From: Hymenopus coronatus
Taxonomy: Eukaryota > Arthropoda > Insecta > Mantodea > Hymenopodidae
DNA: 64,000 nucleotides
Direction of reading: 5' to 3'
NCBI GenBank assembly: GCA_030762935.1
Contig: CM060888.1
Location: forward strand, 116,633,468-116,697,467
The notes beneath the pieces were generated by a model, which was not told the DNA's origin, made no database searches, and was given only the letters and a program-made list of their open reading frames with translations. Position numbers and translations under genes: made by a program. How positions within the stretch are numbered: the stretch's first letter is position 1; each line of letters starts with the position of its first letter. Of the stretch, positions 1 to 64,000 are shown one piece after another.

Positions 1-427
1 AAGTCCTTCTGCATTATCTATTTCTGCCCTTCTAAATCGTGTATATTGTACATTACAAATTTAAGAGATGTTTCCTCTCTTCTATGTCCCTTGCACATAA
101 CTCTCAGTAAGTTATTTTAGTTTAACAAATCAAGTTTAACTTAGTCAATCAGTAGTAATTAATTGCTTTTACTGGGGTAACCACGATCCAGTTGGGGACT
201 TTAGTGTCTCACCGGCTTGTGTTAACGTAACTCAGTTGGTTGAAGTAACCGAACACAAATCGGAATTTGCGTGATTCAAATGCTGGCTAAGCATGAACTT
301 TTTCAGTCTGATTCTACCTTTCCAACCTTGTGCTACACGTGGCCTTCTAAATAAGAAGTAATAATTACACATATGATTAATTTTGTTTTGAAAATATGTC
401 TTCTATCAAATTTCATGTGATACCATT
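1..427. other. Unassigned AT-rich sequence
   Basis: I see no open frame, no HTR similarity and no tRNA-like boxes in this stretch. It runs directly into the LINE remnant, so part of it may be more decayed LINE sequence. Confidence 0.4.
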
Positions 428-1130
428 TTGTTTTCCCTGAAAGACAGTTTTTATATAAATAATCCATTTTCTCCGGACTATAGAACTTTTGTTATAAAAA
501 TATCTCAATTGTGTAATGTGTCTATATCTACTTATTTATATGAAATCAATAGAAAGATTTTAATAAACATGAATTTTAACAAGGGTGGTACTATTTTAAA
601 GTATCTTGATCAGATGACATTTTTAGGCATTGATTTAGATCAACACATTATTTGGCATAAACAGATCTATCATATATGCACCAAATTAAATAAAACATAC
701 TTTGCTATTAGATGCCTGAAAATGAGTTTGGACATTAACTGTTTGCTTACTGTATATTATGCCACTGTACAATGAATTTTATCACACAATATTTTAATAT
801 GGGGGTGTGCAACTAAAGTAAATAGGTATTTTTAATTCAGAAGAGAGTGCTTAGAATAATTTTTAATATGAAGCCAAGAAACTCGTTGAGACATGTTTTT
901 AAACAACTTTATATTTTTACTTTGACATGATTTATAATATATAATGCTGCACTATTTTATAAAAATAACTTATATAATAATATAAAATATAAAATAACTA
1001 AATATTCAAAACCACCAAAGTGCCTCATAAGTAAAGTTGTTAATACACATTATTAAAATAGATGACAATGTGTAAATTTAAAAGATCACTACGTTCATTT
1101 TTACACGACAAAATGTTTTTGCACTTTAAG
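428..1130 (+). pseudogene. LINE (non-LTR) reverse transcriptase remnant
   Basis: The first 115 codons are open and contain the stretch FLGIDLDQHIIWH, followed by ICTKLNKTYFAIRCLK and LLTVYYATVQ. This is the pattern after the catalytic palm in Jockey/CR1/RTE-type reverse transcriptases, where (K)FLGIxLDxxLxWxxHIxxIxxKLxKxxxxLRxLK precedes the thumb region. After the stop at about 776 the homology continues with IL-SHNILIWGCATKVNR in the next codons, then decays through several stops (about 840-1130) in text resembling the 'YNAALFYKNN' tail common in this class. The catalytic YADD region would lie upstream and is not recognisable, so the copy is 5'-truncated. This is a dead fragment; the exact LINE clade is not determinable by eye. 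Confidence 0.7.
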
Positions 1131-1663
1131 TGAATTATTTAATTAATGCACATTTATGACGAGTCTATCTGTGTAAAGTGTATGGTAATAGACAATGAAT
1201 CTGTCTGTCTGTCTGTCTGTCTAATTCCTCAGTAAATCACATTACTGCATAAAAGTAATTCAGTGAACTTAAGAGGCATAAACTTGACAACACTTTACTT
1301 TCATATTTTAAATAGTTTTGAGATAATGGGTAATGAAGTTAGCAAACTGATCATTACCAAGATAGAGAGCCTTAATCTTCACGGTATCCTGGGAGTAAAA
1401 TTTCAAATTTCTCAATTGAGTTTTCTGAACGTCTTACTGTTAATATGGATACTAAATGTAAATCAAATTGAATAAATATTTTGAATTTTTTAAATTGAAG
1501 CTTTGAACCATACACAACAACTTTAAACAAGGATATTGGAATAACTTTGATTACTGAATTAATATAATTTTTAAAAAGGTTAGAAAATTTAATCTCTAAA
1601 ATTAATAATTTAAGTGTGTGCATATATATATATAAACCAGTATTTGTTAGCAGAATTTTGCCC
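1131..1663. other. Unassigned, with short (CTGT)n
   Basis: A short CTGT microsatellite lies at about 1201-1222. Small open frames occur on both strands but none resembles a known family, and base composition is like the surroundings. Confidence 0.4.
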
Positions 1664-2460
1664 TTTTTACTTTCTATAGACGTACTATGTACATAGTGTA
1701 TAAAGAAGGTATTCCATTCCACCCAAAAATCGATACCGAGATTTCAATGGAAATAGAGTATTTTCAGAAAAAGGTCCGTGTGTGTGAGCGTGTCCGTGTA
1801 TCCGTGTGTCTCTGAACACGATAATTTGAAAACGAAAAGTCAGTAAAATACCAAACTTTGTATTTAAGTTCAGTATTTTCCAAGGATGCGACACGAAGAT
1901 TTTCAAGAAAATCCCCCCACACCCAACTACACCTTACATGGACAAATTTTAAAAAAACATTATTTTCTCAAAAATGTAACTAACGATTTTGGTTAGAATG
2001 TCTTATATTAAAGATATTTAAATGACTAATGAAATGTATATCTTGAACTTTCTGGGAATATCCTCTGAAGGTATCTGGATGAACTTTACGGAATTTTGCA
2101 TAACAGGTAAACCGTAAGGAATATCCAAAAACTTAATGGAAAATCTATAGCTCGTTAAAACACGCAATTTATGTAATATACATCTTTTTCTTGGAGTTGA
2201 TCGTTTTTCAGACATTCCTTGTTATTGGTTTCAGCTATAAAATATTTATACTGTTCTCATACAGGAACATGCCAACTCCTGGCCACGCAAAGAAACAGGT
2301 TTCAATTCCATAGCAATTTCAATTCCACATTTTAAAACATTTGATTGTCGGTTTAGTCTAATGAATTTCCTTATTTCCCTTCTACTTATAAGGGACAGGT
2401 AATAAAACGTTTCTGCAAACGTTTATCTCGATTAATATGAAGTAGATAGATGAATATTGC
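1664..2460 (-). repeat. HTR-1, nearly full length
   Basis: The copy starts with the terminal hairpin (CTTTCTATAGAC ... TATGTACATA ... TATAAAGAAGG, 1669-1710), then a decayed GTCC/GTGT minisatellite (1773-1815). The internal palindrome near 1846 has one mismatch in an arm. The distal body belongs to the variant with 'ggccacgcaaagaaac' near 2281 (subtype II). The far end is lost at about 2460. About 30 bp later an S1 SINE begins, so the terminal stem-loop may have been removed by that event. Confidence 0.85.
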
Positions 2461-2491
2461 AACTGGTATTGTATGATCTTTAAATGACTGT

Positions 2492-2769
2492 GTCGCCCTC
2501 CGTGGTGTAATGGTTATCATGTCAGCTTTATATACCCAAGGTCGCGGGTTCAAACCCGGCTAAGGGCGATGGCTTTTTTTCGGGCGTAAAAGTCCTTAGC
2601 ATAGCTTCCTTCGGAAGGGAAGTAAAACTGTTGGTCCTGTGTCGTAGATTTGCGGCACGTTATAGAACTAACGAGCAAAATTAAACGATCTTTCACCCCC
2701 AATATAGAATGGGATGCCTAGAACCACAGCAGTTAAAGAATGTCCATAAATAAAACGCCATTTCATTTT
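2492..2769 (+). mobile_element. S1 SINE, tRNA-derived, full-length copy
   Basis: The head is tRNA-like. An A box (TGGTGTAATGGTTATCATG) and a B box (GGTTCAAACCC) are both present, and the ends GTCGCCCT and AGGGCGAT pair as an acceptor stem. The anticodon arm (gctttatatacccaagg) does not fold properly, so this is not a working tRNA gene. The body carries 'gtcgtagatttgcggcacg' and 'acgatctttcaccccc', and the element ends in 'aaataaaacgccatttcatttt'. The same order of blocks is found at 7446, 17487 and (reverse) 44845, which defines the family. Transcription in life would be by RNA polymerase III from the internal boxes (known for the class). Confidence 0.85.
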
Positions 2770-3942
2770 AAATGGCTATAAAGCCTGAAGGAAGTGGAGG
2801 ATTTTCTATGGAAACACAAATCTTTCAATAATAATTTGTAATAAAGCAGGAATTTTACCAATTGTATTCAAAACTGTATTCTCAGTGTTTCTTTTTCAGC
2901 TTGGAGAGGCTGTATGTAAATGCAAAGTTGTCAAGTTTACTTCACTAATGTTGCTATGATTATGTTTTCCCCAGTTGAATACATTTGTGGCATTTGTGAA
3001 AGTTATTGTACTTGCTGTACGAGAGAAATGGTATTCGCTGTATGGTCGGCATGTGAAGATTGCAATAGTTAGGGGTCTGACATCTCTTTAGTCAATGTCA
3101 CGGGATCACAAAGCATTTGATCGATCGAGACCCACCGAGTAGATGTGCGATTGCCACCGCATGCCAGATGAACTCGATAACAGACCCAGTTGAAGAGCAC
3201 ATGTTAAATTTGTCTAACGATCTGCAGTTATAATACGTTAGCGTGGAACTGGTTCTGACGGATCTCGGTGACGCTTATTAGACTTTGAAGCGTTCCCTTG
3301 AGCTTTGCGTGGGATGCTACTTTTATTTCCAGATTATGTAACCGTCTGAAATGTTGACATTTTGTTTTCTTTTATACATTCCCAAGGTTTGTCCATGAAC
3401 TTGTATATTCTTTGGACCGGTGCTATAAAATACTATGGTATTGCCTGCAATAAAATAAAAAGTTAAAAAAAAGTTTACTTTGAATCCTGCCTAGCTTTAC
3501 AAACAGAGTCTGGATATTAGATTTCACCGGAATTACAGGCGAATTTAGGAAGCTATTTCCTGAATAAAAAATAGATGGTTTACAGCAAATACGCTGCGTA
3601 TACGCAAATGTTTATCTATTTACCCGTTTGCGAAAGGCGTATATGAAACAAATGGAATAAATGCCAAAAGTTCTATTTATCTCAGATTTGCAACAAACGA
3701 AGATTTTTTGCAATGCACTTTGACACATTCAGTGCTCTTTTTGTTTGGTGAACTATGTTGAAGCAGTTTTTGTTAATTTTGGCATTATAAATTTATATTT
3801 CTTCCCAAGTATTCATTAAATAAATGGTTTCTAAACCCGTGTGAGTGGGTACAGCGTTGAGGAAACTAAATTAGCAGAACGAACTGGTTTTTTTTTTTTT
3901 TTCGAAATATAACTATATTACCACCACCACCACCACCACCAC

Positions 3943-3973
<31 letters not shown>

Positions 3974-4610
3974 AAATACAATAATCTAAGTTGCAATATT
4001 TAAATCATTAGGATTACATTTTATAATTTTATAATAACAAATTCCAGTACTGGACATAAATATGGAATCCATTCACATTCTCCGTTGATTAAATGGAAAT
4101 GCGGCAAAATACCTTAAACAATTTTTCAGAATAGATCTATGACATACTTTATATTATGTGAGTTTTAATGAGATTGACAGCACTTCCATAAACCGAAATG
4201 TTTAATTTGAAACTCGTTTACCAAGCCAGAATATTCACCAAGATCCATGAATTAACCTCACGAGGGCTGAGCTAGTGTAGCCGAGGAGTGAAGAAACCAG
4301 GGTATACTCCCTTCACAGACTCCGAGACGACTCTACCTTCGAAGCACAATCAAGCTGCGGAAAAGTCCTAAGAGAGGGAAGATATGTGTACTGGCACATA
4401 GCTATGCAAACTATATACACCTTGGCAGAGATTATAGGCTCAAACAATACAATATCCAGCCTATTATAATATATGATGTCGTTATTGTTGTACTGCAACC
4501 ACTTCTGCTGTATTTTTAACAAGTAGATAGAAGAAGTACTGATGCGAGTTTTTCTCTGGAATTGTTAAGATAAAGGATAAAGCAAGTGGCTGTGTTTTTT
4601 ACACATCGGA
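2770..4610. other. Unassigned; (ACC)n(ATT)n microsatellite
   Basis: This stretch holds no recognisable gene or HTR copy. A compound microsatellite, (ACC)7 running into (ATT)n, sits at about 3920-3971 behind a T run at 3890. The region 3050-3330 is slightly richer in G+C than its surroundings but has no open frame I can assign. Confidence 0.45.
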
Positions 4611-5467
4611 TTTTTATTACTTTCTCTATACGTAATAATCAATAGTGTAAAGAGAAGGTATTGCGCTCTGCCCAAAAATTCGATACCAAGATTTCACCGG
4701 AAATATATGTTTTAGGGTCCCCTGTATCAAAAAAAAAAACATTTTCAGAAAAAGGTCCGTGTGTGTCCGTATGTTCATGTGTCTGTGAACACGATAACTC
4801 AAAAACGAAAAGTCGATAACATACCAAATTTGGTATTTAAGTTTAGTATCTTCCAGGTATGCGACACGAAGATTTTGAGAAAAATCCTGCCACCCCAAAT
4901 TACCCTTTACATGGAGCTTTTTTCGAAAATTTTGATTTTTTCAAAAAATGGCTCTAATGATTTTGATTAAAATGTCGTATATTAAAAATATTTACTTGAC
5001 AAATAACAGGTATATCTTCATTTTTCTAGGAATAGCCTCTGAAGATTACTTTATTCTGGATGAAATTAACGTTATTTTGCATAACTGCCAAACCGTAAGG
5101 GATAGATAAAAACTTACTACACAAAACATGTAGAGTACGTTAAAACACACAATTTATGTTATGTACATTTTTTTCGTGGAGTCGATCGTTTTTTAGATAT
5201 TCCTTTTTTTTTTTGATTTTACAGGAATTTGTCAACTCCTGTCAATACAAACAAAGGAACTTCAGTCACATTGCAAACAGCTTTTGACTATCACTTTAAT
5301 TATGGTACTCCCTTATTTCGCTTCTAGTTACAAGGAAGCAAATAATAAGACTATTTCTGGTAATTTTTCTCGATCAGTATGAGGTAAATAGAACCATAAG
5401 CCTTCTTACAATAATTTGTTGTAGATATATAGAGAAAGACATGTGAATGGAATACATCAGCTTTTTT
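4611..5467 (-). repeat. HTR-2, full length
   Basis: Both ends are present: 'tttttattactttctcta' at the hairpin end and 'gaatggaatacatcag' at the stem-loop end (5446-5460). The hairpin centre is decayed (gtaataatcaatagtg in place of TATGTACATA). The palindrome near 4822 keeps the core taccaaatttggta. The satellite is short (gtccgtgtgtgtccg). It is a subtype I copy ('gaatggaa' loop). Confidence 0.88.
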
Positions 5468-7445
5468 ATATGCTACTCCGTATTCAATATATGCTGGTTA
5501 AATGGTATGCAATAATAGGAAGGCATTACTTTCCATAAATAACAATAATTCTATATGCTTCTCAGGCAACGCATTTAGATTATCTTTTCTCCTTACCTGT
5601 ACTTTATAAGATAGTTCAATATGGTTCAGACGAAACAGTCTGTTCATCAAAGATGTATTTTTCTGGTTTCTTGATCGAAGTTTATGATAACGACACCGCA
5701 CAACTTAGTTTGGTGTTGCGACCAGTAGATCTGAAAGAAAAACGTTCAAACATTTCCTGTGGCCATATAAATGCCCACAAAACGACAGACAAAAAGCAGG
5801 AATTACAGATTAAGAGTTATAAATCCGTCAAGGTAACAATAAGAATATACAAGACTGTGATATAACATGTTTCCTGATGCCTTATCTATCGGCACATGAT
5901 CAAAGTGGCTGTGACGGGAACCGTTGGAACGTCTGTTTGTTATTCTAACAATCAATATTTGTCACATCTAACATTTCGAAATGTTTTTTTAAAGGAAACC
6001 GACGTGCTTTATAGATTTTAAACTTTATTACTTTAAGGCATTCACCGATTTGTCAGAAACAAGCACAAATTTCCCCCAAATCTGTGAAAGGAGGTTCCAT
6101 GTTTATGCCGAGGTGAAAAAACGTCTCATGAAATGTACTTACACAAATACGATGCCCGCTATTAATAATCATAAGACGTGAACAATAAAGGCGAAGAAAA
6201 TGTTTGTTCGCAGTTGAGTCCAACAATCATTTATACTGTAGGAAGTGCATGTTGTACACACAGCTGCACCTAGTATTTTGTAGCCCGAGATTGGCATTAC
6301 ATTGTTAGAAACTACATTTATTAAAAGTCTTGGCATTCATGTTGATGAAGTTAAGATGTGGTGATCGAAATTACCTAAGCAGTTTAAGAAATGTAAAACC
6401 ATATTATTTTCAGCTTTTACAGATTGTTATGCGTTATGGTAATTTTATCTGAGTAGAGGAAATATTGCTTTTGCAGCAGAAATTACTGTATTTAATGAAA
6501 ATGTCCTACCAAGACACATTCGAAACCCCTTTTGTATTTAATTTGGCACCTATTTTGACTGTTGTAAATTTATAATTACCGAGCTAGGTGGCGCCACGGG
6601 AACTCCCAGGACCAACCAACCTCACCGAAAGATATTTCCCGCTTTTCCTCCATCGCTAGGCCAATGCTGATTTCTATACTTTGATCTGCGAAGTTTCCTA
6701 TTATCCCTTTCATCACTACATCATTTCCTTCTTCAGCTACACATCGGACATTGAGTTGAGCATCTACCTATCATGGACACGGTATTATCCAAAACTCGCC
6801 TGCTCCTCAACAGGCTACTGACCTAAGGCATTGACTTGTACGTCCCTAGCAGTGCAAGTCCTACAGGGAAAAGAACATAGTGTTGAAGAAACTATTTATT
6901 CGCTCTCATGATCCGTGTTCACAGCAACATCAGTGAGCGTATATTGAGATATGTTTTTATGAGAGCAATTTAATATAGATTTACCACAGTTTAAATTAAG
7001 TAGGACGGTTGAATCGTATTAATATTTTGGTTCTAGAAGTGCACTCTTAGATACCAGATACTTAGAATTAAGAGTATGAATAAGAGGAGAATAATAACTT
7101 CAGTATACCATGGTTATTAAGAACACCTCTTGAGGAATTTATAAATTTAAATTATTGTGTTTTCTTTTTATGTTACCTTTAATCTATTTTATTCTGTTAA
7201 CGGATGCATTGCTCCTTACGACAATTGGTAATACGTTACATTGCATCACATTGAAAATGTTTCAAATATTAACATTAAGAATTAAATATATACAATTCAC
7301 GCAAATGCTGTATATTTTGTAATAGTATACACACCGAAAATTGGATATATGCAATATCAGATTGCATGATAGACATATTATCGATAAAAATATTTGATGT
7401 GGTATATATAAACAGCGTTTTCCATCTACTTCATTTCAATTTAGA
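5468..7445. other. Unassigned AT-rich sequence
   Basis: I see nothing assignable in nearly 2 kb. A 70-codon open frame at 5653-5865 has no familiar motif and no support from neighbouring sequence. Confidence 0.4.
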
Positions 7446-7612
7446 TGTCGCCCTCTGTGGTGTAATGGTTATACCCAAGGTCGCGGGTTCCAACCCGGCG
7501 GAGGACGATCCATTTTTTGGGCGTAAAAATCCTTAGCATAGTCTTTCACGCAGTATTGAATTGGGCCTGAGAACTACAAAAGTTAAAGAGCGCCCATAAA
7601 TAAAACTCCATT
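7446..7612 (+). mobile_element. S1 SINE, internally deleted copy
   Basis: The A box (TGGTGTAATGGTTA) and B box (GGTTCCAACCC) are retained, but about 14 bases between them (the anticodon region) and most of the central body are missing relative to the copy at 2492. The 3' end 'aaataaaactccatttcatttc' is intact. Confidence 0.82.
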
Positions 7613-8981
7613 TCATTTCAATTGAGATAAAGCTCTATAGAAATGCTTATAATATACCATTCGTTATGACATGAAGAGGGAAATATCGACGTCAAATTTT
7701 TAATAACTGAGTCTGTATACTGGTCTTAAAAATCTATCCTAGTTTCAATAAATCGCGATAAACAACTGAATATCAAACTACAAACAATGGCAAGCTATAA
7801 TTTTAATAATATTGAAGAATTAGAGCCATTAATAACAGATAAATCGGAAATGACTTATGCCTATGTATATAATTACGTGGAATATATTGTCTAATTAAAG
7901 AAGATTTTTCTCCGAATGAGGAGACTTTCATAAGCTATTCCTAGAAAAATAAAGATATACATTCTATTTTTCATGAAAATATCTTTAATATATAACATTT
8001 TACTTTATGAAAAAATTTTGAATAATGTTCATTTCATTCCTTCCTTCTGGGGAGTGCTAGCCATAATAAATCTCACGTAAGTCTGAGTCCGTGATATAAA
8101 ATATATATGTATATATATTGTTATAAAATTTGAAAATTTATTTTTGCTATCAAAAGAGATCTACGAAGCTTTAACATTATGTCAACAAACACGTTTCCCA
8201 TACAGGAAATATTAGGCTGTCTCTCGACTTGGAATGTAATACCTGGTGCTCTCTGCCAAAGAGAAATCTGAATTAGGGATTCTGATAGCTTTTAGAGATG
8301 TATAACCACATGTTTAGCTATTATAGGTGTTATTGATGTGGGCGGACGACTAAGTAACGATGCTATAAAGTCATTTGAAGAAATGACACGCCATCGATTT
8401 CATTTGTTACAAACATCTATTAATAACAGAGATACAGCGAAAAAGAAGACAAATGTTGTCTGACATTAACGGCATGGTAGTTGATTTTCACTATGGCCAT
8501 CAGCATTTATCACTAGTATGTATCTTAAAACATTTACAAGCTGTTTGCGGTATATACTTTTGGCTTAAGGACCATGCGCCATAAGGTTCAGAAGCACGTT
8601 TGACCCTTAGCAGCACGCGACAACCTCTTGACCGACTGAGCCGGTGCACTAATGGCTTGCCAGATTTGGTTAGATTGAATTACCGAATATGGAGACCAGA
8701 CTTAAACACAATGGGACGTTTGTCGCTCTGTGCAACTTCCGCGTCGGTTTGCCTACCTGCCAGCTGTTGCATCAGAATGAGGATTCTTGATGGCCTGTGT
8801 CATTTGGCATGCTCCTAGGTCGTAAACCTTCAGAGGAACAGGAGAAAATGAGATAGGATTTACTGAAACTTTCGACAAAACAATGCTGATGAACAACAGC
8901 GTTTATACCTTTCTCTGCTGCTTATTTAAGGTAGGAGAAGTATGCCTTTCAAAAATTGGATACCGAGATAAAAAATAAAAT
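7613..8981. other. Unassigned; scrap of HTR hairpin side at its end
   Basis: There is no recognisable gene. The bases 8943-8969 (caaaaattggataccgagat) match the part of HTR just inside the hairpin and look like a tiny orphan fragment next to HTR-3. An open frame of 72 codons at 8600-8818 has somewhat higher G+C than its surroundings but resembles nothing I know. Confidence 0.4.
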
Positions 8982-9702
8982 AATCTGACGTGTTCCATTC
9001 ATATGACTTTCTCTATATCTCTGCAACAAATTATTGTTAGAAAGTTTATGCCTCTATCTCTATAGCTCTGCAACAAATTATTGTTAGAAAGCTTATGCCT
9101 CTATAGCTTTTTTATAGCTGAAACCAATAATAAGGAATAAGTCAAAAACGGTCAACCCCACGAAACAAATGTATATGACATAAATTGTGTTTTATCATGA
9201 TCTACATTTTTGTGTAGTAATTTTTTGTCCATCTCTTACTGTTTAGCAGTTATGCAAAATTCCGTAAAATTCATCCGGAATAAAGTAGTCTTCAGAGGCT
9301 ACTCCCAGAAAATTCAAGATATACATTTCATTTGGTATGTAAATATCTTAAATATAAGAGACTTTAATCAAATTCGCTGGAGTTATTTTTGAGAAAATCA
9401 AAATTTTTGATAAAAGTTCCATGTAAAGTTTAGTTTGAGGTGAGGAAATTTTCTTGAAAATCTTCGTGCCGCATTCTTGAAAGATACGAAACTTAAATAC
9501 CAAGTTTGGTATTTAACAATCCTTTCGTTTTTAACCTATGCGTATCCAGAGACATACACGCGCACACATACACACGGATGTTTTTCCAAAAAATGTTGTT
9601 TTTTTTTGTATTTAAGGGGACCCAATACATGTATTTCCGGTGACATCTGGTATCGAATTTTTGGGTGCAATACAATACCTTCTCTATACACTATGTACAT
9701 TT
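8982..9702 (+). repeat. HTR-3, rearranged copy
   Basis: The stem-loop end (atctgacgtgttccattcatatgac) is intact. A 47-bp segment containing 'ctgcaacaaattattgttag' is tandemly duplicated (9009-9055 and 9056-9102). About 220 bp of the body normally found after 'cttatgcctctat' is missing. The internal palindrome AAATACCAA-GT-TTGGTATTT is perfect at 9494-9513. The terminal hairpin is truncated on its outer arm (tatgtacatttttagtaag), where it meets HTR-4 in opposite orientation. Confidence 0.82.
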
Positions 9703-10012
9703 TTAGTAAGGGCCCTGTTATATGTATTTGTGTGTCTGTGAACAGTGTACCTTAAAAATGAAAAGTCGCTTAAGAAGCAGTCTTAGTATTTAAGTTCAGT
9801 TCATCTAAGAATACAATACGAAGATTTTAAACAAAAACTAGCTGGTCAAATTACTGTTTAGATAAGATTTTTTATTTTATTTTTATTATTATTTTTTTAT
9901 TTTCTCAAAAACGGCTCTAATGCTTTGCATTAAAACGCCGCATTTTAAGACATTTGCCTGACAAATGAAATGTATTATCAAGAGATTTCTAGAAATAGCT
10001 TGTGGAAGTTTT
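9703..10012 (-). repeat. HTR-4, fragment
   Basis: It begins inside the satellite (gtatttgtgtgtctgtgaac) and continues through the block 'aaaaatgaaaagtcg', the decayed palindrome and the 'tgacaaatgaaatgtat' block, then is lost. The hairpin is missing at the junction with HTR-3. Confidence 0.75.
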
Positions 10013-10479
10013 CATTTTGAATGGGATTTGACAACTTTTAACCGCAAGAAAGAACAAAAATTTGCTATAGAAATTGTACATCTCGTTCACGTATACAACT
10101 TGTACTATATAAACAATTTGTGGAAGCATTTTGGAGATTTTTTTTAATATGGAATTGCTAAATACCTCATTTCTTTAAGCTGGAAAGAGAACGGAATTTG
10201 AGCGGAATATCAAAGGCATCAGTTAGCGAACATTGTTAAAAGATTTGACTAGTGCTTAATCCTACTGCATTTTCTGTTACAACTGTGCCTACTCATAAAA
10301 AAATAGATATTTATTGAGGGCATTTCTAGCACTGTTGTCCTCAGTTATCAGAGAACTAGTCAAATATAATTCGGAATTAGTTTTTACAAATTTATTGGAT
10401 CCACAACAAAAAGTAAAAAAACGTCTCATTTTTCTACATGATCTTATACATTTAAATATATTTTGGCATCAAGTAGTAA
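10013..10479. other. Unassigned sequence next to a mariner relic
   Basis: Nothing can be assigned with confidence. The right part may be the decayed C-terminal end of the adjacent minus-strand mariner derivative. Confidence 0.35.
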
Positions 10480-10900
10480 TTATTGAAGCAGTTTTCGTTG
10501 CATCATCATTGAAACGCCTTGCAAATAGTTCTTTTTCCAGATGCCCAAACAAATGATAATCCCAGGGAGACAAATTCGACTACAAGAAGGATGTTCCATA
10601 TGTGTCTAAAGCATTTCCTCTAGTTTTTTTTTCTTTCTTTTCTTTCTGTTCTTGGGTGAGGTGACGAGAATGCCATCTGGCACAGAATTTCCGCAAGTTG
10701 TTTTCATCACTGATGATGACTTGAAGGCATCCAAATCGTACTTCTACGAGGAAGGCAATTTCAGAAATTTTTATGCGTCGATCTTCTTCATTAAGGTCAC
10801 GTACAGCACGAATATTGTCTGCAGCGATGCTTGTTCGAGATTGTCTTTGGTGTGGTTTATTTTCCACTACTTGCTGCCCTAACAACAATATTTGTGTCAT
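10480..10900 (-). pseudogene. Internally deleted mariner transposase
   Basis: Read on the minus strand, residues such as RTSIAADNIRAVRDL, EEDRRIKISEIAFLVEV and LRKFCARWHSRHLTQEQKE match the N-terminal helix-turn-helix region of DD34D mariner transposases (consensus like IRAVRDLIEEDRRVKISEIA ... LRKLCARWVPHxLTxEQK). About 30 codons later the frame resumes with SPWDYHLFGHLEKELFARRF-NDDATKTA (10500-10565). This is the C-terminal SPDLAPSDYHLFGPLKxxLxGRRFxxDEEV block. The central catalytic region with the first and second Asp is missing, so this is a deletion derivative rather than a point-mutated copy. The usual length of about 345 codons is reduced to fewer than 140. Confidence 0.75.
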
Positions 10901-10974
10901 TCACACACCCTAGTCTGAAAAAAAAGAACTTTTTGCAATAAACTTTTGTTGAAAAATAGTTAGACAAAGTCATA

Positions 10975-11667
10975 TGAACGAGGGCAATCCAGAAAGTAGC
11001 AAGCGGTTTGACATAATTAAATAATAACGAAAGTTATCAACACAAAACTTGATCTACAAATTTCCAAAATCTTACTCTATTTTTCAGCGTAATCATCATT
11101 GCTATCAAGATATTTATTCTCATGTGGTACCGGTTTTTCAATGCAGATGTTATACTTTTCTACCTCCAAAGAACGTATTCAATTTTTGGAATTCACAAAA
11201 TGTTCGGCCAGTAGAATTTTATAGGCAAATAACTCAAGTATATGGTACTGCAGTGAACGAGTCTTCAGAGAGGAAATGGCAAATAATTTACGAGTAATCA
11301 AGGAAGAGCTAGTGTGTACGATAAATACCGGAGTGGAAGTTCATCAATCGCTATGGAGGAGTTGAAAGCAAATGTTGATAAAGGAATTCAGAAAAACCGG
11401 TGTTTAACTTTCGACACCATACATGACTTTTTGGATGGAAAAGATTTCCCAGTCATGAAGATCTCAAAGTGAGATCTTAAGCGGTGGAAGAGTACAACAT
11501 CTGCATTGAAAAACCGGTACCACGTGACAATAAATACCTTGATAGCAGTGGCGATTACGTTGAGAAATAGAACAAAGTACCATAACTTGGTAAATAAAGT
11601 TTTGTGTTGACAACTTTCGTTATTGTTTGGTTATGTCAATTCCTCTGTCACTTTCTGGATGACCGTG
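10975..11667 (+). mobile_element. Non-autonomous mariner derivative with ~73-bp inverted repeats
   Basis: The two ends are long inverted repeats. The left arm runs from about 10979 (gggcaatccagaaagta) to 11048 (tcaacacaaaactt). The right arm starts near 11595 (aagttttgtgttgacaac) and ends near 11667 (actttctggatgaccgtg). Both arms share 'ataacgaaagtt-tcaacacaaaactt' and 'atccagaaagt'. Inside, the plus strand reads NVRPVEFYRQITQVYGTAVNE and later a GGVE block, like the N-terminus of mariner transposases. It then jumps to FLDGKDFPSHEDLKVRS ... YLDSSGDYVEK, the C-terminal end. Several stops break the frame. Mariner TIRs are usually near 30 bp, so these are unusually long. Exact ends and a TA duplication are likely but not certain. 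Confidence 0.78.
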
Positions 11668-11811
11668 TATATAAAGCATCAGCATTTTTATTCCTTTGTT
11701 TTGTTTTATTGAGCCCTACAACCACTCAAATTATATAAATTTCGATATTAATAACAAACTCTTTCTCTCTTGTTATCAGCTAGACTTTTATGCTTTTCTT
11801 TGTAAACATGA

Positions 11812-12672
11812 CTTTTATTACTTTCTCCATACGCACTGTGTACATAGTGTATAGAGAAAGTATTGCACTCCACCAAAAAATTCGAAAAAAAGCATTTTCA
11901 CAAAAAGGTCCGTGTGTGTGTGTGTGTGTGTGTGTGTCCGTGTGTCCGTGTGTCCGTGTGTCTGTGAACGCGATAACTCAAAAACGAAAAGTCGGTAAAA
12001 TACCAAACTTGGTATTTAAGTTTAGTATCTGACAGGGATGCGACACGAAGATTTTGAGAAAAATACCCCCACCCCCAACTACCCTTTACATGGAACTTTT
12101 TTCGACAATTTTGATTTTCTCAAAAATGGCTCTAACGATTTTGATTACAATTTCGTATATTAAATATATTAACCTGACAAATAAAATGTATATCTTCAAT
12201 TTGCTTGGAATAGCTTCTGAAGAATAGTTTATTCTGGATGAATTTTACTAAATTTTGATAACTGCTAAACCGTAAGAGATGGACAAAAACTTACTACACA
12301 AAAATGTAGAGCACATTAAAACACACAATTTATGTTATATACATGTTTTTCGTGGAGTTCGTCGTTTTTGTGACATTCCTTATTTTTGGTTTCTGCTATG
12401 AAAAACGTATACTTTTCTCATACAGGAACTTGTCAACTCCTATCCATATAAACAAACGAACTTCATTGACATAGCAACCAGCTTTTGACTATCACTTTAA
12501 CCTACGGTTGTCCCTTATTTCGCTTCTACTTACAAGGAAGCGAGTAATTAGACTATTTCTGCTAATTTTTTTTCTGATTAGCATAAAGTAAATAGAAGTA
12601 TAAGCTTTTTAAGAATTATTTGTTGCAGGGATATGGAGAAAGTCCTGTGAATGGTACACATCAGATTTTTTG
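11812..12672 (-). repeat. HTR-5, full-length reference copy
   Basis: This is one of the best-preserved copies. In order it shows: the hairpin at about 11820-11862; a (TG)n/GTCC minisatellite at 11908-11963; the conserved block 'cgataactcaaaaacgaaaagtcgg'-like sequence; a perfect palindrome at 11998-12017 (arms AAATACCAA and TTGGTATTT, 2-nt spacer); 'gatgcgacacgaagatttt' at 12038; the 'acaaataaaatgtatatctt' block at 12177; and the far end 'gagaaagtcctgtgaatgg' with 'tacacatcag'. The frame around the palindrome is open for short distances only, so I do not treat it as coding. Confidence 0.9.
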
Positions 12673-12887
12673 AACTAATTTTATTAGACTGGTTTTTTAA
12701 TCTATTTTGTCGAGTAATAACGAATACTTGAATCAGATGAGAGAACTTTTATGTGCAAACTGTTATCTCATGACGGTAGCACGAACCTCTATAAAAGCGT
12801 TGCTCTAGTTCTTTTCTAAAGGCGAATTTTTCAAATATGTTTTAAGTTATACGTTTTGTTCTCCCAAATGTTCACCATGTTACGCAC
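12673..12887. other. Spacer between HTR-5 and HTR-6
   Basis: AT-rich sequence with no recognisable feature. It separates two HTR copies in opposite orientation. Confidence 0.4.
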
Positions 12888-13745
12888 AATGTGTTCAATT
12901 CACATGACATGCTCTATCTGTTCTACAAATAAACCATTCTTGCAAAATATTCTTCTTTTATTTATATACATCATCGAATCAAGTCAAATATTGTCAGAAA
13001 CGGTTTTATTACTTAGTTCCTTATAAGTAGAAAAGAAATAAGGGAATACTAACATTAAAGCGACTGTCAAATCTTACCTAACCTCACGCATGCGATTGTC
13101 ATTAAAAGGCGAATGTCTTTCCATGACCAAGAGAAATACAAACGAGAGAAGAAACAGACGAGGGCTTCCCGTTTGAGAAAAGTTATAAGTACTTTAAAAT
13201 TAAAACCAACAACAGGTAATGTCTCTGATATAGTTAGCTGTACAAAAAGCTGTGAATTGTATGCTTTGATCTACATTTTTTGTGTAATAAGCTTTTATCT
13301 ATCTCTTACGATTTACCAGTTATGAAAAGTCATTCAGAATGAAGAGGTCTTCGGGGGACATTCCCCAGAACTTATTTGCCATGTACATCTTTTTAATATA
13401 CGCATTTTAATCAACTTCATTAGAGTCAGTTTTTTTTAAATGAAATTTCTAAAAATCTTTCATGTAAAGTGTAGTTGGGGAGGTGGATTTTACTGAAAAT
13501 CTACCTGTTGCATCCTTGGAAGATACTGAACTTAAATACAAAGTTTGGTATTTAAAGCAGCTTTTCGTTTTTGAGTTATGCTGTACTCACACCCTGACAT
13601 ATTTCCAAAAATGCTTTGTTTTATTTGGGGATCCTCAAAAAATGTCATCTACAGTGACATCTCAGTATCCAATATTTGAGTGGAATTCAGTACCTTTTCT
13701 AACTATTATGTGCATTGTACTTACGTGCTAAAGAAATTAAAAATC
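12888..13745 (+). repeat. HTR-6, diverged copy
   Basis: The stem-loop end (gttcaattcacatgacatgctc) and the general block order are kept, but the satellite is reduced to 'actcacaccctgacat' (13583-13598) and the hairpin is reduced to 'ttttctaactattatgtgc'. Only one palindrome arm (tttggtattta, 13543) survives. The body has 'ccttataagtagaaaagaaataaggg' near 13020, typical of the family. It appears older than its neighbours. Confidence 0.78.
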
Positions 13746-14522
13746 GCCAAATGACAATACTGCATTAAAAACGTATTTAATATGTTATATCTTAGTAGCA
13801 GTCTCCTGACGCAATCGTTTACAAGAGTTATTATTTTTCCGTTTTATTGCTTATTGACTGGTTAACCCCTTTCCCTGACTAAAACATGAGTGGCCGTACA
13901 GTATGTCACGAATGTAATGCTGAGTAAGTCTGGGATCAAAACTGCTTATGTGATCTATGTGACCGGGATATTAAGAGATTCATACGCCGCAAACTTTTAT
14001 TTAAGATAAAATTAAGATAATAATATATTTCTATTAAAAAATGAAACAAAAGATTTAACCTACAATACGATGAAAGAGACCTCATAAATGTTCCATTAAG
14101 AAGTGATACTGGACCAAGAACCATTTTGGGCAAGCCTGCCTCTCTAATAAAACTCATTGGTTCAAGTGCATCCGTTCAAGAGTATTTTTTGTTCATAAAA
14201 ATACATAATTTTTATCAATCTTTCTTTCGAATTATATTACCACAGCTTTAATGAGGAATAGCTATGGGTTGCAGCAAAAACCTTCATTTTCACAGGCAAA
14301 ATGGTACACGCATAACATTTCACATGTGTTTAAGGAAAAAATGAAAATTTTGATGGGTAGATCTTGAATTTTTGACAGATACTGAATGTGAATCTGCGTG
14401 ATTGAGGAAATGAAAAGTGCGGAAGAAAAACTACGTAATAGTATATTGCGTACTAATAACTAAGATAAAAACAAAAAAAGAACATTCTGAAAATATATCA
14501 TATACTGTGTGTATACTGAAAT
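13746..14522. other. Unassigned AT-rich sequence
   Basis: I see no recognisable gene, HTR or SINE similarity in this stretch. Confidence 0.4.
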
Positions 14523-15234
14523 AAAAAATCTAACGTGTTCCAATCACATGATTCTCTAAGTCGCTGTAACAAATTATGGCTAAAAAGCATATTCTTCCAT
14601 CTACTTTATGATAATCGAGATAAGCTGTAGCAGAAATTGTCTTAATTACTTGCTTCCTTGTAAGAAGAAAGCAATTAAGGGAATATACTAGGCTAACGTG
14701 GCAGTCAAATCTTTTAAAAGTCCCTTGCCATATGGATGAAATCCAGTTCCATGAAGAGCTAAGAGTTCACAACTTTCTGTGTGAGAAAAGTTTAAGTCTT
14801 TTACATCTGAAACAAATAACAAGTAATATTTCAAAAATGGCCAATTCCAGAAAAAAAAGTAAATGACATAAATTGTGTGTTTTAACGTGATCTACATTAT
14901 TTGTGAAATAAGATTTTTGTCTATTTCTTACGGTTTACAGGTTACGCAAAATTCAGCAAAATTCATTCAGATTAAAGAGGTTTATAGAGGCTATTCCCAG
15001 AAAATACAAGATATACACTTTATTTGCTATAGAAATATCTTTAGTATACGATATTTTAATCAAAATCGTTAGAGCCAGTTTTAAGAGAATCAAAATTATG
15101 GACATTTGTTCCATTTAAAGGGTAGTTTGGGATGGAGGCATTTTTCTCAAAATCTTCGTGTCGTATCCCTGGAAGATACTAAATTTAAATATACTTATTT
15201 TACTGACTTTTCGTTTTTGAGTTATCGAGTTCGC

Positions 15235-15278
<44 letters not shown>

Positions 15279-15430
15279 GTGCGGATCTTTTTTTCTGAAA
15301 ATGCTTTCTTTTTTTTATTCAAGGGACCATAATACGTGTATTTCTGGTGAAATCTCGGTATCGAATTTTTGCGTGGAGTGTAATGCCTTCTCTATACACT
15401 ATGGACATAGTACTGTAGAGAAAGTAAAAA
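14523..15430 (+). repeat. HTR-7, full length with pure (AC)n
   Basis: Both ends are present (aaaaaatctaacgtgttcc; tagagaaagtaaaaa). The satellite is an uninterrupted AC dinucleotide array at 15236-15277. Part of the palindrome is lost: after 'ggaagatactaaatttaaata' the text jumps to 'tacttattttactgac'. The hairpin centre reads tatggacata. Confidence 0.88.
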
Positions 15431-15873
15431 TGGTTGCATTGTAAGGCCGTACAAAACTTGAATTGATGCAACAACTCTTAGACAGTCATTTTTCACTGCG
15501 GTCTTTCCTCTGCACTGTAACCTTAGGCATTTTATTCATGAAGAATGGACTCGATTAATATCGAAAAGTGCTTGCTATGAATCTCTGTTGGCCGTTATCT
15601 TTCAAAGTTTCGCTTGCATCACGATACTTACAATTTAAAATTGCGCTTGCATACAGAGCGTGTTTCTTAAACTATTGTAAAGTTTCGTATCATTTATTTT
15701 ATTTCGCATTCTTGATGTGAATAGCATAGGACTTTTCATTCCGCAGACAACGAATTCTGTACTTAATACCGTTGCGGAAAAGATACTTAAACAATAGGAC
15801 CATTAATGTGTTAGCACACATTCAAGGGGTTTGGAGGTGGAATCTCTGTTAGCGTAAGTTAACCAGATAAGTG
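15431..15873. other. Unassigned spacer
   Basis: No recognisable feature. It separates HTR-7 and HTR-8. Confidence 0.4.
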
Positions 15874-16013
15874 TTTTACTTTCTCTACACGTTCTATTGC
15901 ATAGTGTATAGAGAAGGTATTATAATGCATCCAAAAATTCGATGCCTAGATTTCACCGGAAATACATGCTTTGGGTCCCCCTGAACCCATAAAAAATGGT
16001 TTCAGGAAAAAGG

Positions 16014-16057
<44 letters not shown>

Positions 16058-16739
16058 TGTGGACAGCATAGCTCAAAAATGAGAAGACTGTTAAAAACCA
16101 AACCTATATTTAAGTTTGGTATCTTCCAAGGATGCGACACGAAGATTTTCAAGAAAATCCCCCACGCCAAACTACCCTTTACATGGGAAAAAATTTCGAA
16201 AATGTTGATTTCCTTAGAAATTGCCCTAATTATTTTGATTAAAATATCGTATACTAAACATATTTATCTGACAAATAAAATGTATATCTTGAATTTTCTG
16301 GGAATAGCCTCTGAAGACTACTTTATTCTGGATGAATTTTGCATATCTGCTAAACCGTAAGAAATGGATAAAAACTTAACACACACAAAATGTAGAGGAT
16401 GTTAAAGTACACAATTTATGTTATATATATATTTTTTTTTCGTGGATTTTATCGTTTTTGAGATATTCCTTGTTTTTGGTTTCAGCATTGAAAAACATAC
16501 TTCTCTCATACATGAATTTGCCAACTTGAGTCCAAACAAATAAACTTCAATTACATAGCAACCAGCTTTTGGCTTTTGATTTAACCTATGGTAACTCTGA
16601 TTTCGCTTCTACTTACAGTAAAGCAAGAAATAAGACTATTTCTGCTAATTTTTCTCGCATGAAGTAAATAAAAGAATAAGCTTATTAACAATAGTTTGTT
16701 ACAGAAATATGTCATGTGACTGGAACACATCAGATTTTT
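15874..16739 (-). repeat. HTR-8, full length with pure (GT)n
   Basis: It has a hairpin at 15878-15918 with decayed centre (gttctattgcatagtg), a clean GT array at 16015-16056, and the far end 'gtgactggaacacatcagattttt' at 16715-16739. Between the satellite and the body the palindrome has lost one arm (accaaacctatatttaag). Confidence 0.88.
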
Positions 16740-16783
16740 AAACATAGTTCCCATATTATCAGATATGGTTTTTAAACGTAACG

Positions 16784-17940
16784 TTTTTGCTTTTCTACAC
16801 GCACTAGTATGCACGAAGTAGGTAGAGAAGTTATTGTATTGTAATAACAATAATGTTTTGAGATATCACGATAACATTAATTTTGGGGTTCCCTGAATCC
16901 AAAATGGGGATTTTTGCAAAAAGCTCCACACGTGCTAGTATTTGTGTGTGTGGGTGTGTGTGTGGCTGTGCACAACGTAGCTAAAAAACCGTTAAATGGC
17001 AAACTTGGTATTGAAGTTTAATATCCTCCAAAGATGCGACACGAAGATTTGAAAAAAAAATTCCCCACCCAAGCATGGAAAAATTTGTGAAAAGTTTTCA
17101 TCAAAAATGGGTACCATTTTGATAAAAATACCGTATATTAAAGACAAAATATACGTCTAATTTTCTGTGCATAGTCTATGAATATTTCTTCATTCTGGGT
17201 GAAATTTGCATAACTGGTAAACTGTAAGAAATAGACACAAGCTTACGATAGAAACATGTATATCTCGTTAAAACACACACAATATATATCATAATATCAT
17301 GTACGTTTTCTAGAGTTAACTGTTTTGAAGATATTTATTGTTATTGGCTGAATTTTAAGCTACTTACATCTTTCGGTACTCTCTCGTTTGTTTTACTCCT
17401 AGCCATAAAAGAACTCAACTTCTACTGTTCAAATAGCGGTCAGCTTTTAAAAGATTTGACTATTAATTTAGCCTAGTATATTTTCCGTCGTCCTAGGTGT
17501 TATAATTACCATGTTAACTTCATATACCCAAGGTCGCGGGTATATGAAAACCCGGTGGAGGACAATGGATTTTTTCGAGTGTAAGTAAAGGGAAGTAAAG
17601 TCGTTGGTCCCGTGTCGTAAATTTACGGCACGTAAAAGAATCTCCAGCCTGATAGAGAGGCCTCTGAGCAAAATTAAGCGGTTTTTCACGCCCAATTTAG
17701 AATGAGACGCTGAGAACCACAGCAGTTAAAGAGCGCCATAAATAAGACGCCATTTTATTTCCCTTATTTTACAACTACTTAGTAGGAAGTAAATAATGAG
17801 ACAATTTCCTCGTTCAATGTGACCAACCAGCTTAAAAACATCTTTAATGTTTACCTGGATTAAAGAATAATCCATTTTAACAATAGTTTTATTTGAAGAA
17901 CAGGTAGAGAAAGTCATATAAATGTGGCATATCAGATGTT
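16784..17940 (-). repeat. HTR-9, interrupted by an S1 SINE
   Basis: The hairpin arm reads 'cttttctacacgcactagtatgcacg ... gtagagaag'. The satellite is short (gtgtgtgtgggtgtgtgtgtgg, 16945-16966). The body continues to 17486, is broken by 274 bp of S1 SINE, and resumes at 17761 with 'cccttattttacaactactta' through 'gagaaagtcatataaatgtgg' to 'catatcag'. The palindrome is partly decayed (caaacttggtattgaag). Confidence 0.85.
17487..17760 (+). mobile_element. S1 SINE inserted in HTR-9
   Basis: It starts at 'gtcgtcctaggtgttataattacc' (decayed A box), has 'caaggtcgcgggt' followed by an imperfect B region, the body 'gtaaatttacggcacgtaaaagaatc' and 'agcggtttttcacgcccaattt', and the end 'aaataagacgccattttattt'. 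HTR sequence lies on both sides, with 'attttcc'-like bases at both junctions that may be a short target duplication. The insertion is therefore younger than HTR-9. Confidence 0.83.
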
Positions 17941-18088
17941 TCTATCATACACCATTTCTGTTCTGTTTAAATGTTAACCACCGTTACTGTACTGTTAGTA
18001 CAAATTGGCTAACCTATATAGTAAAGATTAAAGGTCACATTAAGGCAATGAAACTGCAAAAATCACAAATGCTATCATTTAATATTCT

Positions 18089-18765
18089 TCTACCCCGTAC
18101 ATAATAGATAGAGATGGTGTTTCATTCTATTTAGAAGCTCGATATCGAGATTTCAACATAAATATATGTCGGAAAACAAAGCCGGATGAATACCAAACCT
18201 GGTGTTTTAGTTCAGCATCTTACAAAGATGCAACATAATTTTCAAGAACTTGCAGCCAGTACTGGCTTTTATTTTCATTTTTTATTTTCGTAAATGATTT
18301 GGATTTCAATAAAAATATGTTTAATTAATTTACATGACAAATATAATTTGAAGTCCTCTTCATTTGGAACCCCTAAACCTAAACGCTAGGCGTGAGTGTA
18401 TTGCAAAAGAGTAGATATTCCTAAAACCATATACTTTAATTGCAATAACCCTTTTTGGCATGCCATTTCCGAGATATTCATTATAATTAATAGAGCTGTT
18501 CAATAACTTGTCGTTTTTATAAAGTCCTTATTTCTCGTGATGGCATTGGATTTTAAGGCCAGCATATAACGTTCAGTTCCTAAACATTTGACTAGCGCTA
18601 TTCCCTTTGTATCCTAACGAAATGTGTAGTGTAGCTATTTCTTAAAATGCTTAGCGTAATTAAAATGTAGTTAATAGAAAAATAAGCTTTAAAAGAATAG
18701 TTTGTATATCCACAAAGACGATAGAGAGTAGAGAAAGTCCTGTTATTATACTCATCAGATTTTTA
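18089..18765 (-). repeat. HTR-10, old and deleted copy
   Basis: Recognised by 'gctcgatatcgagatttcaac' (18147), 'gaataccaaacctggtgttttag' (18187, decayed palindrome), 'acatgacaaatataatttgaag' (18332) and the end 'gagaaagtcctgttattatactcatcag'. The satellite is absent and about 200 bp are missing compared with the reference copy. Confidence 0.75.
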
Positions 18766-20025
18766 AAAAAAATAAACTAGCCATATCTAACGACCTTCAG
18801 CTTAAGATTTAGTTTTAAATCTTTCAGTCGGAAATGAAGCACGAAGAGACTTAATTATCCTATGGCGATTATTAACTTGTGTGATTATAATTTCTCTGTG
18901 GACTATACACGATGGCTTGAAATCCAGAGGCACTTAAATATTATTCGCCTATTTCATGCATTCGATATAGATATCACCGAAAACACGATACTAGGTTGGC
19001 CAAACCGTTCTTACTTGTACGTTAAAGGGGTTGCAGATCTTAACGAAGCTATTTCAGTTTTGTTTGTCTTTCTCAACACATATATTGGCCTTCAGGTATA
19101 ACTTTCTTGGTCACCAGGAGGATAGAATGACTTAGAGAGTACACAAATAGTGAAACAGTACTAAACATTCGTGCCAATAGAGAGGGATTCAAAACCAAAC
19201 GCCAAACGCGTCAACGGCCACAGCTATTTCAAGTCAAACTCCACCAGTGTAGAAATAACGAGACCGACCTTCGTTTAACTCGTCACAATGAGCTCAACGT
19301 CCCTACTGATAAGCAAGACAGAGAAAGTGAAGTTCACTCTCGCCAGTTCTCCGCTGGCTGGTTTTAACTTGAAATGTGCCTATTGAGTTGTGCAACTCTT
19401 TAAATACATGAACAGATATCTGCACACGTCAAATATGGGGCAGTTGGACAACCGGGTATATCACGGAAAAATACATTTTCAAAATTGGTCTCTAATGTTA
19501 CAGCTGAAAATATTTAGTAAGATCTAAAACCAGTTTAACTCATATAGTTCAATCACAAGAAACAAGGCGAAAACCTTCATGACCTAGGGTGGTCAGCTTC
19601 TACGTAGGTGTTTAAAGGAGTTGCTAAATTCAGCTAACGCCAAAGAAATTATCGTGTTACATTAATAAATTTTCTAATGAAAACTGAAAATAAAGTGTTT
19701 CTATACAGTCTGTACTCTGGATTCCACCAGAGCTAGGTTTCCCGTTAAAGCTCATCAAGTTTGATGAGGTTACCTGGCTATCGGTAGGAGCTAGAGACCA
19801 ACTTTTCTACTCCACGCACTTTAGAACCTGATAAACAGGTCTCTGAAATGCAGTAGCTTGATTCCTCCTACATTGAACAGGAGTACAAATATATGTAAAC
19901 AAATTTTTCATCAGGGTGCTAGCTACTTCTGGCTTTCATCTATAAAATATATGCTAAAGTATATCATAACTGGTTTCTTTTTTCGGTAGGTCAGTAGATA
20001 TTCTATGTACATTTAAATAAAATAT
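18766..20025. other. Unassigned sequence
   Basis: A 79-codon open frame at 18862-19101 is among the longer ones not explained by repeats, but it has no motif that I recognise. The part 19150-19380 is richer in G+C than its surroundings. No exon structure can be supported. Confidence 0.4.
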
Positions 20026-20133
20026 ATTTAATACGAACGGATTCTGTCGTCTGCTAGTTCATCCATAGCAGATTTCAATGTATTTACAGGTTTTTATGAC
20101 TAAATATTAATAAAAATATGCTGGGAGGCACAT
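20026..20133. repeat. Duplicated ~108-bp segment, copy A
   Basis: The text from 'atttaatacgaacgg' to 'gctgggaggcacat' recurs, same orientation, at 21964-22074 with about 85% visual identity. Shared blocks include 'tagttcatccata', 'agatttcaatgtatt' and 'gactaaatattaata'. HTR-11 begins within about two bases of its right end. Confidence 0.85.
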
Positions 20134-20134
20134 C

Positions 20135-21013
20135 TTCTTCCCTTCTGTACACGTACTATGTATCTAGTGTATAGAGAAGGTATTGTATTCCACCCAAAAT
20201 GCGATACCGAGATTTCACCGGAAATACATGTTTTAGGTCCCCCTGAATCAAAAAAAAAAAAAAAAAAGCATTTTTGAAAAAAGGGCCTATGTAGGCGCGC
20301 GCGTGTGTGTGTGTGTGTGCGCGCGCACGCGTCCGTGGAAAGCATAGCTTAAAAACGAAAAGACCGTTAAATACCAAACTTGGTATTTAAGTTGGTATAT
20401 TCCAAGGTTTTCAAGAAAATGAAGACCTAAACTACCTTTACATGGAAAAATGTCGAAAATATTGATTTTCTCAAAAATGGCTATAACGATTTTGATTAAA
20501 ATCTATATTTAAGATATTAACGTGCCAAATAAAATGTATATATTAAATTTTCTGGGAGTAGCCTCTAAATACCTGTTTATTCTGGATGTTTTTATTGAAT
20601 TTTGCATAACTGGTAAACCGTAAGAGATACACCAAAAAGTTAACTCCACAAATAATGTAGATCTCTATAAAACACACAATTGTTGTCATATACATTTTTT
20701 TCGTGGAGCTGATCGTTTTTTGAGATATTCCTTGTTATTGGTTTCAGCTTTATATAACATGTATTTTTCTCTTACAGGAATTTATCAACTCCATACAAAC
20801 AAAGGAACTTCAATCACATAGAAACCAGCTTTTGACTATCACATTGGCCTATAGTACACTCATATTTCCGTTCTACCTATAAGGAAGCAAGTAATAAGTC
20901 TATTTCTGCTAATTTTTCTCAATTAGCATAAGGTAAATAGATGCATAAGTTTTTTAGCAATAATTTGTTGCAGAGATGTAGAGAAAGGCATATGAATAAA
21001 CACATAAATTTTG
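20135..21013 (-). repeat. HTR-11, full length with GC/GT alternating satellite
   Basis: Hairpin near 20148-20180 (ccttctgtacacgtactatg ... agtgtatagagaagg). A run of about 17 A lies at 20251-20267. The satellite is a strictly alternating purine-pyrimidine tract at 20295-20332 (GCGCGCGTGTG...GCGCGCACGCGT). The palindrome at 20369-20390 is intact (AAATACCAA-AC-TTGGTATTT). About 20 bp including 'gcgacacgaag' are missing after it. Confidence 0.88.
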
Positions 21014-21055
21014 TTTTACTTTTGTTTCCCTTATTTTCTTTGTTTTACAGTTTTC

Positions 21056-21851
21056 TTTTTTAATTTCTCTACATGTACTATGTAGAGAAGGTATATAGAG
21101 AAGGTACTGCACTCCACCCAAAAATTCCATACCGAAATTTCACCGGAAATATATGTTTTAGAATCCCCTGTATACAAAAAGAAAACATTTTCGCAAAAAG
21201 GTCCGTGTGTGTCCGTGTGTCTGTGAACACGATAACTCAAAAACGAAAAGTCGGTAAAATACCAAACTTGGTATTTAAGTTTGCATAGAACTTTTTTCGA
21301 AAATTTTGATTTTCTCAAAAATGGCTTTAACGATTTGGATTAAAATACCATATATTAAAGACATTCACCTAAAAAATAAAATGAATATCTTGAATTTTCT
21401 AGGAATAGCCTCTGAAGACTACTTTATTTTGGATGAAGTTTACGGAATTTTGCGTAAGTATTAAACCGTAAGAGATGGAGAAAATCTTACCACACAAAAA
21501 ATGTAAAGCACTTTAAAACACATACTTTATGTTATATAATTTTTGTGGAATTGATCGTTTTTGAGATATTCCTTGTTTTTCAATTCAGCTTTAAAAAACA
21601 TACTTTTCTCATATCGGACTCTATTTACTCGTGTCCATACAAAGTAACTTCAGTCACATAGCAACCAGCTTTGGACTATCACTTTAATCTATGGTATTCC
21701 CTTATTTCGCTTCTGCTTACAAGAAAGCAGTAATAAGACTATTCTGCTAATTTTTTCTCGATTAGCATGAAGTAAATAGAAGCATTAGCTTTTTAACAAT
21801 AAATTGTTGCAGAGATGTAGAGAAAGTCATGTGAATGGAACACATCAAATT
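21056..21851 (-). repeat. HTR-12, shortened copy
   Basis: The hairpin is altered: 'tagagaaggta' is present twice in a row (21083-21105). The palindrome is intact at 21259-21278. Directly after it about 75 bp are missing, so 'ggtatttaagtttg' joins 'catagaacttttttcg'. The far end reads 'gtagagaaagtcatgtgaatgg' then 'aacacatcaaatt'. Confidence 0.87.
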
Positions 21852-21857
21852 GTTTAC

Positions 21858-21962
21858 TTGTACAGACACATACAGATACACATTTACAAACACCCATGCC
21901 CTTAGCGGGACTCGAACCCACAATCCGCAACGCACTTAACGAGCGCGGCCATGAGGACCGGC
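21858..21962 (-). mobile_element. S2 SINE
   Basis: Read on the minus strand it has an A-box-like start (ggtcctcatggccgcgctcg), a B box (GGGTTCGAGTCCCG) and then 'ctaagggcatgggtgtttgtaaatgtgtatctg'. The same order of words occurs at 45932 on the plus strand, so this is a family and not a unique tRNA pseudogene. It sits between the end of HTR-12 and duplicated segment B. Confidence 0.75.
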
Positions 21963-21963
21963 T

Positions 21964-22074
21964 ATTTAATACGAACGTATTATTGAATGTCATCTGGTAG
22001 TTCATCCATAATAGATTTCAATGTATTCACAGGTTGATGACTAAATATTAATACGGATATGCTCGGTGGCACAT
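21964..22074. repeat. Duplicated ~110-bp segment, copy B
   Basis: Direct-orientation partner of 20026-20133. Between the two lie HTR-11, HTR-12 and an S2 SINE, so the pair is either an old tandem duplication later filled with insertions, or the ends of another repeat. Confidence 0.85.
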
Positions 22075-22214
22075 ATTTTATTTATTTATTGTAACTTAAC
22101 TGGAGCAGCCGGCGGAATCGCTTCTAAAGTGCACTAATTAATTGTTTAGTAACTATCGTCTAGTTGTAAAGCAAGTCTCTTACAAACTAAATACAAGCCA
22201 TAGTGGTGTTTGAT

Positions 22215-22420
22215 ATCGTTGGCCATATCCGACGGTGAATGAAATAAGTGAAATGATGTTCAAATGAGCCCAGGTCCATGAAGCTGAAAGTTACTGGACA
22301 TTCATCCTCTCAGGATAAGGAAAAACCACAGAAAAAAACCTTATCCGGGACTCACCTCACCGAATTTGAACTCGGGACCTCTTGAATGGGATGTAGAAAC
22401 ACTACCGCCGTAAGGGATCT
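22215..22420 (-). mobile_element. S4 SINE
   Basis: Key words are 'ggccatatccgacggtgaatgaaat', 'aaatgatgttcaaatgagccc', 'gtccatgaagctgaaagttac', 'ctctcaggataagg' and 'ccttatccgggactcac'. They are followed by the reverse of a B box (gaatttgaactcgggacctc), which places the tRNA-like head at the right end. Relatives are at 25643 and 31720, all on the minus strand. Confidence 0.75.
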
Positions 22421-22470
22421 TAAAATTAACGGTATGTCAGCTATTGCTGCTCAGAATTAAAGTAATCTGA

Positions 22471-22581
22471 CTTTATTACTTTCTCTAGCCCCGTAGCTAC
22501 AAAAATTCGATGTCGAGATTTCACCGGAAATACATGTTTTAGGATCCCCTGACTCCAAAAAGAAGCATTTCCAGAAACAGG

Positions 22582-22628
<47 letters not shown>

Positions 22629-23341
22629 GTGTGTGTGTGTGTGGACATCTTAGCTCAAAAAACGGAAAAAAGGTTAGATACTAAACTTGGTATTTAAGTT
22701 TGGTATGCAAGGAATGCGACTCGAAGAATTTCAAGAAAATCCCCCCACCCCTAACTACCATTTACATGGAAAATTTTTCGGAAATGTTGTTTTTCTTAAA
22801 AATAACTCTAATGATATTGATTAAAATACCACATATTAAAGCCATATCTGTCACAAATAAAATGTATATCTTGAATTTTCTAGGAATAGCTTCTAAAGAC
22901 CTGTTTCTTCTGGATGAATTTTGCTTAAGAGATAGGCAAAACTTACTGTCCAAAAAGTGTAGATCTTGGTAAAATACACCAGTTATGTCATATGCATTTT
23001 TTCGTGGAGCTCACCGTTTTATAGGTATTCCTTGTTATTAGTCTCAATTGTGAAGTGCCTATACTTTGCTCAGACGGAAGTGTCCGTTTTTCTTTGTTCC
23101 ACTCCTGACCAAGCAAAGAAGGGATTTGCAATGACAATCGCATAATGACAGCTTTTAAAACATTTGACTATAACTTTAGCCTAGTGCATTCCCTTAGTTC
23201 CATTCTTGTTATAAGGAACTAAGAAATAAAAGTATGCTAATGTTTATCTCGATTAGCATGGTGTTGGAAGAAGAATTACCTTTTGTAAGAAGTTTGTTTG
23301 TAGAGTAGTTAGAGAAAGTTATGTGGGTGTAACGCATAATT
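22471..23341 (-). repeat. HTR-13, subtype II with lost hairpin
   Basis: The outer hairpin arm 'ctttattactttctctag' remains but is joined directly to 'ccccgtagctacaaaaattcg', so the hairpin centre and inner arm are gone. A long GT array with GGGT interruptions lies at 22578-22642. The distal half is subtype II: 'cagacggaagtgtccgtttttc', 'tcctgaccaagcaaagaag', and the loop 'gtgggtgtaacgcat' at the end. Confidence 0.86.
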
Positions 23342-23397
23342 TGTCACTACAAAATAATTTTGAAAACGTCATTGAAAGCTGACCTTACAATATTATG

Positions 23398-24295
23398 AAA
23401 AAAATCTGATGTGTTCCATTCACATGACTTTCTCTAAATCTCTGCAACAATTTATTGTTAAAAAGCTAATGATTCTATTTACTTCATCTAATCGAGAAGA
23501 AATTAACAGAAATAGTCCTATTACTTGCTTCCTTGTTAGTAGAAGCGAAATAAGGGAGTACTATAGGTTAAAGTGAGAGTCAAAAGATGGCTGCTAAGTG
23601 ACTGAAGTTCCTTTGTTTGTATGGACAGGAGTTGACAAATTCCTGTATGAGAAAAGTATGTTTTTCAAAGCTGAAGGCAAAACCAAGGAATGTCTCAAAA
23701 ACGATCAACTCCACGAACAAAAAAGTATATAACATAAATTGTGTGTTTTAACGTGCTGTACAGCTTATGTGTTTTAAGTTTTCGTCCATTTTTTACGGTT
23801 TAGCAGTTAGGCAAATTTCCGTAAAAATCATCCAGAATAAAGTAAACTTCAGAGGCCTTTACCAGAAAATTCAAGATATACATTTTATTTGTCAGGTAAA
23901 TATCTTTAATATACGATATTTTAATCAAAACCGTTAGAGCCATTTTTAAGAAAATAAAATTTTTCCAAAATTTATCCATGTAAAGCGTAGTTTTTTTTTT
24001 TTTTTTAAATCTTCGTGTCGGATCCTTGGGCGTTACTGAAGATAAATACCAAGTTTGGTATTTAACGGTATTTTCGTTTTTGAGCTATGCTTCCCACAGA
24101 CACACACACACACATACACACAGACAGACAACCAGACAGACACACACACACATGGACATTGTTCTAGCAATGTTTTTTCTATTCAGGGGGTCTCAAAACT
24201 TATATTTCCGGTGAAATCTCGGTATCGAGTTTTTAGATGCAATACAATACCTTCTCTATACACTATGTACATAGTACTTGTAGAGAAAGTAAAAA
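23398..24295 (+). repeat. HTR-14, full length
   Basis: Starts 'aaaaatctgatgtgttccattcacatgac' and ends 'cttgtagagaaagtaaaaa'. The satellite is a compound CA/CAGA array (24098-24152). A T run (23989-24006) replaces the usual 'ggggtgggggatttt'. The palindrome AAATACCAA-GT-TTGGTATTT is at 24045-24064. Hairpin centre intact (24264-24273). Confidence 0.9.
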
Positions 24296-25075
24296 TGTAT
24301 GTATTTTAAGTCATGATGTTCCAACTGCTTTTATTTTCTTGTTTGGAATCTACGTGGGCAATAACCATTTGGAAAGACATGTCTTTGCTGATTTTACCAA
24401 AGAGTCTAGCACAACGTGGTTGAATGCTATAACATTCATTCATGTGCTCACAAAGTTTTGTATATCTCAGGGTGCCTTTAAGCGAAGTCTCTATAAGTGG
24501 TTAAACAACTGAATGGAAAGCTCCCCTTTCTGTACATTTCCTTATTAACTTTTATTGCAGCACTATGATACCGCCTCTTAAGGCTTCCACTCTACCCCCT
24601 CCCGCTTCTATTCATCTCTTTTCAAAGGCACATCATCGTTCTCACATTAATTGCATACACAAGCTCTGAAATATTTATAGACGCCTCTCTGTGCTCAGCT
24701 AACATCATTACCAGCAACACATCATCCACTGATATTCTTTTATTCAGCTTATGAATGTTTTATAATGTACTTTGATTGATCAACAGGTGAAAAGGTATCG
24801 CCAATTTTAATTTCTATTCACGGTACAACTCAGAATAAATATTATTTTATTCCATTAAATTTATGCAAAGGCCGTTGCTGGTTTTATACTTCACTGCCGT
24901 TGGGTTCGTTCACCATACATTGGCGTCGTATTGGTACACTCAAAGACATTAAAAATACGGTGCAAACACTTATCGTAATACAAGTCCTTTTACTGACCCG
25001 TCCATGTCTATCACCTGTTTGCTATGACCTTAAAAGCGTATTAGATAGGCCACTTTACCGAAGGGAAACATATCT
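24296..25075. other. Unassigned sequence
   Basis: No recognisable gene. The first 60 bases extend an open frame out of HTR-14, which has no homology that I can see. Confidence 0.4.
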
Positions 25076-25596
25076 TGTGATAAATAAAATATGTATCTTG
25101 AGTTTTCTGGGAATAACCTCTGAAAACATGTTTATCCTGGATGAATTTTGCCTAATTTTGCTTAACTACTAAACGTTACAAAAACGTACTACAAAAAATA
25201 TAAGCCTCGTCAAAACCCACAATTTATGCGCTTGACGCTTTTTTTTTTTTTTTTTGGTGGAGGTAACCGTTTCCGAGATACTCCTTGTTATTGGTTTCAA
25301 TTGTGAAGTACTTATATTTTTCTCAAACAGGAACTGTCCGTTTTTCTTTTGTTCTTCTTCTGGCCAAGCAAAGAAGCGATTTGCAATGACAATCGCATAA
25401 CGATAGCTTTTAAAACATTTGACTATCACTTTAGAATAGCACATTCATTTCCCTTCTACTTATAAGGAACTAAGTAATAAGAACATTCTGCTAATGTTTA
25501 CCTCGATTAGCATTGTGTAGAAAGAAGAATAATCTTTTATAAGAAATTTGTTTGAAGAGCTGCTAGAGGAAGTCATGTGAGTGTAACACATCAGAT
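25076..25596 (-). repeat. HTR-15, subtype II, hairpin half missing
   Basis: It begins abruptly at 'ataaataaaatatgtatcttgag', inside the body, and continues to a complete far end ('agtcatgtgagtgtaacacatcag'). The subtype II words 'aactgtccgtttttcttttgttc' and 'ctggccaagcaaagaagcg' are present. An expanded T run (25237-25255) occupies the usual short T tract. Confidence 0.85.
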
Positions 25597-25642
25597 ATCT
25601 TCATTAAATCTTGCAGGTATATCAAGAATTATAGGAGCCATA

Positions 25643-25872
25643 TTTTTTTTTTTTTTTTTTTTTTTAGCTTAACGTCCTTTAACCTGCTTGGTCATATCAG
25701 ACGATGGATGAAATTGGTGAAATGATGCTCAAATGATCTCGGGGTCCATGGAGCTTAAAGTTACTCGACATTCGTCTTCTCAGGATAAGGGAAACCCCCG
25801 AAAAAACCTTATCCAGGTAACTCACCCTTGAATTAGAGGCAGACACGCTACCACCACTCTACCCAGGCGGGG
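25643..25872 (-). mobile_element. S4 SINE with long poly-A tail
   Basis: On the minus strand it ends in a tail of about 23 A (seen as T at 25643-25665) preceded by 'aggttaaaggacgttaagct'. The tRNA-like head, partly decayed, lies at the right end (cgctaccaccactctacccaggcggg). The long tail suggests a relatively recent retrotransposition, and no clear flanking duplication is visible. Confidence 0.78.
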
Positions 25873-25990
25873 ACCGTAAATTTTATTACTACTATAATTG
25901 ATATAAAACCAATTTATATAACTCAAGCTCAATTACTTTTATTCGTTTGATCAGTTGGAATCACTGCGTTTATTTTCAATATGGACATGT

Positions 25991-26830
25991 ACTTATTACT
26001 TTCTCTACACGTACTATGTACATAGTGTATAGAGAAGGTATTGTATTCCACCCAAAAATTCCATACGGAGATTTCCCCAAAAATACATGTTTTGGCTGTC
26101 CCTGAATCCAAAAGAAAAACTTCTGAAAAAAGGTCCGTGTGTGTATGTGTATGTGTGTGTGTCTGTAGACAGCATAGCTTAAAAACGAAAAGACTGTTAA
26201 ATACCAAACTTGGTATTTAAATTCGGTACCTTGCGAGAAACGAAGCTTTTCAAGAAAATCCCCCACAACAAACTACCCTTTATATGGACCTTTTTTTCTA
26301 AAATTTTGATGTTTTCAAAAATGGCTCTAACGCTTTTGATTAAAATGTCGTATATTAAAGATATTTACCTGACAAAAAAAATGTATACCTTGAATTTTCT
26401 GAGAATAGCCTCTGAAGACTACTTTATTCTGGATGAATTTTATGAAATTTTGTATAACTGGTAAACCGTAAGAGATGGACAAAAACTTGCCATACAAAAA
26501 AGTTACAATTTATGCTATGTGATTTTTTTCGTGGAGTTGATCGTTTTTGAGATATTCCTTGTTTTTGGTTTCAGCTTTGAAAATCTTCTACTTTTCTCAT
26601 ACAGGAATTTGTCAACTCCTGTTCATACAAACAAAGGAATTTCAGTCATCTAGCACACCCGCTTTTGACTATCACGATAACCTATGGCGCTCCCTTATTT
26701 CGCTTCTACTTACAAGGAAACAAGTAATACGATTATTTGTGGTATTTTTTTCTTGATTAGCACCAGCTTTTTAACAATAATTTGTTGCAGAGATGTAGAG
26801 AAAGTCATGTGAATGGAACACATCACATTA
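25991..26830 (-). repeat. HTR-16, full length with intact hairpin
   Basis: The hairpin is among the clearest: CTTTCTCTACACGTAC-TATGTACATA-GTGTATAGAGAAGG (25999-26038), with only a two-base bulge. The satellite is short (gtgtgtgtatgtgtatgtgtgtgtgtc). The palindrome is perfect at 26200-26219. Far end 'gaatggaacacatcacatt'. Confidence 0.92.
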
Positions 26831-27854
26831 TTTTTGCTATGCATACCCAGAGCTCATCCTTATTTCCAAGTTGGAATATCTGTGTCATCATCCTGAAAAT
26901 GCTAGAAAGTGGTGAGAATAACTGTGCGAAGCAGAATGAATAACATTCAACCAAATCATCAACTGCTCTAGAGCACTCAGAAAATTGGGTTTTGGTGCAG
27001 ACCACAATATGCTCTACAAATGTATTTCGGTTATTACAGTTTTATTGCACCATCAGGGGCAAATATTATACTCCAAATCTCGTTGCATATGGCTTATTAC
27101 TGAATGAATTAAGGGATATTTCTTTAACGCTATTCATGGGGAGAGATGTTACCTATCTGCAATTTTACGACTCACAGCAAAATACCAGGCACAACGTTTA
27201 ATATCTTTAGAAATCGCTATGGCTTTGCTTACATGCGTAAGCAGAAAAAGAAATGGGGGTTCCCCATTACCAATAAAAAATAACGAAAGTTGTGCGGAAG
27301 CTATAAACTCGCATTTTGCACACAGAACAGTCGTAAAAGTGAGGACGACATTCGGTCGATAAGAAAAAGAAAACTCAACGTTAAGTATGAAGTATGGAAG
27401 AGTGGCTCTGTCGGCTGCACTACCCCACCAGATCCCCCTGAAATATTTTAGGGTGGCATTGTCATTGTCGTTAGATAAACAGTCGGAATTCTTTTATACG
27501 ATGCCATGCCCTTTCGCGATTTTATAGTAACGACAGCAATAACTGAGCAGGCCTGCTTCTCCAACACAGCCACTCTTATTTTACATAAGGTGCCCTGCAG
27601 ACTTCAGTCTCTGAAGTATATTACAGGAGAAGTCAGCAACTTAACCGCTGCTGAATTTTTCATAAGCCAATCATCAGCAAGGCTTTCTTATGATTACCAT
27701 TGTTGCAGAAGAGAATTTTGGTGCATACATCTGGCGTCTTTACCATTACGCGCTTGTACAAAGTCAAATAAACCTAAATTCAATGTTTCATGAGTAAAGT
27801 CACCTAAAATATTCTGTAATTAAAACATCTGTTTAAGATTAGGTTTAGATAGGG
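26831..27854. other. Unassigned sequence
   Basis: The 95-codon open frame at 27506-27793 has somewhat higher G+C but no recognised domain. I cannot support a gene here. Confidence 0.4.
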
Positions 27855-28075
27855 ACGGGTCTCAGGGAGGAAGACCCGATGGACGACCAGATGACAACGG
27901 GTGCAGCATGGACGATACATCGGAACGCCTCTAATACCGCCTTAGTCCTAGCTCGCGGCCCTAAACCTCCCAGCGGACTACCCGACGACGTCGCCAGGTT
28001 AACGTTTCACAATGCTCAGTCCACCATCCAGCCGCAACCGGCTGAACACCGCCGCCTGGTTATTTAACCCTGAAA
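27855..28075. other. GC- and CpG-rich block
   Basis: This 220-bp stretch stands out strongly from the AT-rich surroundings: it includes 'ctcgcggccctaaacc', 'cccgacgacgtcgccagg' and 'ccagccgcaaccggctgaac'. A 62-codon frame spans it but resembles nothing known to me. It is directly followed by a tRNA-like SINE head in reverse, so it may be the body of a composite SINE. Confidence 0.5.
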
Positions 28076-28129
28076 GATAGATGATTATAAACTGGGATTA
28101 GGAAACGCTGAAACGGAAAATTGGGAGGA

Positions 28130-28255
28130 TGTGACGAACCAACCCTGGTGACACGGGTAAACCCCGAAAAATCCCCTTGGGTCAGGTAGACCAGTCACAA
28201 GGATCGAACCCGCGATCCCCGCTGAAACCGCCTGAGCCATCCCTTTCGGTAAAAT
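28130..28255 (-). mobile_element. tRNA-like SINE head (S5-like)
   Basis: On the minus strand an A box (GGCTCAGGCGG) and B box (GGTTCGATCC) are spaced as in a tRNA, followed by 'tgtgactggtctacctgaccc'. The acceptor end and anticodon arm do not fold well, so I call a SINE head and not a tRNA gene. Confidence 0.6.
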
Positions 28256-28875
28256 ATCCGTTTATCTCACATTTTCGAAATCATTCTCATATTTAGCTTT
28301 GGATTCACTTTGAAATTTTCTGATTCAGAACCTCAAGTGTTGTCTATTAAAACAAAACATATACCAGTAGAAAATTATACCATCCTTGAGTAAAGGGCAT
28401 TATATCTCCCTGACAAACAGGTTACAGGCTCAATTCTTGACTGGGGTGGAGAATTTTTCTGTATAGGGCTCGTTCACTACCATTTGCTGAGATTATAAGC
28501 ATTAATGTGAGTGTTTCTTGGTAAAAGCGAATTAAACGACATTTTAAGTATTGCGGTTATTTATAAAGAAGAATTAAAGAATTATGCAGGGAAATAAAAC
28601 GTATCTCGTTGTTTACAAACTAATATGAACAATTAAAAATTTATAACATAATTATGAAAATATTACATCGTTGTCAGCCAAAAGTTTTTACACAATCTCA
28701 AACACAAACGCTTTTAATAATTGAAAGAGGGATTTTGAGAAGAATTTATGGAGTAATTAAAGAAAGAAATGATAGAGAAATGAAAGCTATTCAAAAAGAA
28801 TTGCCTACATTTTCTGTTATTCAAGAGGTTTCCATTTGTGTTGTTTTTTTACCTGACATACCCGAATCGCTTTTA
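28256..28875. other. Unassigned AT-rich sequence
   Basis: Nothing recognisable apart from a 74-codon frame at 28654-28878 without known motifs. Confidence 0.4.
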
Positions 28876-29283
28876 TAAAATGTAAGATATACATTTTATT
28901 TGCCATATAAATATTTTTAATATACGGTATTTTAATCAAAATCGTTAAAGCCATTTTTGAGAAAATAAAAATTTTCAAAATTGTTCTTATGAATAGGGTA
29001 GTTTGCGGTGGAGGTATTTTTCTCAAAAACTTCGTGTCGTATCCCTCGAAGATAGTAAACTTAAATACCAAGTTTGGTATTTTACCGACTTTTCATTTTG
29101 GAGTTATCGTGTTCCCAAAGGGACACACGGACATACACACGGACCTTTTTCTGAAAATACTTTTTTTAGATACAGTGAACCCTAAAACGTATATTTCCGT
29201 GAAGTCGCGGTACAAATTTTTTTTTGGTGAAGTGCATTACCTTCACTATATACTATGTATATAGTTTCGTGTATAAAAAGTAA
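28876..29283 (+). repeat. HTR-17, hairpin half only
   Basis: It begins at 'aagatatacattttatttgcc' (the block just past the body's middle) and runs to the hairpin end. The palindrome AAATACCAA-GT-TTGGTATTT is perfect at 29064-29083. The satellite is a short ACACGGACAT minisatellite (29122-29146). The hairpin is partly decayed (cttcactatatactatgtatatag). Confidence 0.86.
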
Positions 29284-31021
29284 TAAATTATATTTAATCT
29301 ACAAAAGTAAAATATAGGGGTGTTTTGTGTGGTTTTCTCTGGGTTTTTTGGTTTTGCTCGCCCTTGATTCAAACAATTGCTCGAGCATCACCTTTCTTAT
29401 CATTTATTTTCATTTATTTCATACTATCTTCCTTACTCTGATTCCTGGCTACGGGTCATCCCTAGTTCCGGATTCTTCATTCTCTGATTCAATGTTCTCT
29501 GCTCCTGAACCGACTTCTGGCCTTAGATATTCGTGTGTAAGTTAGCCGGTGTGTAACTACATACGACGCAGGTAAATTAAGGGGACAAGGTAGTCTAAGC
29601 ATACGGAAATTACACCTTATGCGAGTTGTATTGCCATTACTCTTAAAGTATGCAATTGTTTTTCCAGAAATTTGTATGAATTATTCTGTAAATCATGACA
29701 ATTATTTCAAGTGGTATTTTGCATTAATAGCTTATGTGGTTGAATCTATAAAAAGCATTTCATTCAGCAGAAAAGTAATAAAATGAATTCATGTGTAACC
29801 TTTTTTCTCTTATACTACTTGCAACATATAATCACACTTTTGCATGCTTGTTTTTAGTGTAATCAACTATCTTCTGAATCTCAATTATTTAGCAATGATG
29901 CAATTTTAGTAGAAATTAAAAAAGAAATATATTTGAAATTCCAAAAAGTAAAAATGTGGAAAACTTGCAATGTTGACACTTTCTTAATATGATCAATATA
30001 TATTATAACATCACGATAGTGGTTCAGAAAGTTCAACTATGTATTCAGCAGATGTATTTCAGCTTTCCAGCTCTCATAGTTTCTGAGAAAATGGTACATT
30101 AGCATCCTAAAAGTATGTTTTGAGAAAACTGAATTTAAATATACAAATGTTTTAAAGATAGGCCTTGCAAAACAGCTTTAAAGAAACGCAGACTGGCATT
30201 TAAATTATATTTAAATTTATTAAAATCCTGTTAATCCCTCAGAAAGTATACATTTTCTTAAACTAGAAATAATAGATGTTTTATTGGTATCTAAAGCAAA
30301 ACAAAAATGTTATTTTTTACCATTTCAGAGTACCTTGCCCTCTTTAATAAGTATGTATGAGTATATTTTCTTTTTACGGCCAATCTAAGGAGACTAGGTC
30401 TGCTGTTCTTAAACATCATAGGCCTGCACAGTGATTGAAATCTTCCTAGATTTGAATTCAGACCTCATCCGTCTATCTAGAAACGGTATATTGTTCTCGA
30501 AAGCTGTGTTCATTAAGCAAGCACCAGATTATAATACAAGTAACTCTGCAAGAGGTACAGGGCGAAATCCAATATGTTTAATAGAATCTTATGCTGTTGG
30601 AGGAAGTACAAAGGCATTTGTCTGGTAACGATGAAGGAACGTTTCATTTCCTGGCTGTGGCGAGAGTGCTGCCTCTAGAGGAAACATCATTCATCTCCGT
30701 CCTATGCTTCTCGGAATCTGGCATTCGTTGCAACGCTACCGGATCCATTCATCCCAGCTACAGCCCGATACACCTACAGCGAGCATCTCAAAGGTGGAGT
30801 CGCTGCAAATAATGGCTTCCATTTGTAACCGGCTCTTAGGTGCGCTCCCTGCCGTGTTTCAAATAAAGCAAGAGCGATGCTAACGTTCAACAAAAGGGTC
30901 GTTCTTCTATAATACTTCATTTTAATAAAGGTGAAAATTAACTCTCACATCTATGCCAATATTATAAAATATTACGCATGCATGTATTAACTTATTTGTT
31001 TTTTAACAAAACTGTCCATTG
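29284..31021. other. Unassigned AT-rich sequence
   Basis: About 1.7 kb without HTR or SINE similarity. A slightly G+C-richer part (30580-30830) has two overlapping frames of 65-73 codons; neither shows a known domain. Confidence 0.4.
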
Positions 31022-31203
31022 CCAGTATCATATAAGCCAGTGTGCCGAAATTTCATCTCGCAGGAGTTCTTTTACAAGACAGTAAATCTCTGATATGGTA
31101 TTTCGCTTTTAAGCGCTCCTAAAATCTATCGGTCTGAGCTAGTTTTGAACTCACGACCTTGAATTCAGACCCGCACCTAACCAACTGAGCTACCCAGACC
31201 GAA
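31022..31203 (-). mobile_element. S3 SINE
   Basis: On the minus strand: A box (GGTAGCTCAGTTGGTTAGGTG), a central 'cgggtctgaattcaagg', B box (GTGAGTTCAAAAC), then 'gattttaggagcgct' and a core 'gtaaaagaactcctgcgag'. The same core appears in the copy at 61235. A perfect acceptor-like pair (cggtctg / cagaccg) encloses the head, so the tRNA part is well preserved. Confidence 0.8.
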
Positions 31204-31208
31204 GGTAT

Positions 31209-31241
31209 GTAGGCATGTATGCATGAATGTATGCATGTATG

Positions 31242-31272
<31 letters not shown>

Positions 31273-31480
31273 TGTATGTAATGTATGTAATGTATGTAAT
31301 GTATGTAATGTATGTATGTATGTAATGTATGTATGTATGTATGTATGTATGTATGTATGTATGTATGTATGTATGTATGTATGTATGTATGTATGTATGT
31401 ATGTATGTATGTATGTATGTATGTATGTATGTATGTATGTATGTATGTATGTATGTATGTATGTATGTATGTGTGTGTAC
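31209..31480. repeat. (ATGT)n microsatellite, ~270 bp
   Basis: A nearly pure tetranucleotide array follows the S3 SINE. At 31267-31326 the unit is repeatedly shifted by an extra A (gtaatgtatgtaatg), giving a 9-bp higher-order period. The right end changes to GTGTGTAC. Apparent open frames in all phases are artefacts of the repeat. Confidence 0.97.
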
Positions 31481-31719
31481 GTATGGTAATCTCAAAAAAA
31501 CAATTGGCGATTTTCATAATTCTTCTATAATTCAGCCTTATACTTTCTGACGAACATGGCGCTACAAAACAACTTAGCATCTCATTTCATAATTTACTGA
31601 AACACTTGAAAGGATTTACAAAGGCTATGTATGAACACATTAAAAAAGCATCAGGACTTTGATTATTGTTAGGTTTACCATGGAATACAAAATAGTTGTA
31701 GATTAAAATACTTTAATCA

Positions 31720-31912
31720 GAATGGATGATGAACCAAATGGGTGAAATAATGCACAAGTACGATCGGGGTTCATAGAGCTTAAAGCTGCCTATGTTTTGT
31801 TTTCTCAAGATAGTGGAAAACCCAGAAAAACGCTTATCCGGGTAATCACCCTAATAGAGATTCGAACTCGCACCTCTTTAACATATTCATACACGGTACT
31901 CCACGGGTGGAC
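31720..31912 (-). mobile_element. S4 SINE, decayed copy
   Basis: It shares the ordered words 'aatggatgatgaacc', 'gggtgaaataatgcacaag', 'ggggttcatagagcttaaag', 'ctcaagatagtgg', 'cgcttatccgggtaatcacc' and a reversed B box (gagattcgaactcgcacctc) with the copies at 22215 and 25643. Confidence 0.75.
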
Positions 31913-33989
31913 TAAATTGTTGTTACGCCACAGAAATTGTATGCAAAGTAAGACCTACGTTGGCAGTATTGTGTATGTTTCGCCTTGAAACACCTACACA
32001 CACACACATACACACCATTTACACACATTTTTCATGATGGCACCGAACCAATATGTGGTCTTTGCTGCTCAGATCCTATATTATACAAAAATATGGTTTA
32101 TAACACCATACGCTAAAATCGTCTCCTGCTAAAAAGCCGCGTGTCTGACCCACGCAAATGGAGGTAACGCAGGTAGGCTGGGAAACACCGAATCGCGTGC
32201 TTTAGCAGTGTTTTCATAAGTATACTGCACAGTGTTTAGCTAATATTAAGATAATTTTTTATTATACGAAACTCAGCTAAAGAATCTATACCTTTAGTTA
32301 TTTGTTTATTCTTCCAATGTACAATTTCATCATAATAGACAATGAATGGAAAGACATTACCAGTAAACAAGTTTATATATATGTCGCTAATAATATCTTT
32401 TAGGGGCAATTTGGTTAGTGGTTTTGTGATGGAGGTAAGAAACTGATAAAGACAACAGATGATTTAAAATACTATGGGAATGCAAATAACGTTAAGCAAA
32501 ATAACTTCCTTTTGCAGTGAGATAAGAGATTCATTTTTCGGTCTTTAACTCTTGGTACTAAATGAAACGTTCTTAGGTATATTTACCAGCAAGTTCTTCG
32601 GAATATTTACAACAATGTTGAGAGTTTACTATTAGAATAATTAAAAATGAATAGGATAATAAACACAAAACAAACGTGGTTAAGTCAATCAAGAAAGCCG
32701 TGAAGAGTCCGTGTCGCATGCAGTATTTTACTTAGCCGATTGCTCTTTGCTGTAAGCCAGGATAGTTTAGTCGATAACGAACAAGTAGCAACCCATTTGT
32801 TTTCATGGCGCGTGCTTGCTGGCCAAGATCATCCTCTGAGGTCTATGTGGGTATCAGTCACTAGTACTTCGTGCCTTGCCTAACTTCAAATGATTTTTAA
32901 TGTTGCGTAAAACTCTCCTTAAAGAGTTTCAAAGCTATGAAACTTCGGACTAGTTTAGATAAAAGGTATTAGACTGGTATACTCGTTTGGTGTGTATATA
33001 TGAACAGGAATTAGCAACTAGGAAAACAGAAGCTAGGTAAACAAAGAGATCGAATATGTTTATAGTGATCCGATACGAAAACTATAACAATATCAAACTG
33101 TTTCAATAACTCTCAGGTAAAAAATAGTGCATTAATATATTTTTACTGCATTAAAATTCGTTGGTGCAAAGAGAAAAAATTGCTATCATTAGAAATCACT
33201 AACTTGTATTTTATAATTAAAAATATAGAAAGTAATTTTTCTCGGTGGTCGCAAGCTAATGTCTTGTACTAAGAGGTTAACTTAGCAATCTGGGAGTGGG
33301 GAATCTTCACCAGTTTCACATCTATTTTATTGCATATGCCAAGAAAACATATGTGAAAACTGTAAAACTTTTTTGATAATAAATAATTACGGGACCACAG
33401 AGAAGGTAAACATTTAAACTATTATAATTAATGCAACCCAAAAGCATAATAAGCATAAAAAGCGTAACAGGACTTTAGACATGTGGTAGCCACTCAGAAC
33501 ATGATTTTGGGAGGCTAAGAGTTAGGACAAATAAGTTTTAAAAGCACAATAAAGCATAATTTTAAAAAATAAACAAAAAGTACAGTATGTAATATATAAC
33601 ATAATTCTAACATTTTAAACAGTCAGTTAATTTCCAACAATAGGTTGAATGAATAAATTAAACTTTATTATCAGCAGCAAGCAAAAGTTCAACAATGAAC
33701 CTTTATAGTCAGTATATAAGCTGAATCAGAGCAGTTCATATATGTTGAACACCAGCATGCCAAAACAGGTTGTAAATGCAATTTAAAGGGTTCGTGTGTT
33801 TCCCACAGATCATTTTGTGGCTGAAAAGGGGAAAGTTTGATTTACCTTAAGTTTGGAGTGTATTAATTTTGAAAAAAGGCCATTGTGCAAAAGCATGTGG
33901 AAAGTTTTAAACATAGATCTCGGAAACAGAGTGATGGACATTGATCAATCTCAGGCAATTCTAGCAGCATTCGTACTAGTACTATACCT
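31913..33989. other. Unassigned AT-rich sequence
   Basis: Two kilobases without a recognisable element. The last 250 bases may include the upstream part of the hAT-like remnant, but I cannot read it with confidence. Confidence 0.4.
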
Positions 33990-34880
33990 TCAATGTGTCA
34001 GTGTATGCAAAGTTCAAAGGATAATATGAAAGAAATGGTTAAAGCATTCACTTCTGCTGGTGTTCCATTTCATGTCTTCCGCAACGAACAGTTTCGTCAG
34101 TGGGTAGCAACAGGTACAAATATGAAACCGGCTCCCCGTGAAACCACTTTGAGAAGATATTTTGTCAAATGTGCTGAAGAAGACCTTCAGGAAACCAAGT
34201 CAAAATATGACAGAAAATCTGTTTATCTAGTGGTTGATGAAACGACAGATATAAAGAATTTGTAAGGTGGTGAATATTCTTGTTGCTCCATTGGGTGCTT
34301 TGGGCGAGAAACCTCGTCATGTGAAAACCAAAATTGTACAACATTGCAATGCTGATTTTATAGTAAATTTAATACTTGACACACCAGATCTTACTGATAT
34401 TCACGGTCTAACTTAATTGTTTTATTTCAGTGCAACGTATATGCTTTTTGCTGGCAGGCAATTGGCTGGAGTTGCGCCTCAGCTTTTACATTCTATCTGT
34501 TGGGCGCATGTGTTGCATCTTTGTGCTGAAGAGTTAGACTTGAGCTCAAAATTGCTGATGAATTCATTGCAGCTATTAAGATAGCTTTAGTGAAAACTCC
34601 AGCCAGAATAGAGAGATTACTGGAAAGCTTAAAAGAAACAGGAGCGTCTGATTGCTGATAAATTCATTGCAGCTATTAAGACAGCTTTAGTGAAAATTCC
34701 AGCCAGAACAAAGAGATTACTGGAATGCTTAAAAGAATCAGAAGCATTTGATCTGCCTCCAGTTCCTGTAATCACTCGTTGGGGCACATGGCTGAAGGCA
34801 GGACAATACCACTGTATCAATTTTAATGCAGTTAAACGTTGGATTGACCTGGAAGATGTGAAGGTAGTGCTTCTGTAACA
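33990..34880 (+). pseudogene. hAT-like transposase remnant
   Basis: The first frame (33993-34265) reads AFTSAGVPFHVFRNEQFRQW, then TTLRRYFVKC and VYLVVDETTDIKNL. This order (hydrophobic helix, LR-x-YxxxC, then V-x-DETTD with the first catalytic Asp) is that of hAT-superfamily transposases and their domesticated relatives. After a stop at 34263 the same frame is picked up as VVNILVAPLGALGEKPRHVKT. Further on come LLHSICWAHVLHLCAEEL (like the 'CxAHxLxL' hAT block) and PVPVITRWGTWLKAGQYH (the 'TRWxTWL' block). Stops and a 100-bp internal duplication break it. The full protein would normally be 500-700 residues; only the middle third is visible. No terminal inverted repeats were found. Confidence 0.72.
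34551..34750 (+). repeat. 100-bp tandem duplication inside the hAT-like remnant
   Basis: Positions 34551-34650 and 34651-34750 are two copies of one unit starting 'attgctgat(g/a)aattcattgc' and ending near 'cttaaaagaa(a/t)cag'. They differ at roughly 12 sites. The length is not a multiple of three, so the event shifts the frame. Confidence 0.93.
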
Positions 34881-36365
34881 AATCCAAAATGACTACTTAA
34901 AACAGTTCAACTTCAACCCAAAAGCATATCTGAAATCTGTGATAGCATATGTAAACAAATTCAGGGCTTCGAATCAAATAATACTGATGCAACTAAGACC
35001 TGGCTTATTCTGTCATCAGTTTTGCACGATTTATTTAATTCTGATATTATTTTCCTTTTAATTACATTAAAATGCTTTGTTTATAAGTTTGTTTTTAGAT
35101 TACTAAATATTTATTCATGTTAACGTGATGTTATCCTTCAAGTCAGTTTGATAATATTGTAAATTTGTTTATTTAGCAGAACCTTGGGGCATGCATCCAA
35201 CCGCAAGTTATTGTTTGTGACGGTTACATCAGATGAATCCAGAATACTTCCTTCTTTACCTCACCAAGCCTGGTTTAGGGTGCATATTTTTTATACAGAT
35301 GGTCTAGCATGTGGTTTAGGGGTGAGAGACACGTAGATATGTATGCAGACTACCGTGGACTTCATTCTTATTTCCTTATTCTTATTTTCCACAACTTTCC
35401 CCACCTGCCCCTATTACAAGTTTCAGGTCCCTCTCCAAATGTCGAAGAAATGGGATTTCGTGACGAGGGATCGGGCTGGCGATATGGAGGGCTGTATCTG
35501 GCTATAGTATCTATGCCTCAGGATCTTTTGTCTTTTGTTCGTGCTCAGTAATTTTACATCTTAGATCTGCTTATTTCGTTGTGTCAAAATAATTCAAACT
35601 GAAGAGTGAGCTGGCTTTTATTTCTAGATTCGAATCCTGATGATAGCAGAAATACAATACTATTGTACTAAACTCTCTGTCAAAGGTCAGTTTTTCATCC
35701 CCTGAAAATGAAGGTGGCTCTATAGCGTAGTTTAGACATAGTGAACTTCTTGATTGAAATAAGTATAAAAAAAACCTAAACAAATACTCTTATTTATCTC
35801 CGTAACAATGACAAACCTCGCTTATAATGCCATTGAGTAGTTTTCAATGTGCTCATCAGTATAACTTAGGTATAAATACAGCCCTTTTGGGTACTTACTT
35901 AGCTTCCCTTGAGTCTGTAATAATGCACATATTTGTGGTTATTATAACTTCATGCTTTTGGAATGCGCTGTACATTTTTTCAGCTCAAATTAGGTGTTTG
36001 AGGTTTTGTGTAAAAATTACGTTGAAAGTTGATTGCTGAGTGTAAAAGATGCCAAAGCGTTGTATTCGTTTCAGGATGACGGGGATGAATTTTAGGCATT
36101 TTGAAATCTACTCCACAATTCTAGTGTAACAACCACATATGTGACGCTATTAGGTGATCTAAATGAAGAACTAAGTGGAGAGATGTAGCGATATGTTAGG
36201 TGGAACTGACACTATCTTAATGGCATAAGAGAGACTTAAATTGTTCCTGATGCAGAGAAAGGTGGTTTGTTCGCTTCTATCTCGAGACTTCCACTGGACT
36301 AATGATGTAGGTACATATCCAGAGCTAGTCTTGGGGAGGTGGTGTGCATTTTTTCAGCATTAAGA
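34881..36365. other. Unassigned sequence
   Basis: The first 150 bases may still belong to the hAT-like remnant. Beyond that I find no recognisable feature. Confidence 0.4.
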
Positions 36366-37200
36366 GTTTTTTGCTTTCTCTATACGTACTATATACATAG
36401 TGTATAGAGAAGGTACGATATTGCACCCAAACATTTGATACTGAGATTTCATCGGAATTATATGTTTTGAGACCCCCTGAATCCAAAAAAAGCAGAAAAA
36501 TGTCCATGTGTGTGTCTATCTGTGTGTCTGTGGGCAGCATAGCTCAAAAACGAAAAGTCCGTTAAATACCAAACTTGATATTTAAGTTTGGTATTGACCA
36601 AGGATGCGACATGAAGATTTTCAAATAATCCCCCACCCTAAACTAACCTTTACATGGAAAAGATTTCGAAAATATTGATTTTTTTGAAAATGGTTCTATC
36701 GATTATGATTAAAATATCATATATTAAAGATATTTACCTGGCAAATAAAATGTACATCTTGAATTTTCTGGGAATAGCCTCTGAAGACTGCTTTATTCTG
36801 GATAAATTTTACGAATTTTGCATAACTGCTAAACCGTAAGAGATAGACGAAAATTAGAAACACAAAAAATGTAGAGTACGTTAAAACACACAATATATGT
36901 TATATACATTTTTTCCTTGAAGTTGATCGTTTTTAGAATATTCCTTGTTTTTAGTTTCAGCTTTGAAAAACTTTCATATAGGAATTTGTCTGTCTATACA
37001 AACAAAGGAACTTCAGTCTCGTAGCAACCAGCTTTTGACTGTCAATTTAACCCATGGTATTCCCTTATTTCACTTCTACCAAACAAGGAAACAAGTAATA
37101 AGACTATTTCTGCTAATTTTTTCTCTATTAGATGAAGTAAATAGAATAATTTGTTGTAGAGATGTAGAGAAAATCATGAGAATGGAACACATCAGATTTT
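36366..37200 (-). repeat. HTR-18, full length, subtype I
   Basis: Hairpin 36372-36413 with intact palindromic centre shifted to 'tatatacata'. The satellite is reduced to 'gtgtgtgtctatctgtgtgtctg'. The palindrome has one arm mismatch (ccaaacttgatattt). The far end is 'gagaatggaacacatcagatttt'. The mariner starts 114 bp further on. Confidence 0.9.
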
Positions 37201-37314
37201 ACATAGACCCTTTCAACTTCTATCGTCATATCGGGGTATTTGCTTTTGAAACAATAGCTGGTGTTTTCTCACTGATCTGTATGGCTTATTAAGTTAGTTT
37301 TTTTCATTATTATA

Positions 37315-38400
37315 CGAGGGGTGTTAAATAAGTTCTTGGAAAATCCATGAAATTACACTCGCAACATAACAAATTATTTAGTAACCGTCATCTCTTACTA
37401 GGTGGCAGCTAAAGTTTGAGCTATATTTATCTCGTGGTTTCGTTGTCATAGGCCATGGAATTAACAATATTGTGCTTATTTAGAAAGATGAAACTGAGTG
37501 GTGATGAAACTGTTCTGTTTTAAAGGCTTAACACCGAAAGAAATATAGCCGAGTTGGATGAAGTCTATGGCACATCGGCTCCTGAGTTTGCAACAATTTA
37601 CTATCGGATAAATACATTTAAACGTGGCCGGACATTACAAAATGATGAACATCGTTCCGGACGTCCATTAGAAGTGACTTCTTTCGAAATGATTGGAAAT
37701 ATCTAGGTTATGTTTTTGAGTGATCGACGAATCAAAGTTTGCGAAATGGTAGAGGCCTCAGGCATATCTCAAGGTACAATTTTCTCAATGTTGCACCAAA
37801 ACTTATGTCCGACAAAGGTCTCGGCAAGATGGGTGACACATTTGCTCTGCATGGAAAATAATCGAAATCTTGTGATCGATTCGGAAGCTGGTTTGGGACT
37901 TTTCTTCGCAATCCTGACGACTTTCTGCGACGACACATAGCTTTGGTTGAAACATGGATACACTACTGCACTCGAGACAAAGATACAGTCGAAACAGTGG
38001 TTTTTTAAAAGGCAAACCGGCTAAGAAGAAGTCAAAGATGGTGAAATCTACAGACAAGGTGATGGGCTCAGTTTTTTTGGGATGTACGCGAAATCATCTA
38101 CATTGATTACTTGCAAAAATAGGAATGATAAATGGAGAGTATTATGTATCGTTATTCCATAAACGTTCTCATTTGGCAAAGACAAAGTGTTAAGGTTCAA
38201 ATTACTACAACAACCATCGTATTCACTAGATCTGGTCTCCAGTGACATTTTTTTATTTCCATGGAAAACTTAAAACAGTTGGAGAAAGCTGTGAAAAGTG
38301 TATCGAGTTAAAAGGAGATTATGTTAATCAATAAAAAAAAAAAAGCTACCAAAAATATTTGCTTTCTATGTTTTGCTAATGACTTATTAAACGCCCCTCG
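37315..38400 (+). mobile_element. Mariner element with TIRs and TA flanks
   Basis: The ends match as inverted repeats: left 'cgaggggtgttaaataag' (37315) and right 'cttattaaacgcccctcg' (ending 38400), differing at two positions. A TA dinucleotide flanks each side (37313-37314, 38401-38402), the hallmark of mariner insertion. At 1086 bp it is about 200 bp shorter than a typical mariner, so part of the coding region is deleted. The location of the flanking TA makes these ends firm. Confidence 0.88.
37450..38335 (+). pseudogene. Mariner transposase pseudogene
   Basis: In order: TFKRGRTLQNDEHRSGRPLEV (linker region after the first HTH), MFLSDRRIKVCEMVEASGIS (second HTH), KVSARWVTHLLCMENNRN (the WVPHxL-like block), then HIALVETWIHYC, which is the 'ITVDETWIHH' block. 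The first catalytic Asp is Val here (GTT), so the enzyme would be inactive even if the frame were open. VFWD-like and DYLQK blocks follow near 38080-38120, and the C-terminal 'CIELKGDYVxx' block near 38300. At least three stops and frameshifts are present, and the region holding YSPD is decayed to 'YSLDLVS'. Confidence 0.88.
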
Positions 38401-38402
38401 TA

Positions 38403-38585
38403 CTACTACACACACACGCACACACATATTCACATTTACACGCATACTTCCAGACTTACGTAGAATGGGGGATGATTATAATCAAAGAAAAATTCCTCGC
38501 CCCAGTCATGAATCGAACCCGGGACCTATGGGTAAGAGACCAGTACACTGACCTCTTCATCGCAGAGGTAGTCTCTTAAGAGCTG
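38403..38585 (-). mobile_element. S5 SINE directly beside the mariner end
   Basis: On the minus strand: tRNA-like head with B box (GGTTCGATTCATGAC), then 'gaatttttctttgat', 'catcccccattctacg', 'tctggaagtatgcg' and a CA-rich tail. The copy at 62040 shares the head and the words around 'acttccag'. It starts within two bases of the mariner's flanking TA. Confidence 0.68.
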
Positions 38586-38857
38586 AAGGGGATGCGGAGA
38601 CGTAAATTACGGCTCAAAATTCCAGTTTGCATCTAACACCCATGTCTTTGATAATCTAATTTGCACATAACAGTGTCCTTCATAACCCTTCCTAGTCAAG
38701 GTCATTATAAATTTAAGACGTTTTACGCAATCAGCTAATAAGCTTTTCAGATGTGTTGTGCATAATATTTAATGTCAAACGGCAAACCAAGTTTTGTTAT
38801 ACCTCTGATATTCTCGAGTTTGATTTTAGACTTTGACAAAAAAAAAAATAAATAAAT
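38586..38857. other. Unassigned spacer
   Basis: No recognisable feature before the run of HTR copies. Confidence 0.4.
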
Positions 38858-39741
38858 TAATCTAGTTTAATCCATTCACATGACTTTTTCTATATCTCTG
38901 CAACAAATTTTTGTTGAAAAGTTTATGCTTCTATTTACTTCATGCTAAGTGAGAAAAAATTAGCAGAAATAGTCTTATTACTTGCTTCCCTGTAAAATAC
39001 AAGCAAATAAGGGAGTAACATAGGTTAAAGTGATAGCAAAAGATGGTTGCTATGTGACTGAAGTACCTTTTTTTGTATGGACAGCAATTGTTAAATTCCT
39101 GTATGAGAAAATTATGTTTTAAAGCCGAAACCAAAAACAAGGAGTATCTCAAAAACGATCAACTCCACGAAAAAAATGTATATAGCATAAATTGTGTGTT
39201 TTAATGTGCTCTACATTATTTGTGCGTTAAGTTTTTGTCTATCTCTTACGGTTTGCCAGTTACACAGAAGTCCATAAAATTCATCCAGAATAAAGTAGTC
39301 TTCAGAGGCTATTACCAGAAAATTCAAGATATACATATTATTTGTCAAGTATATATCTTTAATATATGATATTTTAATCAAAACCGTTAGAGCCATTTTT
39401 TAGAAAATCAAAATTTTCAAAAATGTCTCCATGTGAAGGGTAGTTGGGGTTGAGGGGATTTTCTTGAAAATCTTCGTGTCGCATCCTTGGAAGACATGGA
39501 ACTTAAATACCAAGTTTGCCATTTAACGGTCTTTTGGCTTTTCAGCCATTCTGCCCACAGACACACAGATACACACACATACACACAGACAGACACACAC
39601 GGACATTTTTCTAAAAATGCTTTTTTTGGATTCAGGTGGTCTCAAAACATGTATTTCCGGTGAAATCTCGGTATCGAATTTTTGGGTACAATGCAATACC
39701 TTCTCTAAACACTATGTACATAGTACGTATAGAGAAAGTAA
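38858..39741 (+). repeat. HTR-19, first of a head-to-tail run
   Basis: It has a decayed stem-loop end (aatctagtttaatccattcac) and intact hairpin end (cttctctaaacactatgtacatag ... gtatagagaaagta). The satellite is a CA/CAGA array (39557-39601). One palindrome arm carries a change (ccaagtttgccattt). Its last A run is the first base run of HTR-20. Confidence 0.9.
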
Positions 39742-40587
39742 AAAAAAATCTGATGTGTTCCATTCACATAGTTTTCTCTACAGCTCTGTAACAAATTATT
39801 GTTAAAAAGCTTATGCTTCTATTTACTTCATGCTAATCGAGAAAAAACTAGCTGAAATAGTCTTATTACTTGTTTCCTTGTAAGTAAAAGCGAAATAAGG
39901 GAGTACCATAGATTAAAGTGATAGTCAAAAGCTGGTTGCTATATGGCAGAAGTTCCTTTGTTTCTATTGACACGAGTTGACAAATTCCTGTATGAGAAAA
40001 GTAAGTTTTTCAAAGCTGAAACAAGGAATATCTAAAAAACAGATCAACTCCACGAAAAAATATATATAACATAAAGTGTGTGTTTTAACGTGCTCTATAT
40101 TTTTTGTGTGGTAAGCTTTTGTCCATCGATTACGGTTTAGCAGTTCTGCAAAATTCCGTAAAATTCATCCAGAATAAAGTAGTCTTCAGAGGCTATTCAT
40201 AGAAAATGCAAGATATACATCTTATTTGTCAAGTAAGTATCTTTAATATACCATATTTTAATCAAAATCGTTAGAGAAATTTTTAAGAAAATCGAAAATT
40301 TCAACAACAAAAAATCCATGTAAAGGGTAGTTGGGGGTGGGGGGATTTTTTTTGAAAATATTCGTGTTGCATTTTGGAAGATAGCAAACTTAAATACCAA
40401 ATTTGGTATTTAAGACACACACGAACTTTTTGGTAAGCAAGTTTGGTATTCAACGGTCTTTTCGCTTTTGAGCTATGCTGTCCACAGACATACACACAGA
40501 CATACAGACAGCCAGACTGACAGACACATACACTCACACACGCACGGACCTTTTTGTAAAAATGCATAGTACGTGTAGAGAAAGTAA
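39742..40587 (+). repeat. HTR-20, second of the run
   Basis: The segment around the palindrome is duplicated: 'aaataccaaatttggtatttaag' at 40394 is followed by 'acacacacgaactttttggtaag' and then 'caagtttggtattcaacgg' at 40438. The hairpin is truncated to 'gcatagtacgtgtagagaaag', so only one arm remains. It ends flush against HTR-21. Confidence 0.88.
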
Positions 40588-41490
40588 AAAATCTGATTTG
40601 TTACACTAACATGACTTTCTCTAGCTCTCCTACAAACTTCTTATACAAGATTATTCTTCTTTCTGCACCTTGCTAAGCGAGATAATCATTAGCAGAATGT
40701 TCTTACTACTTAGTTCCTTATAAGCAGAAAGACATTAAGGGAATACACAAGGCTAAACCGATAGTCAAATGTTTTAAAATCTGCCGTTATACGATTGTCA
40801 TTGCAAATTGATTCTTTGCTTGGCCAGGAGTAGAGCAAAAGAAAAACAGACACTTCCTGTCTGAGAAAAGTATAAGTACTCACAACTGAAACACAAAACA
40901 AGGAATATCTTGCAAACGGTTACCGCCACAACAGAAATGTAAAGGACTTATATATTGTATTTTGATCAGTTCAACATTTTCTGTGTACTAAGTTTTTGTC
41001 TATCTCTTTCCGTTTAGCAGTTAAGCAACATTTAGCAAAATTCATCCAGAATAAAGAGCTCTTCAGAGGATATCCCCAGAAAATTCAAGATATGCATTTC
41101 ATTTGGTATGTAAATATCTTTAATATACGAGATTGTAATCAAAATCGTTAAACATGTTTTAGAAAATAAAAATTTTCGATAATTTTTCCATGTAAAGAGT
41201 AGTTGGGGGTGGGGGATTTTCTTGAAAATCTTCGTGTTGCATACTTGGAAGATACCAAACCTAAATACCAAGTTTACTATTTAACGGTCTTTTCGTTTTT
41301 GAGCTATGCTGTTCACAGACACACACACACAGACAGACACTCACATACACATTTTTCTGAAAATGCCTTTTTTGGATTCAGGGAGTCCTAAAACATGTAT
41401 TTTCGGTGAAATCTCGGTATCGAATTTATGGGTGGAATACAATAATTCCTCTCTACATTATGTACATAGTACATAGAGAGAGAGTAAAAA
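40588..41490 (+). repeat. HTR-21, subtype II, third of the run
   Basis: The stem-loop end reads 'atctgatttgttacactaacatgac' (subtype II loop). Subtype II body words are present (ttggccaggagtagagc, aaaaacagacacttcctg). Hairpin near 41447-41483 with an extra GAGA. Palindrome arm changed to 'aagtttactattta'. Confidence 0.89.
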
Positions 41491-41591
41491 TAAAACAAAG
41501 ACACAAAGAGAGTCTGCAGAAATGCGATTGTTGCAGCGGTAGCAGGATATATACGAAAGATTATCAGAATTCGTACTACGAAATATGTCTT

Positions 41592-42045
41592 AAAAATCTG
41601 ATGAGTTACACTTACATGACTTTCTCTAGCTGCTCTACAAAACTCCTACAAAAGATTATTCTTCTTTGTACACAATGCTAATCGAGATAAATATTAGCAG
41701 AATGTTCTTATTACTTAGTTCCTTATAAGTAGAAGGGAATAAGGGAATGCACTATGCTAAAGTGATTGTCAAATGTTTTAAAAGCTATCCTTATGCTATT
41801 GTCATTGCAAATCACTTCTTTGCTTGGCCAGGAGCAGAATAAAAGAAAAACGGACACTTTCTGCCTGATTTTTTTTTGGTAGTGTTTAACGCCCGCTTTA
41901 ACTACTAATGGCACCGCAGGCGGTTTTCTGCCTGAGAAAAGCTTAAGTAATTCACAATTGAAACCAATAACAAGGAGTATCTCGGAAATGGTTACCTCCA
42001 CAACAAAAACGTAAAGACATAAACTGTGTGTTTTGTCGTGATGTA

Positions 42046-42101
<56 letters not shown>

Positions 42102-42584
42102 TGTGGTGAGTCTTTTATATCTCTTGCGATTTAGCAGTTAGGCAAAATTCGGTAAAATTCATCCAGAATAAGCAGGTCTTCAGAGGCTATTCCCAAAAAA
42201 AAGTCGAGATATACATTTTATTTCGGACATAAATAGCTTTAATATACAGGATTTTAATCAAAATCGTTAGAACCATTTTTAAGAAAATAAAAATTTAGGA
42301 ACTTTTTTTCCATTTAAAGGGTAGTTTGAGGTGGCGGAATTTTTTTTGAAAATCTTCGTGTCGCATGCTTGGAAGATACACAACCTAAATACCAAGTATT
42401 TTTGTTTTGGGGCTATGCTGTTCACATACACACACGGACCTTTTTTTAAAAATGCTTTTTTCGGACTCAGGGGACCCCAAAACATGCATTTCCAGTGAAA
42501 TCTCGGTATCGAATTTCTGGGTGCATTACAATACCTTCTCTATTGCTATGTACATTGTACATATGGGGCTAGAGAAAGTAAAAA
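41592..42584 (+). repeat. HTR-22, subtype II, with an S6 insertion and a 53-T run
   Basis: Starts 'aaaaatctgatgagttacacttacatgac'. A 56-bp insertion sits at 41869-41924. The usual short T tract after 'gatgtaca' is expanded to 53 T (42048-42100). The palindrome is lost (accaagtatttttgttttgg). The satellite is reduced to 'acatacacacacggacc'. About 100 bp separate it from HTR-21. Confidence 0.89.
41869..41924 (-). mobile_element. S6 mini-SINE (56 bp) in HTR-22
   Basis: The insert begins with nine T and contains 'tagtgtttaacgcccgcttt', which is shared with the insert at 57247. It is bounded by an 11-bp direct duplication TTTCTGCCTGA (41858-41868 and 41925-41935), so the HTR sequence would be continuous without it. 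On the minus strand it ends in poly-A, as expected for a retroposed sequence. Confidence 0.85.
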
Positions 42585-42763
42585 TGGAAAACTACAGACT
42601 CCCAAAAAGGTTCGCGTCTATTAGCCTACAGGCAAGAAGTTACTAGCCCGTCTACCGAAGAGATGAATACATCAACTTGACATATATACCTTGAGATCGG
42701 AACAGGCATATATGCCTATACCATTCTGTTGATGCTGCGGCTGATGGAGATGTTGTTTACATT

Positions 42764-43479
42764 TAAAAATGTGATGTGTTCCATTCACATGACTTTCTCT
42801 ACATCTCTGCAACAAATTGTAGTTAAAAAGCTTATGCTTCTATTTACTTCATGCTAATTAAGTCTTATTACTTGCTTCCTTGTAAGTAGAAGCGAAATGA
42901 GGGAGTACCATAGGTTAAAATGATAGCCAAAAGCTGGTTGCTATGTAACTGGAGTTCCTTCGTTTGTATGGACCTGAGTTAAGAAATTTCTGTATGAGAA
43001 AAGTTTTTCAAAGCTAAATCGAAAAACCAGGAATATCTTGAAAATCATCAACTCCACGAATAAAATGTGTATGAAATAAATTGTGTGCTTTATCGTGAGC
43101 TACAATAACTGTGCAGTAAGTTTTCGTCCATCTCTTACGCTTTAGCAGTTATGCACAATTCCGTAAAATTCATCCAGAATAAAGTATTTTCAGGGGCTAT
43201 TCCAAAAAATTCAAGATATACATTTTATTTGTCAGGTAAATGTCTTTAATATACGATATTTTAATAAAAATCGTTACAACCATTTTTAAGAAAATCAAAA
43301 CTTTCAAACATTTTTCCATGTTAAGGGTAGTTTGCGGTGGGGGGATTTTCTTGAAAATCTTCGTGTCGCATCCTTGGTAGATACTAAACTTAAATACCAT
43401 GTTTTAGCTTTAAGGAACTTTCCGTTTTTGAGCTATGCTGCCCACAGACACACAAACACACACACAGGGTATTTTTTCT

Positions 43480-43520
<41 letters not shown>

Positions 43521-43632
43521 TATTCAGAGAGTCCCAAAACATGGATTTCCAGTGAAATCTCGGTATCGAATTTTTGGGTGCAATACAATACCTTCTCTAT
43601 ACACTACGTACATAGTTCGTATAGAGAAAGTA
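42764..43632 (+). repeat. HTR-23, last of the run
   Basis: Complete ends (aaaaatgtgatgtgttccattcac; cgtatagagaaagtaa). The stretch 'gctaattaagtcttatt' lacks the usual ~20 bp 'cgagaaaaattagcagaaata'. A T run of about 38 bp (43482-43519) follows the satellite. Hairpin centre decayed to 'ctacgtacatag'. Confidence 0.89.
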
Positions 43633-44844
43633 ATAATTGTGTCATTGGGATTTTATTCCTGGAGAAATTAATAGATAGGCACATTTTATTTTAATGACGG
43701 AGAACTGAAGTTATGGAAGAGGTTTGCAGTTGTTTCCTTTTTTTTTATGCAGAGGTAATTGAAGATTTTCAGAATATTTTAAATTTATCGGTGTACAGGC
43801 AAGAATTTATAGATGCACTTATCAAATAATCTAGAACAACAAGGAATACTATCTCAGATTATTATGCTCCTTGTGGCTTAGTTCCATTGACAAATTTAAT
43901 GTTTCCATAACCGTTGGGTATAAAAAGTAGCGCATTTCCATAGATCCTAATAGGTTTTTCCCTCCGTAATATTTCCCAAATATTGACTCCACCCAATCGG
44001 TATATCAGCCACATAATCTATACCAGACACCACTAACGCGCTTGATTTTCAGTAGAGTAAGTAGGTTTGCTCCGTGCATGTAGTGGGCTAACACATAACA
44101 GCGACGATTGGTCCATCTTTCATTGCAGTGTGTCCTGTGCCAGTTTAAAACGTCGGTAACAGAAGCTATCCGACACGCAGGTTGTCGACTCCTACGTTTA
44201 TGCCTACCTGGGTGGAACATAACTGACCAAGTTTGCACTCGTTAAAATTAATTCTCACTCTTACTCTTAGCGTACAATGTGATTGCAATGGCATTGGCCT
44301 AATTAAAGAGTTTTTTTTATATGTTAGTAGTCAATATTATAATAATTTTTATTATCTTTTGCAATTATTTGTGTTACGTCTATCGAATACACGAAGATAT
44401 AGATATGTTTATATCAGAAATTAAATACTAATGTAACAGAGACTTTAATATGGCATTGTTCTACCAATCATGAACTTACAATAGGTATATAAACCAAAGA
44501 AGATATGTGACAAAGCTTAATGATGGTCTTTTCTAAAGAAAACTTGGTTAACAAATTACTGTCCCTAATTAAAGGACAGGACTTTTTAATTAAAACAACG
44601 CGGTAGGAGGTAATGCAATCAGTGTTAAGGTCAATTACAACCCAATGCTATCACTACAATGTCAAGTCAAGTCTATTAAAGATGAATTACGTATTTCAAA
44701 CGCCAAATGTGCCACTGCACGGAAGGAATTATCTGTTCCTGCTTTAAGCGCTACTGTATCACAGTGCGCAGTAGGTGATTCTTAGGAGCATCGAGAAAAG
44801 TTGCTCTCTCTTCGTTACTCAATGAGCAATCCTTTGGTGACGTT
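43633..44844. other. Unassigned sequence
   Basis: No recognisable element. A 77-codon frame on the minus strand (44005-44238) is in a locally G+C-richer patch and shows no domain I know. Confidence 0.4.
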
Positions 44845-45096
44845 TGATGGCGGTGGTTCTCAGCGTCCCATTCTATAATCGGCGTGAAAGAACGCTTAAT
44901 TTTGCTCAGAGGCCTCTTTTTCAGGCTTGAGGTTCTTTTACGTGCCGTATATCTGCTTCACGGGACCAACGGCTTTACCTCTCTTCCGAAGGAAGCCATG
45001 CTAAGGACTTTTTTGTCCACCATCCTCCGTTAGGTTTGAACCCGCTACCTTGGTTATATGCAGTTAGCATGGTAACCATTACACCACTAAGGGGAC
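44845..45096 (-). mobile_element. S1 SINE, reverse orientation
   Basis: On the minus strand: A box (TGGTGTAATGGTTACCATG), B box-like (GGGTTCAAACC), then 'ctccgaaggaagccatg'-complement words, 'cacgtaaaagaacctcaagcc', 'agaggcctctgagcaaaat' and 'aagcgttctttcacgccg'. This is the copy with the clearest central core and matches 17487 word for word in several places. Confidence 0.87.
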
Positions 45097-45334
45097 TTTG
45101 GTACACCAGGAAACAGTAGACCAATTACAATATAATTCGACCTTCTAGAGGAAGGGGAGAATAATTATACATGTGTGATTAAACTGAATGAGAGCTACGA
45201 CTTTTACGTTTGGGAGAGCTTTCATCAGTGACATGGAGGCCTAGTTTAAGTTATTGCTGCTAATAAAAGCAGCAAGAAAATGGATATTAAAACGGTAGTA
45301 ATAATAACTTCATGGCACGACAGCTCACAAAGAA
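45097..45334. other. Unassigned spacer
   Basis: AT-rich, no recognisable feature. Confidence 0.4.
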
Positions 45335-45640
45335 ACTTGGCCTACCGCTCGGATGCTGCGCCCCCATCTCGGTCCCTTACAGACGACACGAATTGGAGGG
45401 TGAGACATGGTCAGCGCCTCAATCCGTCCCGGCCGGTTAATGCTGTCCCCTTGATCTGGAGCCGCCACCTCTCCATCAAGCTGATGCTCAATTGGCCCCT
45501 CAGGGACTTCACTAGGCTGAGTGCACCCCGGACCAGGTCTCCTAGCAGGGGAAATATCCCCACGCCGGTAACGGGAAGCGAATGCAGTCTCCCACATGGC
45601 AAGCAGCTGCGCTACCACCGATACCACTAAGGAGACGACC
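45335..45640 (-). mobile_element. GC-rich SINE-like block
   Basis: A 300-bp block of markedly higher G+C in AT-rich surroundings. On the minus strand it starts with 'cttagtggtatcggtggtagcgcagctgc', which looks like an A box, followed by 'gcattcgcttcccg' in the B-box position. It continues 'ccaattcgtgtcgtctgtaag' and 'ggaccgagatgggggcgcag'. Open frames occur on both strands (up to 116 codons) because stops are rare in GC-rich text. I favour a tRNA-headed retroposon over a gene, with moderate confidence. Confidence 0.5.
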
Positions 45641-45931
45641 TTTAAAACGGTAGTATAGTATGAAAATATAAGGTTTAAGCTGAATATAACCCGTCAATAG
45701 ATCAGTGGTGATTATGTACCCTGGTTAGAAATATGGTCGAAAAACAGAGGCGGTTATGCTGATAAAGGGACGAGGTCAGATTTACCAGTACCGACATAAA
45801 CAGTTCTGTTCCATTTTGAGCTACATTTTATGCACCTCAGTATCAACTGTTCAGGTATCCTTAGCAGAGTGGAAGCCCTCTCGATATTCAATATTGCATG
45901 CCTCTGAGGTCGCAGGGTACGAACAGAGCCG

Positions 45932-46045
45932 GGCCCCATGGCCGCGCTCGCTTTGGTGCTTCGTAGCGCTGGGGATCGTGGGTTCGAGTCCCGTCTTGGG
46001 CATGGGTGTTATATGTTTGTGAATATGTGTGCGTTGTAAAAGTAA
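45932..46045 (+). mobile_element. S2 SINE
   Basis: Contains 'catggccgcgctcg', a B box (GTGGGTTCGAGTCCCG) and 'ttgggcatgggtgttatatg', followed by a GT-rich end. Same order as the minus-strand copy at 21858. Confidence 0.75.
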
Positions 46046-46799
46046 GAAAACAGTAATAACACAGCAAAACAAGCTAAAAAAAAAACGCCATAACATTAAA
46101 AGTTATAGCCTCTAAGAACAGGTGCAGACGGATAGCTTGTGGGTGTCTTACGGAAGCCGTTGAACCTCAAAAAGCAACAGAGACATGGTATAATCTTACA
46201 TTGGTAACCACAAAACTAGTATCTTCTGCCATCCGTGAGCGATACACATTTCATCAGGAGCTGACTTGTTTTTTCTTCTCCTTGCAGGTGAGTCGTGTCT
46301 GGTTAACGTGAGGACGAGAGTTGGGCCACCACAAGTATTGTAAGTTATATTGAAAACTGCACCCTAATAGAGACCTAGAACTTTTGCAATGATGTGCAAG
46401 GAGTACGTGCTGTGTCGGAAACACTTTTTTTTTTGTTGTTTCTTTTCTAGTTTCTTTCTTTCTTCGTTCAGTGGTACATAATAACAATCTGAGTTGTGCT
46501 CTTCACCTGAATCCTTTGTGTTTGCAGAAAAGTGTTCCATGCTAAAATGCTGAATATAGCAGTGACACTGAAAAGTTGTAGAGTCCTTTGTTTCTAAAAT
46601 CACTGCAGTCAAATGCATAAATGGTACAGGACGGGGAGGGCCAAAAAAAGTAGCCGGTGTTTTGGTACGCTTGGAAGAGAACGGATTTTGCTCTTTTACT
46701 TTCAAAAAATCACTTCAATTTTATTACAATAGTTTAATTATGTACTCGTATTTAGTGGTTGAAAGTTAGTATAGCATAGAGTACAAACCCTGTTTATAT
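46046..46799. other. Unassigned sequence
   Basis: The minus-strand frames at 46254-46705 cover a T/C-rich tract (tttcttttctagtttctttctttcttc) and are not convincing as a gene. Confidence 0.4.
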
Positions 46800-47740
46800 A
46801 GCAGCGGTTAAAACAAGTGACAGGGAACCAAGAGTTAAATCGTCATTAGAGCCTAAACAACGCCAAGATCTATTAAAATTTTCCTTTGACGAAGAGGCCT
46901 CATCTAAGGTAACAGTTTCTAATTGGTACAGCGAATTCAAAAGATTTCAATTGTACTTAGTGAGTGGATTTTGTGAATTTAAACCGATTATACATTGCCC
47001 TGTTCAAGCATTGCGACAAGATCAACAAATATCATTTGAAAACTATTCGGGTATGAGTTAAATCCATAACATTTTACATCAACAGACGTGAGAAAACTTT
47101 GTTGCCAATGGATTTTATTGAACCGACTTCCAATTAAAAACAACAGCGCATTGATTGGTCCAGAAATCTCTGAAAAAATTCCAAGGTAACACTTAAAATT
47201 TGGTTTGAATTATTGCTACAAGTAATGATTCCTGGACTTAATTTATGATCCTGAAAAGTGAAGTCTACCGGCTCATGAGCTTAAGTCTGCAGAATTTCGA
47301 CGAATTTGCCCGTTGTTGTGCCTGCTTTTTTAAACCAGCCATATTCCAACTAGTATTAGAAGATTGGCTACCGTTACTGCCGATTGGTGCATAAATGTCA
47401 ATTGCCCCATATTTTTTTTTAAATTGTCAAAATCAAGAATACTAATTTAACATTAAAACAATGCATCGTCGCATACAGCAAAACTAACAACTGAAAAACT
47501 GGGTGCTCTAAAGCTCAGCACCATTCATCCTCCCCCATACAACCCTAACTTGTGCTTAACTTTTTGTTTGGAAAATTTAAAGATAAAATTCGTGGACTCG
47601 CTTTTCCGTCGTCAGATGAACACTATAAAAACCTGCTTTCTGAAGTGCTCGGGAAGAGTGGCATCATTGCATTAAGGAATGTGTGCATGAATGCAAAAAA
47701 AAATAATGACATTAAAGTGGAATATTTTGAGAAACAATAA
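46800..47740 (+). pseudogene. Mariner transposase pseudogene, EYFEKQ type
   Basis: Starts with EEASSKVTVSNWYSEFKR (46891 on), matching the N-terminal 'SKxTVxxWYxEFxRG' HTH block. It continues ALRQDQQISFENYSGMS and 'IHNILHQQ', the second HTH ('IxKILHEHL'). Catalytic blocks are not readable. Near 47521 one frame gives HPPPYNPNLCLT, the decayed 'HPPYSPDLAPND' block that carries the third catalytic Asp, here Asn. After a frameshift the C-terminus is open: FLFGKFKDKIRGLAFPSSDE ... NDIKVEYFEKQ, then a stop at 47738. The EYFEKQ end places it in a different mariner lineage from the elements at 37315 and 56974, which end in GDYVEK-like residues. About 950 bp remain of about 1.3 kb. Confidence 0.82.
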
Positions 47741-47757
47741 AATCATTTAACTTTTTA

Positions 47758-48142
47758 AAAATTATTCTTGTTCAAATATCTAAAATATATGCATTTATTT
47801 CTCATTCAAATAGGTATAATATATAGTATTCTATTCAAAATCGTTATAGCTACTTTTTAGAAAATGTAAATTTAAAAAACTTCCGTATAAAGGGCAGTTG
47901 GGGTTAGGGGATTTTTTTGAAAATCTTCGTGTCACATCTTTAGAAGAGGTTAAGTTTGTTATGTAATAAACTTTTCGTCTTTATGCTGATTACACTCACA
48001 TACATACATACGTACACGGACCTTTTTCTAAAAATGTTTTATTTGGATTCAGCACATGTATTTTATATATATTCAAAACATATATTTTCGGTGAGATCTG
48101 TTTGGTCTTCCTCTTTTTAGTGTACGCAGTAGAGAAATAAAA
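47758..48142 (+). repeat. HTR-24, hairpin half only, decayed
   Basis: It begins 18 bp after the mariner stop codon at the 'atatgcatttatttctc' block and runs to a worn hairpin end (gtacgcagtagagaaataaaaa). The palindrome is lost (gttaagtttgttatgtaata). The satellite is 'acactcacatacatacatacg'. Confidence 0.75.
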
Positions 48143-48284
48143 ACAAAATTTATGTTGGTACTTACGAATTTCACTATCCTGTAGTATTGTTTATCCGAGG
48201 GTGTGCAATCTATTGTTACGAATATTTATATTTCTATATACCTCACTTTGAGATAAACTACTGAAACAGAGTACTCATATATAT

Positions 48285-49311
48285 AAATCTGATGTGTATC
48301 ATTCACATGACTTTCTCTATATCCCTGCAACAAATTATGCTTAAAAAGCTTATGCTTCTATTTACTTCATGCTAATCTAGAAAAATAAGCAGAAATAGTC
48401 TTATTACTTTCTTCCTTGTAAGTAGAAAGGAAATAAGGGAGTAGCATAGATTAAAGCCATAGTCAAAAGCTGGTTACCATGTGACTGAAGTTCCTTTACA
48501 ATAAGAACTAAAGCTTTCCTGGCGACGTGTTAATTCAAAATCTTCTCGGGCTTCTAGCCAGGTAAAAACTTGGCTTGACACCAACGTTTCGAAGAAGTGC
48601 ATCTTCCTAGTCTTGAATTGAAGTTCCTTTGTTTGTATGGACATGAGTTGACAAATTTCTGTATGAGAAAAGTTAAGATTTTCGACCCTGAAAACAAAAA
48701 CAAGGAATATCTATAAAACGATCAACTCCAAGAAAAAAATGTATACAACATAAATTGTGTGTTTTAATGTGCTCTACATTTTTTGTGCTGTAAGTTTTTG
48801 CCTATTTCTTGCGGTTTAGTAGTTATAAAAGATTCCGGAAAATTCATTCAGAATAAAGTAGTCTTCAGAGGCTATTCCCAGAAAATTCAAAATATACATT
48901 TTATTTGTCGGGTAAATATCTTTAATATACGATAGTTTCATCAAAATCGTTAGAGCCATTTTTAGAAAGTAAAAATGTTCGAAAAAAGTTCCATGTAAAG
49001 GGTAGTTTGGGGTGGGGGGACTTTTCTCAAAATCTTCGTGTCCCATCCCTGGAAGATACTAAACTTAAATACCAAGTTTGGTATTTTACCGACTTTTCGT
49101 TTTTGAGTTATCGTGTTCACAGACACACGGACACACGGACACACTGACACACGGACACACACACACGGACCTTTTTCTGAAAATTACTTTTTTTGGATAC
49201 AGGGGATCCTAAAACATATATTTCCGGTGAAATCTCGGGATCGAATTTTTTGGTGGAGTGCAATACCTTCTCTATACACTATGTACATAGTGCGCATAGA
49301 GAAAGTAAAAA
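48285..49311 (+). repeat. HTR-25, full length, interrupted by a 121-bp insertion
   Basis: Complete ends (aaatctgatgtgtatcattcac; gcatagagaaagtaaaaa). The satellite is an ACACGG minisatellite (49119-49171). The palindrome is perfect at 49067-49086. The hairpin at 49265-49305 is well kept. Confidence 0.91.
48498..48618. mobile_element. 121-bp insertion with 12-bp target duplication
   Basis: The 12-mer TGAAGTTCCTTT occurs at 48486-48497 and again at 48619-48630; removing one copy and the insert restores the HTR sequence. The insert contains 'ggtaaaaacttggcttgac' and 'accaacgtttcgaagaag'. On the minus strand this reads 'gaagatgcacttcttcgaaacgttgg', a phrase I associate with the ends of some retroelements (possibly Penelope-like). 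That assignment is uncertain. Confidence 0.8.
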
Positions 49312-49530
49312 TGAATCCCTGAAATGTTTGTACGCGTATCACTTCCGAACAACTGCATTAAATTGAACAATTCTTTTTTTGTTGTGTTCATTATTGTCAC
49401 GATTAGGTTTGTGGAAAAGAAAATGTGTAAAATTAGTACGGGAAAGTATTTAAAATCTCATAATATGAATAAAAACCGTGCCCAGCGAAGGCACTTCGGT
49501 TAATAGCCACAAGATGGCAGCGGCATCACG

Positions 49531-49978
49531 GTTATTTGTTGCTAAATGGTCGTAGTGCTGCTATATTTTTCCCTCCCCATTCAATGTTAAGGTAATGCAC
49601 CAGTTCATCGACACAATGACGCAATGCAGCAGTGAAATTTCAAATACATTTTTATATATTAACTGTCCTCTCCTTACTCCTATCGTTTAAAATAAAGAAT
49701 CAAAGAAGCTTTGCTAACGATGAACATCTAGAATAAGTACTTATTTATTTTCCGATAGATAGCGATAGTAGTATTTTTCCTCCCCATCCAATATTAAGGT
49801 AACGCAACAGTTTATCGAGATAACACAACGCAGCAGTGAAATTCAAATACATATTTATGTATTAACTGTCCTTTCTTTACTCCTATCGTTTAAAATAAAG
49901 AAGCTTTGCTGGCGGCGAACACCTGAAGTACGAACTTATTATTTGCCACTAGATTGCCGTAGTACCTACTGTTCTATA
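49531..49978. repeat. ~200-bp tandem repeat, units 1, 2 and start of 3
   Basis: Unit 1 (49531-49740) and unit 2 (49741-49935) share 'tatttttcc-ctccccat-caat-ttaaggtaa', 'gcagcagtgaaat', 'tattaactgtcct' and 'actcctatcgtttaaaataaag'. Unit 3 begins at 49936 and is broken by HTR-26 at 49980. Similarity between the units is about 80-85% by eye. Confidence 0.88.
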
Positions 49979-49980
49979 TT

Positions 49981-50880
49981 TACTTTCTCTAGTCCCATAT
50001 GTATAATGTACATAGGGATAGAGAAGTATTGTATTCTACCCAAAAATTCGATACCGAGATTTCACCGGAAATACATGTTTTAGGACCATCTGTATCCAAA
50101 AAAAGTATTTTCAGAGAAAGGTTCGTGTGTGTGTGTGTGTCCGTGTGTCTGTGAACACGATAACTCAAAAACGAAAAGTAGCTAAAATACCAAACTTGGT
50201 ATTTAAGTTCAGTATCTTCCAGGGATGCGACACGAAGATTTTGAGAAAAATCTCCCACCCCAAACTACCCTTTACATGGAACTGTTTTCGAAAATGTTTA
50301 TTTTCTTAAAAATGGCTCTAACGATTTTGATTAAAATATCGTATATTAAAGATATTTACCTGACAAATAAAATGTATATCTTGAATTTTCTGGGAATAGC
50401 TTCTAAAGACCTGTTTATTCTGGATGAATTATGCTTAATTTGGCATAACTAGTAAACCGTAAGAGATAGACAAAAACTTACTATACAAAAAATGTATGCC
50501 TTGTTAAAATACACAACTTACGTCATATACATTTTTTTTCGTAGAGCTTACCGTTTTCGAGGTATTCATTGCTATTAGTTTCAGTTGTGAAGTACTTATA
50601 CTTTTCTCAGACGGGAGTGTCCGTTTTTCTTTTGTTCTACTCCTGGCCAAGAAAAGAAGCAATTGGTAACGACCATCGCATAACGACAGCTTTTAAAACA
50701 TTTGACTATCGATTTAGCCTAGTGTAGTCCCTTATTTTCTTCCTACTTATGACGAACTAAGCAATAAGAATATTGTGCTGAATACCTCGATTAGCAAGGT
50801 GCAGAAAGAAGAATAATCTTATGTAAGAAGTTTGTAGAACGACTGGAGAAAGTCATGTGAGTGTAACACATCAGATTTTT
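49981..50880 (-). repeat. HTR-26, inserted in unit 3 of the tandem repeat
   Basis: Complete mixed-type copy: the hairpin half resembles subtype I and the distal half is subtype II (cagacgggagtgtccg, actcctggccaagaaaag, loop 'agtgtaa'). The palindrome is perfect at 50186-50205. Because the host is a repeat with intact sister units, the boundaries are known to within a few T residues. Confidence 0.93.
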
Positions 50881-51010
50881 CTTCTTCAATGCTAAGGGAA
50901 TGCACCCAGTTATGGAGCCAATGACGCAAGATAACTGCGAAAATCAAATGTATTTCTCATGTATTAGCTACTGTTCCCTTGGTCACATCGTTTAAATAAA
51001 GAAATAAGTA
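50881..51010. repeat. Tandem repeat unit 3, remainder
   Basis: It resumes right after HTR-26 with 'cttcttcaatgctaaggg' and continues 'atgacgcaag', 'gaaaatcaaatgtat', 'gtattagctactgttcc' and 'catcgtttaaataaag', in the same order as units 1 and 2. Confidence 0.85.
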
Positions 51011-51655
51011 TATTTTTGTTGTAATTATTTAAAATGAACAAGCTATAAACAATGCACATAAGCATTAACCCCTCCTGGAATCTGAAAATAACGGGGTCCG
51101 TTTGAGGTTTAACTTCCTATTGCAGATGTTGGTTATTTGACGTTATGTGATACATGAGCTAGCTAAAGAACATGAAAATACCCGCGTCTCCATCACACTA
51201 CAATTGCGGTGTTCTTAATACATTTGATCAAGTAATATTTTGGGTTAAATGGAGCAGTTTAATACACAAAGCTATCATGAAATAAAAGCTTATCAATTGA
51301 CCAACCAGATCTACTTGCTCTTTAATTACGTCACTGTTAGCCTTAGAAATTCCTGTTTTGACTTAGAAGAGAATAAAGAAAGAGGTGGAAAATATTAGGA
51401 GTAAAGGAAAGAAAGAGATTCGGAAGAAGCATAAATGTTACTTTCTCTTTGATGTAAGTCATTACCTATACCAGCGTATACTCGCCACACTATGGATGCG
51501 CTGCCATTTACTGTTATTATGTCAACGACATCTTGGTTGTCCATGCTGTTAACTGCATATGTCATCCTTTCCACACTACCTTATGGGTGCTCTGACTTCG
51601 TCCTTTTCACAATATCAACTATATATTCTATAGGTATTGCTCAGATAATTGCGCT
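51011..51655. other. Unassigned sequence upstream of Helitron relic
   Basis: An open frame (51492-51866, 124 codons) overlaps the helicase homology in a different phase and is therefore not the real reading. The first 480 bases show nothing recognisable but could hold more of the Helitron. Confidence 0.4.
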
Positions 51656-52335
51656 TCATTGCGCTTTTCAGATGCAAAGGCATTATCAGACATTGACAAT
51701 GGGAAAATTCCTGTTGACACTTCCACTGGCCTCATTTCGTTTCCATCAAATCTTTGTCACTTCACAACTCAAAAGAAGAATTAACATCGAAAGTGTTTCC
51801 AAATATTGGCAAATTACAAAACTATGTTTGGTTGAGCGAACGAGCCATTTTAGCAGCAACTTGTAGATGTAGATGATTCGAATGTAAAAATTCAGGGTAA
51901 AATTGATGGACAAATACATTAATTCAAGTCGACCAATTCCATTACCAATCAAAATGAGTCGTAAATTATGTAACTAAATTCATTGGATTTGCCAGGATTC
52001 TCACCACAGAATTTGCAGCTCAAGGTTGACTCGCAATATCAATCAGACGAAATTATGCAGCGGAATAAAATTCACTGTCAAAAAAATTATGAAAATTTTA
52101 AGTTACTATAACATAGGAAACTTCAAAGGCGAGGACATCCTTATTCCAAGAATACCACAACCGACTTGCATTCGCAATGACAATAAATCCCACGGTGAAT
52201 CGTTAGAAGTGCGTGTAATATACCCTGAATTGTGTTTTTCTATATTGTACGTTGCGTACTCGAGAGTTGGCAAAATATCGGCGCTATCTTTTTCTCTCCG
52301 GAACGTAAATTGTACTTTACAAGGCATTACAATAA
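51656..52335 (+). pseudogene. Helitron helicase (PIF1-like) C-terminal pseudogene
   Basis: The first frame reads FSDAKALSDIDNGKIPVDTS-TGLISFPSNLCHF. After a one-base shift comes KEELTSKVFPNIGKLQNYVW and LSERAILAA. Then FARILTTEFAAQ, 'NINQTKLCSGIKFTVKKIM', NFKGEDILIPRIP, and after a deletion GESLEVRVIYPELCFSI-LYVAYSRVGK. It ends IVLYKALQ with a stop at 52333-52335. This is the order in the RepHel helicase of insect Helitrons (NGKIPVDTSTGLI, VFPNI, WLSERAILA, LRNINxxxLCNGTRL, FKGEDVLIPRIP, QGQSLxxCG, LYVACSRVG, NIVYKxALQ). At least three frameshifts and one internal deletion, including the 'MTINKAQ' helicase motif, make it inactive. The Rep domain is not visible. Confidence 0.9.
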
Positions 52336-52432
52336 AGTGCTGTCAAATTATTTAATTGTAATTTTATTTAATTGCATGGTCGTACAGTAAACGGAAGATT
52401 TTGTCTGAGTTTTTTTTTTTTGTTAGGTTCAC

Positions 52433-52449
52433 CACCCGTGCGAAGCTAA
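52433..52449 (+). other. Possible Helitron 3' terminus (CTAA)
   Basis: About 110 bp after the helicase stop lies 'cacccgtgcgaagctaa' followed by T. Canonical Helitrons end in CTRR and insert 5' of T; 'cccgtgcgaag' is a word I associate with insect Helitron 3' ends. The hairpin normally just inside is not complete, so this is suggestive only. Confidence 0.45.
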
Positions 52450-53227
52450 TTTCATAATAGATACAAAAAGAATAATATAGACAAACGTTTAAAACTGGAC
52501 GCTATCTATATTGGTTTTAAAATGCTTTCTCCTTCGATGCAATTCCGAGAAATAGCTGAACATCGAAAGGAATTTGAAGGAAGGCCATGTATTGAATCTT
52601 TCGATCCATTAATAAGAGATATTTCGAAAGTGATTCATGGCAAAAATAAGTTATTTAAAATAAATGGATAAAAAATGGATACACCACCCAACAAATGCAT
52701 TTGAAAACAATAGGTTTTTAATTCACACGTAACTTAAGAATAGCAATTAATCTCATATTTAGCTACGAATGTATACTCTCGCTCTCGAATTACGAAACGT
52801 TTTATATTTGAGACAAAAGAGAGCTACATTCTCCAATGCACCTGTGTGTGTGGGGGGGGGGCAACAAGGCTATTTAATGTAAGGGAGTTAGACATCATGG
52901 AAAAATGGTTGACAAGTTGGTTGCGTAAAATCCATTCAAATGCTGACCATCGAACCGAAAAGTGGAAATCTCATTCTTTGCGGTTTTTGAGATTCGGCAA
53001 ATCAGAACGAGCCAACGGCAGCTGTTCTCACAGAAAGGAACAATGGTCAAACAAAGGGCCTTCCCTTAAACTTCTTATTTTCCTCATAAAACCATTTCCT
53101 CAAATAGAAAAAAATGAATTACCCTTCGAATAAGATTTCAGTCATCAACCTGCATTCAGACATGCTGATCGAGAGTATTATATTTACACTACACATATTT
53201 ATCGATTTTAATGTATTGGCCATTACC
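52450..53227. other. Unassigned sequence
   Basis: A short G run lies at 52853-52860. Frames at 52520-52670 and 52846-53133 show no recognisable domain. Confidence 0.4.
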
Positions 53228-54067
53228 AAAGATGTGTTCCATTCATATGACTTTCTCGACATCTCTGCCACAAATTATTCTTAAAAAGCTTATGCTTCTA
53301 TTTACTTCATGCTAATCAAGAAAAAAAAAAAAAAAAATCAGAAATAGTCGTATTATTTGCTTTCTTGTAAGCAGTAACGAAATAAGGGAATACCATAGCT
53401 TAAAGTGATAGTCAAAAGCTGGTTGCTATGTTACTAAAGTTCCTTTGTTTGTATGGACCGGAGTTGACAAATACAGTATGAGAAAAGTATAAGCTTTTTA
53501 AAGCTGAAACCAAAACAAGGAATATCTCAAAAACGATAAACTCTACGAAAAAAGTATATAACATAAATTGTGTATTTTAATGTGCTCTAGTTTTTTATTG
53601 TAAGTTAATGTCCATCTCTTAAGGTTTAACAGTTATGCCAAAATCCGTAAAATTCATCCTGAATAAAATAGTCTTCAGAGGATATTCCCAGAAAATTTAA
53701 CATATACCTTTTTTTGTCAAGAAATATCTTTATTATACGATATTTTAATTAAATCTTTATAGCTATTTTTGAGACATTAACAATTTTCAAAAAAAGTTCC
53801 ATGTAAAGGGTGGTTTGGGTGGGGGAACTTTTCTCAAAGTTTGGTATTTTACCGACTTTTTGTTTTTGAGTTATCGTGTTCACAAACACGCGGACACATG
53901 TGCACACACGCATCCCGAACTTTTTCTGAAATAGTTTTTTTTTGGGGGGGGGGGGGTACAGGAAACTCTTAAACATATTTCCGGTGAAATCTCGGTATCC
54001 AATTTTTGGGTGAAGAGCAATACCTCCTGTATACACTACGTACATAGTACATGTAGAGAAAGTAAAA
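53228..54067 (+). repeat. HTR-27, full length without palindrome
   Basis: Starts 'gatgtgttccattcatatgac', with the leading 'aatct' lost. A run of 17 A (53322-53338) sits where 'cgagaaaaatt' is expected. The bases from 'ttctcaaaatcttcg' to the palindrome are deleted, joining 'ttttctcaaa' to 'gtttggtatttta'. A G run (53945-53956) precedes 'tacaggaaa'. Hairpin end intact. Confidence 0.88.
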
Positions 54068-54810
54068 ATCTGTCTGAAATTTATGTGCCAAATACTTGTA
54101 AACTTTTATAAAGCATTCAACTGTGTTATTAGTGCAACGTTGTGCTACATAGCATTTTGGTCCTATCTGAGTAACGATTAAAAATATATAGTTACGAATT
54201 AAGCTCTGTATAAAAACAAATGCAAAAGAAATAAAATATCACTTTCTTTATTGAACTGTTAGAAATTAACCAGTATGTCAGGTATTCCTGATAAACATTT
54301 AATACAACATCCTAAGAAAGCTGATTAAATGTTTAACCAGAAGTGCTTGTTTCTAACATGAAGTTAAAAGTGAAGTTAAGATATATCTGCAGGAAATGAA
54401 CGATATTTATTTCAATGCAATAACTGAAGAAATGTTTGATAGAGTATTTCCTCCCCCAAATATTAGTTTGATAATCCGTGCAAAATCTTCGCGATATCCA
54501 ATGCTGTGCAGAATTCCTGGACAGCGGTTACTTCTTCTGCAACATTTGTGTATGTTTTTTTCTTTTACTTCTTCTTTACTTTGTAATCCGCAGAAATTCT
54601 TTAGCTCCATACTTTAAAATTAACATTTTGATTAATAAAAATATTCAAACTATTTATTTTCCGTTATGTTGCGCCAATAGTCAATAATGTTTTATAAAAG
54701 GTAGCCAAATTTCCATACATTTCATCACAAGTATTTAAGACATCTGACCTAACTAATACATTATCAGAACGTCGAATGATTTATAAACAAAATATGAATT
54801 GCAATATTAT
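54068..54810. other. Unassigned sequence
   Basis: No HTR or SINE similarity. A 73-codon frame at 54396-54617 overlaps one on the other strand and has no known motif. Confidence 0.4.
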
Positions 54811-55187
54811 ATTTCTCTACACGTACCATGTACATAGCGTATAGAAAAGGTATTGTATTGCACCCAATAGTTTTATACCGAGATTTCACCGTAGATATGT
54901 TTTAAGACCCCTGAATAATAAAAACGCATTCTTAGAGAAATGTCCGTGTGAGTGTCTGCCAGTCAATCAGTCTGCCTGTCTGTCTTTGGGCAGCATAGCT
55001 CAAAAACGAAAAGACCGTTAAATACCAAACTTGGTATTTAAGTTCCGTATCTTCCATGGATGGGACAAGAACATCTCCCATCCCCAATTACCGTTTCGAA
55101 AATTTGGATTTTCTCAAAAAGGTTTATTCTGGATGAATGTTGCGGAATATTGCATAACTGGTAAACCGCAAGAGATAGGCAAAAACT

Positions 55188-55651
55188 GGCGAAGTATTTG
55201 GAGAAAAATTAAGAAACGTCTCTGTGATATTGACAGACAGCAAAAGATTGCGCAATGCACAGAGAAGGTGTCATTAGAAGTACAGTCTGTGCTGAAATCG
55301 GAGTGGGGTATGGAGCAATACATCAAAACAGGTACCAAACTCATTAGAGAGGGGCTCGCGTGGATTAGACTAGGAGCATGGAGGAGCACGAACATTTCTG
55401 ACGAGAATGGTACGAGAATCTGTCCCATTTGCGAGGAGGAAGAGTCGTGGACTCACATCTTGGCAAGATGTAGGGGTGCGGAGAAATGGCGGGAAAAATA
55501 TTTGCCGCTATTTTTTGCCACTGCGAATGTAGGGATAGAAGCATGTTGGACGCTACTGGCAGGTAAATTTATACTTAAGGCAAGACAGCTGAGATCTGAG
55601 GAGGCTGCCAATAGAGAAGGGGGGGGGATAAGATCAACTAAACAAAAGTGA
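55188..55651 (+). pseudogene. LINE ORF2 C-terminus with zinc-knuckle
   Basis: The frame is open from within HTR-28 (55031), so the apparent 206-residue protein is a chance fusion. Residues from about 53 on are LINE-derived. The diagnostic motif is CPICEEEESWTHILARC, a C-x2-C-x7-H-x4-C knuckle, followed by WREKYL. This knuckle lies at the C-terminal end of reverse transcriptases of Jockey/I/R1-like clades. The upstream part (IKTGTKLIREGLAWIRLGAW) matches the segment before the knuckle in these proteins. The polymerase domain is absent because of 5' truncation. The open frame and clean motif suggest a fairly young insertion. Confidence 0.82.
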
Positions 55652-56080
55652 CTACAATGTTCTACATACATATATATTATGCCATACTTAGGTCACTGTT
55701 GTGCTAGGGTTGTATATATTATGTGTATATATGTCTTTTAAGTGTAATTATCTATTATAAGAGGGTGCATTTATGAAGGTGTACTCTGTGCTGTAAATTT
55801 AAATTGCTATATTTTAATATCTTTGTATCTTTATTTTCGGATTCACTCTTAATTTTATTGTTGTTTAATATTGCTTTTGACTGTGTATTTCCTTTGTCTT
55901 TTTATTCTCGTGTTTACTCTTTTAATTCTTTGTTGTGGTTGCTGTTTTAATATTGCTTGTAATGTGTATTACAAAAGCACGTACGGTCTGTGGACCCGTG
56001 CGACTGTTGAAATTCTATGTATGATATTGCTATGTTATTAAATACACTTATTCATTCATTCATTCATTCATTCATTCATA
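55188..56080 (+). mobile_element. 5'-truncated LINE with (ATTC)n 3' tail
   Basis: The element holds only the last ~145 codons of a LINE ORF2 and its 3' UTR. It ends in about eight ATTC units (56050-56080), the kind of simple-repeat tail many arthropod LINEs use in place of poly-A. HTR-28 sequence lies on both sides. No long target duplication is obvious. Confidence 0.83.
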
Positions 56081-56459
56081 CATAACCAAAAATATAGATC
56101 TTTTTAAAACACAATTTATTTATATACATTTTTTCGTTTACTTGGCCGTTTTTTGAGATATTCCTTGTTATTAGTTTCAGCTTTAAAATTCGGATCCTTT
56201 CTCATACGGGAATTTGTCAACTCCTGTCCATACAAACAAAGGTACTTATCACATAGCAGCCAGGTTTTAAAATATTTGACCATCGATTTAACCTAGTGTA
56301 CTCCATTATTTCCTTCTACTTACAAAGAAGCACGTAATAAAACCGTTTTCCACCAATTTTTCTCGATTATCATGAAGTAAATAGAGCAAAACCTTTTTAA
56401 AAATATTTTATTGCTGAGACGTGGAAAAAGTTATGTGAAGGAACACATCAGATCTTTTT

Positions 56460-56973
56460 ATAATGTTATTATAGTATTCATTTCGTCTTATAAAATAGAT
56501 CATAAGGAAACATGAAGTATATCGGTAAATAGTCGCCAACACAACGGTGAGGATATGTGAACTCTGATGCGAGGTTACAAACACATTTTTTTATATACGC
56601 ATGCAATCTGATATTATGTTTAAGAATCATTCGCAATCGTCATAAGTGAAGTTTAGAGCCCTGCTTATCCATTTCATTCCAAACGTATGGAACAGAAACC
56701 ATGTGAAAAGCTCCAACATTCATTTTGGTTTGTTACTGTCTACTTCACAAGGCAATTCTCATTTGTTTTCCAGTTTACGAATTCTCCTTTTGTCGTGCTT
56801 CCTTCGAATTCAGAATGAAACACTTAACATATCACAAAATATTGTATAGGATTGTGATCCAAAAGAAACCGTGGGAGTAGAACGAGAGCATTTCCTATTG
56901 GTCAGAAAAGCAATTCGGAAGCTTTATGCAATCCTATCGGTAGATTGTAGAACCGGCCCTTAGTTTCATAATA
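56460..56973. other. Unassigned spacer
   Basis: No recognisable feature. A 67-codon frame (56646-56849) has no known motif. Confidence 0.4.
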
Positions 56974-57029
56974 TGAGGGCTGTCCCAGAAGTACACAACT
57001 TAAGAAAGAAAGCACAACAATTTTGGGGA

Positions 57030-58090
57030 AAACATCTTTATTTCGCTGCATAGTCTCCTTTCAGCTCGATATACTTTTCCCAGTGATGTCCAATTGCTTC
57101 GATACCCTGCTTATAATGATAACTATCAAGATCTGCAGAATAGCCATCAACTGCAGACTCCACATCTTCATTGTTGGCAAGTCTTCTACCACCAAGCAAT
57201 TTCTTCAAGTTTGGAAACAAAAAATAATCAGAGGCACCTAAATCTGTTTTTTTTTGTAGTGTTTAACGCCCGCTTTTAGTGTTTAGGTGAGAGGCGAGTG
57301 GTCTGACCACTCGGCCACGGCGTGGCTCCTAAATCTGGTGAATGGGGTGCGCGAGGGAACAATTCGAACTTTAACTCATTGATTTTGGCCATGACGATAA
57401 TGGAGTGTGAAATGGTGCATTGTCTTGAAACAATTTTTTTTCTCGCTAAATGTGGCTGTTTTTGATCGATTTCATTGCTCAAAAGCTGTAAAAACTCGCA
57501 TTATGTTCGCCATTGATTACTTTTCCTTTTTTTAAATAAGCAATAAACATTATTCAGCGTGCGTCCCAGAAAACTGACGCCATGGCCTTGCCTGCAGATA
57601 CCTTCTTTGGAGCCGATTATCCCTTTCCAATCCACTATTTTGATTGTTCCTTCGCCTCAGGTGTGAAGAAATGGATCCAGGTCTCATACATTGTTATGAA
57701 TCGACGCAAAAATTCAGCTTTATTGCAGCGAAACGCTGCCAAACACTCGACTGAAACATCCTCACGACGCTATTTTTGTTCTACTGTGAGCAAACGTGGC
57801 ACCCACCTTGCATACAGCGTTATCATATCCAAATTTTCAGTCATTATGCGATGTACAGAGTTTTTTGAAATGCCTGAAATATATGCTAGCGCGCGCACTT
57901 TCAGACAACGGCCATCCAATACCATTTTGTGGCTTTTCTTTACAATTTCTAGACTTTTAATCTCATTTGCTCGACCACTGCGATGTTCGTCTTGGCAGCT
58001 CTTACACCGCGCTTAAACTCTGCCACCCAATATTTCACTATTATAAACGAAGAAGCAGACTCCCACAAAGTAGAGTCTAACACAGGTTTA
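57030..58090 (-). pseudogene. Mariner transposase pseudogene (first Asp lost)
   Basis: Reading the minus strand from 58090: KYWVAEFKRGVRAAKTN (HTH linker), EIVKKSHKMVLDGRCLKVR and HRIMTENLDM (second HTH), LYARWVPRLLTVEQK, then RRFITMYETWIHFFTPEAKE. The block 'ITMDETWIHHFTPE' has Tyr (TAT) where the first catalytic Asp should be. ASVFWDA and LKKGKVINGE follow, then DQKQPHLARKK, 'MAKINELKFELFPRAPHSPD' (third Asp kept) and, after the SINE, FPNLKKLLGGRRLANNEDVE ... YKQGIEAIGHHWEKYIELKGDYAAK. Stops follow QK (57755 region) and 'SK' (57650). In-frame identity to active mariners is high, so decay is moderate. Confidence 0.9.
57247..57327 (-). mobile_element. S6 mini-SINE (81 bp) in the mariner
   Basis: It is bounded by a perfect 10-bp duplication CCTAAATCTG (57237-57246 and 57328-57337). 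On the minus strand it starts with 'agccacgccgtggccgagtgg', the 5' half and A box of a tRNA-Ser/Leu-like sequence, continues 'tcagaccactcgcctctcac', then 'agcgggcgttaaacactac' and about 10 A. There is no B box, so the element is unusually short. Confidence 0.88.
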
Positions 58091-58335
58091 ATATTAGTTG
58101 GCTAAGACCTTTCAAATGAAAGTTTTGCACCTCATAACGATGTCCAGTTTCATACATATTTATAAATCAGTTCAGAGCATTCACTAATGATGATGGCGAA
58201 ACAAATGTTAAAGAATGTAAAATCGTCAAACTTCAAACTTAAGTTTTCTAAGGTTAGTAATTTTTACCATATTTGTTGTTTGAAAAAACAACCGCTATCT
58301 ATACGTCAGGTCGGTTACTTCTGGTTCAGCCACTG

Positions 58336-59123
58336 TATTTGTCTTTGTAATTTCAAATGCTGAAACTAAAACGAGCTCTCGAGGCAAGGTAATATCGTGA
58401 CTTAAACGTTGTGGTTGCTACCACTGCTATTATTAGCAATCATCCGATTAAAGATGTTCAGCACCTCCCTAGAAGAACATGGTCGGCAGTTGTCTGCAAA
58501 TAATTAATGACCATGTTCATATAAATATATTTATGTAACAAAAGACTGTGGGTAAACTTTGCTGTTTGGTCTGGAAATAAAACGATATGGTAATTTAATT
58601 TCCAACAGCTATGTTAACCAGTCTATCCTGTGTTTTCTGTCTTGAGAAAGACTCTAGCGGATAATTTATTCTCTCTTTGCTGAATTAATGCAGTGTGGTA
58701 AAAGCGAATATGCGGAAAATCAAATGACTTACTGACTTAATGTAGCAATGCATTATTAATGCGTATCCCTGGTTTGTAGCAGCACTTGTTAGACTACAAG
58801 TATGCCATTTGTAAATTAATGAAACACGCTGGAGCATAAATTTTGGTTCGTGACTTCACTGTGTGTTTCATAGATTGCATGATACAGATTCAGTTGTCTG
58901 GAAAGTCTACTTTTCTTTCACATATTTTACGGTAATTTATTTTGTGGAGATGCAAAAATAAGTTTACATGTACTGACACAAATACGGAGCGATATATTTG
59001 GAGTCAGGTAGTCAAGTAGTTACTTTTTATGGATAGCATATAATCAACCTCACAGGATTGAAGAAAAACCTGTAAACTCTATCTCTGATATGAACATCGG
59101 CTTATTTTTGGTTTTTGGATTAT
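58336..59123. other. Unassigned spacer between two mariners
   Basis: AT-rich, no recognisable feature. Confidence 0.4.
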
Positions 59124-59816
59124 ACTACGGTCGGCTGATAAGTCCCGGGCCTCTCAATGAAAACAGCATTTAAAAAAAGTGTTGTTCGCTTTATTTCTCA
59201 ACGAAATTTCCAGAAAGGCTAATGCATTTGTATTACCGGTGTTCTAATTTAGTTAAACCATCTCTGTAGTGCGATTTATCAAGGTCCTTAAAATAGGTGT
59301 TTACCGCATCAATGACCTCCTCGTTGCTGGGAAATCTTCGTCCTCCAAGAAATGTTTTAAGGTTTAGGAACAGGTGGTAGTAGACTGGGTGCTAGTCTGA
59401 CGAATAGGGTGAATGTTCAAGCTTTTCCAACTTTAATTCGTACATTTCTCCCATTGCAATCACTGAACGATGGGCCGGAGCATTGTCTTGATGAAACAAG
59501 ATTTTTATTTATTTTTTTTTCTTGCCAAATGAGATCTTTTTCTTTTTACCTCATCACTCAAACGTTACAGTAAACTTGCGTAATAGTCACCAGTGATACT
59601 TTTACCCTTTTCCAAGTAATGAATAAAAATAATTCCTTGTGCATCCCAGAAAACACTCGCCATAGCTTTGTTAGCTAACAAAATTGACTTTGCCTTTTTT
59701 GGAATTGGTTCACCTGGCGCAATCCACTGTTTTGACTGTGATTTACTTTCTGGAGTGTAGTGATGTATCCAAGCTTCATCCATGGGAATAAGCTGTCTGA
59801 AAAATAACAATATCAA
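59124..59816 (-). pseudogene. Mariner transposase pseudogene, 5' part missing
   Basis: The downstream end carries 'ctacggtcggctgataagtc' at 59125, typical of a mariner terminal repeat, after a TA. The minus-strand protein starts abruptly at LIPMDEAWIHHYTPESKSQS (first catalytic Asp present in MDE) and continues KQWIAPGEPIPKKAKSILL, ASVFWDAQGIIFIHYLEKGK and GDYYASLL. Further on, after shifts, come HSPYSSD (decayed HPPYSPD), FLGGRRFPSNEEVIDAVNTY and the C-terminal NFVEK (59200 region). The N-terminal DNA-binding half is missing: at 59817 the sequence changes directly to HTR-29. This lineage differs from the 56974 copy in the GEPIPKKAK and DYLEKGK-like words. Confidence 0.87.
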
Positions 59817-59917
59817 GACCATTTCTGTTAATGCTATCTTGATTAACATGAAATGGATGGAAAAATAAGCTTTTTAACAATTTATTACCAACATGTGTGT
59901 GTGTGTCACACATTAGT
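59817..59917 (-). repeat. HTR-29, stem-loop end fragment
   Basis: Only the distal ~100 bp of HTR remain (gaccatttctgttaatgct, cttgattaacatgaaatgg, ataagctttttaacaattta), ending near 'atgtgtgtgtgtgtcacacatta'. It abuts the truncated mariner. Confidence 0.7.
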
Positions 59918-60504
59918 TTTTTTTCTCATATAGATTGGACGTTCTACTTTATTTGAATGGCAAAAATGTGATAACTGCAGCTTTAAAGGGATATATTCTC
60001 TTGATTCCGTTTTACGCATATCTGAAAACTTCTAAGGACCTATGATACTGTTATATTGTGCTGGCAATTCCTCTGGCTCTGAGCATAATTCACTAGGCAG
60101 CTCTCATCATGTGGGGTTTCTGAAAATGTGAAATCACTGACGACAAAATCGTTTGTGTTAGAAGGATGGATTCCAATAACTTTGAAGCTATTTATACTAA
60201 TGTATCCCGTTTGTATTGTCAAGTGAATTTTGTAAAATAATTATGCGATGTGAAAATGCGATACTGCCTCTCCAATATTTCTTAAAATGAAATCTCTCCT
60301 AATATGGCACACTATTCCATATTTGGAAACCAAGCCATCTTTTAAATGAGGTTCATTAATGTGGGTAATGCTTATATCTACATTTATCTCAACTTGTAGT
60401 TAACTGAATTTATGTTATGGAAGCAAAATGTGGAGTCAATTTCATGTTATGAATGCCATTATGTTTAAGCGTTATAATGTCCTAAGCCTGAGAGCTGCAC
60501 AGAT
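59918..60504. other. Unassigned spacer
   Basis: No recognisable feature. Confidence 0.4.
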
Positions 60505-61075
60505 ACAGGGTGGCGCACGATAATTCACCCGGTTGAATTTTGATCCTAAAAGTATACTATTGGGGCAATAGCTTTCAAATTGTGTGCTCAACTTCGTGCT
60601 GATAATGGAAATTACTCCAGATGTCGTTTCGAGTTCATCGCTTCCGTTTTCGTCCGCCATTTCAATTTGCCGAGATGGCGGACAAAGGACGGTTGACCGT
60701 CGCACAAAAGACGAAGATTGTATTTCTGTTCGCGGTGACGAACAGTGTTGCATTGACACAGAGAAGGTTTCGTGCTCATTTAGGCACACGATCGGCTCCC
60801 AGCCCACAGACAATACGCAAATTGCATCACACATTTGCAGGTACTGGATCTGTTTTTGAGTGCCAATTGCACGTTCACCGCGAAACATTCAAGCAGTTCG
60901 ACTGGCTTTGACTCGTAGTCCGAGTATATCAACCAGAAGAGCCAGTGCCAAGTTGGGAATTCCACGCCGATCTTACAAAGAAATCCGAGCTTCGATTGTA
61001 TCCATACAAGATGACTGTGGCGCATAAGCTTACTGCGAGAGATAAGGAGCGGAGACTACAGTTTGTAGATATAAA
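60505..61075 (+). pseudogene. Tc1/mariner-like transposase remnant (DUF4817-type HTH)
   Basis: The left end 'acagggtggcgcacgataa' (60505) looks like a terminal sequence. The protein starts at ATG 60675 with MADKGRLTVAQKTKIVFLFA, followed by LTQRRFRAHLGTRSAPSPQT and IRKLHHTFAGTGSV. This is the N-terminal helix-turn-helix annotated as DUF4817 in many insect transposases ('RLTVAQKxxIVxLFAETxSVxxTQRRFRxHF'). The frame ends at 60909; in a shifted frame TRSPSISTRRASAKLGIPRR follows, and in another LYPYKMTVAHKLTARDKERR. Homology stops near 61075, so the catalytic DDE domain is missing. An overlapping antisense frame (60472-60888) is a shadow. Confidence 0.82.
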
Positions 61076-61234
61076 ACAATAGGGATACACAGTTAAAGGC
61101 ACAAACTTCTAAACCCATGCCACATCAACATTATCAACCCCATTTTCCCTCCTAAACCGACGTACTAAATTAGCAGCATATTCAATACTTAGTGCACTCC
61201 TTGAACACCCAAGATCAAACCGGCAGATAATTAA

Positions 61235-61452
61235 AATTATTTGTGTGTTAACGACACTGTCAAATACCAGGATTATATCAACTTTGGCGATGTTGCGGTA
61301 TTTAATGTCGCGGAAGTTCTTTTATGTGCCAATGAAAATCCTGAATTGTTGCTGTCACATTTAGATTATACTTAAAAACCATCGGGTCGAGTTTGAAACC
61401 ACGACCTAGGGATCAGAAGGCCACTGCCTAACCCACTAAGCCACCAGACTGA
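61235..61452 (-). mobile_element. S3 SINE
   Basis: On the minus strand: A box (TGGTGGCTTAGTGGGTTAGG), B box-like (GTGGTTTCAAACTC), then 'gatggtttttaagtataatc', 'cacataaaagaacttccgcg', 'acattaaataccgcaacatc'. The core matches the copy at 31022. Confidence 0.78.
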
Positions 61453-62039
61453 CATCAACTCTGCTTTGTAAGACTGTTTCAACAACAACAATAATAATAG
61501 AAATAATAAGAAGAAGAAGTTAAAAGGTAACAAACCCTTCGCTAAAAGGAACATAGTGCAATTTCCATAACTTCAAAATTTTTAAATCATTCCTGACAAA
61601 TTCTTTATACTATAATATGCATTATTAAGTAAAACATATAGAGATTGTTTAAAATAAATTAGGGACACACTTTTATCATTAAGGCCAATATTTAGATGTT
61701 ATACATTATTCAAATCTCAATTGATAACATGACCTAGTATCATAGTTGTGAATAGCAGGATTTGAGTGAACGTTTTCAATTTCTGCTTTAACATAAAGTA
61801 TACCCACGAAAAGTTAACATGTCAAAATCAATAAGTCTTTTTTTTTTAAATATTATTTCTGAGGTTTCCTTGGCATAGTTCTTAATGCCTTTTTCCATAG
61901 CAAGAAAATCATATTGGTTCTGGAAGAATCACCCCAAAGGTGGACAGCATAAAATAAATTGCAATTGAAAATTCCAAAGGTATGATCTTCATTCATTTAC
62001 ATTTAGTCTTGATCATCAGGTATGCTACATTTCGTTTAC
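61453..62039. other. Unassigned; short AAT/AAG simple repeat
   Basis: An (AAC)(AAT)(AAG) mixed simple tract lies at 61481-61520. No gene is recognisable. Confidence 0.45.
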
Positions 62040-62158
62040 TGTTAAGCGTTAGTCACAAACACATCAGCACACTCATTGATACTTCCAGGCTTGAGAGGGC
62101 ACGAAATAAAACTGGCCAAATCTCCGGCCGCCAATCGAACCCGAGAACCTCAAACTAA
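62040..62158 (-). mobile_element. S5 SINE, decayed
   Basis: On the minus strand a B box (GGGTTCGATTGGCGG) is preceded by 'agtttgaggttctc' and followed by 'gagatttggccag', 'gtgccctctcaagcctgg' and 'agtatcaatgag'. The order fits the copy at 38403, though the head is worn. Confidence 0.6.
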
Positions 62159-62269
62159 GTGTGTCATATGCATTTTTAAGTGGCAGAGGGACCTTAGTTC
62201 TAAGAGACAGTGTTGAAATATTGAGTGAGGGAATCATAAATAAAAATATGTAAGATAGATGGACATACC

Positions 62270-62335
62270 GACAGAAGATGGATGGATGGATGGACGGACG
62301 GACGGACGGACGGACGGACGGGCGGGCTGGCCTGC
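62270..62335. repeat. (GGAC)n / (GGAT)n microsatellite
   Basis: GATG units grade into seven GGAC units and then GGGC. On its own a simple tandem array. Confidence 0.9.
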
Positions 62336-64000
62336 GGGTAGATTAAAGAATAGATCAATTGGAAGGCGCCATTATCGTGAAACAGGGTTAAATGGGTTAC
62401 AAATCACTCTGAAGTGAAGTCATTCTAAAAGCATTCCTCTAAAAGTTGTACTAATTTTTGATCAGTTAAAGTATTTTTATATAAAGCAAAATAGCCCCTT
62501 CTTTCACTGCCACGCGATGAGCGAAATGCCCATCAAAGTTAATCAGAAATAAATGTCCTATATATTATTGGAGAAAGTATTAGCTAGACCAAATTAGAAA
62601 CACATCTCTTCTAAAAACGGATATGCAACAGAAAATGTCAAAATATGATCTCAATTCTGGCATGAGTTATAGCACACACACACAAACACACACACACACA
62701 CACACACCTATACATGTTTTGTAAATGTAATAATAATACTAAATTGTCGAAAATTTTAACCGTATTAAAGACCTATAATATAATAGGTATAAATTTCAAA
62801 GTGATAAACAGATTCGTCTGTTACAAAGCTAGTTGAAATTCATGTGCTTTCGGTGCACTTGAGAAATAATGGGTTAGAATTTAAAGCCCATTGAACTTCA
62901 ATTTACTAAGTAACTGAGTAGTATAATCGAGTTGGATATTCTTACACAAATTTATAATAATTTATAATCTATACTATCAGTTTACACTTATGATATCTCT
63001 TGGGAACAATTAAAACCAATATTTATGTGTTTTCGGTGCACTTGAGAAAAAATTAGCATTTGTTAATTATTTTGTAACATCGGAAATAATGTGATGAATT
63101 AACAATAATTACGTGGCTTTAATTATTACATGATTTCTTAAACAAGAAGGCATAAAAGTCTAACAATGTTCAGTCTACTTGTTTAAGCCGTCCATTTCGC
63201 TTGTCCAGTTGACCACTAACCTTTTCTGTGATACTCTAAAGAGAAGCTATTCTGCATTAACAGCTTTCAAATCTCCTATTTCAACTTATGTTCTTCGTCT
63301 TCTTTGTCTTCTGTGACATTTGATAAGAAATGGTGTTTCAGAGAGGATGATTCATTTATGAATTTTGAAAAATCCACAATATGCAACATATATTTTTTTA
63401 AATTTATACCATTTATCATACACTATAGTGGTAATATTTTTGCCAATTATCTGACTTCCACCTTGCATGGTTATTTAAATAATACTTTAAAAAAAAGTAT
63501 AAAATCAATATTCTAGTGAAACTGAGCCATATGATGCATTCTTAACAACAGCCACATAAATTAGTCCAGTTTTACAGTAAAGAACGTACAAGTACATGTG
63601 CCATACTATACTTTTTTATATTAGCACTCATTAATGTATAAACATTTGTTATTGTTCGTACTCTCCAAAATTCTGAATCTTTCAAAATTGAAACAACATT
63701 TCGAAAAATTAATATGAGTATTTTATGTACTTTTAGGGGCACTATAAAATGTTTGAAACAAATTAGTGACAAATTGCATCATGTGGAACATTTTGGGTAT
63801 GGAAAAAAGTTTGTGAGACAATAGGTTAAAGTTGCGAGTGCCTTAATGAGCATGCGCCTACTTATGTATAGCTTCAGTTAATTGGTAGTTAAAGTTTGCC
63901 AAATAGAAAAATGATATACTTTCTTAAGGTTTTGAATTCATGCTATTTTATTATGAAAAAAAATTTAATTATTCACCATTTTGGATCAAATTTTACGCTT
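62336..64000. other. Unassigned AT-rich sequence
   Basis: A short AC array is at 62674-62706. The 25-bp phrase 'tttcggtgcacttgagaaa' occurs twice (62847 and 63032). No gene, HTR or SINE was recognised; the remaining frames are short. Confidence 0.45.

Follow-up and report, generated by a model that had tools for sequence, protein, structure and literature searches.

The stretch of DNA analysed here, a 64-kb window, carries copies of one repeat family, HTR, in 30 separate places on both strands, fragments counted. An 888-nt consensus, built from 19 near-full copies by self-comparison of the window and alignment, recovers the family across the window, and the same search with identical settings against one window shuffled in 4-base blocks gave zero matches. 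The family covers 21,847 nt (34.1%) of the window without four doubtful matches and 22,145 nt (34.6%) with them, in agreement with the original prediction of about a third; the doubtful four, a weak match at 3519 and mostly simple-repeat matches at 31446, 31987 and 62673, were left out of the count of 30 places. The motif ACTTTCTCTAC (at most one mismatch) occurs 31 times in the window against 1.5 expected, a number reached in none of 100 shuffles, with no match in the window beyond position 54063. Twenty-nine copies sharing one layout had been predicted. The copy number held up, but the common layout did so only in part, since both ends (at least 7 of 10 bases matched at each) are present in 19 of the 22 copies scored, the places beyond these 22 being fragments or unscored. 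The HTR places, followed by two paralogous empty sites, are listed here (subTIR, subterminal inverted repeat):

1664..2456 (+), copy, 5' end present, 3' subTIR lost
4614..5466 (+), copy, both ends
7901..8002 (-), fragment, consensus 362-462
8979..9700 (-), copy, internal deletion, 3' end duplicated, 5' end incomplete
9723..10141 (+), fragment, diverged
11815..12670 (+), copy, both ends; CTCCA variant common to both subTIRs
12889..13744 (-), copy, diverged, 68% to consensus
14524..15432 (-), copy, both ends
15874..16739 (+), copy, 3' subTIR deleted, stem-loop and T-run retained
16784..17941 (+), copy, diverged, interrupted
18097..18764 (+), fragments, counted as a single diverged copy
20135..21012 (+), copy
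21057..21854 (+), copy; paralogous empty site at 45937-46083 (-)
22473..23337 (+), copy 22450, subfamily B; 5' end by eye, BLAST match from 22500
23400..24297 (-), copy, both ends
25066..25596 (+), copy, 5'-truncated
25993..26832 (+), copy, both ends
28877..29286 (-), 5' half
36368..37200 (+), copy, both ends
38859..39744 (-), copy, third of a head-to-tail trio
39744..40590 (-), copy, second of the trio, T-run joins to both neighbours
40587..41491 (-), copy, first of the trio; groups with subfamily B
41592..42586 (-), copy, subfamily B; short insertion inside, flanked by TCAGGCAGAAA and an A-run
42765..43637 (-), copy, both ends
47784..48052 (-), fragment
48285..49313 (-), copy with a ~120-nt insertion flanked by AAAGGAACTTCA
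49976..50880 (+), copy, subfamily B, within a tandem array; remaining units are empty sites
53231..54069 (-), copy
54812..56457 (+), copy, split by ~0.9 kb of other sequence
59815..59881 (+), 3'-part fragment, consensus 767-834; mariner piece ~60 nt away
45937..46083 (-), paralogous empty site for copy 21057-21854
49552..49867 (+), tandem units with the empty site for copy 49976-50880

The copies failing the end score are 8979, 16784 and 22450, the last of which has a 5' end at 22478 that the anchor missed. Among the 19 that passed, a few 3' matches are weak, and copy 15874 truly has no 3' subTIR. Pairwise identity among 19 copies averages 0.77 (range 0.68-0.88) and the K2P distance of the pieces to the consensus 0.15 (25 pieces longer than 400 nt), values that mark an old family; taken with a star-like, long-tipped tree of 20 copies, they indicate an old burst.

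Parts of the window were scanned for protein domains with Pfam, in six frames at 2.5-9.0, 17.4-20.1, 26.8-36.4, 43.6-47.8, 50.9-53.2 and 56.5-64.0 kb and in the plus frames at 1-1663 and at 10.1-14.5 and 54.8-56.5 kb, the remaining window being mostly HTR-dense. Two mariner transposase pieces were found, and a DUF4817 match fell just below the cut-off. Rep, helicase and AP-endonuclease domains gave no match in the frames covered by this partial scan, and the tRNA and Rfam scans of the window were both empty.

Anatomy of the element

Read 5' to 3', HTR consists of a T-run, the subTIR ACTTTCTCTA, its complementary arm, a GT/GTCY microsatellite, a palindrome, an AT-rich body, an inverted subTIR, a stem-loop, CAGA and again a T-run. 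The termini are TTTTTACTTTC and CATCAGATTTTT, and the 5' and 3' end stretches are TTWTTACTTTCTCTAYAC and RTAGAGAAAGTCATGTGAATGGAACACATCAGATT. The subTIRs measure 11-12 bp, and in the consensus the 5' ACTTTCTCTATA is the reverse complement of the 3' TATAGAGAAAGT at 12 of 12 positions; with both ends present in 19 of the 22 scored copies, this bears out the claim of a word inverted near both ends. At the 3' end, TAGAGAAAGT (the 5' arm inverted) precedes the stem-loop, CAGA and the T-run, and the repeat lies inside the element end by 27 nt in 12 of 22 copies and by 18-30 nt in all. The longest stop-free run in the consensus, over six frames, is 80 codons, so that HTR has no coding capacity.

A terminal hairpin at one end had been proposed, and it is found at the 5' end as a 42-nt structure made up of ACTTTCTCTAYACG, a short ACTATGT/ACATAGT palindrome and GTATAGAGAAGGT, the inverted repeat complementary to the 5' subTIR being present close behind it. 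Folded as DNA (-9.2 kcal/mol, z -4.9), it is far stabler than shuffles. Standard pairs fill 88.1% of its pair cells over 19 copies, a level of pairing matched by 83 of 500 shuffles, and its covariation score, equalled by 31 of 500, is not clearly above shuffles. The internal palindrome, TTAAATACCAA/TTGGTATTTAA, is likewise as predicted and far stabler than shuffles (z -5.2); it was aligned in 19 copies, the row 9560-9600 being without it. Two further elements of the predicted layout stood in part. The satellite, GT/GTCC/GTCT, does occupy one place in the alignment, in the 5' part, but its length is variable and some copies have almost none. The small 3' stem-loop, ATGTG-N7-CACAT, is present 9 nt from the T-run end with 90% standard pair cells (18 copies), but it is no stabler than shuffles (z -0.04; 83 of 200 shuffles as good), and no compensatory change was found in its stem over the 18 copies.

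Insertion into T-runs and head-to-tail copies

HTR copies are bounded by Ts on both sides. Counted outwards before ACTTTC, T occupies the first five bases in 17, 17, 12, 16 and 16 of 17 copies, and the next five in 6-7 of 17. After CAGA, where 18 copies were counted with a separate anchor (scores for 20135 and 22450 being low), T occupies successive bases in 18, 17, 13, 15 and 16 copies and then in 11, 9 and 6; beyond the 3' T-run and two intermediate bases, T is near background.

When the flanks of copies were joined and searched within the window, an unbroken paralogue aligned well through the junction for 2 of 21 pairs. For copy 21057-21854 the sequence is GTTTTC-TT-ACTT in the empty relative, against GTTTTC-TTTTTT-A(element) and (element)TTGTT-TACTT at the two filled ends. 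Copy 49976-50880 lies in an array whose empty unit is CTATATTTTTCCC, its filled ends being CTATATTT-ACTTTC and CAGATTTTT-CTTC, with the last bases of the filled end aligned by eye. Both empty sites, 69-75% identical to the filled ones, place the insertion in a T-run with a duplication of T at most, a T-only duplication being indistinguishable from the element's own Ts. Two other candidates were rejected: the 5'-flank paralogue of copy 20135 (21988-22083) crosses the junction by only ~9 nt, and the junction matches of copy 8979 derive from a neighbouring HTR fragment.

A search for target-site duplications (TSDs) of 2-9 nt over all flank offsets gave nothing above re-paired flanks in 17 copies, a test weaker than it appears because the 3' anchor was wrong in four of them (12889, 20135, 38859 and 53231); the flank matches of 2-5 nt were mainly T-runs. 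Thus a consistent duplication of fixed length, which would have spoken against the original prediction, was seen neither in this test nor at the two empty sites. Two insertions inside HTR copies are flanked by duplications 11 and 12 nt long (TCAGGCAGAAA, copy 41592; AAAGGAACTTCA, copy 48285), although these insertions are younger than their host copies and so are an imperfect age control for the absence of a TSD.

Three minus-strand copies (41491-40587, 40590-39744 and 39744-38859) stand head-to-tail, with the T-run junctions CAGATTTTTTACTTTC and CAGATTTTTTTTTACTTTC. Tandem arrays of Helitrons are mentioned in the available text of PMC4067079, where they are thought to be due to a bypassed termination signal, and distantly related Helitrons are mentioned there as neighbours of one another in bat and maize. 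We rejected the trio as one rolling-circle concatemer because copy 40587 resembles neither neighbour closely (identity 0.75 and 0.74, against 0.83 to its best relative). This distance fits separate landings at the first junction, where insertion of a newer copy into an older copy's T-run is a better explanation than read-through. Copies 39744 and 38859, 0.84 alike, are fairly close, yet neither is the other's nearest relative: among 19 copies the value ranks second for one and seventh for the other.

Class assignment and rival readings

HTR very probably belongs to the non-autonomous Helentrons, as a family of the HINE class that includes Drosophila DINE-1. HINE/DINE-1 elements (INE-1, DNAREP1) are described, in the part of PMC4067079 available, as non-coding, with subTIRs of 12-15 bp, an inverted repeat behind the 5' subTIR in DINE-1, a microsatellite, a 3' palindrome ~8-35 bp from the end, T-run ends and insertion at TT without a TSD. 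Set against this description, HTR has the same non-coding character, subTIRs, inverted repeat after the 5' subTIR, microsatellite, 3' palindrome and T-run ends, and, at its two empty sites, the same TT/T-run insertion with no TSD; it differs in its own subTIR, ACTTTCTCTAYA, in holding the inner repeat arm within a 42-nt hairpin, in its 10-bp internal palindrome, and in that central tandem repeats were not seen in the consensus. Cg_HINE of the Pacific oyster, as far as the available text of PMC7492417 describes it, runs from a 5' subTIR through a complementary inverted repeat and a GTCY/GTCC microsatellite to a 3' subTIR and palindrome, and inserts at T-rich/TT sites, TSDs being absent. HTR shares this order of parts, the GTCY microsatellite and the T-rich/TT insertion without a TSD, but its body is unique AT-rich sequence where Cg_HINE carries satellite-like arrays. 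The likeness to DINE-1/HINE that had been proposed thus extends part by part and in the same order, and the reading as a rolling-circle-type, non-autonomous family gains support, with every testable HINE structural feature present, the 3' stem-loop weakly. HTR looks like a new dense family of a well-described class, and may already be catalogued in Repbase/Dfam. It would add to the known set a dense HINE family that makes up a third of a 64-kb stretch, and one diagnosable from empty sites within a single window. Among the matches listed in literature searches, only PMC4067079 and PMC7492417 were relevant for HINE/Helentron/spider, and none for the HTR end words was a transposon paper. Two pattern searches for relatives, with a 3'-end pattern against viral contigs and a body pattern against contigs of prokaryote genomes, found no match.

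Membership in another rolling-circle group, Helitron2 or the canonical Helitrons, is improbable, even though TSD-less insertion and a 3' stem-loop fit rolling-circle elements generally. Canonical Helitrons have a 5' TC and a 3' CTRR and insert between A and T, whereas the HTR ends have neither motif and the insertions are in T-runs. For Helitron2, the published description (PMC4067079, available text) gives terminal inverted repeats that are asymmetrical, with palindromes at either end; the succession of subTIR, inverted repeat and microsatellite in HTR is nonetheless the HINE order, Helitron2 and Helentron being separable here only by protein. A retroposed, SINE-like family with a short A/T tail might be suspected from the AAAAA in which HTR ends on the opposite strand, but it is scarcely credible, given T-runs at both ends, the retention of inverted subterminal repeats, and the lack of any duplication beyond T in a family whose own intruders carry 11 or 12 nt; the two empty sites contradict it.

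It is very unlikely that HTR is a MITE, a cut-and-paste element derived by deletion from a DDE transposon that has terminal inverted repeats (TIRs). Such an element has TIRs flush with its ends and a fixed TSD. HTR does have inverted repeats near both ends, but the 3' one is set back 18-30 nt from the terminus, the termini are unlike each other, and neither empty site has a TSD beyond T. The mariner pieces might have provided a source, one of them being ~60 nt from an HTR fragment; however, the arms around the piece at 56978-58331 are unrelated to HTR, and the fragment beside the other (59815..59881) is not an HTR end. A relative with a DDE transposase or reverse transcriptase and the HTR ends, which would have told against the original prediction, was not found in the window, where arms are defined for one of the two mariner pieces. 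A fragment resembling reverse transcriptase gave no scoring match in a protein search. DINE-1 itself was once called a MITE family (PMC2374699, available text).

For a Helentron family of this kind, we infer that a RepHel/endonuclease protein encoded elsewhere acts in trans, presumably recognising the matched subTIRs and nicking the element at the recognised ends. HTR would then be copied by a rolling-circle route into T-runs, with no TSD made, and new copies may sometimes enter the 3' T-run of an older copy, giving rise to head-to-tail rows in that order of landing.

Agreement between the two subTIRs of a copy

The 5' subTIR and the reverse complement of the 3' subTIR were compared within each of 19 copies by re-pairing copies in 20,000 shuffles. 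At positions 11-12 they agree in 26 of 38 cells against 16.1 expected (p 0.0004), T standing with T, C with C and G with G. Agreement gives p 0.0007 over 12 positions, 0.02 over 14, 0.02 over positions 11-14 and 0.27 for the first 10 alone. Columns 11-12 were chosen for their variability, related copies are non-independent, and subfamilies account for part of the agreement. Copies 22450, 49976, 40587 and 41592 form a group, B, with support 0.996 in the tree of 20 copies; in 41592 the 5' end has ACTTTCTCTAG and the 3' end CTAGAGAAAGT, and the other three differ from these at one or other end.

It is a tentative and rather doubtful suggestion from these comparisons that the two ends of each element are matched to one another beyond the family motif, a subject not addressed in the available text of the published HINE descriptions. 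If true, selection in Helentron transposition would act on the pairing of the two distant ends, or on their being recognised together, and not on the 5' hairpin; if genome-wide, the matching could provide a testable clue to Helentron end recognition. The hairpin arm partly follows the subTIR in 18 copies, with p 0.73 at position 11, 0.02 at position 12 and 0.10 for both, and with 0.28 over 12 positions and 0.02 over 14.

Mariner remnants and insertions common to two families

Two broken pieces of a mariner-type transposase matched the Pfam family Transposase_1. The first is enclosed by inverted arms at 56978-58331, and about 60 nt separate the second from a fragment of HTR, the dense repeat family read as a non-autonomous Helentron.

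57494-57661 (-), first mariner-type transposase piece
59520-59753 (-), second mariner-type transposase piece

Short insertions with GTTTAACGCCCGC-type sequence in common are found in a mariner copy and in an HTR copy. Both are flanked by duplications, which for the insertion in the mariner copy were judged by eye only.

about 57250-57330, insertion in the mariner copy
41849-41930, insertion in the HTR copy

tRNA-like sequences and candidate coding stretches

Two tRNA-like sequences with a B-box-like GGTTCAAACCCGG, recognized by eye, suggest tRNA-derived SINEs. ARAGORN called no tRNA gene.

2495-2575, tRNA-like sequence
45937-46083, tRNA-like sequence

Two open stretches look, by eye, like the ends of reverse transcriptase genes. 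Neither matched a Pfam family, and when the first was used as query in a protein search, there were no hits. A Pfam match to the helix-turn-helix domain DUF4817 fell slightly below the cut-off; the domain is known mainly from arthropods, which gives a hint of what the host may be.

55115-55560 (+), first open stretch
392-775 (+), second open stretch
about 60696-60855 (+), DUF4817 match

Tandem repeats

The tandem repeats range from a long microsatellite to a diverged array in which an HTR insertion sits. The 100-nt duplication lies in a region that by eye looks like a decayed coding stretch, where Pfam found no match.

31205-31476, GTAT microsatellite, 66.5 copies
34551-34752, tandem duplication of 100 nt
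about 49510-50980, diverged array, units of ~200 nt
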